Shown here: one piece after another, positions 1-64,000 of the stretch
How positions within the stretch are numbered: the stretch's first letter is position 1
Layout of the letters: every line of letters begins with the position of its first letter
Source: Tetrahymena elliotti 4EA
Taxonomy: Eukaryota; Ciliophora; Oligohymenophorea; Hymenostomatida; Tetrahymenidae
Reading direction: 5' to 3'
Length of the DNA: 64,000 bases
NCBI GenBank assembly: GCA_000231825.2
Contig: AFXF02001845.1
Location: 35,949 to 99,948, forward strand
Program-made: the position numbers and the translations under genes
The notes under the pieces: model-generated
What the model was told of the DNA's origin: nothing
What the model saw: the letters and a program-made list of their open reading frames with translations, nothing else
Database searches by the model: none

Positions 1-916
1 TACTTTCCAAATTAAATTTACCAAATGAATAGAATGATTCATATTAATTTATTTAGTTTCATAGGTATTTTTTACTTATTTTTAAAATTTGTATCAGTTT
101 TACTTGTTTCTTATGAAAAATTTGTAAATCTATTTTCTAAAAATTATACTCATAAACTAATTAAAATATTTAAAGTTTTTGAAGCTATTTCTCTTTGAAT
201 TTATTTAATCAAAATGACAAAAGAGTGTAGAAGACTTTCTACTCATATCAATAAATAAACAAGTCAGTCTTCTTTTGAATTGTTAGAACTTTTTAAAATC
301 ATCTAAAAAGATCTATCACCTTAAATTTAAATCATCAAAGAATGAACTTTATTCATTCTCAACTAAATTAAAAAAAATAAACTTAAAATCTACATTAAAA
401 TTAATTGGATTGAATAAACAATAGGATGAAGCTAACTAATTCTTTCATCTCACCAAATTGCTTCCAATCTAACATTTATTTATTTCAAATATTAAGTTTA
501 TTTTACAAATTTAATTTTCTTTAAAATTTGTATAATTTATTTTAAAATAATCATTTCAAATGTTTTAGGGATTAGATATCTATCATAAATTTATTATTCC
601 TCCATAAATTAAGATATTTATACAATAAATAAGATATGGATATTATTGTTAATTTTGTTAATTTTTAAAAAATAAATTAAAATTTCTTAGACTAGACTTG
701 ATTATTTATCAATTTTTATTAACATTGAATTTTACAAAAATAGTTGATAATAACTTTCATTTTTCAAAAATAACTTTTAAAAATTTTAAGAGTTTCCATA
801 ATTTAACTCAGCTTATAATTTTAAAAAATAAACATAAAAAATACATTAAAATTAGTTAGATTTGATGTTTTATTAATTAGCAATAAGATTAAGTATTATT
901 TATTTAATTATAAATT
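1..916. other. AT-rich spacer with a degenerate direct repeat
   Basis: I see no gene here. The segment at about 380-500 resembles the segment at about 818-955, which runs into the 3' end of the downstream IFT22 gene. Both contain a run similar to aaaaaataaac, then acattaaaattag/aattgga, and later aaattg followed by ttccaa. The first copy therefore looks like a decayed duplicate of the IFT22 3' flank. The rest is A/T homopolymer-rich sequence with stops in all frames under the ciliate code. Confidence 0.5.
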
Positions 917-1815
917 TCATTTCATAAAATTGTTTTCCAATTAATCTTCATTTTCATATATTTGGTTCATTACATTAGTGAAAAGTTTTTCGAAAGCTGG
1001 GAAAATAGTTTCGTGTCCTTCTTCTATTGATGTGTTGAAAACAGAAACTGCTGGACAACATTTAACTTATTAAATAATTTTAAAATATTTAATTAAATAA
1101 AATAGATTAATTTTAAATAAAATGCTACTTTATCTCTATTTATTCTTTTAAACAGGTTTTCCTGAAACTTAATGGGCAAATGCTTTTTGATAGTAAAAAT
1201 ATATTAAATGAAGCAAAGGCAAATTATTAGCTAGTGTATTTATTACCCATTAACAAATTAGGAGGCATTTTTGATTTATTTGCAAAATTATTAAACCAAC
1301 CTTCAATTTCTTATTCATGTCTAGGATTCTCTGCATTATATATCATTAAGCAACCATGGGCATTCTTTTAGATTGCAGGCCATGCTGTTTCATATCTATT
1401 TTTAAATTAATTTGCTCAAAATATGCTGAATTCATTAGTGAATCAATTAACATAGAAAAGTACAATTTTCAAATTTTATGATTTAAAATATAATTTGCTC
1501 AAAAATAATTTTCATCATTTTACCTAGGATCTCCTGAAACTGTTGAATAAATAATAAGTAAATTTAAATTTCATCAAACATTATATTTAAATGATTTATA
1601 CCATCCCAAAGTTAGATTGTAGCCATTTCTTATCCAGGTCTTTTGCGATTTACTGGTGCTTCTCTACTAAATTCAACTATTCTTAAAGCTGCAGTAGGTC
1701 TATAATCTTTTGAAATTCCATCTAAACGATTTGCTAAATAATTTGAGATTGCTGTTTTTCCACTTTAAGAAGGACCAATAATAATAATCTTTACAACTCT
1801 TTACTTATCTGTCAT
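917..1815 (-). CDS. IFT22: IFT22/RABL5-like small GTPase of intraflagellar transport
   Basis: Five exons: 1815-1602, 1539-1524, 1395-1247, 1182-1129, 1065-917, giving 193 aa, with all splice phases consistent. Seen: a P-loop GPSQSGKT at residues 14-21 after a hydrophobic beta strand, then a YRPT switch-I region, LWDVSGDPR (switch II, built across a 16-nt exon), the strand HGCLMIYNAE, and a C-terminal AFEKLF helix. The NKxD guanine-specificity motif is absent; in its place is LLMAFAHQVSG. That is typical of RABL5/IFT22, whose vertebrate members read LIAHHKPGSG at this point. Family knowledge: IFT22 is a subunit of the IFT-B core, moving cargo along cilia, which suits a ciliate. The length matches the family (about 185 aa). 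Start chosen at the first ATG in frame before the P-loop. Ordinary Rab proteins are less likely because NKxD and C-terminal prenylation cysteines are lacking. Confidence 0.85.
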
Positions 1816-2646
1816 TTTTATATTCACTTTATTAATTTATAAATCAAAAATTTCTATTGAAAGAAAGTGTTTCAAAATTTTTCTATTAATTTATTATTTA
1901 AAATTTTTTTGAAAATTTACAAATCAATTAAAAATAAACAAAAAGGTTAGGAAAGATATCATCACTCAATTAAATATTATAAATGAATATCGTTCAATCT
2001 TATAAATTGATTTAGTTTGAAATTGAATATTAATCTCCTAATTGTTTATTAAATAAAATGTTTTCTTATTTTTTTTTTGCTTTATTCTAAAAAAATATTA
2101 AAATTTAATCAAATAAACTGTTTAGCTTTCAGTTCATATTTCTATTATTTTACTTTGATTAAAAAAAAAACTATCAATTAAAATATTTAAAAATTTGATT
2201 TTGATGCTACTGTTATTACCTTTTAATCCTTAAAATTTTATTTTTTTAAGAGATATTGATATTAATAGAATTAAAGAAACTTATTGGATGCTTAATATTT
2301 TTTTTACATAAAAGTAATATTTTTGTTTTTTTTATATTCATTAGATGCAAAATACTAAAAACTAAAATATTTAAAAATTTGATTTGAATGATTTTGTTAT
2401 TAGTCTGATATCACCACTCACTGATTTTTATTTTTGATAATTTAAAAAATATTGATATTTAATAGAATGAATTGCTGTAACTAAATTAGTTTAACATCCA
2501 TAATATTAAATCTATTCCGAATTTTTACTTTTAATGATTTAAGAAATACCTAATATTTAACAGAATTAATGTGACTACATTTAATAATTATATAATAATA
2601 TTTTACAAATAAATAATAATTGATTGATATTAAATATCCTTAATAT
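1816..2646. repeat. Spacer with three decayed tandem units
   Basis: No gene. The same word, aaaatatttaaaaatttgat, starts at about 2180 and again at about 2364. The phrase atattgatatt(t)aatagaat occurs near 2253 and 2448, with a weaker third version near 2548. These suggest an approximately 185-195 bp unit repeated two to three times between IFT22 and the next gene. Confidence 0.45.
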
Positions 2647-5178
2647 TCAATTGAGGAAGTGTTATCTACAATAACTCTCTTCAGCTTTATTTAATAAAAA
2701 TGCTTAGTATCTTTTTTCTTCAAATTCTTTTCTTGTTTTACCATAAGTAACAAATTAATCAAAATATTTTTCAAAGTATTTCTTTCCCTGATACCCATAA
2801 TAATGCAGACCTAGTATTTTATCGTTATCTTTTTTATCACAAACAAGCATTACATATGTATTATTACTCTCAAAATTAATTATATCTCTGTATTCATCAT
2901 AAACACATTAAATGATTTCTCTAACCTTCAAATATAATTTCTTTTTATATTCTTTGCTTACTTTTCTCAACTAAGAAAGGTGCTAGTTCAATAAAGATGC
3001 AGCATGATGCTCAAAAATAGATGTTTTTTCTACTATGGCTTGCTCAAGATTTCTAGCTCTCTTGACTGCATCTATTGTAGAATCTCTAACCTAATCAAGA
3101 AACAAATCTTCGCTAACAGCATTCTTTTCCCATAGTCTATATTTATTCTTCTTATTCTTGATTTTAGATAAGTCTTCCTTTTTACTGTTGATCACTTTTG
3201 ATCTTTAACCAGCCTATGTTCTTTTATAAAGTTTACTGTAGTTATCAGAGTACTGGCTGGTGTTATTGCTATTTGTTTTATCCTAACTCTAACTTCTATT
3301 TAAATCTCTATTTCCTTCTTATTCTTCTTCCTCTTCTGCAATTGATTCACCAAAATGTGTTTTTTCATAATCCCCTAACACAGACAAATAAAAAATTAAA
3401 TGTAAAAAGCATAAATAATTCAAAAAATCAAATGAAATTAATTTTTTTACTTAAGAAATTAGATTTGGAAAAGTCATATGAGTCTTTAATTTAAGACTTA
3501 ACATCTTACTTGTTGTAGGTTGTAGTTGTTAATACTTTAGATTTTAAGTTGCTACTGGCAATTTAAGAATTATTTAGAACTCTCGATTTGTTTTGTTAAT
3601 TGAACACAACTGATTTTTAATTAGAATTTGCTGTTAATTTGCTCTACTAATGATGATCTTCAATTTTAGATTTTTATTGTGAGGTAACTGATAGACTGTC
3701 TTTATTTTGCTTTTATTATGAAGTATTTGATTTATTACTGTAGAACATATCATCATAATTTTCTTCTTCTTCATCATCTTCTATATCCTGTAGTGTGTCA
3801 ATCTTCATTTCTATTTTATCATCTTCTCCTTACTGTTATGTAGCCATCTCTGACTGCTTTTTCTTGATTGAATATTCATCGTAAGAGTACATATAATATA
3901 CAATTTCTTTAGACCTATCAAATTAATATTTTATGAGAGCTTATTTGTAAAAGAGCCCTAACTTCAGATAGTTACTCTTTCTATTGAATATATTATTAGC
4001 ATATGAAACCATGTAATCATATTCATGTATCTTTTAATATCTAGCTTCCCAAAGCATATTTTTATCATCAAATATTTCTTCATTTGATTGTACATCATCT
4101 TCATCATCTTTAAGAATGTTTGAGTTCACATTATTTATTGTCCTCTACCATATATAAGAAGGTATTTTGCCTTGTGATTTGGATAGATTAAAATTATCAA
4201 TATATATTGTATTGTCACCAAAAATATCCTTCATCTTTAAGTCTTCTTTGAAATCTTTTCCAAACAAATTTTAATGCTATTTGTTTATTTTTTCAAATTT
4301 ATAAAGAGTTTCAAATCTATTTTCATCTGTTATTTTATCATATCTCAACCCTGATAGCTTTTATCCATAAGCTTAATTGCCTTTTCTATTATTTTTTGGT
4401 GATATTTGTTATTAAAATTAGCTATAATCTAAGGATCCCTCACTTTAACTCTCATCATCTTCGTAATCATCACTGCGACCATCGTCATCTTCATCATATT
4501 CATCTGATTGAAAAATATCATGATCATTTTGTATTTTTTTAGCCTTATTACCATATTCATTTGATGCTTTGAAATAATCAATTGATTCATCTTCAACTAA
4601 CTTATCAGTAATATGCATTCCTCCTTCATTCTAAAGTTTAAACAAATTAATTAATGATTTCTTAGTTTATTAAATGAATGAATACTTACTTTGCTTTTGC
4701 TGATCATTTAAGCTAGAATTTTAGTAGAGAATTTAGGAGTTTCATCCAAATTATCTTTTATTGAGATTTGGCTGCTTTTATTAGATTAAATTTTCTATTC
4801 AGCTTTTGTTGAATGTTGATTTTAGTTATTTCTTTCATATTGAAACTGATTTCGATACTAATTATAATATGGATCTGGATTTTAATTTTGCTAAAATTAA
4901 TTTTAATTCTAAATCTTTGCTTCTAAAGGATGCCATGAAACAACATTATTTGTAGGGTAGAAAACTTTTTATGAATGCTAAATAGGAGGAGGTAATTAGA
5001 CTTAATGATTTACATTGTTATAAACTATCCTTTATGTATGAGGGAAAGGATTATGTAATTGATTTTAATAAGGACTTAAAGGATAGCTACTTTATTAATA
5101 AATTGGGTTAACATAAGGTGGAGGTTACTAATAGCTTCCTAAATATTAGCTATATGTAGGAACGCTTTGGTATTGCAT
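2647..5178 (-). CDS. Unknown acidic protein with Q/P/Y-rich N terminus
   Basis: Three exons: 5178-4690, 4630-3451, 3374-2647 (introns 4689-4631 and 3450-3375), giving 798 aa. I do not recognise the family. Residues 1 to about 120 are rich in Gln, Pro, Tyr and Asn, with repeated PPPY/PPP clusters, resembling a prion-like or adhesive low-complexity domain. The middle carries several Asp/Glu runs (EDDDG, EDDE, DDEDD) and many glutamines encoded by TAA/TAG. The C-terminal 170 residues look folded: a basic start, a helical stretch, and the ending with GLHYYGYQGKKYFEKYFD. The GLHYYG element faintly recalls the interface domain of pyridine-nucleotide disulfide reductases, but no FAD or NAD motifs exist, so I do not claim that. 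Stop is TGA at 2649-2647. The gene is divergent from its right neighbour. Confidence 0.7.
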
Positions 5179-5760
5179 TACTAAAATAATAAATAAGTAA
5201 GCAAATAAATGTTATGAAAGTATTTAAAATTTATTAATTTATTATTTATTTTCCAGTGGATTTGTTAATAAAAACTTTTGATTGCTTCTAGCTAGTTGTT
5301 AAATAAAAAAATATTTAAACTCAAATAAATATAAAGTGTTTCATCAATCATTTTAGATTTTTAATGAAAAAATTTATAAATAATAAAACAGATATTAATA
5401 TGACAAAACATGCAAAATATTACTAAAGATTTTCTTTAAATTTCATTCATTTTTTAAAAAAATATAATTAAAACTCAACATTTTTTTAATTTTATATTTC
5501 TTTTTGAGTAAAATAAAACAATTTACCAGCATAACCTATGAAATTTAAGATCAGTATTAAATTTAATAGATGTATTAGTCTATGGGAAATGTTATAAAGT
5601 ATAGATAGATTCTATTATAGTTTTTGAATTTATTTAAGTTACTTATCATGAATTAATTTATTTATTGAATGAGTGAGTGAAAGTTTAAGATATAAATTTT
5701 TTAATAAAATTAATTAAATTTAATAAATAATAATATTTGATAGAAGGCTCTTTTGAAAAA
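5179..5760. promoter_or_regulatory. Divergent intergenic region (shared upstream DNA)
   Basis: This 582-bp spacer separates the start codons of a minus-strand gene and a plus-strand gene, so it must hold both promoters. It is A/T only with long A and T runs. I cannot point to a defined element. Confidence 0.3.
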
Positions 5761-6492
5761 ATGAAGACAATTGTTTAAATGATTGGTATTTTTGGTTTAT
5801 TCCAATTTGGATTATACCAATATAATAAGCATCATAAAAAAGTTAAAGTAGAGAAAGTTTTACTCAAAAAAAGATAAATTTTGTATAGAAGCTATTAAGG
5901 AAAATTTTAAAGATCAACCTAAATATTTTAAAAACTTTTATAAGAATGCTCTCCTTTCATTAAGATTAATAATTAGATAAATGTTATTTATGATGATCCT
6001 TAAATAACTTAAGACCCAGATTAATAGCTTTATATTGTAGGAATAGAACTTGATGATGAAAAATAGCAATCGCTTGCCAAAAAAATAACAGAAACATTTA
6101 AAGAATATAGTTTAGCTGAAATACCGGAGGCCAACTATTTAATCTGTGATGAAGAAGCAGAAGATATAACAGAACCTTCATTTGATGAATATGTAACAGA
6201 TGTAATGATTCAGGCCTTAAAATCAATCATATCTTCAGATAATTTAGATCCTAAAGGATAATATATCGAAAAACAATTATATGATGATTCAGGTAAATTT
6301 AAAGAAGTAGAAATAAGTTATCCAGTTGAATTCAGATTAGAAAAATATATGAATCACTCATTAATAGTTGAAAAAATTAGAAAACAAGAAGAAGAGAGAA
6401 AAAAGAAAGAAGAAGAATAGAGGAAACTATAATAGTAACAGTAATTGTAATAGTAATAGTAAATAGCAAAATAACAAAAAGGCAAAAAATGA
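5761..6492 (+). CDS. TEX264-like membrane protein with GyrI-like domain
   Basis: Intronless, 243 aa. Residues 1-20 form a short hydrophobic N-terminal anchor followed by HHKK, as in a signal anchor with the bulk in the cytosol. The core aligns with vertebrate TEX264: YRSYQGKFQRSTQIFQKL matches that family's YKFHMGLYGE...FTES start; the strand NVIYDDPQ matches its VYYDNP; YIVGIEL follows; then ANYLICDEE and a PVEFR strand close the GyrI-like fold. Family knowledge: TEX264 is an ER-phagy receptor and a partner of p97/VCP. The ciliate version ends in a charged KKKEEE helix and a run of glutamines (mostly TAA/TAG codons) instead of the long acidic tail with an LC3-interacting motif. I see no clear LIR, so the autophagy role is inference. 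Start: the only ATG before the hydrophobic segment. Confidence 0.65.
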
Positions 6493-7556
6493 TTTTGAGT
6501 TTTTAATCTAATTTTAGAAAGAAATAAGCCTGATTACAAATTTGTTTTTATTTATTAAAACTCTTTATTCTATTAACCATTCGCTTTACATACTCTAAAA
6601 TTATTAAATTTTATTTACTCAAAATAATCTTCTATTCAAAAAATAATGTTGATCTCTTTATTTCCTACAATCTCTAATAATCTAAAACCGAATAGTAATA
6701 ATTTATTCTTTCATCAGATTTTATTTTTTGTTGTTTCAAAAAACAAATAATGAGAATTTTTTAGAAAAAATAAAAGAAATTATTTTATTTATAAATTGAT
6801 AAATTCCAATTGATCTTGATTATATTCAAATTTATTTTAAATATTTAGTTTTTAAAAAAAATCAATATATAGGATTATGATAAGATGGTTATTCTTTTAA
6901 ATTTGTTATTAAAATGTTTATTTATTTTTTGAGAACAGAAAATAATTATTGAAATTGAAAAATTTTATCAAATTAAAAATATTTAAATTCAGGATGGGAA
7001 TTATTTTTTTTAAAATTTTTGATTTTTTGACTTGACTGATTTTTCAGAATAATATTCATAATTATTGTAAAAAGGAATTGATTCAATTCTAAATATTTAT
7101 TAAAAATTTTTGAGAATCAATCAGTTATATTTTTAAAAAATGACAATTAATAATTAAGCTGAAAAGTTAATATTTTTTGGAATAAGAGATAGATTTAAAA
7201 ACATTTTTTGTTTATTTTTTGAAATGAATTAAGTTGATTTTCCAAATTCTAATTTTTATAATTTAAAAATTTTTTTGTTTTTGTTTGAAATTATTATCAT
7301 TTTTGAATTATAGATTGATAAATAATCTATCTTATAATGCTATTATTACAAATTAAAAAATTCTGTTAATCTTTAATCTAATTTTTGTTTTTGAAAATCT
7401 AATGATCAATCAATTATCAAAGAAACAAACAAAAAAACAAATAATTGATTTCATCTGTTTAATATCTTTCAAAATTTTGATATACATTCTTAAATTAAAT
7501 ATACAAATCAATTAAACAGCTAAATCATTTAACATTGATAATATATATATTCAAAT
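6493..7556. other. AT-rich spacer, no gene seen
   Basis: About 1.06 kb between two plus-strand genes. It has many TGA stops in all frames and frequent T-run/A-run alternation. No coding or RNA feature supported. Confidence 0.5.
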
Positions 7557-10500
7557 ATGAAATAGCTACAATTTGATAATAATTTTAAATCTGTAAATGG
7601 AATTAATTTAATGAAGGAGCTTGAAAATGCTCCTTAAAAACATTATGGAAATACATAGTAATAAGGTATGCAGTAAAGTAATGACTTAGATTATAGAAGC
7701 AGGAGAAACATCACAAAAATAGCTTAAATCCTACATTAGTAAAACTATTAATAGGTTGACCAAATTTCAAAATTGCAGTAAAATAAATAGTAGTAGTAAT
7801 CAGTTGAGAGGCTTATTGCTTAAAATTAGGACCTAAATTCTTCAAATAATCAAAGCAAAAATACCAGTTCAGTTTTACTTATTCCTGCAATTAGAGATCT
7901 AAATCAAGAGAGAATACTTTAGAGATTAAAATCAAGGACTATTCATTCAGAGTAGTCATCACCAAAAATGGAAAAGAATACACCTTCAAATATCAATAGT
8001 GAGTTTAGTAGTTATTAATGCAATTTTCCCAAAGATTTTTCACCTAAAGTAACTGAATAGAATACGAGTTCAAATAGTATTGGATTTAACTAGTTGAGCA
8101 ATCTTGTTTACAATTAATGCTCTGTAGCCAGGTCTTAAAGCAGGGAAAAGGAATTAATTTAATCTACCAATTTAAATAGCTTAGAATCTGAGTGGTCTAA
8201 GATAAAAAAAGAGCATAATTTTGATAACAGGAGTTAGTCTCCATTCAGGTTTCATAGTCCTGTCCTGTAAGGATAACAAACTGGTTCTAATTAACTATCA
8301 TATTCAAATATAGGTAACGAGTCAAAAATTTCAAATAGCTCAAATAACGGAGCTTCATCTCTTTCTAGATAATTTGCAGATTACTAAATAAGCTAAAAAA
8401 ATGAGTGGTGCAGTAGCTTAGAAAGATCGTAAAAATATTTTTTAAAATGGAATTTAAATATTATAAAAAAATTTAATTGATTTAATTATTTTTGACATGT
8501 TTTTACATATAAATAAGTGCTGATTCTACAAAGAAAACCTTCGAAAATAATAGCAGTTCTAATGCAGTGTCTCAAAAAATCCATAAAAATGCATTTGCTG
8601 GAGAATATAAATCCAAGCAGAAAACACTTATCAAGAAGTCAGTGCCTTTATCAAAAATTAATTTAGAATTGGTTAAGCAAGAGTAGCTTTCAGGTAGATA
8701 GCTCACAGCTGGTAGAAAGACTCCTAAGAGTTCTTCTTCATAGCAAAATTAAAAATGCTCATAAATAATAATTTCTTAAATGACTCCTACTAACAATTAA
8801 TTTGTCTAAAGCTCTAATTCTTTATCAAATCGCTAACACAGAAGCAGCTAAGACAACAAAGATGAGTCTCATTTTTAAACTATTCTAGATAAATATTAAA
8901 ATGTTCATAAAAGACAACAAGTATAGTTGTAATAGCAACAATAGAATCTTAACATGAGTAACTTGAGCAATAACTCTTCTAATAGTTTTCAACCAACTAA
9001 CTATCAATGCATCTCAACTCAACCTTTAAATTATGGATAAAATAATCTTCAAGAAGTTAATAATATATCAAGTTTTGATACATCTAGTTGTTCAGGTGTT
9101 GAAAATAAAAGAAATTCAATTTATGATTCACGTTAATCTTTTAATTTCAAACTATAAAAAGAGGATTCTTCAGGAAGTAATGGGACTTAAGCTTAAACAG
9201 CTTCATAACAAATATATAACTTTTCATCTAAAATTATTAATCCAAGCAACTACTACACTTCTCCTAACTTTAATTAAAACCTTTCATCTACTTAGCTTAA
9301 TCAAAACAGTTTAAAAATTTAAAATAATAACTTAACACCACAATAAATCTAACCTTCACTTTCTTGGAATCTTTAAAGTCATTAAAATATCTAAGCTAAC
9401 CCTATAGGTAGTTAGTTGGTGTTAGCATAGTAACAGAGTGGCAAAAGCGAAAGATAAATTACTATCTAATCTACACAATAAAGTGAGAATTAACTCCAAA
9501 AGAATTCTTAATCAAGCTCAAAAATCCATAATTAAATAAAAATAATGTCCCCTAAATAAAACGATTTAAAAACTATTTCCTAAAGAAATAATTTAAATAA
9601 GTAGGGCTCAAGTGAAAACATTTCATCTTGTTAGCATTTGTCTTCTTCTTAGATTTCAGTTGAATAGAATTAAGTAATGAATAGTGTTCCTAAAGGAGGA
9701 ATAGATGATGTAGAATTAACCACTTCTAAGTGTTATGGTAAAAGTGTTGCTACAAATCAACAAGAAAGAGATGTTAAATAGATCATCATGAATAAAATTC
9801 ATAAAATGAATGTGGCTAAGATATGCTTAAAAGATGAAGATTTAGGATCAATGAGCTATAATAATTGTAATAATAACAGTGACAGCTCATATAATAATTT
9901 TTAAAATATCAATAATGAAAAAAATGAATCTGACATAATGAGATGCTAGTAATAAAGCAATTTAATTTCATATAGCCCTATTTCTTCTGCTAATTATGAG
10001 CGTCATCAAATACTAAATAGCTCTCCTTGTCAATAAAGCAATTTATCATCATCAGCTTGTAACTTGCAAGTTAACAAACCTGTAAGCTTGATGCCTATGG
10101 TAAAATATCAGCCATAGTCTGAAAGTAAAAAAATTTAAGGAAAAGCAGTAAACTCAAACACAACTTCACCAGATAAGCATGAAAACATCTCCAAGGTAGA
10201 AATTAATAAATAAAAATTATATTACTAGAATTTAATTTACAAATTTAAATAAAAATAGGTAGGAGGAATAGAATATAAACTTAAGTAGATTGGTTCTCAA
10301 AATTAGCAATAGGTTTAGCAAAATCATTAGAGCTACATTTTATAAAATAGTCAAAATACAAATAACATAAATCCAAATCAGTATTAAATTTAGCAACCCA
10401 CATCAAGTTAATAGCAGATATAAATATTGACAAACAATAATTTCTAAGAGCCAATTAAAAATAAAAACATAGTAAATCAATAAAATTAAAACACCAACTT

Positions 10501-11547
10501 ACAGACAAGTAGTAAATACTAAATTAACTTAGCTTAGATTTTGTAAAGCGACAACAATAAATTGAAAGAATCTAATACATTTAACTAAGAAAACCTTGAT
10601 AAAAAAAATCAAGCCAATAACTAGTCTTAATTTCATGTTTTCTCTTCAAATTCAAATAACTCTGCTTCTTAATTAGTGAACCAACAATAATATTCTTCCT
10701 AACAGTCTTACTATCAAAGAATGTATCTAATTTTTCTTTTATTAAATAAAATATTTTATTATTTTTTTAAATTAGAAATCCTTTGCAGGTGAGTACTAAT
10801 ATAAATAGAATAATTTCGTAAAAGGCATCAGAATAACATAAAATCACATAAATTAAGTCCACATAAAATGTTGATTAGTTCAATTACTATTCTAAACCTA
10901 TCTCTCAGTAGACAATTGGAAACAAAAATTTTATTTTATAACCTTAAATTGAATCTAAGAATGGAATAGTTCTTAAAAATTAACAATAGTAATAATAAAC
11001 TATATAACACTAACATCAATAAACAGCTTAAATAGGAGTTCCAGTAGATCGTGCTTTTTTGAGGTCAAATTCCAGTGAAGGTTAGTTTTAATTAGGCTAG
11101 TTATAAAATACTCAAGGATAATAATAAAAGTAACAGAATTAGGATATTGAAAATAACTGTAAGAGTGAAATAATTAAGAATGGAATTTTAAAAATTGAGT
11201 ACCCAAATCAACACGCAAACAATATAATATCATATTAAAATAATATATGCCTATCTTATAAATAAAATACTTCTACTAACAATACAAATAACTAATATAA
11301 TACAGCAGAGAAAGATAGTAATATTTTCATGCCCCACTAAAATCAAGAAAAATAAATTCAATATATAAATAAATAATACAATAATAACGATTAGAATTCA
11401 TATGCTTCTAACTAAAATGTTAAATATTAATAGGAATAGTAATAACAACAACAACTACCAGCAAAAAGGTCTTTTATCAGTAACTAAGCATAAAATAACC
11501 ACGATATTCCAAAAATAAAGAAAACCAGCTCATTTTTCGCTCATTGA
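7557..11547 (+). CDS. Large Ser/Asn/Gln-rich protein, function unknown
   Basis: Three exons: 7557-8428, 8518-10722, 10776-11547, giving 1282 aa, phases consistent. Composition is dominated by Ser, Asn, Gln and Lys; most Gln codons are TAA/TAG. There is no hydrophobic segment and no domain I recognise. Many basic-Ser clusters (RSRR, SKSR, KSSS types) look like phosphorylation sites. One less biased stretch lies around positions 9770-9860 (residues around 700-740), reading KQIIMNKIHKMNVAKICLKD. The last residues are KIKKTSSFFAH before TGA. Single reading frame across 4 kb, with two short introns of 89 and 53 nt, supports a genuine gene. It could be an intrinsically disordered scaffold or signalling substrate; I do not assign a role. 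Confidence 0.7.
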
Positions 11548-11853
11548 GAAATGAATTAGGAGTGAATAAAATGTATGTTTATATCTGCATAAATGTTTTT
11601 TTAGTATTTAGCTGTAATAATAATAGATTATTAGTGATTTGTTTAGATTAATTATTTTTATTTTTAAATAGAAGTATTCTTTTTTTTTAATTGAAGTTAA
11701 TTAATTTGAAATTTATTTCTTTTTAACTTTTAATTATAAAATACCTCTCTATGCTTATAATTTATGTAAGTTTAATTGTTAAAAATCTAACAAAGTAGAG
11801 GTATTTGACAGTATTCTTTTATTATAAACAAAAACTTCATTTAATATTTGCAA
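11548..11853. other. Spacer with a 10-bp inverted repeat
   Basis: The 306-bp spacer contains AAATACCTCT at 11739-11748 and its exact complement AGAGGTATTT at 11797-11806, separated by 48 nt. It could fold as a stem-loop in the 3' region of the preceding gene, or be chance in such AT-rich DNA. Otherwise no feature. Confidence 0.35.
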
Positions 11854-14800
11854 ATGAATCATAATGTGAGCTAAATTCAGCAAGATTAGTTTTCCTAGCT
11901 ATCTTTATATGAGTAACTACTTTTAATTGTAGCTTTAGTAGCATTTAATATAATAACATTAAATTATTATCAACTCTTTTTCAAATGGTTTTATATTTTT
12001 TCAACAGCAAATCAATCTACTTACTGAATGTAGAAGGAGCAACAAATAGAAGATAACTGTTTCAAGATGAATTTCAGAGAATGGAAATATATAAATAAAA
12101 TAGTGATGGAGATTGTGAATTAGATGTGTTTGATAGTGAGTCTTAAAGATATATGTAAATGGAGTAATTGCCTTAATTTTGTTTTAATTGATTAAGAAAT
12201 GTTATTTGATATATATAAAAAGGAGCTAAAGAAGCAAAAAAAATACTAATTCTACTCTGATGGTTAAGAAAGTTAATTCATCTGTTGGAATAAATAGTTA
12301 GAGATATTTATAAAATAATGAAATGAATGGCTCATCACCATATCTAACATCCATACACAACAGCGTTAAAATAAACTATGACTTAAATTCTTAGTAGAAT
12401 GACCAAACCAGCCAAAAACTTTATCATAGAGAAGGGACTAAAAAAAAGAGTAAAGTTCTTCAAAGTGCTTATGAAAAATACATGAAAAATAGTAAATTCA
12501 TAAATAATGATGAATAAAGCATGTTAGTGTCCTAAGCTAATATTATGAATTAAGGAATACCAAATTAAGTGCTTGTTAATGGGAGTAGTCCTCTTCCTCT
12601 TACAAACTAATAAGAAGTTTACAAAAAAAATTATTTTATTATTTTATCGTTTATTTAAAAATTTGTAAAATCTCTCTTGATTTCTTCTGCAAAAAAGGAT
12701 TTTAATGTTCTACAAAATTTTCAATTTAATATCATTAATGATAAGGCTTACTATCCATCAATTAAAATAGATTCTAATGCTAAAGAAGAAAAAGGGGATA
12801 TTCTTTTAAATAGAAAAAAATGGCTAGAAAAGAAAATAATAAATTAAAATCTAACAGATTTTAAGAAGTCTTTGGTGGAAAGAAGTCAAATTTTGAGCTA
12901 TTTATTAAAAGTTCTTCTAGAACTAAAAGTATTACAACCTAATTCGATAGCTTTAATTATTTGGGAAAGTATTCTTTTAATTATCATTGTAATATAACTT
13001 GTGTTGGTTCCTATAAAAACATGTTTTGACGTTGACTTCACAAATTTAGTTTGGATGCTAATTTTATATTATGTGCCTATTATCTGCTTTACCATTGATA
13101 TATTTATTGGCTTTCATAAGGGGTTTTATTAGTTTGGAATGGCTGTAACTGATAAGAAGTAAATAGCTGAAAATTACATGAAACTTAAACTTTGGATTGA
13201 TATTTTCTGTACTCTTATTTTGATTATAAATTTAGGATTAAACTCAGCCTTATTAGATTCTCTAGCTCTGCTTCTAAGACTACAACAAGTAAATTACAAA
13301 TATTTTATGTTTACTTTTTTTAATGATTTTATTTTATGGTAAAAGATAGGAGACAAAACATAGTAGATAAATTAACATTTTTAAATTTAATTCAAATTTG
13401 CAATGTTTTATGATCTAGTAAGTTTGATTGTGTTAGTGCTCTTTGTTGCTCATATAAATTGCTGTGGATTTTATTTAGTTTCAAAAAAGACTTAAGAATG
13501 GAATCTTGCAAGCAATACTTGGGTTATGAAGCAAGGGATTGCCCATGATAGTTGGAATATAAAATACATATATTCCTTTTACTTTTCTATTGTAACTATG
13601 ATAACAATTGGATATGGGGATGTTTGTCCAATCAATGTCTACGAAATGATATATACAATAATTATGGCCATTTTTTCATGTGGTGTTTTTGGATATTGCG
13701 TTAATACAATAGGTTCTATTTTTACAGAAATTTAGTAAAAATCAAAATAATTCTAAAAAAAATTATATGATATATCAACTTACATGAATATGAAATCTAT
13801 TAAAAAGGACACCTAAATTAAAATTCTTAAGCAATTAGAATATCTAGAAGACTAAAGTGATGAAATTTTACTCAGAGGTTCAATTAGATTTTTTACTTTA
13901 AATGTTTAACAATTTTTTAATAAAAATTTATAGGAGAGCGCATTTTAAAGCACTGCTCTGTTGAGTTAAGAGAAGAGTTAATCCAACAGTATTTCGGAAA
14001 AATTTTAAACAATATTCCTATTTTAAAAGAAAATTTTACAACTTAGCTCATAGAAAGAGTAAGTCTAAGAATGAAAGAAAAGATATTAAGCCCAGGTGAG
14101 CTCTTTATAATATCAGGATAGATTGTGGATAATTTATATATAATAACTTAAGGAATAGTAGAGTATTCAGCAGTAGATAGAGATAGCTAAAGAACATTAC
14201 TTTAAATCTCAGTACGATATTAAATTAATATATTAAATTAATTCATATTTTAATTAAAATAATAGAAAGACATCAAATTAGTTGGCTTCCAATAATTTCT
14301 AACTAAATAAACATCTGAAGTATCTATATAGGCTAAAACTGCAACAGCTTTGGCATATATTTCATATGATGATTTTTACAGCATAATTAAATAAATTGAT
14401 CTAGACTATGTAAATTAAATTATTCTTTTGTTGTATTTAAAAGTTTTATTTTTCAGGAAAAGTTTTGCATGATTCGGGATTAATTTAAAAATGATAGTAG
14501 GTATTACATTAAATGCTGTAGCTGTGGTTAGTATGGCCATGACTTAAATTTATGTGGGTAGCTTCATTATGTAGTGAATAGAGCTAACTTCAGTAGGAAA
14601 ATATTTCATAATTACGTTTAAGAGAAGAGGATACCTCATTTTAGAAAGATTTAATATAAAACAAATACATTAGGATAAAATCATTAAATTAAAATAGATT
14701 TTAAATTGTATAGATGGACAGCAGTATAGGAAATATATAAGGATTATAATAACATTAATGTATTGTTAGAGATTTAGTATATTGAAAAAGATAAGGAATT

Positions 14801-16442
14801 TTTTAGAAGATGTCCCAAAATTAAATAGAATAAGCTTAAATTATTAAGAAAAATTTCTCTCTTCGAAAAATAAGGTGCCTCAAAAGTGTTGAGTATCTAA
14901 AAATCATTTAATTAAGGGGAATAGTCTGAATTCCATAATGTTGAAACATAAATGAATATCAATGATGATGATGAAGGGTAACAGAATACCTCTTCTTCTT
15001 CTTATGAATCATCTTCATAATCTTCTTAATCTAGTTCTGAAGAATCTAAAATAGCTAAACCGCTTAATGGTGATCTTAAAGAAATGTAGTAGCAATAAAA
15101 AATGGTATAGAACTAGTCTCAAGATTTAGAAAAATCTGTTTATTCTGGAACATATGTTTCATAAAAGAATATTTAATTTCAAAATATGGAGATGTAATAA
15201 TTTTTTGAAACCATTGAAGAAATACCAGAATAACAGCATCTTGAAGATTTAAGAATAAGCAAAGAACTTGAAGGAACTTAATAATTGATGCTGGATCTAA
15301 ATGATCCAAAATCAATTTAGTAAATAAAGTAGATCGTAAATATGGATCAAAATAATATTTTTAATGAATAAAATTTAATTACATAAGATTATAATCCCTA
15401 ACCTTAACAACCTTAATTAAAACATCAGTTTGTAAGGAATCTTTCAATGAATAGTTCAAGCAGTAAAAATAAACAGTAAAACTTAGTGTTTTAAAATAGA
15501 ATGTAAAGTAATAGTACTACAAGCAACAATAATTCAAGTAGTTAAACTGAAAAAAGACATCAAAGTGTAAACTTAAATCTCACAGATGAAGATTAGTCTT
15601 AATTTAAGACAAAACTTTCTGAAATTTAATAAAACTCAACTAATTCTAAAAAAGTTGAAAAAAATAACGAAAAGCAGTAAGTTCTCTCTTTTATAGAATA
15701 AAATTAAAAAAGAAACAAAAAAATCATATAATAGCCATAATAAATCTAGTTAATGTAACAACAATAAGAGTAGCAGTAAGCACTGGCATCTTTAATGGAG
15801 AGTTTTTTTGACTAATTTAAAAAATAAGTTTTTTAAAATAAGTTTTAAAATAATTAGGCAAGTTAATTTTATTAACCACAACTAAATTAGCAGTTTTAAT
15901 CAAATTAAAAAACTTAAAGTAAACGAATAAACCTAGATCTTATAAATAGTAATTCAATAAGCAGCAAAGAAGGTTCAGGTGTTGTTTATCAGGTTTAAAA
16001 TGATACTAATACTATGACAATTGGGTCTGAATAAAAAATAAAAGCTGAAAATACTTAGAACCCTACTCATTTACAAGAAAATTAAGGTTACACAAATTCT
16101 GTACATAATTTAACAATAAACAATAACTATTAAGCTGAATATCATCACATTTTTGGCAAATTGCAATTTAAGTTTGATAAAGTTAAAGAATTTTAAATAT
16201 ATTACCCATAATTTAACATTCAAAATATTATTAAAAGTTATAGAAAAATGAAATACTAATTAAACCAAAGATTAAAACCTAAAAAAATCAAATTCTTCCC
16301 AGGAACAACACAATTGATTAATCCCTCTCCTACTATTTTTAAAAAGTAATAAAAGCTATTTTAATCATCAGTATTTAAAATAAATGATACAAAAGGACAA
16401 GTAAATAACTAGGAGGTCGATCTTACATTTAGTATTTAGTGA
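11854..16442 (+). CDS. CNBD potassium channel with zinc knuckle, paralogue 1
   Basis: Seven exons: 11854-11912, 12008-12154, 12223-13288, 13346-13877, 13934-14211, 14266-14409, 14457-16442; 1403 aa. N-terminal motif EGATNRRQLF at 29-38. Six membrane segments begin near residue 308 (IALIIWESILL). The putative S4 has almost no arginines, so voltage sensing is doubtful. S5 ends in AHINCCGFYLV; the pore reads TMITIGYGD with G513-D516, the potassium filter. A C-linker follows, then a cyclic-nucleotide-binding-like fold with SPGELFIISGQ. The phosphate cassette is altered: GFQQFLT replaces FGE, and the usual Arg is Gln (VSIQAKT). A CCHC knuckle lies at C762, C765, H770, C775. Next comes EKDKEFFRRCPKIK, then a roughly 450-residue Q/N/S-rich tail, and the C-terminal element starting FGKLQF at 1308. 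Family knowledge: relatives are CNG/HCN/EAG-like plasma or ciliary membrane channels. The start is the ATG in phase with intron 1; the second intron (12155-12222) is less certain. Confidence 0.85.
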
Positions 16443-16762
16443 TTATAGTTTGTTTTTTTATATTAAATTTAAAAACTCTCTTTTTGTTTTCTTACATATT
16501 TTTGTTAATAAAGTCTTTAAATTTTAATCGTGAGCTATTTTTTATCTAAATAATAAGCTTTCAAATTAAGAAATTTATTTTCATTTACTACTTAAAAGTA
16601 CTGTAAAAGCAAGAATAACATTATTAAAAAAACTTTAAAAAATAAAGATTAGTTTTGAATTATATTTGCTTATGATTGATTGTTGATTACAAACAGATAA
16701 ATTAATTAAATAATTCTTATCAAACAAAGTAGAAATAAGTCAGTCAGTAAAAGGCATTAAAG
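16443..16762. other. Short spacer between channel paralogues 1 and 2
   Basis: 320 bp of A/T-rich DNA between TGA of one channel and ATG of the next on the same strand. Nothing recognisable; it must contain the promoter of the second channel. Confidence 0.4.
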
Positions 16763-19700
16763 ATGAATAATTTGACATAACGAAATGATGCTTTAATGAA
16801 AATAAATGATGAAAGCAAAAATGAATCGATTTATTTTAAAGAAATGACTATTGAGCAAATGATTTAGTATTTTTTTAACATATTTTTTTAAATAATATTT
16901 GTTAAGTGTTTTTAGTAATCAAAATTAAGAAAAAGTGGAAGAATCTAATTATTACATTAACAATCAAGGAGCAGATAATAGAAGAAGGCTCTTTAGCTCA
17001 AATCATGATTTTAATTTTTTTTAAAGAGCTAAATCCACTAACTAAGATATAATAATTTCAGATTATCCAGACAAAGTAAAAAACATCATTTTTTATGAAT
17101 TTATTAGACTTGCCAATACAATAATTCTACTTGGAAAATAAATAGAAAAAATATCAATAAAATATTTTTTAAAATTGAAGCAAAGCTCATAAGGAAATAG
17201 AAAATCAAGATTTTTTGTATACGATGGTATTATTTATTTGTTTGTTTTAATATTTTCATCTTACAATTTGTCTAAAGATTAAACCATTGACCAATTTGAC
17301 AGAGATAAAGACAATAATGTAAATAAATCACAAGAAGATTCTAAAACAAACACTTTTAGAGACTCTCAAAATACAGAATCAGTTTCTAGTCTTTTTATAG
17401 GACAATTGTCAAGAGATAAGAGGAGACATGATACTAACTTGATAGAAGGTAGTTAGGGATCTTAAAGAAGTATATTTAGAAACTAAAGGCCTATGAGATA
17501 CAATACTTTTATTTTAAGTGAATAAGAAGATTAACAGTCAAAAGTTATTTAGGCTTCTAAGTTTAAGCAAAAGAACTAATCCTTTAATAAAAGTGCTGCA
17601 ATGATTGTTGATTAACCAAACAATATTTATGGCTATAAGAATCATCTGATCTCTCTAACCTACTTAATAAAATTTGTTAAATAATTATTACTTCGTGTTG
17701 CATATAAAGACTATAGAATCCTACAAAAAAAGTAGCTGTAAATAATATCTGATTAATCAATCATAGATTTAGGTTATATAAATAAGATGTATGAATTGAA
17801 TCATGAAGATAACATTATTAAACGAAGAAATAATGTTCTTTAGCTACAAAAAGGATTACAGAAAGAAAAAGAAGGAAAATTAAAAATTATTTTTTTTAAT
17901 TTTTTTTATAATTATATTTATCTTTAATGGCTTAGATCAAAAGCATTAAATCCTTCAACATTAGTTATCATTATTTGGGAAATATTCTTTTTGTCATTAT
18001 TAATATTTTAACTCATGATTCTTCCGATTAAAGGTTGTTTTCAATAAGTTTAATTAGATTCTTAATATTACTCATTTATTCTTTACTAGATACCTATTCT
18101 TTGTTTTATTATTGATATCATTTTTGGTTTTCACACTGGATATTATGAGCTTGGTAAGCCAATTATGAATAAGAAAAAAATAGCTATTAATTATTTATAT
18201 CATAAGTTCTGGATAGATTTTAGTTGCACTCTCTTGCTTTCTTTTAATTTATATTTTGGGTCAAATATGATTGATTTTTTAGCTATGTTTCTAAGAATTA
18301 ATTAAGTAAAATTTCTTAAAATTATTTCGAAATTAACAAAAATACTTTTATTCCTTAGATGAAAATCAAAATTAAAAAAATTGACTAGCATTTTCGCCTC
18401 TCATATAGATATGCATTTGTAACATCCATTCTGAAGCTCATATTTTTAATTGTAATTTTAGCTCATTTAACTGGGTGTGGATTTCATTTAGTAGGAGATT
18501 ATTCTAATTAACTCTAGAACAGAGTAAAGTATGGAAATGATTATTATTACTCCTGGATACATTATTCTGGTTTGTAAGATTAAGACTGGTTTAATCGTTA
18601 TATTTGGTCAATTTATTTTTCTATCATTACTATGATCACAATAGGATATGGTGATATTGTTCCAATCAATTTATATGAAAAAATATATGTGATAGGAATG
18701 ACCTTTATATCGTGTGCTACTTTTGCCTATTGCATTAACACTATAGGAAATATATTTGCAGAGAGGCATAAAAAATAAAAAGACTTTGAATCCAATTAAT
18801 ACTAACTTTAATCATATCTAGATTACATGGAGTGCTCTTAGGAAACTTAATTAAGAGTATTAAAATACTTTGAATATCTTAATGAATAATAAGACGAAGT
18901 TGTATAAAATGGTATAACTTTAATTTCTTTGAAATAATTTATCATTTAATTTTGTATTTAGGTTAATTAGTTTTTACCAAGTGTCCACCTGATCTAAAAG
19001 AAGAAATTATCTAAGAAAGAAATTAGAAACTTCTCAAACTGATCCCTCTTTTTAATAAAAACTTTAGCAACGAGTTTATCAATTTGTGTGCTAAATTTAT
19101 GGAAGAAAAAAGAATAGGGCCTGGAGAAAAAATTCTCATGGAAAATTAAATTCCACAGTTCTTAGTTATTATTGTTAAAGGAGAAGCAGAGTATTTCTTT
19201 TAAAATCTATAAAACAAAAGACCACTGCAATTAATCTAAGTAAAACCCAAATTTCATTAATTTTAGTAATTGTTATTGAGTCACTATATTATCCACAAAT
19301 ATCAAAAGATCAAATCTTTATAAATTTAAATATCTAAAAAAGTCATCTTTTAGAATAATGACTTTCAGTAATATTATTAAAATATTCCAAAATAAATTTA
19401 AAGAGCCTTAATTTAAGCTAAGAAATTTATTCAACTATATCAATTAAATTTTAATTTACTTTTGATTTTGAATGATTACATGAAATAATATACAATTAAA
19501 TTTTTACTTTTCTTGATTTTCCATTTAAGTATTTTTGTAAGTACAAAAATAAAAATTTTTTAGAATAAAGCATTTGATAATCAATCCATAATAATTAATA
19601 AAGAAACAAAATGATGTAGAGTTTTTTTATTATTAAAAAGCTAATAATATTTTTATTTTAAGAAATAATTATTTTTTATAACATATTTAAAAAGGGAAAA

Positions 19701-21583
19701 GCTTTAGGATTGAAACAATTTTTAACTGAAACTCCAATACCTCTAGCTATTCGTGCTAAAACTGTCTCAACAATCATCTAAATACCTTACACTTAATTTG
19801 TTAATTTAATAAAGAATTTTTCATATGATTTTGTAAATATTTCTTATTAATGAGTTTCTAATTATTAATATTTTTTAAATCTTAGGAACTATTTTGTTAG
19901 ATAAGAGATCAAATGATATTTGAAAATCGTTTTATTGAATAGTGTTACTCTTGTTTATAATATGGGCATGATATTTCAGATTGCCCATAAATACATTACA
20001 AAGCATAAAATTTTTTGTTTGCTAAAAAGGTTTTTCACTCTAAATAATAAAAAAGAGATGTAAGTTTTATGAGACAAAAAACAAAAGAGGGGAATACTTG
20101 GGAAGAAAGAGTACATGTAGCTATGAGTCTCAAAATGAAAAGATTAGAATTAGTTCAAGAGATCTATTAGGACTATAACGATATTTGTATTTCTGACTTA
20201 ATACAAATTTAAGAGCAAGATAAATTCTTTTTTAAAAGATTTCCTAAAATAAAGCAAGAATAAATTAATAGAGTATATTGTATCCGAAAAAAAACTTAAA
20301 GTATTCATTAATAAAATTAGTAAAATAATTAAATAGATTTATTGTATTCTCTATCAAAATCTTATAATTCTTATGACTCTGATTAGAGTCAGAATATAAC
20401 TTCAAGTTCAGATTCTTGTGAAAGTGAAAATTCAATATGTATTTCTGATGCTGGGTAAAAAAAACTTTCAAAATAGCCATCATCTGCTATTATGAATGAT
20501 CTAAAAAATAGAAAAACATCTGAATTAAAAAATATTACTGAAAATTAACTAGATGTAATCTTAAATTAAATTAATGATGAAGATGTAAATAAGAGTAAAT
20601 AGAGTTCCCAAATTAGATTATCTGATCTTAAAAAGAAAAATCATAGTATATAATTATTTGATTATCTAATGGATTACCTAAAGTAACAAAAAAACCCCTC
20701 AGAAAGTGCCAAAAATGAAATAAATAAATAAGAGAGCTCAGAGAAATTGCATGATTAAAAGCTTATTGTTTCTAATTCAGTTTAAAATGAGAATAATTCT
20801 AACTTAGATTTTCTGAGAATAAACTTCTCAAAAGAAAATGTCTCAGATGATAAAAATAGCTTTTACTAGAATACGAGCAATGATATGTCACCATGTCTGT
20901 CTAAATATAAATAAATTTAAAGCATCTAATAGAACCAAGAAAAATATATCAATCAGAAATCAATAGATAAAAAATTTTTGCAAATACTTTAAAAGCAGAG
21001 CAATTAAATTAATTAGCTAAGAAGTAATCTAAAAAATCTGAAAGGAAATGAAGGAGGATAACCAAATATAAATTTGACAGTTGGCTTAGATCAAAACAGC
21101 TAAGAAAAATTATTCTTTAACCATTATCTGTAAATTTAACAATTTCTATCATCCTGGAAAGTGCAAATGTAGAAACAACTGAATACTTCATCACTTAAGC
21201 CAAATTTAAAAAGTCTAACAAGCATAAAGGAAAATAGGACCTAGTCTTAAAGATAAAAATCAAGGAGCAATAAATAAGATTCAGAAATTCCTTTACAAAA
21301 AGAATAAATTGTCACTGATAGCATTCAATTGAACTATGTAAATAATAACTTTTTTGGGAAACTTGGATTAGGATTTGAAAATGTTAAAGATTTCTAGTAT
21401 TATTTTCCAAAATTTAATATGCTTAATATTATAAAAGGATATAGAAAAATTTTATAAAGGTAATAGCAAAAGCAAATTAAATAATCTGGTTATTTCTTTG
21501 ATAAAAAATCTGCCCATAGGCATTTAAAAACATTTCTTCCTAGAAACTCAATTAGATTCCCTCAAAATAATTAAGACTTTTGA
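16763..21583 (+). CDS. CNBD potassium channel with zinc knuckle, paralogue 2
   Basis: Exons 16763-16866, 16916-18305, 18359-18911, 18962-19239, 19695-19832, 19886-21583; 1386 aa. A 51-nt in-frame stretch at 17227-17277 looks like a further GT...AG intron; if removed, the protein is 1369 aa and later numbers fall by 17. Motifs in order: GADNRRRLF at 53-61; S1 around STLVIIWEIFF; weakly charged S4 (AMFLRINQ); S5 AHLTGCGFHLV; pore TMITIGYGD with the filter starting at G594; CNBD-like fold with GPGEKILMENQ and a phosphate-cassette Arg retained in LAIRAKT, but FGE replaced by KQFLT. The knuckle is C841, C844, H849, C854 (CYSCLQYGHDISDC). Then QDKFFFKRFPKIK, a long polar tail, and FGKLGLGF from residue 1311 leading to YYFPKFN. 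The CNBD intron (19240-19694) is 455 nt, far longer than its equivalents. Predicted K+-permeable, cyclic-nucleotide-related channel. Confidence 0.83.
19240..19694 (+). other. Unusually long intron with inverted repeat in channel 2
   Basis: The equivalent intron is 52-95 nt in the four sister genes but 455 nt here. Coding resumes with GKALGLKQFLT, directly alignable to the sisters, so no exon is hidden inside. It contains a perfect inverted repeat TATTTTTGTA-AG-TACAAAAATA at 19530-19551. It may be a small AT-rich insertion. Confidence 0.55.
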
Positions 21584-22506
21584 TTTTAATTTGAACCTAC
21601 TAAAAATGGTGTTTTATCCTCTCTAAAAAAGGATCTATTATTTCTGGATTATCTGAGATATCTTGCTTTAATTTCTTCATATTTAAATTTTTACATGAAA
21701 AAGTACTTCTTCTCTATGAAATTTTTTCATCTTTATTCTACTTAAGATTTATATTATTGATAAAAAATCATTCATATTTTTCATGTCTCCATTTCCCCTG
21801 AGAATTACATTTAAAAAATCATAAATTTCATATCACCGTGTATATTAACCGCAATATTTTTTTCAGATTGTTTTTCTGAAATTAAATGCCCAAAATTAAT
21901 TGCAATTAAAAAAAGATAAATTATCAATTAAAGTTATCTTCTATGCATAAATTTTTATTAAAAAAATAGAATAAGATGATATTTAACTAAAAGTATTAAT
22001 TTAAATTGTAAATAATGAAAAGCTATAATTTTATTATAAAACATCTATTTATTAAAATAAAAAATTGATACATTTTTTCATATTTTAAGAAATATTTTAT
22101 GATGAAAACTGTTTGTTGAAGAAAAAAATTAACATCTTTTTAATAAAATAAGTAGAATTTAAAATGTAGAGTTACTTTTTTATTATTTTTTGCTTAATTC
22201 AGAATTTTAACTAATTTTATTGGCAACATTTTAAAAAGAATATCAAATTCACCTACTCCCACTTATTTTTCAATTATTAATTGGTATTATTATGTTTAGC
22301 TTATATAGGTTTTATGTTCGTAAAATTTAAGTGCGATAATGTTAAACTTTATTATTAACTAAGAAATTAAAATACATACATGATTATTAATTTATTATCC
22401 ACAGATATAGTAAACTAATAACATAAAAATAATATATAAGTAGAACAATTTAACTCAATACCAAAATTCATTAAAAGAACTGGTAGATAGATTTTAAGAC
22501 AATTCT
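21584..22506. other. Spacer between channel paralogues 2 and 3
   Basis: About 920 bp. The first 250 bp contain slightly more mixed sequence with T-rich tracts, but no frame stays open and no similarity to channel exons was evident by eye. Rest is A/T homopolymer sequence. Confidence 0.4.
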
Positions 22507-25500
22507 ATGATTCCAAAAGACCAAGCAATAATACCTATCAACTTAGGATAAAACATAAGTTTCATGCAAAACAGTTCCAGCAATTATTCAAATCACTAAA
22601 TTGACAATGAAAATTTTAAGTAACTTAGCAAATATAATAATGTGATTTACATAATTAATATTACTTACTTTTTAAAAAAGTCCTTTGGAGTTTTATTCAA
22701 TTAACAAAGAAGGAGCTTAGAATAGAAGAAAGTTATTTTCATTTCAAAATAAAAGAGAAAACGATGATATATAAGATGATGCAATGTTTAGCTCTAACAA
22801 TTAATAAAGCTCTGTTTTTGGTGAAAAGATTTAATTTTTAAATAGGGATGATTAGATATAAAGTAAATCTCATAAGAAATCACACAAAAGCTCCAGATCT
22901 TCTACTGTTGTATAGGGATCAATGCACAGTGATCTAGATAGATTCAGGAAAGAATAATGCAGATAAAATTTGAATACTTCCTATAATGTAGATGAAGTAC
23001 AAGAGAATATAGCTTTCAAATAAATTAAATAAGAAGATCCATTAAATTAAAAACCGTATAGTGCAAACTTGTAAATAGATAATCAATAAACAAAATCATT
23101 TTAAAATGAGAATATTGAACTATAGTATGCATAATTATAACAAAATTGTTGTTAGCAATCTTAGAATTAATGTACCATTGAGAATAGTAAAACAAATATT
23201 AAATATTTCCACATTAAATTAATATTTTCTAATGCTAATATTTTCAATATTTTTAATTAAAAAAAGGATTAAATATTTCTTTAAAATTCGTTAAATAAGT
23301 CTGGCATAGAATTCTAAGTAGAGACTTCAAAATGATAAAGTAATTTCACTACTAAGCTATTTCAGATAAATGCTCTTTCTATAATAAAAGTTAAGAGACG
23401 AATTGTCTTACAAACAATAGCATTAGTAATAAATTTATTCAATAAAAGGAAAAATAATACGAAATAATGTTTCCATCAAACGAACAAACCTGTATATAAA
23501 AGATTCAATAGATTATACATAACAATTTTATTTAATTAGGCAATATTTTCTTTTGCTCTGATTTTAATTTTTCATTATATAACCCTCTTATAATCTTAAA
23601 AGATATTTTTCTATTCTTTGCCTGTTTAGCTGTTATAGGATACTTAGTATTTTACATCTCTATTTATTAAGTGATTGATTAAACTACTACATCATTATAA
23701 ACTATAGCTATTACTTCATTAGGGATTATATTATTAGATATACTCTTAAAAATTAAAACCTCAGTTGTATTTTAATCTGATGTTAGTTTTGATTCTTAAT
23801 ACATTTGCTCAGAATATATTTCTAAAGAATTTAAATCAGACATTATTTTTATCAGCTTTGTTGGACTCTCATTTATAAATTAAAATATTCAGCCTATATT
23901 TTTACTCCTAAGCTTTCTTATCATGGTCATAAAGGTAAATTGTTTTGTTTATTTTAATTAAAAATTTAATGAAAATAATCTTTAATAGTAAATATTTTTA
24001 TATAATTTAAATATATAGATATACAAAAGACTATTTGCGAATGGTTTATTTAAAAAAATGTAGCTTCAAAATATTCTCAAATATCAAATAATACGTTTTC
24101 TTGCTATAATAGCTTTTGTTATTCATTTCAGTTTATGTGGATTAAATATTATTTCTAGCATCTCTAAAAGGTCTGATTGTTGTAGTACTTATCTAATAGA
24201 AAGATATGAAAACGGTCAAATAAATTATTTATAACTCTACTAACAAAATTTTCGGATTATATTCTCAAGATTTCTAAATTATTATTAAAGATATCACTAT
24301 ATAAATGATAATTTGAATGATGTTGAAGCAATATATTTAGATATCATTATCATTATAGACTTGATCATTTTCCTTTATTACACAGTCATTTTCTTTTTCA
24401 CTTACCTAAAAGAATTTAATTCTTAAAATATGAATTAAGAATAAATCATAGATGCTATTTCTTTTCTAGATAACAGAAATGTTTCTCTTGAAACGAAAGC
24501 TATTTGTGTAGAATATTTAGAAGGTATGAATAAATGTATTTTTCAACAAAATCTTAAAGGTAAAAACAATTTAGTTTTGTTTATTTTGAATTATTCTTAA
24601 TATTTTTCATTTTATTAAAAATTAGGATTAAATGCACTTGAAAAATTTCCATTGCAAATAAAATAAAAAATAAAAATTGAAAGCTATTATGCCTTATTAA
24701 CTTAAGTTGAGTAATTTAAAAGTAATTTTAGTAAACCATTTTTGAAAAAGCTAGCTTTTTATGTGAAAGAAAGAGTCTTTCATAATGATGAAGTCATTTA
24801 AAAGAAGAACTTTGTTTTAGATAAATTATATTTGTTCTAGAGCTAAAATCAATTAAACTATTTGCTAGAATATGGTGATGTTTCTAAAAATCTAATCGAA
24901 CTCTATGTAATTTATTATTCATCTTTTATTATACCTATAAAGTTTTCTTTCTTTTAACCTGTCCATCTATTTTTTTATTTATTTCTTTTTTTTTAAAAAA
25001 GTAAAGAGATAGAAGCAAAGTATATCCTGACCTAAAGTATTTTTTGTCTGGAATATTGTGTCCTTATAGTATTTAAAGTTAAAGTAATAATATAGTCCCT
25101 TTTATTACTATAGAAGATTTCTTAGCAGTCATCAAATGCTTTGATAAGGATTATGTAAAAAAATATTTTATATTTCAAATTGAATAAATAAATTAATTAA
25201 TTCTTATACTTATAATAAATAAGGAAAAATTTTGTATGATTAAAGATAAGATTCAATTTGAGCTTATTTCATTTAATAGATGTAATAGCTGCTTGTAGTA
25301 TAACCATGACATATTGAATTGTTAAATGCTACATTTTTATCCTGATAAAGGAATATTTTATAAACTATCAGATGTCTAACAGAGATAGTTTAAGAATAGG
25401 TAAAAGTATGAGAAATAAAACTCACTTAAAATAAGAGAACACATAAGATATGATTTAATACTAATTAGATTGCGTTAAGTCACTCAATAAAATGATCTTA

Positions 25501-26933
25501 GTAATACAAGATATTTATTCAATTAGATTCTGACTTTATAAGATTCTCACTTTTATAAAATACTACCTAAAGTTAAGCTTTACAAAAGAACTTAAAAAGA
25601 AAAATTTCTCAAGTAAACTTAACTAAAATCTAATTTAGATAATGTATTTGCCCCATCAGAGGACTACTCTTCTTCTCCTTTACAATAGCAACGGTCTTTA
25701 GCTCCGCGTAGTACTTTCATTAACTCAGGATAAAGCTAACTTGCACATTAGTAACTATTTGAAAAAGTACGTATATCAGATGAGTAAAATTAACTAATTC
25801 CTTCTATTGAAAATGGCAGTTAAATGAGCAATAATATTGTAAGAAAATCAATAAAAAAAGATAGTTAAAAGCCTATCCAAAGAAACTCTCTATCTGGATA
25901 AACTGCTGTTGGGAGTACTTCATAATTTCGATCATCTTAAGTTATTTCATAGTAAAATGTATAAAATCTTTTCACATAGAATTACCATGGTATTTATTCA
26001 AACTTATCAGATAACTTGAATAGTCAAATGAAGAATGAACTAGGTTCTCCAACAAGTAATATTATGATTAATCATGCTGATGATGGAAGCTAAAATGTAA
26101 GCTAAGTTTTTGAAATGTAATCAAATCACAATGAAGATGAAGAAATCAACAAAATAAAAGTAATAAATAATAATAATTTGAATCCTAATTAAAATATGAT
26201 TCCAGAATAATAATCACAATTAGTCTAAGAACCCCCTAACTATATATATGCTTTAAATGGATAAAAAGATGTCTAATCTATTTTATCAAGTATTGACATA
26301 TCTGAAATGCAGTAAAAATCTTAACAATTCGATACTAGTTTTATTGACAAAAAATAAAATCTCCAAAGATTAAACAGCAAGAAAAAAACATTTTAACTAT
26401 CTGTTTTATATCCAATGATGTAATAATCTTATTCTTAGCAATCTTTCTCTGTTATAGATAACTAAAAGCCTGTCTAAAAAAAATCGATTCGAAACTCTGC
26501 TATGTTTCTAGATGAAGAAGACTATGAAAACTATCAAATATTAAAAGCATATTTCAATGAAATAAATAAAAAAAAAAGAAGAAATAGCTCTAAAGAAGAA
26601 TCCTCTCCTTATTTTTAGAAAGATGATACTTTAATTAGTTCTGATAAAAAATCTATGAAAGAAATAAAATTGTTAATTCAATAAGTAAATAGAGATAATA
26701 ATTATTCTGATCACTTATTTGGTCCTCTAGAATTTTTGTTTGATAAAATGTAGCAATTTAAAATATATTACCCATCATTTAACTGTGAGAAAGTCATATA
26801 AAAGCTTAATAAAAAAATAGTTTAAAATCAAAATTTCTAAAGAAATAAAACTCTCTTGACATAAAAATAAAAAACCATGGCTTCTCAAAAACAAAAATTG
26901 AATAAAATTGAATAATAATAATAACAATAATGA
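22507..26933 (+). CDS. Pore-less CNBD channel-like protein with zinc knuckle, paralogue 3
   Basis: Seven exons: 22507-22619, 22681-23186, 23267-23934, 24019-24559, 24626-24906, 25002-25154, 25224-26933; 1323 aa. Five of its introns match the sister genes in place and phase, so homology is secure: EGAQNRRKLF at 48-57, S1 at LYNPLIILKDIFLFF, S5 FVIHFSLCGLNII, S6 YLDIIIIIDLIIF, C-linker with SLETKAICVEYLE. Between S5 and S6 there is no TxGYGD filter and no recognisable pore helix; the segment reads FRIIFSRFLNYYQRYHYI. Predicted S4 lacks positive charges. The CNBD is also reduced: the cassette reads YSIQSQS and lacks the Arg. The knuckle is intact at C774, C777, H782, C787 (with NH in place of GH). 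The C-terminal element starts FGPLEF at residue 1253. Open frame over 4.4 kb argues against a pseudogene. Inference: a non-conducting regulatory or dominant-modulating subunit. Confidence 0.8.
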
Positions 26934-27567
26934 TGAAAAACCATTTAATATTTGTTCTTAATTTTCCAAATTTTGTGTAAATATTTATCTATTAATTATT
27001 TTTAATAAAAATATCTTGAAATGTTCTATTAAAAATTTATTCTAAATAAATAAAAAATTTTTGCTAATTCATTTAACAACAAAAAATACATCATATGATA
27101 TTATCAATATTATAGGCAAATCATTAATTTGTATTAAAATATTTTTAAATGAAATAAAATAACTCATAAAGTACCTTTTATAATAATCAAATAATTTAGT
27201 AATTGATTTAATTTTAGAAAAAGAAATAGTATTACTTTTGTTAAAAAAAGCTATCTCTAAAACATTTAATTATTATCCCATTAAATGGTTTATTTATTTA
27301 TCTAAATAGTATTAAATTAGAAGTTTTATTTAATTGGAAATATTAATAAATTAAATAATTTTCTAACTAATTGAATGAAACTATTATTTTTTTACTACTC
27401 AATATACATTGACTTTAAAAATTGGTTTTTAGAAACAGATTAGCAGAAAAAAGTTATCTTTTTTTCTTTTATAAATAGTCTCAACTAAATCAAAAATTAG
27501 TGAAATCTGTATTTTTTAAGTTTCTATTTCTTAGAAGAATCTAAAAATTTTAATTTAAATTAAGAGA
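26934..27567. other. Convergent spacer at the inversion point of the channel cluster
   Basis: 634 bp between the stop codons of two channel genes transcribed toward each other. A/T-rich, with no recognisable terminator, repeat or transposon that would explain the orientation switch. Confidence 0.4.
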
Positions 27568-30500
27568 TCATGAGTGAATAAATGAAACCATATTACTTCT
27601 TTTTAAAAATCCGTTTGTTTTTTATGGGAGTAATTTTCTTCTCTTACTTTGATGCATAGTCCATTTTAAAGAGGTTGCTTTTTTAGTCATATAAGGATCT
27701 CTTAATTGGTAGATAATAAGGGATTAATATTTTTTGTAAGCTTTTATAATGCTTGATTAGTTATATTTTGGATAGTAGTAAACGAATTCTTTAGCAATAT
27801 CAAAGAAGAACTCACACTTGCCAAACAAATGAAAATTTTACATTTTATTATCTTGATTCATTTCAACTTTTGAATTTTCTTTTTAGAGTTCCTTTTAGCC
27901 ATTATGAGAAGAAGTAATACTCTATTGTCTATTATTTTCTTTTGAAGGTTCTGATTAACTTTATTTATTACTGGGTGTTAAAGTTGATGGTAAATTAAAT
28001 CTCATTGCTTTTTTCTTTTTTTTAGTATTTAATTACTAACTTGTCAGCTGCTACATCCCAGAAACTTAAAAGTAAAACTTTTCTATTTAATTTTACATTT
28101 AACTGATAATAGAGTTTAGCATAGAAAGGGCTGGAGTTCCACTATTTTACTCATTTTATTAATTACTCTGCTAGTGCTGTTAATTTTATTATTGCTGTTA
28201 TTACTAAATCATAATGTTATTCTAGCTATTAATTTAACTTGCATCCTAAATTATTGGATCTTCATCTTAAATTGATCTTGAATGTTCAAAAGTGAACTTA
28301 AATTAATTCATATTACTCCTTTCTGAAGGTGAATTGAGTTAATTATAATTTATCTGAGAAGGTATTTATTGGTAGTTTTATAAGGAATGAAATTATTGAT
28401 TTTGTTATTGCTATTATAGCTGCTAAAACTACTATAAATGCTATTAAATTAATTACTGTTATTACATATATTACAGTTGCATAAATTAATTATATTTCTC
28501 TTTAAGGTTACTTTAATGATTACTTAAGATAGATCTTCTTTGGTTTTATGGGTTTAGTGTTTTTTCTATTGTGGTATGCTGTTAAGGATAATTATTTTAT
28601 TATGTTTAAATAGCATCCTCTTAGTACTTTTGTGAAACTTAATCAAAATAAATTGGGTTAGGTGAATTTATGATATTTTGAGAATATTATTCAAAGTTAT
28701 CTACTCTGGAATTTCTGGGTGTTTTAGTATTTGATTTGGATCTTCGTGGCTGAAGCTAATACTAATAATATTATTAATACCCAGGTTCATTTTTTTTATA
28801 AAAATTTTGGTTGCTTGCAATATTTAATGAATCAGTGTGAATTTCTGAATCAAATTTAGAATCCAGAGGCATTTAGGTGGGCATTAGGTTTGGATTACTA
28901 TTGAGGCTGTTATTAGCTTATTCCTATTATTACTATTATTATTGCTGTTATAATTAAGGCTGTTAGGGGTATTTTTCAGCATCACTACTGTCACTTGAGT
29001 CTTCACTTTCACTTGTTGTAACAAAAGAAGAAGATGATGATGAAGAAGAGCTAATTGCTTATTTTTAGTTGAATTGATTAAAGAAGAAATTACTCTCACT
29101 TTTTTATTACTTAAATCCTTTCATTTTCATTTGAGGGTAATTGTAGGAAACTTCATCTTTTTCTTCATCTTTTTTTAAGAAATAAGAAAGCTTTATTTTA
29201 GGACATCTTAAATAGAACTCCTTATCTTTTTCTATCATCGTACACTCTTGCTGCACATCAGTTTCTTCATAATCCTCATATATTTCTTTTACAAGACTCC
29301 ATCTAATCAATTTTAATCCTTATCTTATAGTTTCATTATTACTAAATGAAGAAATTTATTTCTTTTTGTCTCTCTTATTTGTTTTTGTTCTATCTTATTA
29401 AATATTTAAGACCAACTTGTTAAAATAAAGAGACTTATTTATTTTGTAGCACACTTAAGGACAACTATAAAGGTTATGCTAGAATTATCCACAACTTTTA
29501 CAAGGATATTAATACCTTTTGTCATTTAAAAATTGATCCCTCAAGCAGCATGCTTTTTCCTTTTAAGATAAAGATAACTTTAAAATAAATATAGGAGTAA
29601 ATTAATTAATAGCTTACTCTATCTTAGCCAAACTACTTTATTATTTCTTCCCATTAATGAAAATCAACATATGCTGCTGTTGTAATACCCTTGCTTCTAA
29701 TAGATATTTCAGATGGCTATTAAGTAAGAAAGCACTTTAGATCGATCATTTTTTCATCATACTTTACATTTTATTAAAAATTATTATTATGTTCAATTCT
29801 ACTTTTATTAAACTTAAATTACATCACATAAATTCATAAAATTTCCATTGTTGGCTATAAAATACTCAGTCTGTCCTTTAGTGACAAAAAATAGATGTTT
29901 TAAGAGCTAACCCTTCTAAACAAGTATTTCACCTGGTGCAAACCTTCTTTCTTTCATTACCAGACTAAGTTAAATAAGAAATTGTTAACTAAATGTTCCT
30001 TTGATTAGTTTGATTGTTTTAAGGATTCTCCCAAAATATTCTTTAAGAAGCTCATCTTTTATTTCCTAAGAACATGTTTCTAGGATTTTAGAACCTTTTA
30101 ATTTTTAATTTTAATTACATCAAAAATATATCATCTATTAATTTATCTTTACCTTCAGTAATATTTGAGTCTTGAAAATCTTCAATAAATTCTAGATACT
30201 TTAAAACTCTCATTTGTGTTGAAAGCTGAACTTATCTTTCATTCATATAACTTGAAATTAAGCTTTGTTTATTTCTAAACTCTTTAGATTTTCTCTATAT
30301 ATCTTAAATAATACTTCCTATTAAATTTACACTGAATGCAAATAAACCACAACTAATAAAGGCCATAGCTAAAACATATATCTTTTCATAATAATTTGAA
30401 GGGTGAATGTCACCATAACCAATAGTACACATTGAAATCATAGTAAAATATATAGAATTGATATATTATTCACCAGCAGAAGCATTCAAAAGATCATTTT

Positions 30501-32144
30501 GTCTAATCCAATTATTAGTTTTTCCTTGCTGTTCACTATAAACCCCAACATAATGAAATCCACAGCCAAAAATATGAATTGAAAGAAATATTAAGCAAAA
30601 TAATTTAATCAGTTCCTATAGTGAAGAAAGCTTTTAATAAAGCTAAAGATTTAAGTTTGTTCTCTCTATTTTTTCTGTAATCTAATTTTGTTTTAACAAC
30701 AAAAATAAATTTTATAATATTTCATCAATTAAAATTCAATTATAAAAAGAATTTATTGATTAAAAGTTGATGAAAAATTATGAAAATATTTACTGAATTA
30801 ATCATGAAAATAAGAGCAAGAAAATTGAGAAATTTATAATCCATGATGAAGTTAATCGTTAATAAAGTTAAACTGATCAAATTAGTTTTAAATTTTTCTT
30901 TGAAGTATTTTTCATAAATTCTAATTCGAGTCATAACAACTTCACCAAATTCATAAAATCCTGTATGAAAACCTATAAAGATATCACCAACAAATATTCC
31001 AACTTAGAAGTAATTCATAATTTTTAATATTTGCTTTTAAGATTCATTTAAATCAAAGCTCCATTCGATAGGTATAGCCAATAAAAAGAAGAGCACTAGA
31101 AGAAGAAAAATAATTTCCCAAATAAGAATGAAAGGATTGTTTGGCTTGAAGATAATAACTTGTTTTAAAATCTATTTAAATAGTTTTTTACAACTAATCA
31201 TTAAGTTGAAAACAGATTTTTTAAGCATGGAATCTTTGTGAAAATCAGAAAAATTGTAGCTAGAGAAATTGATTTCACGAACAAAATTAATTCTTTCGAA
31301 AATATTTCTGTGCTTAACTTTTTGAATTTCATCAATTCTCTTTCTTTAGCTTTTCTGAATGATGATTGCATTATCACCAATAATTCTATATTAAAGAACT
31401 GATAACATGTTATGCTTTTTGTACATGAATCTTACTAGAAGTGATTTTACAAATTAAAGGAGATATGAAAAAATAACTATTTAATTCCTAAGCTTTATAG
31501 CTTCTTATCCTTCTTCATTTTATTTTGTGTTCACTATTTCATCTGCTTGATTATTTTCATATTAAAAATAGTCTTCAGATATACCATTTCCTATTGTAAA
31601 CGGTTGTGGATCTTTATTCTACTATTAATCATTTATAGATTTAATTTTCTACTATATATATGAGTTTCCCTTTTTTTGATTTGATTTTATAATCTGCTGA
31701 ATATCATTAAGGTTAATTTCTTTTTTAGATTTTGTTCTTGCTATTTCATTCACTTTTGAGTTCCTTTTCAGATAATCCGTAGAAGTTACATCCAAATTTC
31801 TTGATTGATGATTCTCTTCTATAGCTAGTTCTAATTTAGAATTTGTCTTATCTTATCTTTCGGAATAGTCTATATCTCTATTTTTCAGACTTTGATTCGA
31901 AAATATATTGTCATAACCATTAAATTCTTAAGAATAGGAATTAACATCACCTCCTTCACTTGCTTTCCTATTTAATATGTTTGTTTAAGAGAAAAAGTCT
32001 GATCCATTAAACATTCTTCTTCTATTATTTGCTCCTTCAACATTAATACCATAATCGTTACTATGGAAATAATTAATTTTTTTTAATAAAGAAAGATTTA
32101 ACATAAGTAAAATACGTTGGGCTTATGGCTTGCTGAAGACTCAT
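27568..32144 (-). CDS. CNBD potassium channel with zinc knuckle, paralogue 4
   Basis: Six exons: 32144-32116, 32060-30794, 30681-30153, 30094-29823, 29761-29618, 29559-27568; 1410 aa. N-terminal EGANNRRRMF at 18-27 after a very short first exon. S1 is at FILIWEIIFLLLV; S2-S3 carry the shared IDxFIGFHTGFYEFG-type element; S5 HIFGCGFHYVG; pore SMCTIGYGD with the filter from G520. CNBD-like fold: APGEILVQKGQ, cassette Arg kept (ISIRSKG), FGE replaced by KCFLT. Zinc knuckle at C767, C770, H775, C780 (QH instead of GH). Then EKDKEFYLRCPKIK, an acidic-serine cluster, long poly-Gln segments written in mixed TAA/TAG/CAA codons, and FGKCEFFFD from 1326 with YYYPKYN. Intron positions match the plus-strand copies. 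Predicted K+-selective. Start: the only ATG giving the phase-2 first intron shared by all paralogues. Confidence 0.83.
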
Positions 32145-33395
32145 TTTTTAAATGGTTGGTGCTTATAAAATTAAAATAAATTTCTGTTTATAATTTTAGT
32201 ACACTAAAAATTAAAGTTATAATTAAATGTTATGTTATTACCTGTAGAAAATATTGTTTTAATAAAAAATAAATCATAAAAAGTTCACTTTTGTTTAGTA
32301 TTTTAGTTCAGTAATATAATACATTACTGTTATTAATTGCAATTAATACATCAAAAAATACATTAATTAAATATAAGTAAATTATAATTACTCTCATACT
32401 TTTTATTTTTCTTTAAGACTAATATGCTTCCGAATCTTTTTGATTTGATATTACGCTAATAATTCTTTATCAAACTATTCTAATAAAATATTTTTTTCCC
32501 CCAACAACTTAAAATAAACTAAAATGAAAAAATGAGTAGACTGAACAAAATTTGTATTTTTAAAATATCAATAAATGGTTGATATGAAAAAAATGAGGAA
32601 ATATCAATTTATTCATTGGCGTTTTTTTATAAAGTTCAAATTTCCTTTAATGAAAATAAAAAATAAATGTTGAAAATATCAACAAAGATTATTTTTATTT
32701 AGTCAAATTTCATAGTTTTTTTATTTTTTAAGGGTTATATTTGAAAATTACATTATTAATTATTAATATATTCATTTTAGAAGCTTTTTTAAGATTTAAT
32801 ATTTAATTTATCAAATTAAGAGAGACATATTAATACAATTAATATTTTAAATTGATAAAAAATGATTTTGCATAATAATATTATTCTTTATTTCTTTGAA
32901 TTTTATCAGTTATTAAAATTAATAAAGGCTTAAATTTTGATTTTACTTGTTCATTAATAAGCATATTATTTTATAGATTTTCAAAATAATTAAACTAAAA
33001 AAATTATTGAATAACTAAAAATTAACAAATTTTATGATTCCGTTCATTAGTAAGGCTTAAATTTTAATACATTAATATTTTATTTGTAGAGAGTCCCTAA
33101 AACATTTATTAATAAAACAATAAAAATGAACAGCTTCCAAACGATATTATAAATTTATATTAAATATTTATTCATTATTTTTACTTCATCAAGTTTAATT
33201 AATTATAAATGATCTTTTTTAAATGCTTTGCATGCCTATAAATAAATTTTTGTAGAGATTTCAATCAGAAATTAGATTACTAAATTAAATTTTATTTGAT
33301 CATATAATTTAAAAGAATAAAAACCCTAAGTTCTTGCAAATGATAATTTAATTTGATCATAAATATTTCGAATGAATAACTGTTTGATTTTGTTA
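32145..33395. other. 1.25-kb spacer between channel paralogues 4 and 5
   Basis: A/T-rich DNA with no open frame and no channel-like fragment that I could see. Contains the upstream region of the minus-strand channel to the left. Confidence 0.45.
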
Positions 33396-36300
33396 TCATT
33401 CTTTGGTTTTTGAATGACTTGAATTTGGCTACTGCATCTGTAAATTACTAAATTTTAGCTTTGTTGTGGGAGATTTCCAAATATCTTAAATAGAAACTAA
33501 TGAATGAACAGAGCATTCTTTAAATTAAATTTTTTTTTTAAGCTATTTATGAAGGTTTTTATTATTTTTATTTTATATTTTTTTGAATATTCTTATAATA
33601 TTTGATAAATTGCCTTTAGGGTAATACACAAAGTATTCCTTTTGCTTTTCAAACTCAAATTTCAGCTTTCCAAAGATATGATTTTTATTACTAGAGACCT
33701 GTGCATAATCAACTTATTAAAATGTACTTTCATGAATTGATTTATTTCCATCTATTTAAATCTAAGTTTTAGAAAGCTGCTTTACTTTATTAAAAAATGT
33801 ATTATAATCATTAGAAGCAGTTGCATAAATTGTTTTTTTCTTTTACAAATTGTTTTATTAGTTTCCAATAGCTTATTTATTAAGATTTTAGAATTACTGT
33901 AAAATAGTAAATTAAAGCATATTCACGCTCTTTTGTAAAGATTTTATCTGTTTATTAAAATTATTCTAATAAGAAGATAATTCATCTTGATAATAATCCT
34001 TATTTTTATTTATGTATGAACCTTAATGAATAACTGAAGCATTGTCTTCATAATTATTTTTTTATTGGTACTATATTGAGATTAAAGAATCATTATTGGT
34101 TTGTTACTGCTATTAATTTACATTATTTGAGACATTTGTATTTTTATTTACTTGTGGTTAATTTGATTATAATAAACTTTTACTATTTGCCTATCCAATA
34201 AGTAATTAAGAAGAAGAACCTCTTTATTCTTATTCTTTAATCTCATCAGAATCCTTATTAAATACTACTTCACCGAGATAAGATTAAAGCGGCTTTGATA
34301 TTTTAATAGGAAGATTTAAATAATTTTAATCAATTTAAGATTCAGAATTTTATTTCAGTTGTTTCTACAGAATATAAGATCTTTGATATTGAGACATAGA
34401 GGTGCTATTAATATTTTAATTGTTTATTTATTCTTAATATAAATCTAATCTAATATTTTCTTCTGATTACGGAATTATTTATGATGATTAAAATGATTCC
34501 TCTATTTCTTATTCTTCTTTTATCATGTTAATTGCTTAATTTTAAATTTATTTTCCATTGACGGTAAAATTTTAAAATACGTCTCCTATAACTTAATCAA
34601 TATTCTAAGGATTATCCTCTTTTTGCTAATGTTATTAATTACTAAATGAATCATTAAATTGGTTTTTAGAGTTTGTTGTCGAACTATTTTTAGAAACATT
34701 ACTCTCATCACTACTGCTATAATCATCACTAACATCGTCATCTTCTTCTTCTTCTTCATCTTCTATCCAGCTTTAGATTTATAAATGGAATATATCATCC
34801 ATATTTGAATTTTCATTATCTTTTATTCTCAGCCTCTTTTTCTATACATTTATTATAGGACATCTTTTAAAAAATTATCTATCACTTTCAAGAATTTTAA
34901 CTTCTTATATAATATTTATATTTGAATACTTATTGTAAAATTCAGAAACTTTTTACCACCTTAGTATTCTTAAAAAATTTCTAACGAGAATTTAATTTTT
35001 AAGTGTTGGGTATTTCATTCTTTTTGATATTTATACCCTTTTAGTTCTTTCTTATTAAGATGAATAGCAATGCCTTTAAACAATAATATCTTTTCTGGGT
35101 ACTAAGTGTAGTTAAGGGCAATCAAAAATATTATGTCTGAATTATCCACAGCTCATGCACTTAATATCACTATACTCTTCATTTTATAACTAATCTCTCA
35201 AATAGCAAAATTTTTCCTAAAATTAAATTAAAGTGAATTTGAGTATTAAAAGAGTTTAAAGAGATCTTACCTAATCAACTAAATAAAGTTTAAGAGTGTC
35301 TAAAAAATCTTCCATTGAAAAATATGCAACTATTGTTTTAGTTTAGCATCTTATAGAAATATCAACTTATTATCCAGTAGCAAATAATTTAAAATCAACA
35401 ATATTGACATCCTATTTAGAAATAAAAAAATAATTTTAGAATTTAATTTCAAAGATGATTTACATCAATCTTAAGCAAAGATCTTTGATATTCTTTATTT
35501 TATATAAAATACTCTATTTCTCCCTTTTAAATAAAGTATAAATACTGAAGAGGTGAACCTCTTGTAAACAGAATTTCTCCAGGACCAAGTATTTTTTCTT
35601 TCATCTTTAAGCTTATAGCCTATAGGAAAGAAAGACTAAAATATTTTTTTAATATTGAATTGAGCAAAATTTTAGTGTAATACTCTTATTAAACTTCCTC
35701 TCTCAACTCTTTTGGGCACTGACTCAATATTTAATACCCTAAAAATAACCAAACAGTTTTCATCAAAAAAATTTAAGAAATTAAAAAAATTATTTGATAG
35801 AAGAATATTCAAATTAAAATAAAAAATTTGAAAAAAGAATTCATATTTTCAGTTTGTAGTTACCTTTTGCTATTGTGATTTCTGACTCTTAGTGGAGGTA
35901 TTCTATATACTTGATTATTTTTATGTAAGTTTCTTTTTTTGTGCCTTTAAATTTAAGGTAATTTGATATTTCATATCTTTTTTATCTAAAAATTTGCTCC
36001 TTTTAGTTAATTTCTGCAAATATAGTGCCTATACAATTTACACAATAAGCAAATAAACCACAAGTGATAAAAGTCATAAAGCAGACATATATTTTTTCAT
36101 AAATATTTATGGGTGCAATATCTCCATATCCTATTGTAATCATAGTTATAATCGTAAAATATATAGAATTTATATATAATTCAACCCATTCTGATTCATC
36201 TAGTTTTTACATAGAAATCCAATTATTTTAAGGATTAAATTATCCACTTTATTTAGAATAAATTCCTATTAAATTAAACCCACATCCCCAAAAGTGAGCC

Positions 36301-38067
36301 ATTATTAAAATATATCCACTTAATTTACTTAATTAATATAGTGTAGGGAATTTGGAGGATATTTCAAAATGCTCATCTATTCTATTTATTTTTTTTCTAA
36401 TCTTAAAAAAATAATTTCAAGAACATAAAATAAAATTAAAAAGAATAATTTATACTTGATCAAATCTTAGAATAACTATAATACATTCTATGATACTGAT
36501 TTGCTTAATTAAACTCATAATAATCAAAATTATAGAACATATCTCTACCCAGAATTAAAATTTAACATAAGATTTTGCGATTTTGATCTTATCTAGCACT
36601 AATATACCTGACTCATAGTATCCTGTCTAGAAAGCTATAAAAATTTCAAGAATTAAACAAACAACAGCTGCAGAGTAGAATGATAAAAATTAAGGCCTTT
36701 ACTAAGCCTAAATAAAAAAGCATAATTTAATAGGAATTATTAGAATATGAGATACAAGTTAAAATAATAATATGATATTTAAGATAATAATAAGAGCATG
36801 ATCAGGCTTATATGCATATCCTGAAAATATTTGTAAGAAGTGACTTTCAATCTTTTACTATAATCTCTCTTTAATTTATTAACAAAAACTTTTATTTTTT
36901 TACTTTTTTTTAAATCTAGTATCAATAAAATTTTTTGACATTGATTGTGATTGAAGTGGATCAAAATACTTGCTTTGATCTTATTCTTCTATCTAAATTT
37001 AAGATTATTTTTACTGAGATAAAAATAAAATATTTTAATTGGTTTTATCATCAATCAACAGTAAGTGTATTTTTTTAAGGTTTATAGGGTTTTTATAAGC
37101 TATTTTTTTAAGTAAATTCATAGTAAACCTCTTCAAATAGGTGAAAATTACGAGATAATTTTTAATAGATACTGTATTTTCTAATTCTAAATCGTTTTGG
37201 ATGCTGCTTTACTATTCTTTAAATATTCTTTATGAGCTCATCATGTCATCTTTTTAATGGTCTTTAGAAATAATGAACTATTTAGATTCAAATAAATTTT
37301 TCTAATAAAATGATTCTTTTTTTTAAGGACTCCTTAAATCACCTAAATTATACGAAAATTTCCTTTTTGATGCCTTATTTGGTGAATCCTCAAGTTTAGC
37401 ACTAACTCTTTCATTAAGCCAAGCAATTTATTTTTGTAAAAAACTAAATGTCTAGTTTGGAGAATTATCTATTGTTGTCTAATTATTTGTATATATTTAA
37501 GTATTATTTTCTCTATTTGTATTTGAAAAAACTGTGTTAGCATAATACTCATTTGTTATTTAACTCTGCTCTTTCTTTAAGCTTATTTAGTCTTAATCTA
37601 AATATAACAACAAAATATATTGATTTTGAAATGCTGAAAAAATAGTTGAATTAAATTTGATTACAATTTGTTGAATTTTGATCTCTGCCATTTATATTAT
37701 TTAAAGGATATTAATGATAATTTTGCTCATCAATAAAATCTTAATCCTAAAAATCTTCAACATCTTATTTAGAAAATTACTAATTTCTATAAGATCCCTA
37801 AAATGAAATATTATTTTCTATTCCCTCAAAGAGCTTTCCCCTGTTTCTAGCCCCTTAAACATTAATCTTATAACTTGATTTGCTAAATATTATAAATTTT
37901 AATAAACAATTTTAAACAACTATAAATAGTCATTTATTTGAGAATATATTTTTGAAAAAATTTTGTTTAAAACAAGAATACTCTGCTAAGTTGAATGAAG
38001 AATTGTAATTGTTGGAGATATTTAGTGATATATCATTATTTGATAGCTTATTTTACTGCTCTTTCAT
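33396..38067 (-). CDS. CNBD potassium channel with zinc knuckle, paralogue 5
   Basis: Seven exons: 38067-37982, 37882-37665, 37597-36456, 36401-35864, 35738-35464, 35411-35271, 35216-33396; 1406 aa. N-terminal QGARNRGKLF at 38-47 (one Arg changed to Gly). Six membrane segments; S5 MAHFWGCGFNLIG; pore TMITIGYGD with the filter from G573; S6 GLFAYCVNCIG. CNBD-like fold GPGEILFTRGS, with the cassette Arg kept in ISIRCQT and FGE replaced by KLFAT. Zinc knuckle C820, C823, H828, C833 (CMSCGQFRHNIFDC). A related block ends in FFKRCPIIN. An acidic EEEEEDDD run follows, then a Q/N/S-rich tail and FGKLKFEFE from 1315 with YYPKGN. The exon carrying the knuckle again has its first Cys as the 20th codon. 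Predicted K+-selective channel of the same family. Confidence 0.83.
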
Positions 38068-38422
38068 TGTGTTTGCAAAAGCTTAGTTATAAGCTTGAAT
38101 AATTCTTTAAAATACTTTATTAAAATCCTACTTATGTTTATTTTAATTTCTACTAAATTTTAATTAATTTATTTATCGGCTAATTAACATCAAAGAATGT
38201 GAACCAAAAATTTTTCCTAAATCAATTAGAAACTATAGTAATTTTAATGGTAAAACTCCTATTTGTATTATTGAAGAACTACATAAATAATGCTTTTAAT
38301 ATTTATTGAAGTATATAATTAGAGTAATTCACTTTTTACTGTTATAAAACAATACATTATCAATTTATTTATTTGTTCATATTAAGACAGATATTTCTTT
38401 TAAAAGTAAAAGAAAAAGCCTA
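38068..38422. other. Short spacer upstream of channel 5
   Basis: 355 bp between the start of channel 5 and the stop of the next minus-strand gene. No feature other than A/T runs. Confidence 0.4.
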
Positions 38423-39860
38423 TCAAACATCAAAATCATCCTCCTCTTCTTATTCTTAATCTACATCAGAACCTTCTAGTTCAATTAAATCATCCATTTT
38501 ATTTTTGACTTTTTCTGCACAATTATCTTTTTAAATTGTTAAATATAAAATAAATCATTATATTTATTATTTTTCATTAATAAATTACCCCATTTTTCTA
38601 ATTTCTTTTATTGTAAATGAGGCATAATGGCTTATTCCAATTACTATCTTGCCTTCTTTTATGATTCTGAAATAGATAGGTTGAATGAAGCTTAAAACAT
38701 TTTTTAGATATCCTATTCAGTAGGAGCTGGAACATCGTCTTCTACCTTAGGATCAAACTTTTTGATATCCAATTTATTCTTTTTCATTTCTGTCAAGTTG
38801 AATTTATATCTCTGTTAAGTAAAAAAAAAATGGTTATTTAATTCTTATTAACTATTTTATTTCAAAATTAAACTTTTAATAAAATATTTTACTTGAATGA
38901 AAGAGTAGCCATTAAACTTTCTGAGAGTTAACTTTAACATAAAGAATGAGGTGTGAACTTCATTTTTTATTTACTCATAAGGATAATCAAAGAAAATCTT
39001 GCATGTAGCCAAAGAAGTTAAAGCTTCTTCTAATTTATTGGATACCAAACTTTTACGAGCTACTAAATTAACTTATTCTATTTAATATTAAAAAAATTAC
39101 TGCATGTACAAATACATTTAAAATTACTAATCAAGTCATTTGTCTATTATAATTCTGCAACAAAAAGTGAAATGTCTTCCTTTTAGTAGTACATTTCTAA
39201 TACTTCAAGTCCTCTTATGAATAAAATTGCAGGTTTACCATTTAAGTGCTTTTCTATTTTTTGATAGGATAATTAAAAAAGTTATAGAATATTTTTAGCT
39301 TTGATTTTAGAATGAGAAAAGTTTAGTAAGTAAATTTACTTATTTGTCCAAGGCATTCAATAACCTTTTTTAAAGATTCAACTTTTAAGCTAAAAGCGAA
39401 ATCATTCTTTTATGTACATAATGAGTCAAAGAAGAATAGACCAAATTTATTTTCTCCAATTAATACAACCTTACCAGAGTCTAGACTTATTTATTTGTCA
39501 ACTTTTTCAAATTCGCTCATCCATTACAAACCAAAATCTATAAGAATCACATTTCTAATAACAAAAATGATAAATATCAAATATTTTAAAAGCAAAATTC
39601 AATAATTTTATGAATATTCTATTTATATCTAATCTATACTTAGCACTTAAATATTCTAAAAAATGTTTACATTTATTTATTTGTAAATTGCTAAAATATT
39701 ACCTTTCTTTTGCTTCTAAATTTATTTCTAATGAATGATTAAATAATTAGCTGCAAACGCTTTCATTGTAGTACTCACTCTCAAAAATACACAGCTATTT
39801 CTACTCTTGCTATTCAGTAATCAAGAAATTGCCCTTAACATAATTAGTTATTGTTGTCAT
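38423..39860 (-). CDS. ELP5: Elongator complex protein 5 (ELP5/IKI1-like)
   Basis: Six exons: 39860-39703, 39554-39340, 39253-39116, 39062-38893, 38811-38589, 38526-38423; 335 aa, phases consistent. The C-terminal third is diagnostic: FNLSISESQKKARQQLE matches the ELP5 signature (human ELP5 reads FNLHLSKKEREARDSL), followed by MPHLQ, and the protein ends in a very acidic DVDQEQEEEDDFDV, as other ELP5 proteins end in an acidic DDDLDI. The N-terminal two thirds look like the RecA-like core of ELP4/5/6 that has lost its ATP-binding motifs: strands FLITEQQEQ, VILIDFG, KVVLIGENKFGLFFFD, and GKPAILFIRGLEVLEMY. Known role: the ELP456 ring assists Elongator in wobble-uridine tRNA modification (mcm5/ncm5). 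The first intron (148 nt) was inferred because it restores an N-terminal strand in frame; an internal ATG at 39520 is a possible alternative start. Confidence 0.72.
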
Positions 39861-40657
39861 TTGTAAAAATTACACTATGCCTTTTAAAATTACTTTAATT
39901 CTTCTAAGATAAATATTAAAATATCAATATAAGATTGTATTCAAATAAATGCAATTATTAATTATTAGATACAAATAATTGAATCTATTGTTAGTAATAT
40001 AGCAAGTAGAAACTATAAAAAGCAGAATTAAATCTCTACTGCTAAAAAAAAGATTAAAGAATATGCTTAGATATTATTTCACTCAGAAAATCAATAAATT
40101 AATGAAAAATATTTTTTTTAAATAAAATAATTCTAAATTTTTCAAATTTTTCAAATAAAAAGTTATTAAAATTGAATATTTAGTATTAAATTTTTCTATT
40201 TAAATAATTTCAATAACTTATTTTAGATTATTATTCCATCAAAATTTTAGAATAAAATAGTAAAATTATGCTTATTTTATCAAACTATTTTGTAGGAATA
40301 ATTCTAAAATAATAGAAAAATAAATTTAAAAAATATAAAGGACTTAGATTTATCAAGAATAATATGAAAGAACTTTAAAAATAAATTAATTTTTTATTTT
40401 TGTTAATTTAATTAATTTAAAAGAAATAATTATTAAATTAGTTATGCAGGTATTTATGGATGAACTAACTTTTCATAATTGCAATTGATTATCTAAAATA
40501 TTTATTTTATGAATTTATTGGTTGAGTTATTTATACAAGACATATTTATTTGATTGAATAATTATTTACTTTGAACATTATGCTTATATTTATAGTATTT
40601 ATGAACAACAATTAACTGTACAACATTGAAAGTAGTTTTTGTAAATTACAGATAGCT
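39861..40657. other. AT-rich spacer, no gene seen
   Basis: About 800 bp of A/T runs between two minus-strand genes. No open frame and no RNA gene recognised. Confidence 0.45.
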
Positions 40658-43600
40658 TCAGAGATCGTAGGTTTTTTTAACTTAAACTTATTGAATAAGA
40701 TGATTCATAGGAGGAGTTTTGACCATAGTTGGACGGCCATGAGGACAATTCCAAGGGGATTGTAATTTGGATAAATTAAGAAGTATTTATTTCATTTATG
40801 GTTTATTTAAAGCTGTGCCAATCATAATTGAAGATCTGCAAGCCTTCGAAGCCAAAACTCTTTAAATTTTTTTGGGTCTAAATGTTTCGATATCAGTTTC
40901 TTCATTATTAATATTTTAAAAAATTTCATCAAAATCATTTATATTAAATTATATATGTTTGCTAGAAGGGAGTTGATTAATATAAAGGTTGGGTTCTCCA
41001 TTATTTTCATCATATTTTATTTAGAATTAAAAGCCATTCTTTTTAAATATGTCCCTGCTATTCTCCAAGATATCTGCTTCTTAAACAGTTAAACTCAGTT
41101 CTATTGGCTTTACTAATTTTTATCCTTAGAAAATATTTTCTTTTAAAAGTCTCTCATAATTAGTTTTTTCATCAGAAGCATGTTAATCTATCAAAAATAT
41201 TTAGTCCTTCTCTACCCAGTAGGCTATAATGAAAGCTTTGTTAAATTGACCAATGATCTATAGCTCTATAAACTTGTCTTTTTTAAAATCTTCACTTTCC
41301 CAAGTTTTTAGTTATTCTTCTAAGTCATCAGCTAATTCTTCTATTTCATCATCTTTTTTTGCTTTTATTTTAAATATTCTACTACTTTATTCTTAATTTT
41401 CATTTTCATCGATAAGATTTTAATTTTACTTTTTGAATCCTTTTACTTATTGATTTTTTTATTAATTTTAATATTATTATTCTTCATCCTCTTTATCATT
41501 TGCTAAAAGTTTTGTTTCTTTCCCTTCATTAATTTTATTTTATTTAAAATCTCTTTGATATTCATTTTATTTATTAGGTAAACTATGAGATTATGTACAG
41601 CATTAGTCATCACAATCATCACCGTCATTATTGTTGTTGTTATCATCATCAACATCCATTTTAGCATTCTTCCCTTTACTTAGATTTTCTTTTTTAGAAT
41701 TTTTAAACATATCAAATGAATAGTCTTTTACTTTATATTACGAGCTATTTTCTGATTATTCTTTTGATTAATTATATAATTTCAGTTAGTCATTAAAATA
41801 GGAAAAATCTTAATCTTATTGTGCTGGTTCATTATTGTCTAATTATTTTTATTGAACTTTATTTTTATTTGTTAAATTATCCAAAAATTATTGCTGCTTT
41901 TATTTATAGTCAACTTTAATATTTTCTTATTCTTCTTGCTCATTTTAAAGCTGCTCTTCATAAGCTTTCTTTCTTTGTTAAGCTATACTGAAATAATCTG
42001 AATTAAATGTTTAGTTTCTGCTTTTAAAATATTCACTATTTTCACTTTTTTATTTGCTTTGAGCTTTACTGTTGCTTGAAAATTTGCTTAAATCATCTAT
42101 ATCATCAATATCTTCTTCAATGGCATTTTATTTTTTAATCGAGCTTCCACTTTTTGAACTATTTATTATTTCTTTCTAATTAGATAGGGACAGTTTACCA
42201 GTAGAAGGAGATTTTTATGATGTGAAATCTAATTATTTTTTATTTGTTATTTCAAATTCTTCATTTTCTTAATCTTCTTCTTAAATAGTAGTTTCTTATT
42301 TTAATTTCTAAAATAATTTTGGTTATAAAGTTTGTTAAGTAAGTTGATTAGGCTTTTTATCTTAATTTTTTATCTGTTGCTGGTTTGATAGATCTTAACT
42401 TTCATCTTCTTCGTCATCCAAAAAACTTTCCTTTTTTTTATTAGGTATTATAGCAGGCATCAAAACCTTTTGAACACTATTTAGCTTTTCGAATAACTGT
42501 GTGAGATTATCTCTTAAGGTAGTGTAAAATTCATTTTCAAATTTTATAAAGATATCTCTTTTATCTGGAGAAACATTAAAATCAACGCAATCTTTTTTCA
42601 CTTACAAATGAAGAATGTAAATATATCGAGCTGAAGAATTATATTTTTTATAAATATCTGAAAATATTGAATTCATTTTTTTAAAAGGATTCACTGGCCT
42701 TGTGTTTACATACAAATAGCTCATATTTTTTTAAATTGCTTTAGAATCTTAAACACTTCCACTAGTCTATCTATTCAATACATACCCCTCTATCACACTA
42801 GACTCTTCACCAAAATCAAATTTAAGCTCGACTAACATATCTGCTATTTTTTTGGAGAATACCTAGGCGGTCTTTTAAAGCATATTTTTCATAGGTGGCC
42901 CAGAATTGAGAATCATTTCCCTTCCTTTCTTTGAAGATTAATTGATTAGGCAAATTTAACAATTAGCAGAGATGAGTGCATATTCAGTAATCATATTTAC
43001 CAATTTATTGTATTGACTAATTATATTTTTGTTGAATTCTTATTTTCTAACAGGAATATTTCCAAATAAGTCAGTCAAACCTATAGTTGTACCTACATCT
43101 CTAGGAACCATAGCTATTAATATATATTTATTTTTTAAAAATTAACATCAACAAACAGATTAAAAAGAAATTAATTTAAAACAATTTTTTTGAAAATGTT
43201 TTATCAAAAATAAATTTTTGATTGATTTATTAATTTATTGTGAAAATTACTTTTTGATTTAACAGTATTATCTTAATTAAACTAATAACGGAATCCCATA
43301 TCATCACTTTGAGTCCTAGTAGTAATTGTTAACTGACTTAAAACACTTATTGCATTTAGTGCCTCTCCTCTAAAACCAAAGGTGTCTAAACTTTCAAGAT
43401 CTTTGAATTCTCGTAATTTGCTTGTTGCGCCTTTTTATGCAATTTAATCTAAATTCTAAGTACTTATACCACTTCCATTATCAACAACTTCAACTCCTTC
43501 TTTTCCATATTCTTTTAAATAAATTTCTATTTTTGTTGATCCTGCATCTAAACTGTTTTCAACCAACTCCTTTACACCTAAAAATAAATGAGATCAGATC

Positions 43601-43713
43601 AGATAAGCGATTCAATTTTAAGTTTGTAATTTAATTTTACATGTGGCTAGATCTATGATAACTTAATTGACACATATATTTAAGATTGAGCTCTAGTCAA
43701 GCTTTTTTATCAT
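40658..43713 (-). CDS. PMS2: PMS2-type MutL mismatch-repair endonuclease
   Basis: Three exons: 43713-43641, 43577-43251, 43113-40658; 951 aa. The first exon encodes [20 protein letters not shown], which aligns with the PMS2 start (IDRKSVHQICSGQVV). GHKL ATPase motifs follow: [32 protein letters not shown], and [15 protein letters not shown], then [11 protein letters not shown] near the end of the N-terminal domain. A long Q/N/E-rich linker occupies about residues 340-740. The C-terminal dimer/endonuclease domain has [12 protein letters not shown] from residue 776 (the metal-binding DQHAX2EX4E), ACRSSIMIG, and CPHGRPTM from residue 923. Known role: heterodimer with MLH1 that nicks the error-containing strand during mismatch repair. 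All catalytic motifs are present, so it should be active. PMS1 is less likely because it lacks the nuclease motif. Confidence 0.92.
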
Positions 43714-44210
43714 TTAGATATGAAAAGTCTGTCTACCTTCTGATACTTATGAGCACTTATTTGATTTGATGAGTTGTAAATATAGCCTACTTTTTGATGA
43801 TTTTTTTTGTTTGTAAATTAATTGATTAAAGATACTAATTTAGAGTTAAGTTTTAATTTTCTACATATCATTCTAATGATTTCTTTTTGATATTTTGATA
43901 ATGAGTTTGTTTCTAATACCCAAAAGGGAAGATACATTTAATTTTAGAATTTGTTTAAAAAGAGAGCGAAAAGTAGCTATTTAATCTTTTGAAAACTTGA
44001 TATCAAAAATCTTAGGTAGGTAAGTTAGTTGGTAGAGTGCATATTTTTGACAAATTAAAACTTTAGATTGGACAGTTAAAAGTAATGTTAAGCTATGTAA
44101 ATATTTATATCTAAAAAAGTGCGGCATAAAACTCAATTTTACAAGAATCAATCTATTTTTTGTGAGAATAAATTATATAAAAATGCAAACTAATTATCAT
44201 ACAAAATAAA
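43714..44210. other. Spacer upstream of PMS2
   Basis: About 500 bp. A segment near 44015-44045 is slightly GC-richer and contains ggtagagtgc, but it does not fold into a tRNA cloverleaf. No gene supported. Confidence 0.4.
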
Positions 44211-47200
44211 TCAATTTTTAATATTTTAAAATTCAAATTATTGTATTTTTTGGAGGATTGAAAGTCTTTGACCATCGTTTGTTTCAATTACTTCCTAATT
44301 TAATTTTAATTTTTTAACTACAATCAATAGATAAAGAATATTAAATTTTACAGATGAAAAAAGAGTAACACATTGAGAAAAGGTTATTTGTTGTTTATTA
44401 AAAGGATCCAATATAGATAAATATCTCTAAATTTCATTCTCATCTTTTTTGACATCCATTTTATCAATTAATTCTTTAAATTATTCCTAATTTTTTAATT
44501 TTGTTGCAACATTTATGAAAGAATAAATAAATAAATATTTAACTTACCTCATCAATAACACCATTAAGATCTTTATCAACACTTCTAAAAAGCACAATAA
44601 ATTTTTTCAAGAACTTCTCATGACTCTTAAGTTAGAAGTCTAGTATAATCTAAAAAAATAAATATTATATTTTTTATTTAGCCTAAAAGATAACTAACTA
44701 ATTTAATTTTACCTTTTAAAATATAACATATTCTATTTTGAACTTTTCTTTTTCTTGTTAAAGTGCCAAAAGTTATTCTCTTGTTACTTTTTTGCTATTT
44801 ATTTATAATTTTTGAATTAATTAAAATGAAATATTTTTATTTTTTGATTTACCTATCTAATGGAAGATTGGCATTTGATCTGTTCTAGTCAATATAAAAT
44901 TTAACTTTTTCAATTAATGTTTCAGAATCTTCTTCATTATACATATACTTTATAATATCACTAGCTTCTTCAAGATAAACCCAACCTTCAATTTTCTAGC
45001 TAACCATCAACTTAATTTCAGAATTATGCTTGTATGGATATCTACCTCTTAAATACATCTATAAATATTTGATAAATGTTCTCAAATTAGGACAAATCAC
45101 TTTATAAGTAAATTTACTTTAAGAAGTTCTTAGATTGTGTTTTTAACTTGATTTTAGACAAATCTAAATTCTTCATCACATTCATTTTTTAGAATTTTAC
45201 CAAAGACAGCTATATCATTATCATCAGCCACAAAGTTTCTAATACCATTTATAATTGCTGCTGCCCATTCCATAATCAAATTCTAGTTAAATTAAATTAA
45301 ATTTTATAAATATGCCAAAAAAAATATAAATAAACTTACTTTTAGTCCATATTTTTAATTTAAATAGGTATACATGTGCTACTCCATAGTTTCTCTAGGA
45401 AGCTAAGCCTCTTAATATTTTTTGTCAAAAGTTTATTTGGATTTATATATTTCTTCAATAACTTCTTTCAATTATCTAATGGTTAATGTTCTAACAGTAG
45501 AAGGACCTCCAACAGATTGTACAGATTAATTAATGGTGCTTTAAATTTTTCTCATTTCCTTAGTTTTTTACTAAAAAAATACTTAATTTAATATAACTAA
45601 ACAAAAAAATCTTACAGGATTGAATTAAGGAGAGAATGCTCTTTATTGTCCTCCTTAGTTTTCCAATCTATTAGTTCCAACATCTTCAGTATGACCTTTA
45701 GAATGTTTCAATATTTGCTTTAAGTAACGATCATTTTCACTTTAAAGCTCTTAAATTTGCTTATTAAGTTGCTCATTTTCATTTTTTAAATACTTTAATA
45801 GTAAATAAAATTGTCATATTTGATTATTTAAAATTGATTTACCTAATAGTCAGGAGCATAAGGTCTATTAAACTTAACTTCATCTAATCTCTCAATAATA
45901 GCTTTAGTTTATATAAATTCATCAATAAGTACTTAAATATTCAATAATAATAATTTTACATGACATTTCTTATATAAATATAGCATGTGCATCATGTATT
46001 TTTTAAAGTATATCCGCTATGTTACTATCAGCATTAGCAACATAATCAATTAATTTAGCAAAACATATTTCATATAAAGCATATTTAGCTTTAATAATAT
46101 GAGTGTTTGTAACATGTTCATTAGATTTTTATTCGATCTTAGTAGATAGATCTTCCATAACACTCTTTACATGTGAATCAAAACTTTATGCTAAGCGTTG
46201 GTCTATGCTTGGATTGTTTTAACGATATAATTCTCTTATTTAATCAAATGTTTACTATTTTAAAAATAAATTAGAAATAATGATTATAAAATGAAAAATA
46301 TCTGTTTACAGCAAGTGTGACTAAATCTTCTTTGCCTAGAGTAATTTCTTTCGATTGAGCCTAATGGTTATAAAAAAGAGATTTGTTATTAATTTAATTT
46401 TTATTGGGTAGGAAATAAAAAGATTTTTCAATGAAAATTTGAAATTTAAAATACATCGTTTAACAATATCTAAAAAATTCTTTTATTTTTTTTAAGCTAA
46501 CAAAAATAGCCAGTCAAAAGAAGATTCGAAAATTATTTAAATTACTTATGAGCTATTCTATCTCAGAGGGTCTCTAACGAAATTAATGTGTTCTTCTTCA
46601 TTTTCTTGATAATGATTCTCTTGGTAGTCTTAATGGCCATCATCATGATGATCTCCATTTATACTAACATGATTTCCTAAGTTCTATTTCAAAAAGTTTT
46701 CTTACTCAGGAGAAGCATTAATATAAAGCTCTGAGAGATTTTAAAGACTCTATAAGCCTGGGATGATAGCATCAATCTATTTTAAATTAGAATGAATTTA
46801 ATTCAATATTCAACAAATATTTTTAATGCAGAGATATATTCTCAGGTGTTTAAATTTTAATTTCGAAGATATTTTTTCTTCATTTGTGTAAATATTGCAA
46901 AGCTTGTCTTTTTCTATTATATTATTAACTTTTTACCATTAAAGGATTGTTTGTTAGATCTAGTATTTAAAGATTTTTAAATCTCGACAAATCTTCAGGT
47001 AGCTTTTTGAGCTTATTATCCTTCAATATGAGAGTTGTGATGTTATAGGCCTAATCAGGCGGTGGTAGAAAAGAACCTAATTCTTAAATATTCCTGATTC
47101 ATATTTAAATAAATAAATAAATTAATTCTTGCTCTTTTAAATGTGAAAAGAATCCAAATAATAAGTCAGCATTTTATGAAAATATTTTATTGATTTAATG

Positions 47201-47402
47201 AATTGAGTGAGCTCGCACTTAGTTATTAGCAACTATTATTTTTAGTTCTATCTTAAAATATAATCATGCTAACTTATGTTTATAATTCTCATTTTTATAT
47301 GTAAATGCCTGTTTACTTTTAAGCTAAATTAAGAGTAAAACTCTTCATGCCTTGCTAATATTATTGTTAACTTGTGGTATAATTTGAATCCTAACCTGAC
47401 AT
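44211..47402 (-). CDS. LRR / coiled-coil / EF-hand protein, probably ciliary
   Basis: Fourteen exons: 47402-47317, 47093-46937, 46776-46546, 46360-46310, 46254-45960, 45931-45843, 45792-45616, 45570-45340, 45282-45118, 45058-44853, 44794-44713, 44649-44548, 44486-44352, 44294-44211; 696 aa, every phase consistent. Leucine-rich repeats at about 30-110: ITTLILKDNKLKKLPEDLS, LQILDLTNNPL, and LQNLSELYIN, the form common in protist LRR proteins. A His/Asp/Glu linker follows. Two helical regions come next, with NEQLNKQIQELQ as coiled coil. A strongly conserved-looking block has LPRETMEQHMYTYLNQKYG and NDIAVFGKILKNECDEEFRF. Near the C terminus is one canonical EF-hand loop, DKDLNGVIDEEQF, starting at D615, with a second degenerate one (DPFNKQQITFSQC). 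Two introns stand out: 28 nt at 45932-45959 and 223 nt at 47094-47316. Likely calcium-responsive scaffold; the ciliary role is inference from the architecture. Confidence 0.75.
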
Positions 47403-47730
47403 TTTTCCAAAGATTTATTTATTAAATTTATTAATTATTATTTGAGATTTCAGTAACTTTTATTTGTTAAATAATTTTTAGGTTTGCTTATCTATCTAGC
47501 TAGTTAGTTGTTGCTTATTGATTTTGATTTTAGATTGATATTTGATTTTATTCACTCAATAATTATTAAATGAAGATATTTAATACTGTATGTAGTAGTA
47601 CGATTGATTGATGTGATTATCTATCAATAATTAATAGTTAATTTTCAAACTCTTTGAAAAGAAATAAAGCATTTAATAACTAAAAATATTAAATAAGTAA
47701 ATTTTTTAAATCTAAGTTTGTAAAGAAAGC
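47403..47730. promoter_or_regulatory. Divergent promoter region between LRR and TPR genes
   Basis: 328 bp separate two start codons on opposite strands, so both promoters must lie here. It contains tagctagttagttgttgc and repeated ttatttgttt/ttattaa words, but no motif that I can name. Confidence 0.35.
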
Positions 47731-50700
47731 ATGATAAATAACACAACTAATTATTTATAGCAATAGCTGCAATATTAAAATCAAGCAGAAATTCAAAAGC
47801 AAATTGAAAGTCAATAGTAAAACTTAAATTTATCTAATCAGCCCACACCATAGTTGATATCATCAAACTCTAAAAATTAACAAAACTACTCTCCTATGAA
47901 TTAATCTTAGAATCAAAGACAGAATTAAAACTTGTAATAATTTTAAAGCTAGCAATAATAATATGGATAGTAATCTGAGATATTCTCAAGTACATAAAGT
48001 GATGCTAACTCAACTAGCTCCAAAATTACTAAAATAAGACCTGTAATTATAGATAAAAATTTATTTTAAATTTTGATGTTGTAAAATCCCATACAGTTTA
48101 ACAAAAAAACCAAATATAATTATCATTTATGCTTCTTAACATTTATTTAAACATAGAGCATGAGCATGTTTTTTCATATCTTTTTACAAATTTCAAATGT
48201 TTTAATAAAGGTAAAATGTATTCTAACAATTTATCCTTATTTAAAAAGTAAATAGATTTAGATAACTTGATATCGATATGCACAAAAAAACTCTAAATGG
48301 TACCTAATCACAAAAAAGCTTTATATATCAGAAGCAGTGCTTTTATCAAGTAACTAAAATTCAAGGAAGCTATTAGAGATTGTGATCAACTTCTTTAAAT
48401 TGAATGCGAAAATGTAGGAGCATATTATCTCAGAGGATGTGCATATGAAAAACAGAAATTAATAGACCAAGCTATTAGTGATTTTACTAAAGTTTTAGGA
48501 TTAGACCCAAATCACGTCAATGCAGCTTATGCTAAAGCAGCTTGTTTAAATCTTAAGGTATGTATTTTTTTGATTGACTGGTTATTTATTTAGTTAGTTA
48601 TTAAGAGAGTCTTTAAGCATCAATTCATAATAGAATATATTTTATCAATACAAAAATAGAATCATAAACAAGATTTTACTTTGAAATATGAATCATATTT
48701 TCAGTAAAAAATTGTGTTAAAAATGATTAAAAATTCTGAGCTAAAAAGTAAATGAAAAAATAATACAATTTATTTGATAATTTGTAGAGAAGTATTTTTA
48801 AAATTTAATTTAATTTTTGAAATTTAACAAATAAAATCTTCTTACTATTTATTGTTTGTCTGTGTGATTTTTGATAACAATTTGAGAATTTTAATTAAAT
48901 AAATTATAGGGAGATTTTCATACAGCGATTGAGACATATAAGTAAGCTTTAGAAATCGATTAGAAAAGAAGCTTAAATTAATCTAATTTGGGAATTAAAA
49001 GATCTATATAATCTTATTTAAATAGATAGGAGTCAGAAAGTTTATCGACTTCTCAAATTTCCTAATTAAATTAGGCTATAGATGTCTCTCATTAATTTAG
49101 TAATATCTAGCTTAACAGCCCACCTAATAGCAATAAAAATGGATTTAATACAGTCATATAAAATAATGTTAACAGAGAAGTTTCAGACTCCTTCAGTAGT
49201 CATGTCTAAGCTGATAGTTTGAATATTCCACCTGAAAATGAATTTAACTAATAAAGAGAAGGATATATGACTAATTCAGGAACAGGTTGGGCATAAAAAA
49301 ATTAAGAGATATAGTAATAAAAGGATAGACTTATTTTGTAATAATAATAGTAGAGGATGATGATGCAAATGATAGATTCATCTCCCAATAAAAAACAAGT
49401 GAATAATTAAAATTAATTTGAAAGTGAAAATAGCTAAGCAATCATGAATAGACTTTAAAAATTAAAAGATCCTTAAGCTGAATAAAATACTAATAACCAG
49501 TTTGTAGAGTAAAAAGATTAAAATAGTTAAAGTTAAAGAAATCATTACATAAATGGGCAAAGAATTCAATCTAATGGAAAAGATATTTAGAATTAAAGTG
49601 CAAAATCTTTAACTAGTAGCAACAATAATCAGACATAAAATAAAGGAAGTAAAACTAATACAGAAGATGATTTTATCAATCCATAAAATGGTGAAGAAAG
49701 TGATAATTATATAAACTATGGAGATGTATCTAGTGCCTTGCAACAAAATCCATCATTAACTAGCTTTTAATCTTCTAATAATATAGCATCTGAAAAGTCT
49801 TTCCCTAATACACCAGATCGCTTTTAAATTAAATTATCTCAATCTGCTTCTAATAATGTTTCAGGTAGCTATTTTATGTACCCAGAATAAAAAATGTAGG
49901 AATAGCTCAAGCAAACATTTTAACCTCCTAGTAATCTTGTAGATAAGAAAGATATAGCAGATTGGTATCACATAAAAGGCTTTGAGGCTCGTAAAAAAGA
50001 TTAATTGGAGCTTGCTATAGAGTTATATACCATCTCTTTACAGTTCTATCCTAATCATTTTAAAGTATTAAAAGTATTTTTTATGAAAATTAATTTTTTC
50101 TTTTTTTAATCAAAAATAAAGGCAATCTTTAATAGAGGGTTTGCTCTAGATAAATTGAAGCAATATGATTTGGCAATTAAAGATTACACTAAAGCCTTAG
50201 AGATTGAAAATGGAAATTGCTATGCTTATTACAATAGAGGTATTACTTATGATAGAAAAGGATAATATGATTAAGCTATTAAAGATTTTACATCAGCAAT
50301 AGCCTTAAATCCCAAAAAAGCAGATTTTTATCATAATAGAGGATTTGCTTGGAAAAAGAAAGGCTGCTACAATGAGGCAATATAAGATTTTACTTTTTGT
50401 ATAGAATTTGAACCAAATCACTTTAAATCATTTTATAATAGAGGCTCTTGTTTTGAAAAAATCTAAGATTTAGAACAAGCTGAAAAAGATTTTCAAAAAG
50501 CACTGTCCTTATAGCCAAATAATGTAAGCTGCCTTAATCACCTTGGTTCATTATATGAAAAATCAGGAAGGTTAGAAGATGCCTTGAGCTACTATATGAA
50601 GTAATAATATCTTCTTAATCGAAATAATAACTAATCATTTTTATTTTAATAAAGATCAATTGAAATCGATTCAAAATAAGCATCTTCTTATAATGGAAGA

Positions 50701-51937
50701 GGTCTTGTTCATGACAAGCTTGGAGATTATGAAAAAGCTATGCAAGATTTTAGCTAAGCTATTCAATTAGAACCTTCTAATCCTATTTATATCCACAATA
50801 GAGGATGCTGCTTGAGAAGTGTTGACAAACTTGTAGAGTCAATTAAAGATTTTGAGCAAGCTCTTAAATTAGACCCTACTAATGCAATTATTTTATCTAA
50901 TCTAGGGTAAAATTTTTAAATATATTATTGAATATTATAATTAATTAGAAAATTTAAAGAAAATCATATTAAAAATATTAATAAAAAAATAAATAGTCTT
51001 GTGTATCGTAAGATGGAAAGATATGATGAAGCAATTTTTTGCTACAATAAAGAACTTGAGTTTGGAGGAATAAATATTAGAACATTAAACAATAGAGGTT
51101 ATTCCTTTGCAAAATTAGGAAGATATAAAGAAGCTATTAATGATTACAATTAAGTCTTACAAGTTTAAGCAAATAACTAACATGCTCTTCATAATAGAGG
51201 TATTTGCTATGAGAGATTAGGTCAATTTTAAAATGTAATTTTAAATTATTTATTCAAAAAATGTTTAAAATTTTTTTATAAAACTAGGCTATAAATGACT
51301 TTTCTGCTGTCATTAAAGCCAATCCAACTAATGCCAATGCATACTTTAACAGAGGGTGTTGTTATGATAAGTAATTAATTTTACAAAAATGAAAAATATT
51401 TACTAATTTAAATAAATATTTAGCCTCGGTAAGATGGAATTAGCAATTTAAGACTACTCTAAAGCTTTAGAAATCGATACAAAATAAAGTATCCCTAATA
51501 ATGGAGTAAACAAAAATATGAACACATAAGATGATGTAAATGACCAAATACAAGACATGACTTTTTATGATAATTAAAATAATTATTTTGAAGAAAACAA
51601 AACTCTTCAAAACAGTAGCATGAACATAAATAATTATTCATTTTAATAAGACAACAGCCAATAAATTAATAATCAAATAAAAAGTGGAAACCGTTAAAAT
51701 GTTAATTAAAGAAACAATTATCCAATTTAAAATTAACAAGTTTAACCTTCAACTAAATAATAAAATTATTATGAGAATACAAAACAAAACAATCAAGATT
51801 TTCAATAATAACAATTCATATATAATTAAAAAAATCAATAAACTTAATAAAATTAACAAATTGAGTAAATTAACCAAGAAAATCTAATTAAAAATAAACC
51901 TAGATTTTCTGCATAAAGAATCTAATCCAATCAATGA
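47731..51937 (+). CDS. Tetratricopeptide-repeat protein with Q/N-rich inserts
   Basis: Seven exons: 47731-48042, 48249-48557, 48910-50064, 50122-50906, 50997-51234, 51288-51370, 51424-51937; 1131 aa. The first 104 residues are Q/N/S-rich. TPR block one follows (HKKALYIRSSAFIKQLKF, GAYYLRGCAYEKQKLIDQAI, NAAYAKAACLNL). Then comes a roughly 380-residue Q/N/S-rich insert, then a long superhelix of about ten TPRs with the typical NRGxxxxKLGxYxxAIxDF pattern (CYAYYNRGITYDRKGQ, DFYHNRGFAWKKKGC, AYFNRGCCYDN), and finally a polar C-terminal tail. Family knowledge: TPR arrays bind peptides and build assemblies; related ciliate genes form a large family. I see no enzymatic domain. Two introns are long (206 and 352 nt). 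Several TPR motifs are cut by introns at the same glycine-rich turn. Confidence 0.85.
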
Positions 51938-53412
51938 CCAACCAATCAATAAAAAATATAAATTCTATAAAAATTTTTCCTTATCTCATAATTTTATTCA
52001 TCAAATCCCCAAAAAAATGTATTAAGTAATATATCTGATTTCTTACTTAAACAAATGATTCAATTATTTATTTAATTTATAAATTCAATAAAAACATATT
52101 TATATTTTATAAAATAACCCCAATTTATATTATTTATATTCTAAATTAAAATGTATTTCAAAATTTACAAATTTCATTTTCTAAAATCATCTTTATCTCT
52201 ATATATGAATTATTTATTTGACTTTTCTTCTCAAAAATATATTTTTCTTTAAAATTAAAAGAGATTCTTAAAATAAAAAACTAAAGCATCACCCTATGTA
52301 CATATCCTTAAGATATCATCTTATTTGTTCTAAATGTTAAATATTTTATTCTCAAATTTACAAATTAAAAAAAAACAAAATTTTATGTAATTTTGAAATT
52401 AAAATTTCTAAATTCTTAAAAATCTTTTAGTAATCAATTATGCTATATTTTATTTTAAAAATTTAGAGAACTAGTACTTTATTATTGATTAAGATTTTTT
52501 GTTTAAAAAATTTATTTGTTTTATTAATTGTATGTAGTGATTAAATTTAAATGTTTATTAAAAAATAACTTTGCTCAAATATTTGCAAGATGTGTTTGTT
52601 GTTGCTTGAATAAATATTTAGTTGAATAATTGGAATACAAAATTAATTTTTAAAAATGAACACTTATTTATTTTTATCAAGGATAATTTATATTTTAATT
52701 AATTATTTTATATTACTTTTTTGAATATTAAAATATTTCTGATTTTTAATCTTTGAAAATTGTACATTTAATTGTTATGTATTTTAAAATAATATGTTTC
52801 GTTTATGATTTATTTGAAAGAAAAAAGATACAAGAATATCTTTTTTGAAAAAAACTAGGAATCCATCAATCAATTAAATTATCAAATAAACATAAAAACA
52901 TAATTTAATGAATTTGAAATTTTATAAAAACCATATTTTTCTTGTTGTTTAAATCTATTTTAAACAGACTTAGGGACATGGCAAATAATTTTAATATCAA
53001 TTTAATTTTGATCATTATCATATGTTACTGAACTAAAAATTTAAAGCCATCTTTAACGATTTTTGAAAATCCTAATTTTTTTAATTTGTTTTTTTACTAT
53101 TTTTTAGATTTTTTACTCTAAATTTAAAATATTTAAAGGTCTGAAACATTAAGACGCCTGTCTCAAATAAACGTGATTAAAAATTCTTACAAATTACATG
53201 CAATATAAAGTTTAAAGTGGATTAAATTAAATATTATGGTATCCATTATTATAATTTTAAGATTTTTGAATTTTTTGCTTTGATATGTAATTGTGATGAT
53301 AAATTTGCTACTTGATAGGATAATTTAAAACATTATGTTAGCTTGATGTAGATGATTTCATTCAACTTTAATCTTTTATTATAATATATGGGTACCTTTA
53401 ATCTTTAATAAA
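51938..53412. other. 1.5-kb convergent spacer, no gene seen
   Basis: Lies between the stop codons of the TPR gene and the DoxX-like gene. It is nearly pure A/T with TGA stops in all frames. A slightly mixed patch near 53140-53180 (agacgcctgtctc) is too short to call. Confidence 0.5.
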
Positions 53413-53835
53413 TCAAGCAGTTTTAACCTTGCAAGCCTTAGAACAAGAAGAACCCATAAGGTAGAAAAGACCTCCCAATATGCAAACGTTCTTGAGGACA
53501 CCAATCATGACGAGTTCATTTTGAGGATCCTTAAGTAAGGTAGGGACAGAGGTAATAGCAGTATTTAAAACAATACCTAAAGCGGTAACAAAAGGAACAA
53601 AACAAGAGGGAGTAACCAAAATGAGGATACTGAATCCGTAAAGACCAGCAAGAGCGAATCTAATATAATCATAATATTGACTGTATTAAGCTAAAATGGC
53701 CAATTAAGGGTGAGCACTGCTAAAAGCGTCCATACTAGTTTTGAAATTAGCTTAAGCATCGACTCCTTAAATTAACAAACTGCACTAAAGGCATAAGGAG
53801 AGGACTAAAATGAATTTACCAAAACCTGCAAACAT
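53413..53835 (-). CDS. Small DoxX-like four-helix membrane protein
   Basis: Intronless, 140 aa. Residues 6-26 form a hydrophobic segment ending QGVDA, consistent with a cleavable signal peptide. Three more hydrophobic helices follow at about 57-76 (LAGLYGFSILILV), 78-97 and 107-129. The last reads VLKNVCILGGLFYLM, which matches the LKNLALLGGLLL-type ending of DoxX/SURF4-like proteins; the PSCFVPFVTALGIVLNTAIT region fits their middle helices. The codon use differs from all neighbours: many GTC, CTC, ACC, GCT and TCC codons and higher GC, typical of highly expressed ciliate genes. That suggests an abundant membrane protein. Exact substrate or role unknown; another small polytopic family remains possible. 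Confidence 0.65.
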
Positions 53836-55310
53836 TTTTTAATTGATTTTCTTTTTTTTTAGAGTTCTATTTAATACTTTTTATTTATAAAGAAATATCT
53901 TAAATCTAATAATTTTTTATGATTTAATAGAAAACTAAAGTATATTTGAGTAGAAGAAGATTAAGACGTGTGCTTGAAGAAGAGTGATTTGCTTACTAAA
54001 TGATTAAATGGGATTTACTAACTAAAGCTTTCAAATCTAACAAACTAACATATGATTCAAGCAGAGGGAAAAATTTTTTTGAGAGAGTTTCTATCAAAAA
54101 TTTTTCATCATAAAAATATAGATATCTTTCCTATGAGAAATAATATCGTCATACATGATTTATCTATACACATACGTAAAAAGAAATTAAAAACCTTAAT
54201 ATTATTATTTTTCTAATTTTCTATGATATTGTATTTTTCAAATCTAAGAAAAAGCTTACTTAAAATATTAATAATTATCATATCCTCATAAGGTATAAAT
54301 TTTATTTTTTTTCGCATTTTTATTTTCTGAAAATAATTTACTTATTTTCAAAAGGTTTTGACTAGCAGGCATTAGTTATTTTTTACTTTTATTTTATGAT
54401 ATTTTTTAGGATATTTATCTACTTATTCGTCTATTTACTCAATAATAAAATTTCATAAAAATCTGAGCACTCATTCTCAATCATCAAAAATAAATAGTTA
54501 AAAAATTTATATTAATATTTTTCTACTTTTCTTTTTTTATTTTAAAAAAAAATAAAAAACCTTAGATAAATTTTTATTTAAAATTCTTATTATCATTTAT
54601 CTATCTATTGGCCTATCTACTTTATATCAATATGTGTTTTTAAATAAAAAATAAATTAAAAAAAGCAAAATTAATTTTTTAATTTTAAACTTGAAATATT
54701 ATTATGACAAAATATTCATATTAAATGTATTTTTAACTAATTATTTGTTTGTTTGTCATCATTATTTTTTCGTTAAATAAAGATCATATCAAGCTCTCTT
54801 TAATATTTTCTGAGATTAATAATTTCTAAAGTATGTATAATTATTTATATTTTTATTCTAAAAAGCGCCTTTCCTATTATTTTACTGTCTCTGAATGTAT
54901 AAAATAAAGAAATTTTTTTTCACTTTAAATATGTAAATAAAAGGAATAAATACTTTTGTTTTTCTGATTTTGGATATGATGGTTTTCAAATTAATTAAAA
55001 AACCTTACTTTATAGATTTATATAATTATTAACATAATTTCCATTAAACATTAATTTTAATTAGTTATTTGTAAAGTACTCTCATTTTTTTATACTATTA
55101 TTTTATGCAAATATTATATTTATCTTTAACTTTAAGCTAAAAGCTTAGAAGTTTATTTTGCTTAATTTAAATTTTTTTAAAATATAATTTAACGACTATT
55201 TTAATTTATTTCTCTATTTTTCTATCTTAATAAAAAAGATTTGTATCTAAAATTTTAATTACTATGTACATTGATTATTATTTTATTCAAAATTTTGTTT
55301 CTATTTCAAA
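53836..55310. other. 1.5-kb spacer with simple-sequence patches
   Basis: No gene seen. Contains upstream DNA of the DoxX-like gene (to about 54150), patches of tatctatctattggcc / tatctacttattcgtc type near 54410-54440 and 54595-54625, and three copies of aaaaacctta/t near 54190, 54555 and 55000. These hint at decayed repeats. Confidence 0.4.
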
Positions 55311-57406
55311 TCAGTTTAAAGGGATCTTATTTTATAAAGCAGCATTTATTATTCTTTCATTTTCATCACTTGGTTATTATTCATTTTATAAATTCTCTTA
55401 GTGTAGTTAATTAGTAGCTAGTAAAAGTTCATTATTTTTTTAAATTAAATCTCTAATTGATTATTACATGTTACTATACATAAAATTATTATCATTATTT
55501 AAAGAGGATGGAAATATTTCATCTAATTATTCCTCTATAGTTCTTACAGCTAATATGTCTTCTTACTAAACGTGATGCTCAAATTAAGGCTCAACTTCAG
55601 ATTAATCACTCCTTGATGACAATCTAAAAAAAATATTATAAAAAATATTGAAATATTGATTATTGAAATCTTTAATTACCTTTTGGATGCAAAAGACATA
55701 TCCATATCTTATTCATCTCTTCTCCTAAATTACAAAATTCTTGCTATTGTTTTCTCCTTAGTTTATGCATCAAGTATAAATTCTTTAGAAATATTTTAAA
55801 TTCTTTAATTTTCTAGCTCCTTTTCTTTATTAATTTCATCCTTTACTTTCTAATAAATCTACTCAATAAGAATCTTTTGATATAAAAATTATTAAAATAT
55901 GATTAAATAAATGTGCTAAATTTACTTCTATATATCCCACTCTATCTTCATTTTGAGGTTAAATAATGTCTTAGAGAATGTTTATATTTTTCTTTTTTTT
56001 ACAAATATAGAAGTTAAAATCAATTTGAATATTTTATTTATTTTTTTTACTGAAATAAATAAAATAGCCTTTTTTAAAAAGTTTTATAATTCTCTGGTTG
56101 CTTTTTCTTCATCATCTTCTAATTGAGACTCATATTTATCTTCATTTTTAGAAGTTGAAAGCTAAGATTTATATTATGCACCTCCAGCAATCTCATTAAA
56201 AATTTAATTATCAAATGATACAGATGAATTGTATGAATTTTCTAAATTTGTTTAATAAAAAATTTATTAATTTATTTTTAGAATAAAATTCTTACAATTA
56301 TTTTATGAATCGTCTATGCCTTCAGCTTCTTTTATTGATTTTTAAAAGGGAAATTTACTAAAAATATTATGGTTATTGCTTTGAGGAATATTCATATCTC
56401 TTTCTTTTAGGATATTACTTTGATAAAAAATATTATTATTTGCATGAATAGGAGATAACTTCCCAAATAAATTGTTTGGAGGCATAGTCATACTCATATT
56501 TATAGAGCTTTGATTATTTATTTCTAAATTTTTATTGAATTATTTTTTATTTCCCTTTGGCAGGCAAGAAGGACAGATATTTTCTTTATTATCACAATTT
56601 TATTTATTAGAACATTTTAAGCATTAAGACTCTTTGTTGAACAATTTTTATTCTTTTTAATATGAAATTTTTAATATAATTAGTTTACTATTCAGTTAGA
56701 ATTATAAAATTTACATAATGATGATCTGACATTAGTTTTTTATTTAGCTTATCTAATAAAAGAATCCATATCCTCAAATGTAGATAAAAAATTCTTCTTG
56801 AGTTCTTTTTAGAACCCTTCATAATTTTTGGTAGTATTTATTAAATTTTATTTTTATGATTGAGCTCTACTTTCAAACTAATCAACACTATTAGTCCAAC
56901 CTCTCTTAGCCTTATCATAGAACTCTTTTAATTGCTTAAAATTTATTTAATGATCTTCTTCCCTTAACTATAACTCTTTTTATATACCTTCAATTTACTT
57001 TTATTATTCTTGTTTTAACTAATTTATTGAAAGACTATGATTCTATTATATTGTATCCATTTTAATTTGTATTTCCTCTGCTTTATTATTCAGCTCATCA
57101 AAAACAAGTTCGTATTCTTAAAATATTTTCCCAATTTAATTAGATATTAATTTAATATTTAAAGAGAATGTCTTGAAAATCTTTTCTTCTAATTTAATTG
57201 ATCCATCTTCTAGCTTTAAGTGCTGTTAAAATATTTTTGATATTTTAAATATCATTTATAATTAGTAAAATAAATACCTTCATTCTACTTATATTATCCA
57301 AAACTTTATCAAGCTATTTTATTTTGTCCTACATTTTAGAGGAATCAATTCTTGTGTTTTCAATTCTTTCAAACAAAGAAATCTAATTCTAGTTTTAATT
57401 ATTCAT
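55311..57406 (-). CDS. Coiled-coil protein with a Cys cluster, unknown function
   Basis: Seven exons: 57406-57278, 57222-56715, 56652-56296, 56241-56051, 55991-55926, 55873-55680, 55623-55311; 585 aa, phases consistent. Residues 1 to about 210 are helical and charged, with heptad-like spacing (KIKQLDKVLDNISRMK, IQKELQLREEDHQINFKQL), so a coiled coil is likely. A compact cysteine cluster follows: C222, C225, C231, C238, C241 (CLKCSNKQNCDNKENICPSC), which could bind zinc like a small B-box fragment, though the His residues of a B-box are missing. The rest is Asn/Ser-rich, then a basic helix (KTIARILQFRRRDEQD) and a polar C terminus. No known domain recognised; a cytoskeletal or RNP scaffold would fit. 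The ATG at 57406 opens a Q/N-rich start directly continuous with the coil. Confidence 0.7.
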
Positions 57407-57604
57407 CTCTAATATTGTTGTTAGTTTTAATTGTATTTAACAGAGTGTTAATTAATTCCAACGTTAATATATTAATTCAAAAAAGTATGTGTTTGTTTAT
57501 TATTTATATTGTTAATCAAAATAAATTGTTTATTTATCTTTTGGTTTTTGATTGCTTTGTCAATATGATTCGTTGTAATTAATATTCAAATTTAATATTT
57601 CAAA

Positions 57605-58130
57605 CCAATATTTAATAATCAATCTATTAAGTTTAAATTTAATTAAAATAAGATTTCCTATCATATATATAAAAGTAAGATTTTTAACAAAAAAATACTC
57701 AAAAATTAATCTTCAATTTGAAATTTAATTATTTTTCTGTTAAATAATTATTCAACAATAGAATATTCTGCTTTGGCTTATTTTAAATTATTTTTTCATA
57801 AATTCATTTCTCAAATTTTAACATTTCACTATTTGATAATCAATCTATTTAGTGAAATATAAATGAATATTTTCTAATAATTTGAATATAAAAGTAAAAT
57901 CTTTAGCAAAAAAATACTCAAAAGCTAAGATGATATTAGGAATTTAATAATTTTTATGTTAAATAATTATTCAATAAGAGAATATTTTGTTACAGCTTAT
58001 TTAAATTTATTTCTTAAATTTTAAACAATATTTTTTATTTGATAATCAGTCTTTCAGTCTATCAAGTTTAAATTTATTAAATATTTCCTAATATTTTGAA
58101 TATAAAAGTAAGAACTTTGCTGAAACTGCC
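57605..58130. repeat. Degenerate tandem repeat, period about 206-221 bp, 2.5 copies
   Basis: The word ataatcaatct/agtct starts at 57615, 57836 and 58042. Each is followed about 50-70 bp later by tataaaagtaagat/aaatctt/gaacttt, and in copies one and two by the identical caaaaaaatactcaaaa, then gttaaataattattcaa and gaatatt. Copy three stops short at about 58120, where codon-like sequence begins. The preceding spacer from 57407 is plain A/T DNA. Confidence 0.7.
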
Positions 58131-58245
58131 ATCCTTAAACAAGAAGTAACTGAATTCTAACAAAAGATCTTCTAATAAGAAGAATTGAAGGCTTCTGCAA
58201 GCAGTGAATATGTTTAGAAGATTGCTTTATTAAAAAGATACACAA
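58108..58245 (+). pseudogene. Coding-like remnant (coiled-coil fragment)
   Basis: Directly after the third repeat copy, one frame has protein-like composition and higher GC: FAETAILKQEVTEFQQKI, then a QQEELKASASSEYVQKIALL stretch ending at an AAAAAG that could be a splice site. No start codon or convincing next exon follows. It may be the broken piece of a duplicated coiled-coil gene, or one exon of a gene that I could not assemble. Confidence 0.35.
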
Positions 58246-58659
58246 TTTTTTTTAATCTTTATGAATATTTTTTCTGATTTGTCAAAAAATTATTTTTATG
58301 AAAGAAATAGATTCGAATTTATTAACTTTTCTTACAAAAAATATTTTAAAATATAAAATAATAATCAAGTCTTAAAGAAATTATTTTTAATATAATAATT
58401 TTGATTTCATCAGAAATATTATGTGATAAACAAATAAATAGAAGATTCTAGTTGAAGGATTTTAAATTTTAGGAGTATCTTCTTAATTTTATTTAATTTA
58501 AATTATTTGACAGTATAATCTATTGATATGTAAAGACCTGTAGCTTAAAAAAGTGTATATTGTCTGGTCGATGGTGAGGTATTAACTGAATTTAAGATTG
58601 TATTAAAATATTTTAAATATTTTATTTACCCTATACAAATTTTTTAATAAGAATTTTAG
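58246..58659. other. AT-rich spacer between the two coding remnants
   Basis: Contains a short mixed segment at about 58530-58580 (a frame reading RPVAQKSVYCLVDGEV). The rest is A/T-only. No gene assigned. Confidence 0.3.
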
Positions 58660-58830
58660 ATAGATATTACTACATGTTAAAGAAGTAGAAAAAAATTGAT
58701 ATTACGCCAAGAATGTCTATTTAGAAGAATTAATAGTCAAGAATTCAGACTATATGGAGAAATGTTAGGCCTAGAAAGTAGATAGATATGCAAATATATT
58801 ATAATATTTAGCACACTTTTTTCAATATAA
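58660..58830 (+). pseudogene. Second coding-like remnant upstream of threonine dehydratase
   Basis: A frame reading YAKNVYLEELIVKNSDYMEK and then CQAQKVDRYANILQYLA is open for about 50 codons, with ordinary amino-acid composition in otherwise pure A/T spacer. Flanking frames are stopped. It might join the upstream remnant as one decayed gene. Low confidence. Confidence 0.3.
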
Positions 58831-58964
58831 AGTTCGCTTATCTCTTAATAAAGTCCTTTTATTTTTAAATAAAAAAGAAAGAATAATTGGAAAATAAAAA
58901 TATTAAACTAATTAAATTATTTGTTAAGTATCACAAAAAAAGAAATCAATCAAAAATTAGCATA

Positions 58965-60585
58965 ATGAGCAGCACTGTTAATGGAAAAGCTTCTCAAGAA
59001 AATCATAGCAATCCCGAAGAAAATCATTAGAATTAGAATGGAGTAGAGAAGTAGTAAGTAGGACCCAAAATTACTTAAATTGAAAATAAGCACACTCTCG
59101 GAAATGAAGAATATGTTTATCAGAGAGAGAAACCTGTCAGAGAATTGAAAACTGATTTGAGCAAACTTTGCCCTATTAGTAAAATATATAAAGCATACAA
59201 GGATATTCGTAGCACAATTAGAAGAACCCCTCTCACTTAGTCTCTGTACCTCAGTGAAAAGTTTGGTGCAAACGTTTTCCTTAAGAGAGAAGATTTACAA
59301 ATTGTAAGATCTTTCAAGTTACGTGGAGCTTTAAATAAATTTGTTAATCTCACCAGTGAAGAAAAAGCTAAAGGCGTAGTTTGTGCTAGTGCTGGTAATC
59401 ATGCTTAAGGTGTTGCCTATTGCTGTAACTACATGAAAACAAAAGGTACCATTTTTATGCCTGTTAATGCCCCAAGTATCAAATTAAGAAGTGTAAAGAG
59501 TTGGGGAGGACCTTACATTGAAGTTAAGCTTATTGGTAACACTTTTGATGAATGCTTTAGAGCTGCCAAGAAATATTGTGAAGAAACCTAATCTACTTTC
59601 GTTCATGCTTATGATGATGACAAAGTCATTGAAGGATAAGCTACTATTGCAGTAGAAATTCTTGAAGACTTTTAGGGCACTATTGATTACATCTTCATTT
59701 GTATTGGTGGAGGTGGTTTATGTTCTGGTGTAGGAAGTTACTTTAAGCATATGTCTCCTGATACAGTTATTATTGGATGTGAACCAGAGGTAATATAATT
59801 AAGCACATCATCTGATTTATTTTAATACATTTTTAAATAAAGGGTTGCCCTTCAATGAAATTAGCAGTAGATAACAATAATCCTGAACCTCTTAAATCTA
59901 TAAATCCTTTTGTAGATGGTGCTGCAGTAGGTATTCCTGGAAAGAGAACTCATGAAATTATCAGCAATTTAATGGCTGGTGTTTTATTAATTCCTGAAGG
60001 TGTTGTCTGCTCTGCTTTACTTGATATTTATAATGCAGAATCCATTGTCGTTGAACCTGCTGGTGCTCTTGCTATTGCTGGGGTAATTATTACTATTATT
60101 TTAAAATTACAAGTAGCTAAGAAGTTTCGAGGCATGTATTAAAAAAGCAAAAAATTTTAAAGGGAGTAAGTAGCTTTATATTTAAATATTTTTTAAATAA
60201 AAATTAGCTTAACTACTATAAGGAAGAAATTAAAGGAAAGAATGTAGTTTGTATTATTAGCGGTTCAAATAATGATTTAACAAGAATGACTGATATTAAG
60301 ACTTTATCTAGAGTTGAAGAAGGTTATCAATATTACATGCTTGTTGATTTCTATCAAAAGCCTGGTGCCCTTAAAGAATTTATTATCTAATGTCTTTCTT
60401 CAGAAGATGAAGTTCTTAATATTGAATACACTAAAAAATCAAATCGTGAAAAAGGACCTGCTATAGTTGGTATTGAATGTCCTAAACCATCTAATTTTGA
60501 AAAAATTAAGCAAAAAATGCAAGAAAAGAGTATTTCATATAAAATATTAAAACCTGGTGATCAACTTTTTAACTTATTACTTTGA
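58965..60585 (+). CDS. Threonine dehydratase (biosynthetic type, PLP enzyme)
   Basis: Three exons: 58965-59789, 59843-60169, 60208-60585; 509 aa. Fold-type II PLP enzyme: [15 protein letters not shown], then RSFKLRGA with the PLP lysine at K118, [37 protein letters not shown], the phosphate-binding glycine loop IGGGGLCSG, and [13 protein letters not shown]-terminal ACT-like regulatory part follows: [18 protein letters not shown] and [16 protein letters not shown]. Known reaction: L-threonine to 2-oxobutyrate plus ammonia, the first step of isoleucine synthesis, usually feedback-inhibited through the ACT region. An N-terminal extension of about 65 residues is polar. Just after AIAG, ten AT-coded hydrophobic residues ([10 protein letters not shown]) interrupt the usual sequence; this looks like an intron remnant or mis-modelled splice, but the frame stays open. 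Serine dehydratase activity is possible too. Confidence 0.88.
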
Positions 60586-61246
60586 TTTATACAAATTTAA
60601 CTCAAAATACTTCTATTATGTTAGTTATTATATTCTATTTATATTTTGTAATAGCTTCACTTTTAATACAATATTTTACAAATTAAAATAAATTATTCAA
60701 TACTTATCTTTAAAAAGTATTAAAAAATATTAGTAAAATTAATATATTCATCTCTTTTAGAAAAGGATACAATAGCTAAATATGTAAAATTAAAAGAATA
60801 TTTATTAACTTCATCTTTAGTAAAAATTAACAAGCTATTTAAATTAATTAAATTATTTAAAATAGTAATATTTTTAATTTAATTTTAATCTAAAGTGAGC
60901 TAAAAAATATTTTAATTTAAATTATTTTGTTTTAAGATTCAAAGTAAAAGCTTATAAATTCATTAAAATTAAATTTAGGTACAAATATGAAGAATAGAAT
61001 GTACATGTTGTTTCAAATTTATAAAGAACTAATTTTTGTTTTATTTAATAAATATTACTTATTAAATCTTCTAAGTATTAAGCAATTTAAGAGAATTAAA
61101 ATGCCAATATTTTATTTTCAAGAATTACTTTAATTTAGAATTAACAGAAGATTATAAATTTTGGTAATTATTAAAATTGAGTTTTTCGGTAATTTTTTAG
61201 AAATTGTGATTTATATTTAGGGTGATCAAATTTTGGTTATTATTTC
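60586..61246. other. Convergent spacer, no gene seen
   Basis: About 660 bp of A/T-rich DNA between stop codons of threonine dehydratase and the next minus-strand gene. Confidence 0.45.
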
Positions 61247-62371
61247 TCATTTAGCATTATGACAATAGTAAATTGATTTTTACTCAACTAATTTAATACC
61301 TAACTTTCTTTTGAACATTTTACCTATCTAATCTCTTGAAAGCTACAAAAACTTTGAAAAGGCTGATTAGCTTCTAAAAAGCTTTGACAACTCAAAAAGA
61401 TCCAAAATTTCTTACCTTGTAAGATTAGATGTGACTCCTTTAATTTTCAAATTATTTCTGAAATCTGCAGTGTAAAAATAGTTAGGAATTTTCATTTTAG
61501 AAACAGATTCTAGTTATCTCCAGCTTTCGTAAACTTTCCCCCAATCAATTTATTTATGTTTTTACAAATAATCAATACATTAAGCTATTGAATCGTTATA
61601 CGGCTTTTTACTGTCTTTTGTCCTTTTTAATTTGCTTAAATCCATATCAAATACTTTTGCATCATACATGTTCTTTATACTATAATGCTAAATTTTTTCT
61701 TCAGGAATTTTATCTTGGATTTTAGGTGGTTGCTTCTTAACAATTTTTTTGTTAAATAAATTAAGATGTGAGTACTATTCCTCCTTATCATCATAATCCT
61801 AATTCTAATTATTATCTTAGTGTTATTTATTATCACTTTCAAACAATTAATTATCATCAAACTCTTGCATCTGGTCTTCTTAATTCTTTTATTCAGTTTG
61901 GTCTTTGATTATTGAATCATTGTTACTCCTCTTTTTAGAAGATGAGAATGAAGAATAAAATATTTTATTATCTTCAAATTATTAGTTTTCTTCTATTTTG
62001 ATATTATGTTAATCACTTTTCTGGTCTCTTTCTAAGTAATATTCTATGTGGACATTAGGATTCTTTTAGTTATTATTTTTCTATTGGTCATAGAGCTCTG
62101 ACTCTAACAGTTGATTCAAATTGAAAGTGAATATATCTTTTAATCCAACAATTTAGCTCATCATACATTCTAAATAGCTGAGTTTTTGTTAGAACTCTAA
62201 TAAAATATTTTGCATTTATTCTTTTGAAAGTTATGCAGTCTTAAGGTCTCTATTAATTTGAAGTATCTTGTAACTACTTTTAACTTACTCGACCTGCTAC
62301 TACATATCATCAGCAATTCTTTTAACTTCAAAGCAGTTTTGTTCTAATTTAATTAAAGGAATACTTAACAT
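61247..62371 (-). CDS. Unknown coiled-coil protein with acidic middle
   Basis: Two exons: 62371-61416 and 61373-61247 (42-nt intron), 360 aa. Residues 1-110 are helical (RIADDMQQQVEQVKSSYKIL, LEFQQKLSYLECMMSQIVGL). The middle is rich in Asp, Glu, Asn and Gln. The C-terminal 150 residues are basic and look folded: DSKKPYNDSIAQCIDYLQKH, QIDWGKVYESWRQLESVSKM, YFYTADFRNNLKIKGVTSNL, ending IYYCHNAK. The WGKVYESW stretch has the flavour of a helix-turn-helix or SANT-like unit but I cannot confirm it. It lies next to an HP1-like gene on the same strand, which may be coincidence. Confidence 0.68.
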
Positions 62372-62702
62372 TTTATCTTTTTTTTTAGTTTTTTTTCTTT
62401 TTTCAATTTAATTTAAAATATAAACATTTATAATAATAATACTCAAAAGAGATTTTACTTAAAATTATTTTCAACTCAAAATGATAAATGAACAAATCAC
62501 AGAATAAATCTAATAAGTAAAAAAATATTTATTAAAAATATTGAGGAAAAATTTTTTTTAATTGTCAAAAGTGATTAGAGAGATACAATAAGCAATAAAC
62601 AAATGATCTATCATTTATTTTGAACAAGGTATATATATAATATTTATGTAATTATATTTGGTATTTTCATTAGAATTATTTATAGCATAGTATGTATTGT
62701 TT
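62372..62702. other. Short spacer between two minus-strand genes
   Basis: 331 bp of A/T DNA with a tatatatataat tract near 62630-62645. No feature that I can assign. Confidence 0.4.
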
Positions 62703-63408
62703 TCAGCTTTAGCCCATGCTTTCCATTTTCTGTAGAAGGAAGTTGATAATCTACTTAGGTTCTAAGTATTCTAGAGATTCATCTACGTTCTTGCACATGT
62801 TAACAACATTTCCCAGTTGCTATTACTAAAAGTCAAACATATAAACTCCAGAGTTATTTTTAAAGAATTTTTTGATAACATATTTTGCTCTTCCTTTAGA
62901 TAAAAATCTAGTGAATTTTTATTATTCTTCAGCTTCATTTTCCTTTTTAGCTTTTTCATTTGAATCGTCTTTGTCTTCAGTATGCTACTTCTTGTTTGAC
63001 CTTCTAGTATTAGCAGAACTATCTTCATTTTTTCTTTTATTATTCATCTTTTTAGCAGGCTTCTTTGTTGGTTCATAATCTTCTTCTTAAGAATTAGTGC
63101 TTTCAGATTCATTTCCTTAATCCTCTTCAGGTTGGCCAAAGCTGTGTTTGTTCCTAATATAAAAATATATAATTAAAATAAATTTAAAAAATTAAAATTT
63201 ACTTTTTCTTGAAATCATTAAGAATTTCTTTAGAGTTTTCAAGATTCCATTCAGGTTCCCAAGTATTCAAGTGATCAGCATATCCTTTCCATTTAACAAG
63301 ATAAAGATTAGTTCTAAGCTATTCATCATATTTAGTCTTAATAATTTTTTCAACTTCATACTCTTATTAAAGAGACATTCCAAAAGGTATTCCTCCTCTT
63401 CTAGGCAT
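62703..63408 (-). CDS. HP1-like chromodomain protein
   Basis: Two exons: 63408-63203 and 63153-62703 (49-nt intron), 218 aa. Chromodomain at about 17-69: [34 protein letters not shown], then ILNDFKKK. The methyl-lysine aromatic cage is complete (Y17, W40, Y43 by comparison with Drosophila HP1). A basic, Ser/Glu-rich hinge with nuclear-localisation-like [12 protein letters not shown] and RRSNKK follows. The C-terminal 65 residues ([57 protein letters not shown]) have the strand-strand-helix pattern of a chromo shadow domain. Known role: binds H3K9me or H3K27me and dimerises to compact chromatin; in Tetrahymena such proteins act in heterochromatin and DNA-elimination bodies. Length is close to canonical HP1 (about 200 aa). 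Confidence 0.85.
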
Positions 63409-64000
63409 TTTAGTTAGGATTATTTTTTTCAACAAAAGTTTAATTTAAATTTATTTTATCTTTTAATTAATTTCAATCATTTTATCAATTTTTCTTCAAA
63501 TTTTAAACTAAAACCTTCATTAAAAACTTAATTTATTAGAAAGATCTTAATCATTATATATACTCGGTATTATCTAAATTTTTTAATTATTAAACAATTA
63601 TTAAACTCTAAATATTCCTCTCCCCATTTCCTTCAGCTACCATTCTAATTAATTTTCTAAAAAGACATTCTCAAAAATATCAAAATTTTACCCACCCACT
63701 AACTATGGTTTCATTTTAGAAGAATTTTTGACACCTATATTTTAATATCTTGTGTCATACTAAAAAAATGTTCAAATCTTAAAATTGTTCAGCTATTTCA
63801 AATATGTAATAGCAAAATAATAAATCTAATTTTTAAAAATAGAATGTATATTAATTGTAAAACAACTAATTTAGCAATTAAAATGATAAAATAAATTCTC
63901 ACCAAATCAATAATTGAAAATATTTTTTGAAGATTTAATTTGATTTAAATATCAGTTCTATTTAATTTTTAACTTTAATTTAAAAAAAATAAAAAATATT
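63409..64000. other. AT-rich spacer upstream of the HP1-like gene
   Basis: About 590 bp to the window edge, with no open frame. Should contain the promoter of the HP1-like gene, and possibly flank of a gene beyond the window. Confidence 0.4.

What the first reader, a model, noticed from the sequence alone, without database searches (positions are those of the whole stretch)
11854..38067. Five-gene cluster of channels that join a CNBD to a CCHC zinc knuckle
Seen: all five proteins carry C-X2-C-X4-H-X4-C directly after the cyclic-nucleotide-binding-like domain (for example CYSCLQYGHDISDC), always starting at codon 20 of its exon. Known: this knuckle (zf-CCHC) binds single-stranded nucleic acid or mediates protein contacts in retroviral nucleocapsid and RNA-binding proteins. 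I know of no described ion channel with it. Inference: a channel family whose cytoplasmic tail may bind RNA or a partner, expanded by local duplication.
Basis: partly seen in the sequence, partly recalled or inferred. Interest (0 to 1): 0.82.

Follow-up and report, generated by a model that had tools for sequence, protein, structure and literature searches.

The report
Zinc-knuckle ion channels of ciliates
A large family of ciliate ion channels carries a small knuckle that probably binds zinc, right behind its cyclic-nucleotide-binding domain; I found this pairing in no other channel group and in no paper I could search, so these channels may be controlled or wired up differently from animal and plant channels.

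Summary
Five linked Tetrahymena genes have C-X2-C-X4-H-X4-C behind a cyclic-nucleotide-binding-like domain, the first Cys always codon 20 of its exon; four have a K+ pore, the fifth shows none. The feature is not local. In 51 sampled stretches (228 kb) around pores and CNBDs of this genome it occurs 42 times, always downstream, same strand, of a pore or CNBD. Of 108 relatives from three searches, 99 have the exact motif, 2 keep all four ligands with changed spacing, 2 end before it, 5 lack it. Named carriers: Tetrahymena, Paramecium, Pseudocohnilembus. The module's profile matches solved zinc knuckles. AlphaFold places it just after the CNBD alphaC helix, confidently in one relative, less so in a closer one. 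Best reading: a structural zinc knuckle capping alphaC, with a basic segment behind it, serving gating or assembly. RNA binding is weakly supported: in relatives the usual nucleic-acid-contact residues vary. Seven searches of an open-access library found no description. Zinc binding and ligand geometry are untested.

The parts
12018..16442 (+). Gene 1: channel-CNBD-knuckle protein (core exons 12140-13877, 13934-14211, 14266-14409, 14457-16439 plus TGA; homology also at 12018-12164)
   Evidence: splice model; Pfam; tblastn with the T. malaccensis orthologue P0002
13541..13726 (+). Gene 1 pore region with TIGYGD filter
   Evidence: PF07885 match C119:49489-49674
14514..14555 (+). Gene 1 knuckle CCSCGQYGHDLNLC
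16923..21583 (+). Gene 2: channel-CNBD-knuckle protein (5' end uncertain)
   Evidence: tblastn; open frame
18587..18760 (+). Gene 2 pore region with TIGYGD filter
   Evidence: PF07885 match C119:54535-54708
19943..19984 (+). Gene 2 knuckle CYSCLQYGHDISDC
22646..26933 (+). Gene 3: diverged paralogue; knuckle exon and C-terminal motif kept, pore not recognisable; start is that of an open frame, not verified
   Evidence: open frames; knuckle exon and C-terminal homology; no pore match listed; no GYG/GFG in 23901-25000
25281..25322 (+). Gene 3 knuckle CNSCLQYNHDILNC
27568..32062 (-). Gene 4: channel-CNBD-knuckle protein, orthologue of T. thermophila P0006
   Evidence: tblastn; open frame
30307..30477 (-). 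Gene 4 pore region with TIGYGD filter
   Evidence: PF07885 match C119:66255-66425
29461..29502 (-). Gene 4 knuckle CKSCGQFQHNLYSC
33396..37890 (-). Gene 5: channel-CNBD-knuckle protein, orthologue of T. malaccensis P0005
   Evidence: tblastn; open frame
36018..36188 (-). Gene 5 pore region with TIGYGD filter
   Evidence: PF07885 match C119:71966-72136
35118..35159 (-). Gene 5 knuckle CMSCGQFRHNIFDC

Best explanation
These are ciliate members of the CNBD channel superfamily (fold of CNG/HCN/AKT/SthK channels) with an added module of about 60-70 residues. The CNBD's last helix (alphaC, consensus DYExFCxIKDxI) runs into a CCHC zinc knuckle, then C-P-x-x-H and a strongly basic stretch (QxR....R). 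Shown: the domain order, conservation of the four ligands in relatives, sequence similarity to solved zinc knuckles, and predicted placement just after alphaC. Inferred: the knuckle binds one structural Zn2+ and caps alphaC, the lid helix that moves when a cyclic nucleotide binds (general knowledge of CNBDs). In about half of the aligned members the CNBD keeps the phosphate-cassette Glu and Arg; in the orthologues of window genes 1, 4 and 5 it does not keep both. So the knuckle plus basic stretch most likely serves as a fixed docking surface (neighbouring subunit, partner protein or membrane lipid) that couples the CNBD to gating or assembly, in the place where CNG channels carry the CLZ coiled coil and KCNH channels an intrinsic ligand (both from general knowledge).
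Against: Zinc binding was not measured and no coordinates were available. In P0003, the T. thermophila orthologue of gene 1, the knuckle is only at block pLDDT 65-70. None of the five window knuckles passes the zf-CCHC cut-off: one scored, 15.9 against 20.8 bits; of six relatives scanned whole, 2 pass, 2 score below it and 2 have no zf-CCHC match; of the 42 sampled knuckles only 2 are among the 59 places of 20.8 bits or more. The sampled stretches were chosen around pores and CNBDs, so the 42 of 42 says little about DNA far from such genes. One sampled CNBD channel (L054) lacks the knuckle and one family-like channel (L048) shows none within 2.6 kb. The docking or gating role is inference; no partner is known.
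Confidence: 0.6

Rival explanations
1. The knuckle and the basic stretch behind it bind single-stranded RNA (or another nucleic acid), so that the channel senses RNA or anchors transcripts or RNPs at the membrane or cilium.
For: Profile similarity to RNA-binding knuckles (LIN28, Air2, TUT4, nucleocapsid); the next 45 residues carry mean net charge +8.4; in the genome sample position 2 is Y or F in 24 of 42 and position 8 is G in 15 of 42.
Against: Across 100 knuckles in 99 relatives, position 2 is Y or F in 22 and position 8 is G in 15; the knuckle's mean net charge is -0.18. One knuckle per channel unit, whereas LIN28 and many nucleocapsid chains show two matched stretches (Air2 3nyb shows one). 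Basic cytoplasmic stretches of channels also bind phosphoinositides (general knowledge).
Confidence: 0.12
2. The CCHC site is a sensor: reversible Zn2+ binding or cysteine oxidation changes the alphaC position and so gates the channel.
For: The ligands sit directly behind the CNBD lid helix, and 29 of 64 aligned members lack one or both cyclic-nucleotide cassette residues, so another input to the CNBD would make sense.
Against: Strong ligand conservation and CCHC chemistry are typical of tight structural zinc sites (general knowledge); no evidence of exchange.
Confidence: 0.15
3. The Cys/His pattern is an inherited remnant or chance pattern without metal binding.
For: Weak zf-CCHC scores for the window copies.
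Against: 5 matches against 0.02 expected in the window; 42 of 42 sampled matches on the coding side of channel/CNBD genes; ligands kept through spacing changes in P0056 and P0083 while the rest of the 14-mer varies.
Confidence: 0.05

Closest known systems
CNG/HCN/KCNH/plant AKT-SKOR/SthK channels (CNBD superfamily)
   Same: Ion_trans, Ion_trans_2 and cNMP_binding matches in gene 1; K+ filter; same predicted fold through the alphaC helix for the relative P0078
   Different: With the module profile, the only channel among 52 PDB sequences matched is the T. thermophila protein 7w5z_C, although 127 distinct PDB sequences match the channel P0078
zf-CCHC zinc knuckles (PF00098): nucleocapsid, LIN28, Air2, TUT4/7
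   Same: Identical ligand spacing and significant profile match; some family members pass the Pfam cut-off
   Different: One knuckle in a channel tail; window copies score below cut-off; contact residues and charge differ in relatives
CLZ coiled coil of CNG channels and the intrinsic ligand of KCNH channels
   Same: A module just behind the CNBD alphaC helix (for CLZ see 7rhl; KCNH recalled)
   Different: Those are a helix and a short strand, not a metal-binding site (recalled)
Ciliate 'cation channel family' or 'cyclic nucleotide-binding domain' proteins (T. thermophila, Paramecium annotations)
   Same: They are the same family
   Different: The knuckle is not in the names shown; CNBD is listed among the top domains of species-specific Tetrahymena genes (PMC6564038, passages)

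Membership tests
CNBD channel superfamily | Six-transmembrane Ion_trans core plus pore domain | tested here: met
   Gene 1 above the Pfam cut-offs for Ion_trans and Ion_trans_2; pore matches for genes 1, 2, 4, 5; none found for gene 3
CNBD channel superfamily | K+-type selectivity filter | tested here: met
   TIGYGD in genes 1, 2, 4, 5; gene 3: none found
CNBD channel superfamily | C-terminal CNBD fold | tested here: met
   cNMP_binding above cut-off for gene 1 (39.5 bits); P0006, orthologue of gene 4, just under it (27.4 against 27.5); fold match for relative P0078
Cyclic-nucleotide-gated (ligand-binding) channel | Phosphate-binding cassette Glu and Arg | tested here: not met
   Orthologues of window genes 1, 4 and 5 (P0001, P0003, P0006, P0005) do not have both; 35 of 64 family members do. 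Genes 2 and 3 were not tested
zf-CCHC zinc knuckle | C-X2-C-X4-H-X4-C | tested here: met
   5 of 5 in the window
zf-CCHC zinc knuckle | Score over Pfam's curated cut-off | tested here: not met
   Window: 0 of 5; best 15.9 against 20.8 bits. Some other family members pass it
zf-CCHC zinc knuckle | Tetrahedral zinc coordination | not testable with these tools
   No coordinates; only block pLDDT 88-90 over the knuckle of P0078 and 65-70 in P0003
Nucleic-acid-binding CCHC proteins | Aromatic at position 2, Gly at position 8 and basic knuckle (features recalled) | tested here: not met
   22 of 100 Y/F, 15 of 100 G, mean net charge -0.18 in relatives; 24 of 42 and 15 of 42 in the genome sample
Nucleic-acid-binding CCHC proteins | Binds RNA or ssDNA | not testable with these tools
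   No assay or structure

The most novel reading that the evidence does not exclude
Ciliates have expanded a large class of ion channels whose CNBD lid carries a zinc knuckle and basic tail that bind RNA, making them RNA-regulated or RNP-anchoring channels of the membrane or cilium.
Probability: 0.1. Interest if true: 0.9.

Novelty: new variant of a known kind. Interest (0 to 1): 0.58.

Why it matters
CNBD channels are among the best studied channel families, and what follows the alphaC helix bears on how ligand binding reaches the gate and how subunits assemble (general knowledge). A conserved probable metal module at that very place, in a large channel family of ciliates, would be a new regulatory design. 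It would also give a concrete handle (four ligand residues) on why ciliates keep so many K+-type channels, some of which have CNBDs that seem to have lost their ligand-binding residues.

Tried and rejected
Local novelty of the five-gene cluster: rejected by the genome sample and the protein searches. Chance motif: rejected. Non-channel CNBD proteins carrying the knuckle: of 31 sampled CNBDs, 13 lack it and 12 of these have no listed pore upstream; but 12 CNBDs with a knuckle also have no listed pore. Only 150 of 309 pore candidates were scored, so this does not settle whether knuckle-bearing non-channel proteins exist. A solved structure of the module: the sequence of 7w5z_C (entry 7W5Z, a T. 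thermophila complex IV model) contains a knuckle channel, but 'cyclic nucleotide' occurs nowhere in the main text of two papers on that complex (PMC10060162, PMC10227065; passages on five terms seen), and the chain is not among the 50 best matches shown by structure, so I do not count it as a solved knuckle; it is not excluded. The C-terminal YFPxN-like motif: a loose pattern is found after the knuckle in 78 of 94 members with at least 150 residues there, but also in 25 N-terminal stretches of up to the same length; a first, stricter pattern gave 42 of 99, and 5 before the knuckle. Paper searches on the subject without a description: 0 papers each; general, 21 papers, 20 listed; 17 papers, 15 listed; 2 papers; listings only, except passages of PMC6564038. 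Two further searches were about 7W5Z. PMC1557398 is not held. My first count of cassette residues was off by one column and was redone. An earlier count said 7 of 8 CNBD-plus-pore pairs; the count is 6 of 7.

Dropped rows: for the alignments A2 and A3 I chose 62 and 64 relatives, all with the exact motif, and A1 likewise, so invariance of the four ligands in them is by selection and is not used as evidence. The motif counts were selected by the pattern too; only the other ten positions are informative there. The tally of 108 uses all relatives returned. In one search I used only zf-CCHC places that reach 20.8 bits by themselves (59), not those that pass with neighbours.

Full report
What was checked. 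The window lies in a genome of about 90 Mb in 134 contigs. The genes use TGA as the only stop; the closest named relatives of gene 1 are Tetrahymena proteins, 87% identical over the searched region. The motif C-X2-C-X4-H-X4-C occurs five times in the window against 0.02 expected. A looser protein-level scan found the same five plus one pattern with other spacing at 18715, in another frame than gene 2. In all five the first Cys is codon 20 behind an AG.

Gene anatomy. Gene 1 was spliced by hand with three introns of 47-56 bp and scores for Ion_trans (38.5 bits), Ion_trans_2 (39.6) and cNMP_binding (39.5), all above cut-off. Orthologues place gene 1 at 12018-16439, gene 4 at 27571-32062 and gene 5 at 33408-37890, the last two on the minus strand; gene 2 spans about 16923-21583. 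Gene 3 matches the orthologues only in the knuckle exon and the C-terminal motif and shows no GYG/GFG in 23901-25000. Its longest TGA-free run of 685 codons is unusual but within reach of shuffles (mean 279, largest 695 in 300 shuffles), so it may be a decayed or a non-conducting paralogue.

Genome-wide. A protein query with the gene 1 knuckle exon finds 38 places (weakest E 0.098) and a second query, from relative P0007, 141 places (weakest E 0.18); the weakest may be chance. Pfam zf-CCHC gives 101 places, 59 of them at 20.8 bits or more; of these 59, 28 lie within 700 bp downstream of one of 150 listed CNBDs and 31 behind a CNBD or pore. In 228,041 bp there are 42 motif matches on both strands, and all 42 lie on the same strand within 2.6 kb behind a listed pore or 0.9 kb behind a listed CNBD; 30 of 38 pores and 18 of 31 CNBDs have one. 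Two of the 42 are window genes 1 and 2. The control in this sample is the other strand and the upstream side of the same stretches, not remote DNA. The distance from the Pfam CNBD end to the first Cys is 79 bp in 10 of 18 cases and 76-160 bp in the rest. Of the eight pores without a motif, six look like other K+ channel types by their pore sequence (my reading; some have weak matches to the family); L054 has a CNBD and no knuckle; the pore half of L048 is clearly of this family (1.7e-56 to P0037) but no motif lies within reach.

Relatives. One search gave 34 proteins, 30 with the exact motif. One search gave 62 new ones, 58 with it. Search 3, in which only the 7984 best candidates were scored, gave 12 new ones, 11 with it. 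Of the nine without, P0056 and P0083 keep C, C, H and C with X3 or X6 in place of X4, P0089 and P0108 end before the module, and P0020, P0031, P0033, P0034 and P0096 lack it; the organisms of these five are not named. Named carriers belong to Tetrahymena, Paramecium and Pseudocohnilembus; most carriers of searches are metagenomic without an organism name, so a wider spread inside ciliates is likely but not shown. P0086 and the T. thermophila protein P0093 pass Pfam's zf-CCHC cut-off (25.0 and 23.3 bits); P0098 and P0095 score below it and P0006 and P0105 have no such match. So the domain pair can be seen by a routine Pfam scan in some members even though I found no paper on it.

What it does. 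Conserved features in the A3 alignment (64 members) are D (94%) and C (81%) of the alphaC segment, P (84%) behind the last Cys, then H (73%), R (86%) and R (95%) (ligands left out because members were chosen by them). The 14-mer itself is about neutral and the 45 residues behind it carry mean +8.4. Y or F at position 2 and Gly at position 8 are present in 22 and 15 of 100 knuckles of relatives, and in 24 and 15 of 42 in the genome sample; the typical pattern of nucleic-acid binders is recalled, not from a call. I therefore prefer a structural knuckle that caps alphaC and offers a contact surface, with RNA binding as a minority view. The cyclic-nucleotide cassette has both Glu and Arg in 35 of 64 members, but not in orthologues of window genes 1, 4 and 5, so those CNBDs may be ligand-free scaffolds.

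Known or new. Channel, CNBD and knuckle are each known; CNBD is listed among the top domains of species-specific genes in Tetrahymena (PMC6564038, passages). Seven searches of an open-access library bearing on the subject listed nothing, by title or abstract start, on a channel with a knuckle; most subscription journals are not covered. I rate it a new variant of a known kind.

Noticed in passing
window 22646-26933: Gene 3 keeps the knuckle exon and C-terminal motif but shows no recognisable pore or K+ filter; possibly a silent subunit or a decaying paralogue.
   Followed up: partly
PDB chain 7w5z_C: A T. thermophila 1471-residue 'Cyclic nucleotide-binding domain protein' with a full channel and a knuckle is listed as a chain of entry 7W5Z, a complex IV model; whether this is a true subunit, a partial model or a wrong assignment is open.
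   Followed up: partly
C-terminal ends of genes 1, 2, 3 (about 16146-16250, 21341-21445, 26586-26813) and of relatives: A short motif (like FGK..F.F....F..YYP..N...II..Y.K) recurs near the C-terminus after a long Q/N/S-rich tail; in P0003 it is predicted with block pLDDT 79-93 (811-840) inside an otherwise low-confidence tail.
   Followed up: partly
relative P0007 (T. malaccensis, 2153 aa): Holds two pore-plus-knuckle units in one predicted protein: either a tandem fusion channel or two merged gene models.
   Followed up: no
G000:C120:19588-20088: Seven zf-CCHC matches in tandem, including the strongest in the genome; looks like an ordinary poly-knuckle nucleic-acid-binding protein.
   Followed up: no
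N-terminal parts of the five genes (e.g. gene 1 near 12040): A short segment N..GA.NR(R/G).(L/M)F recurs in open frames at the 5' end of all five genes; role unknown.
   Followed up: no
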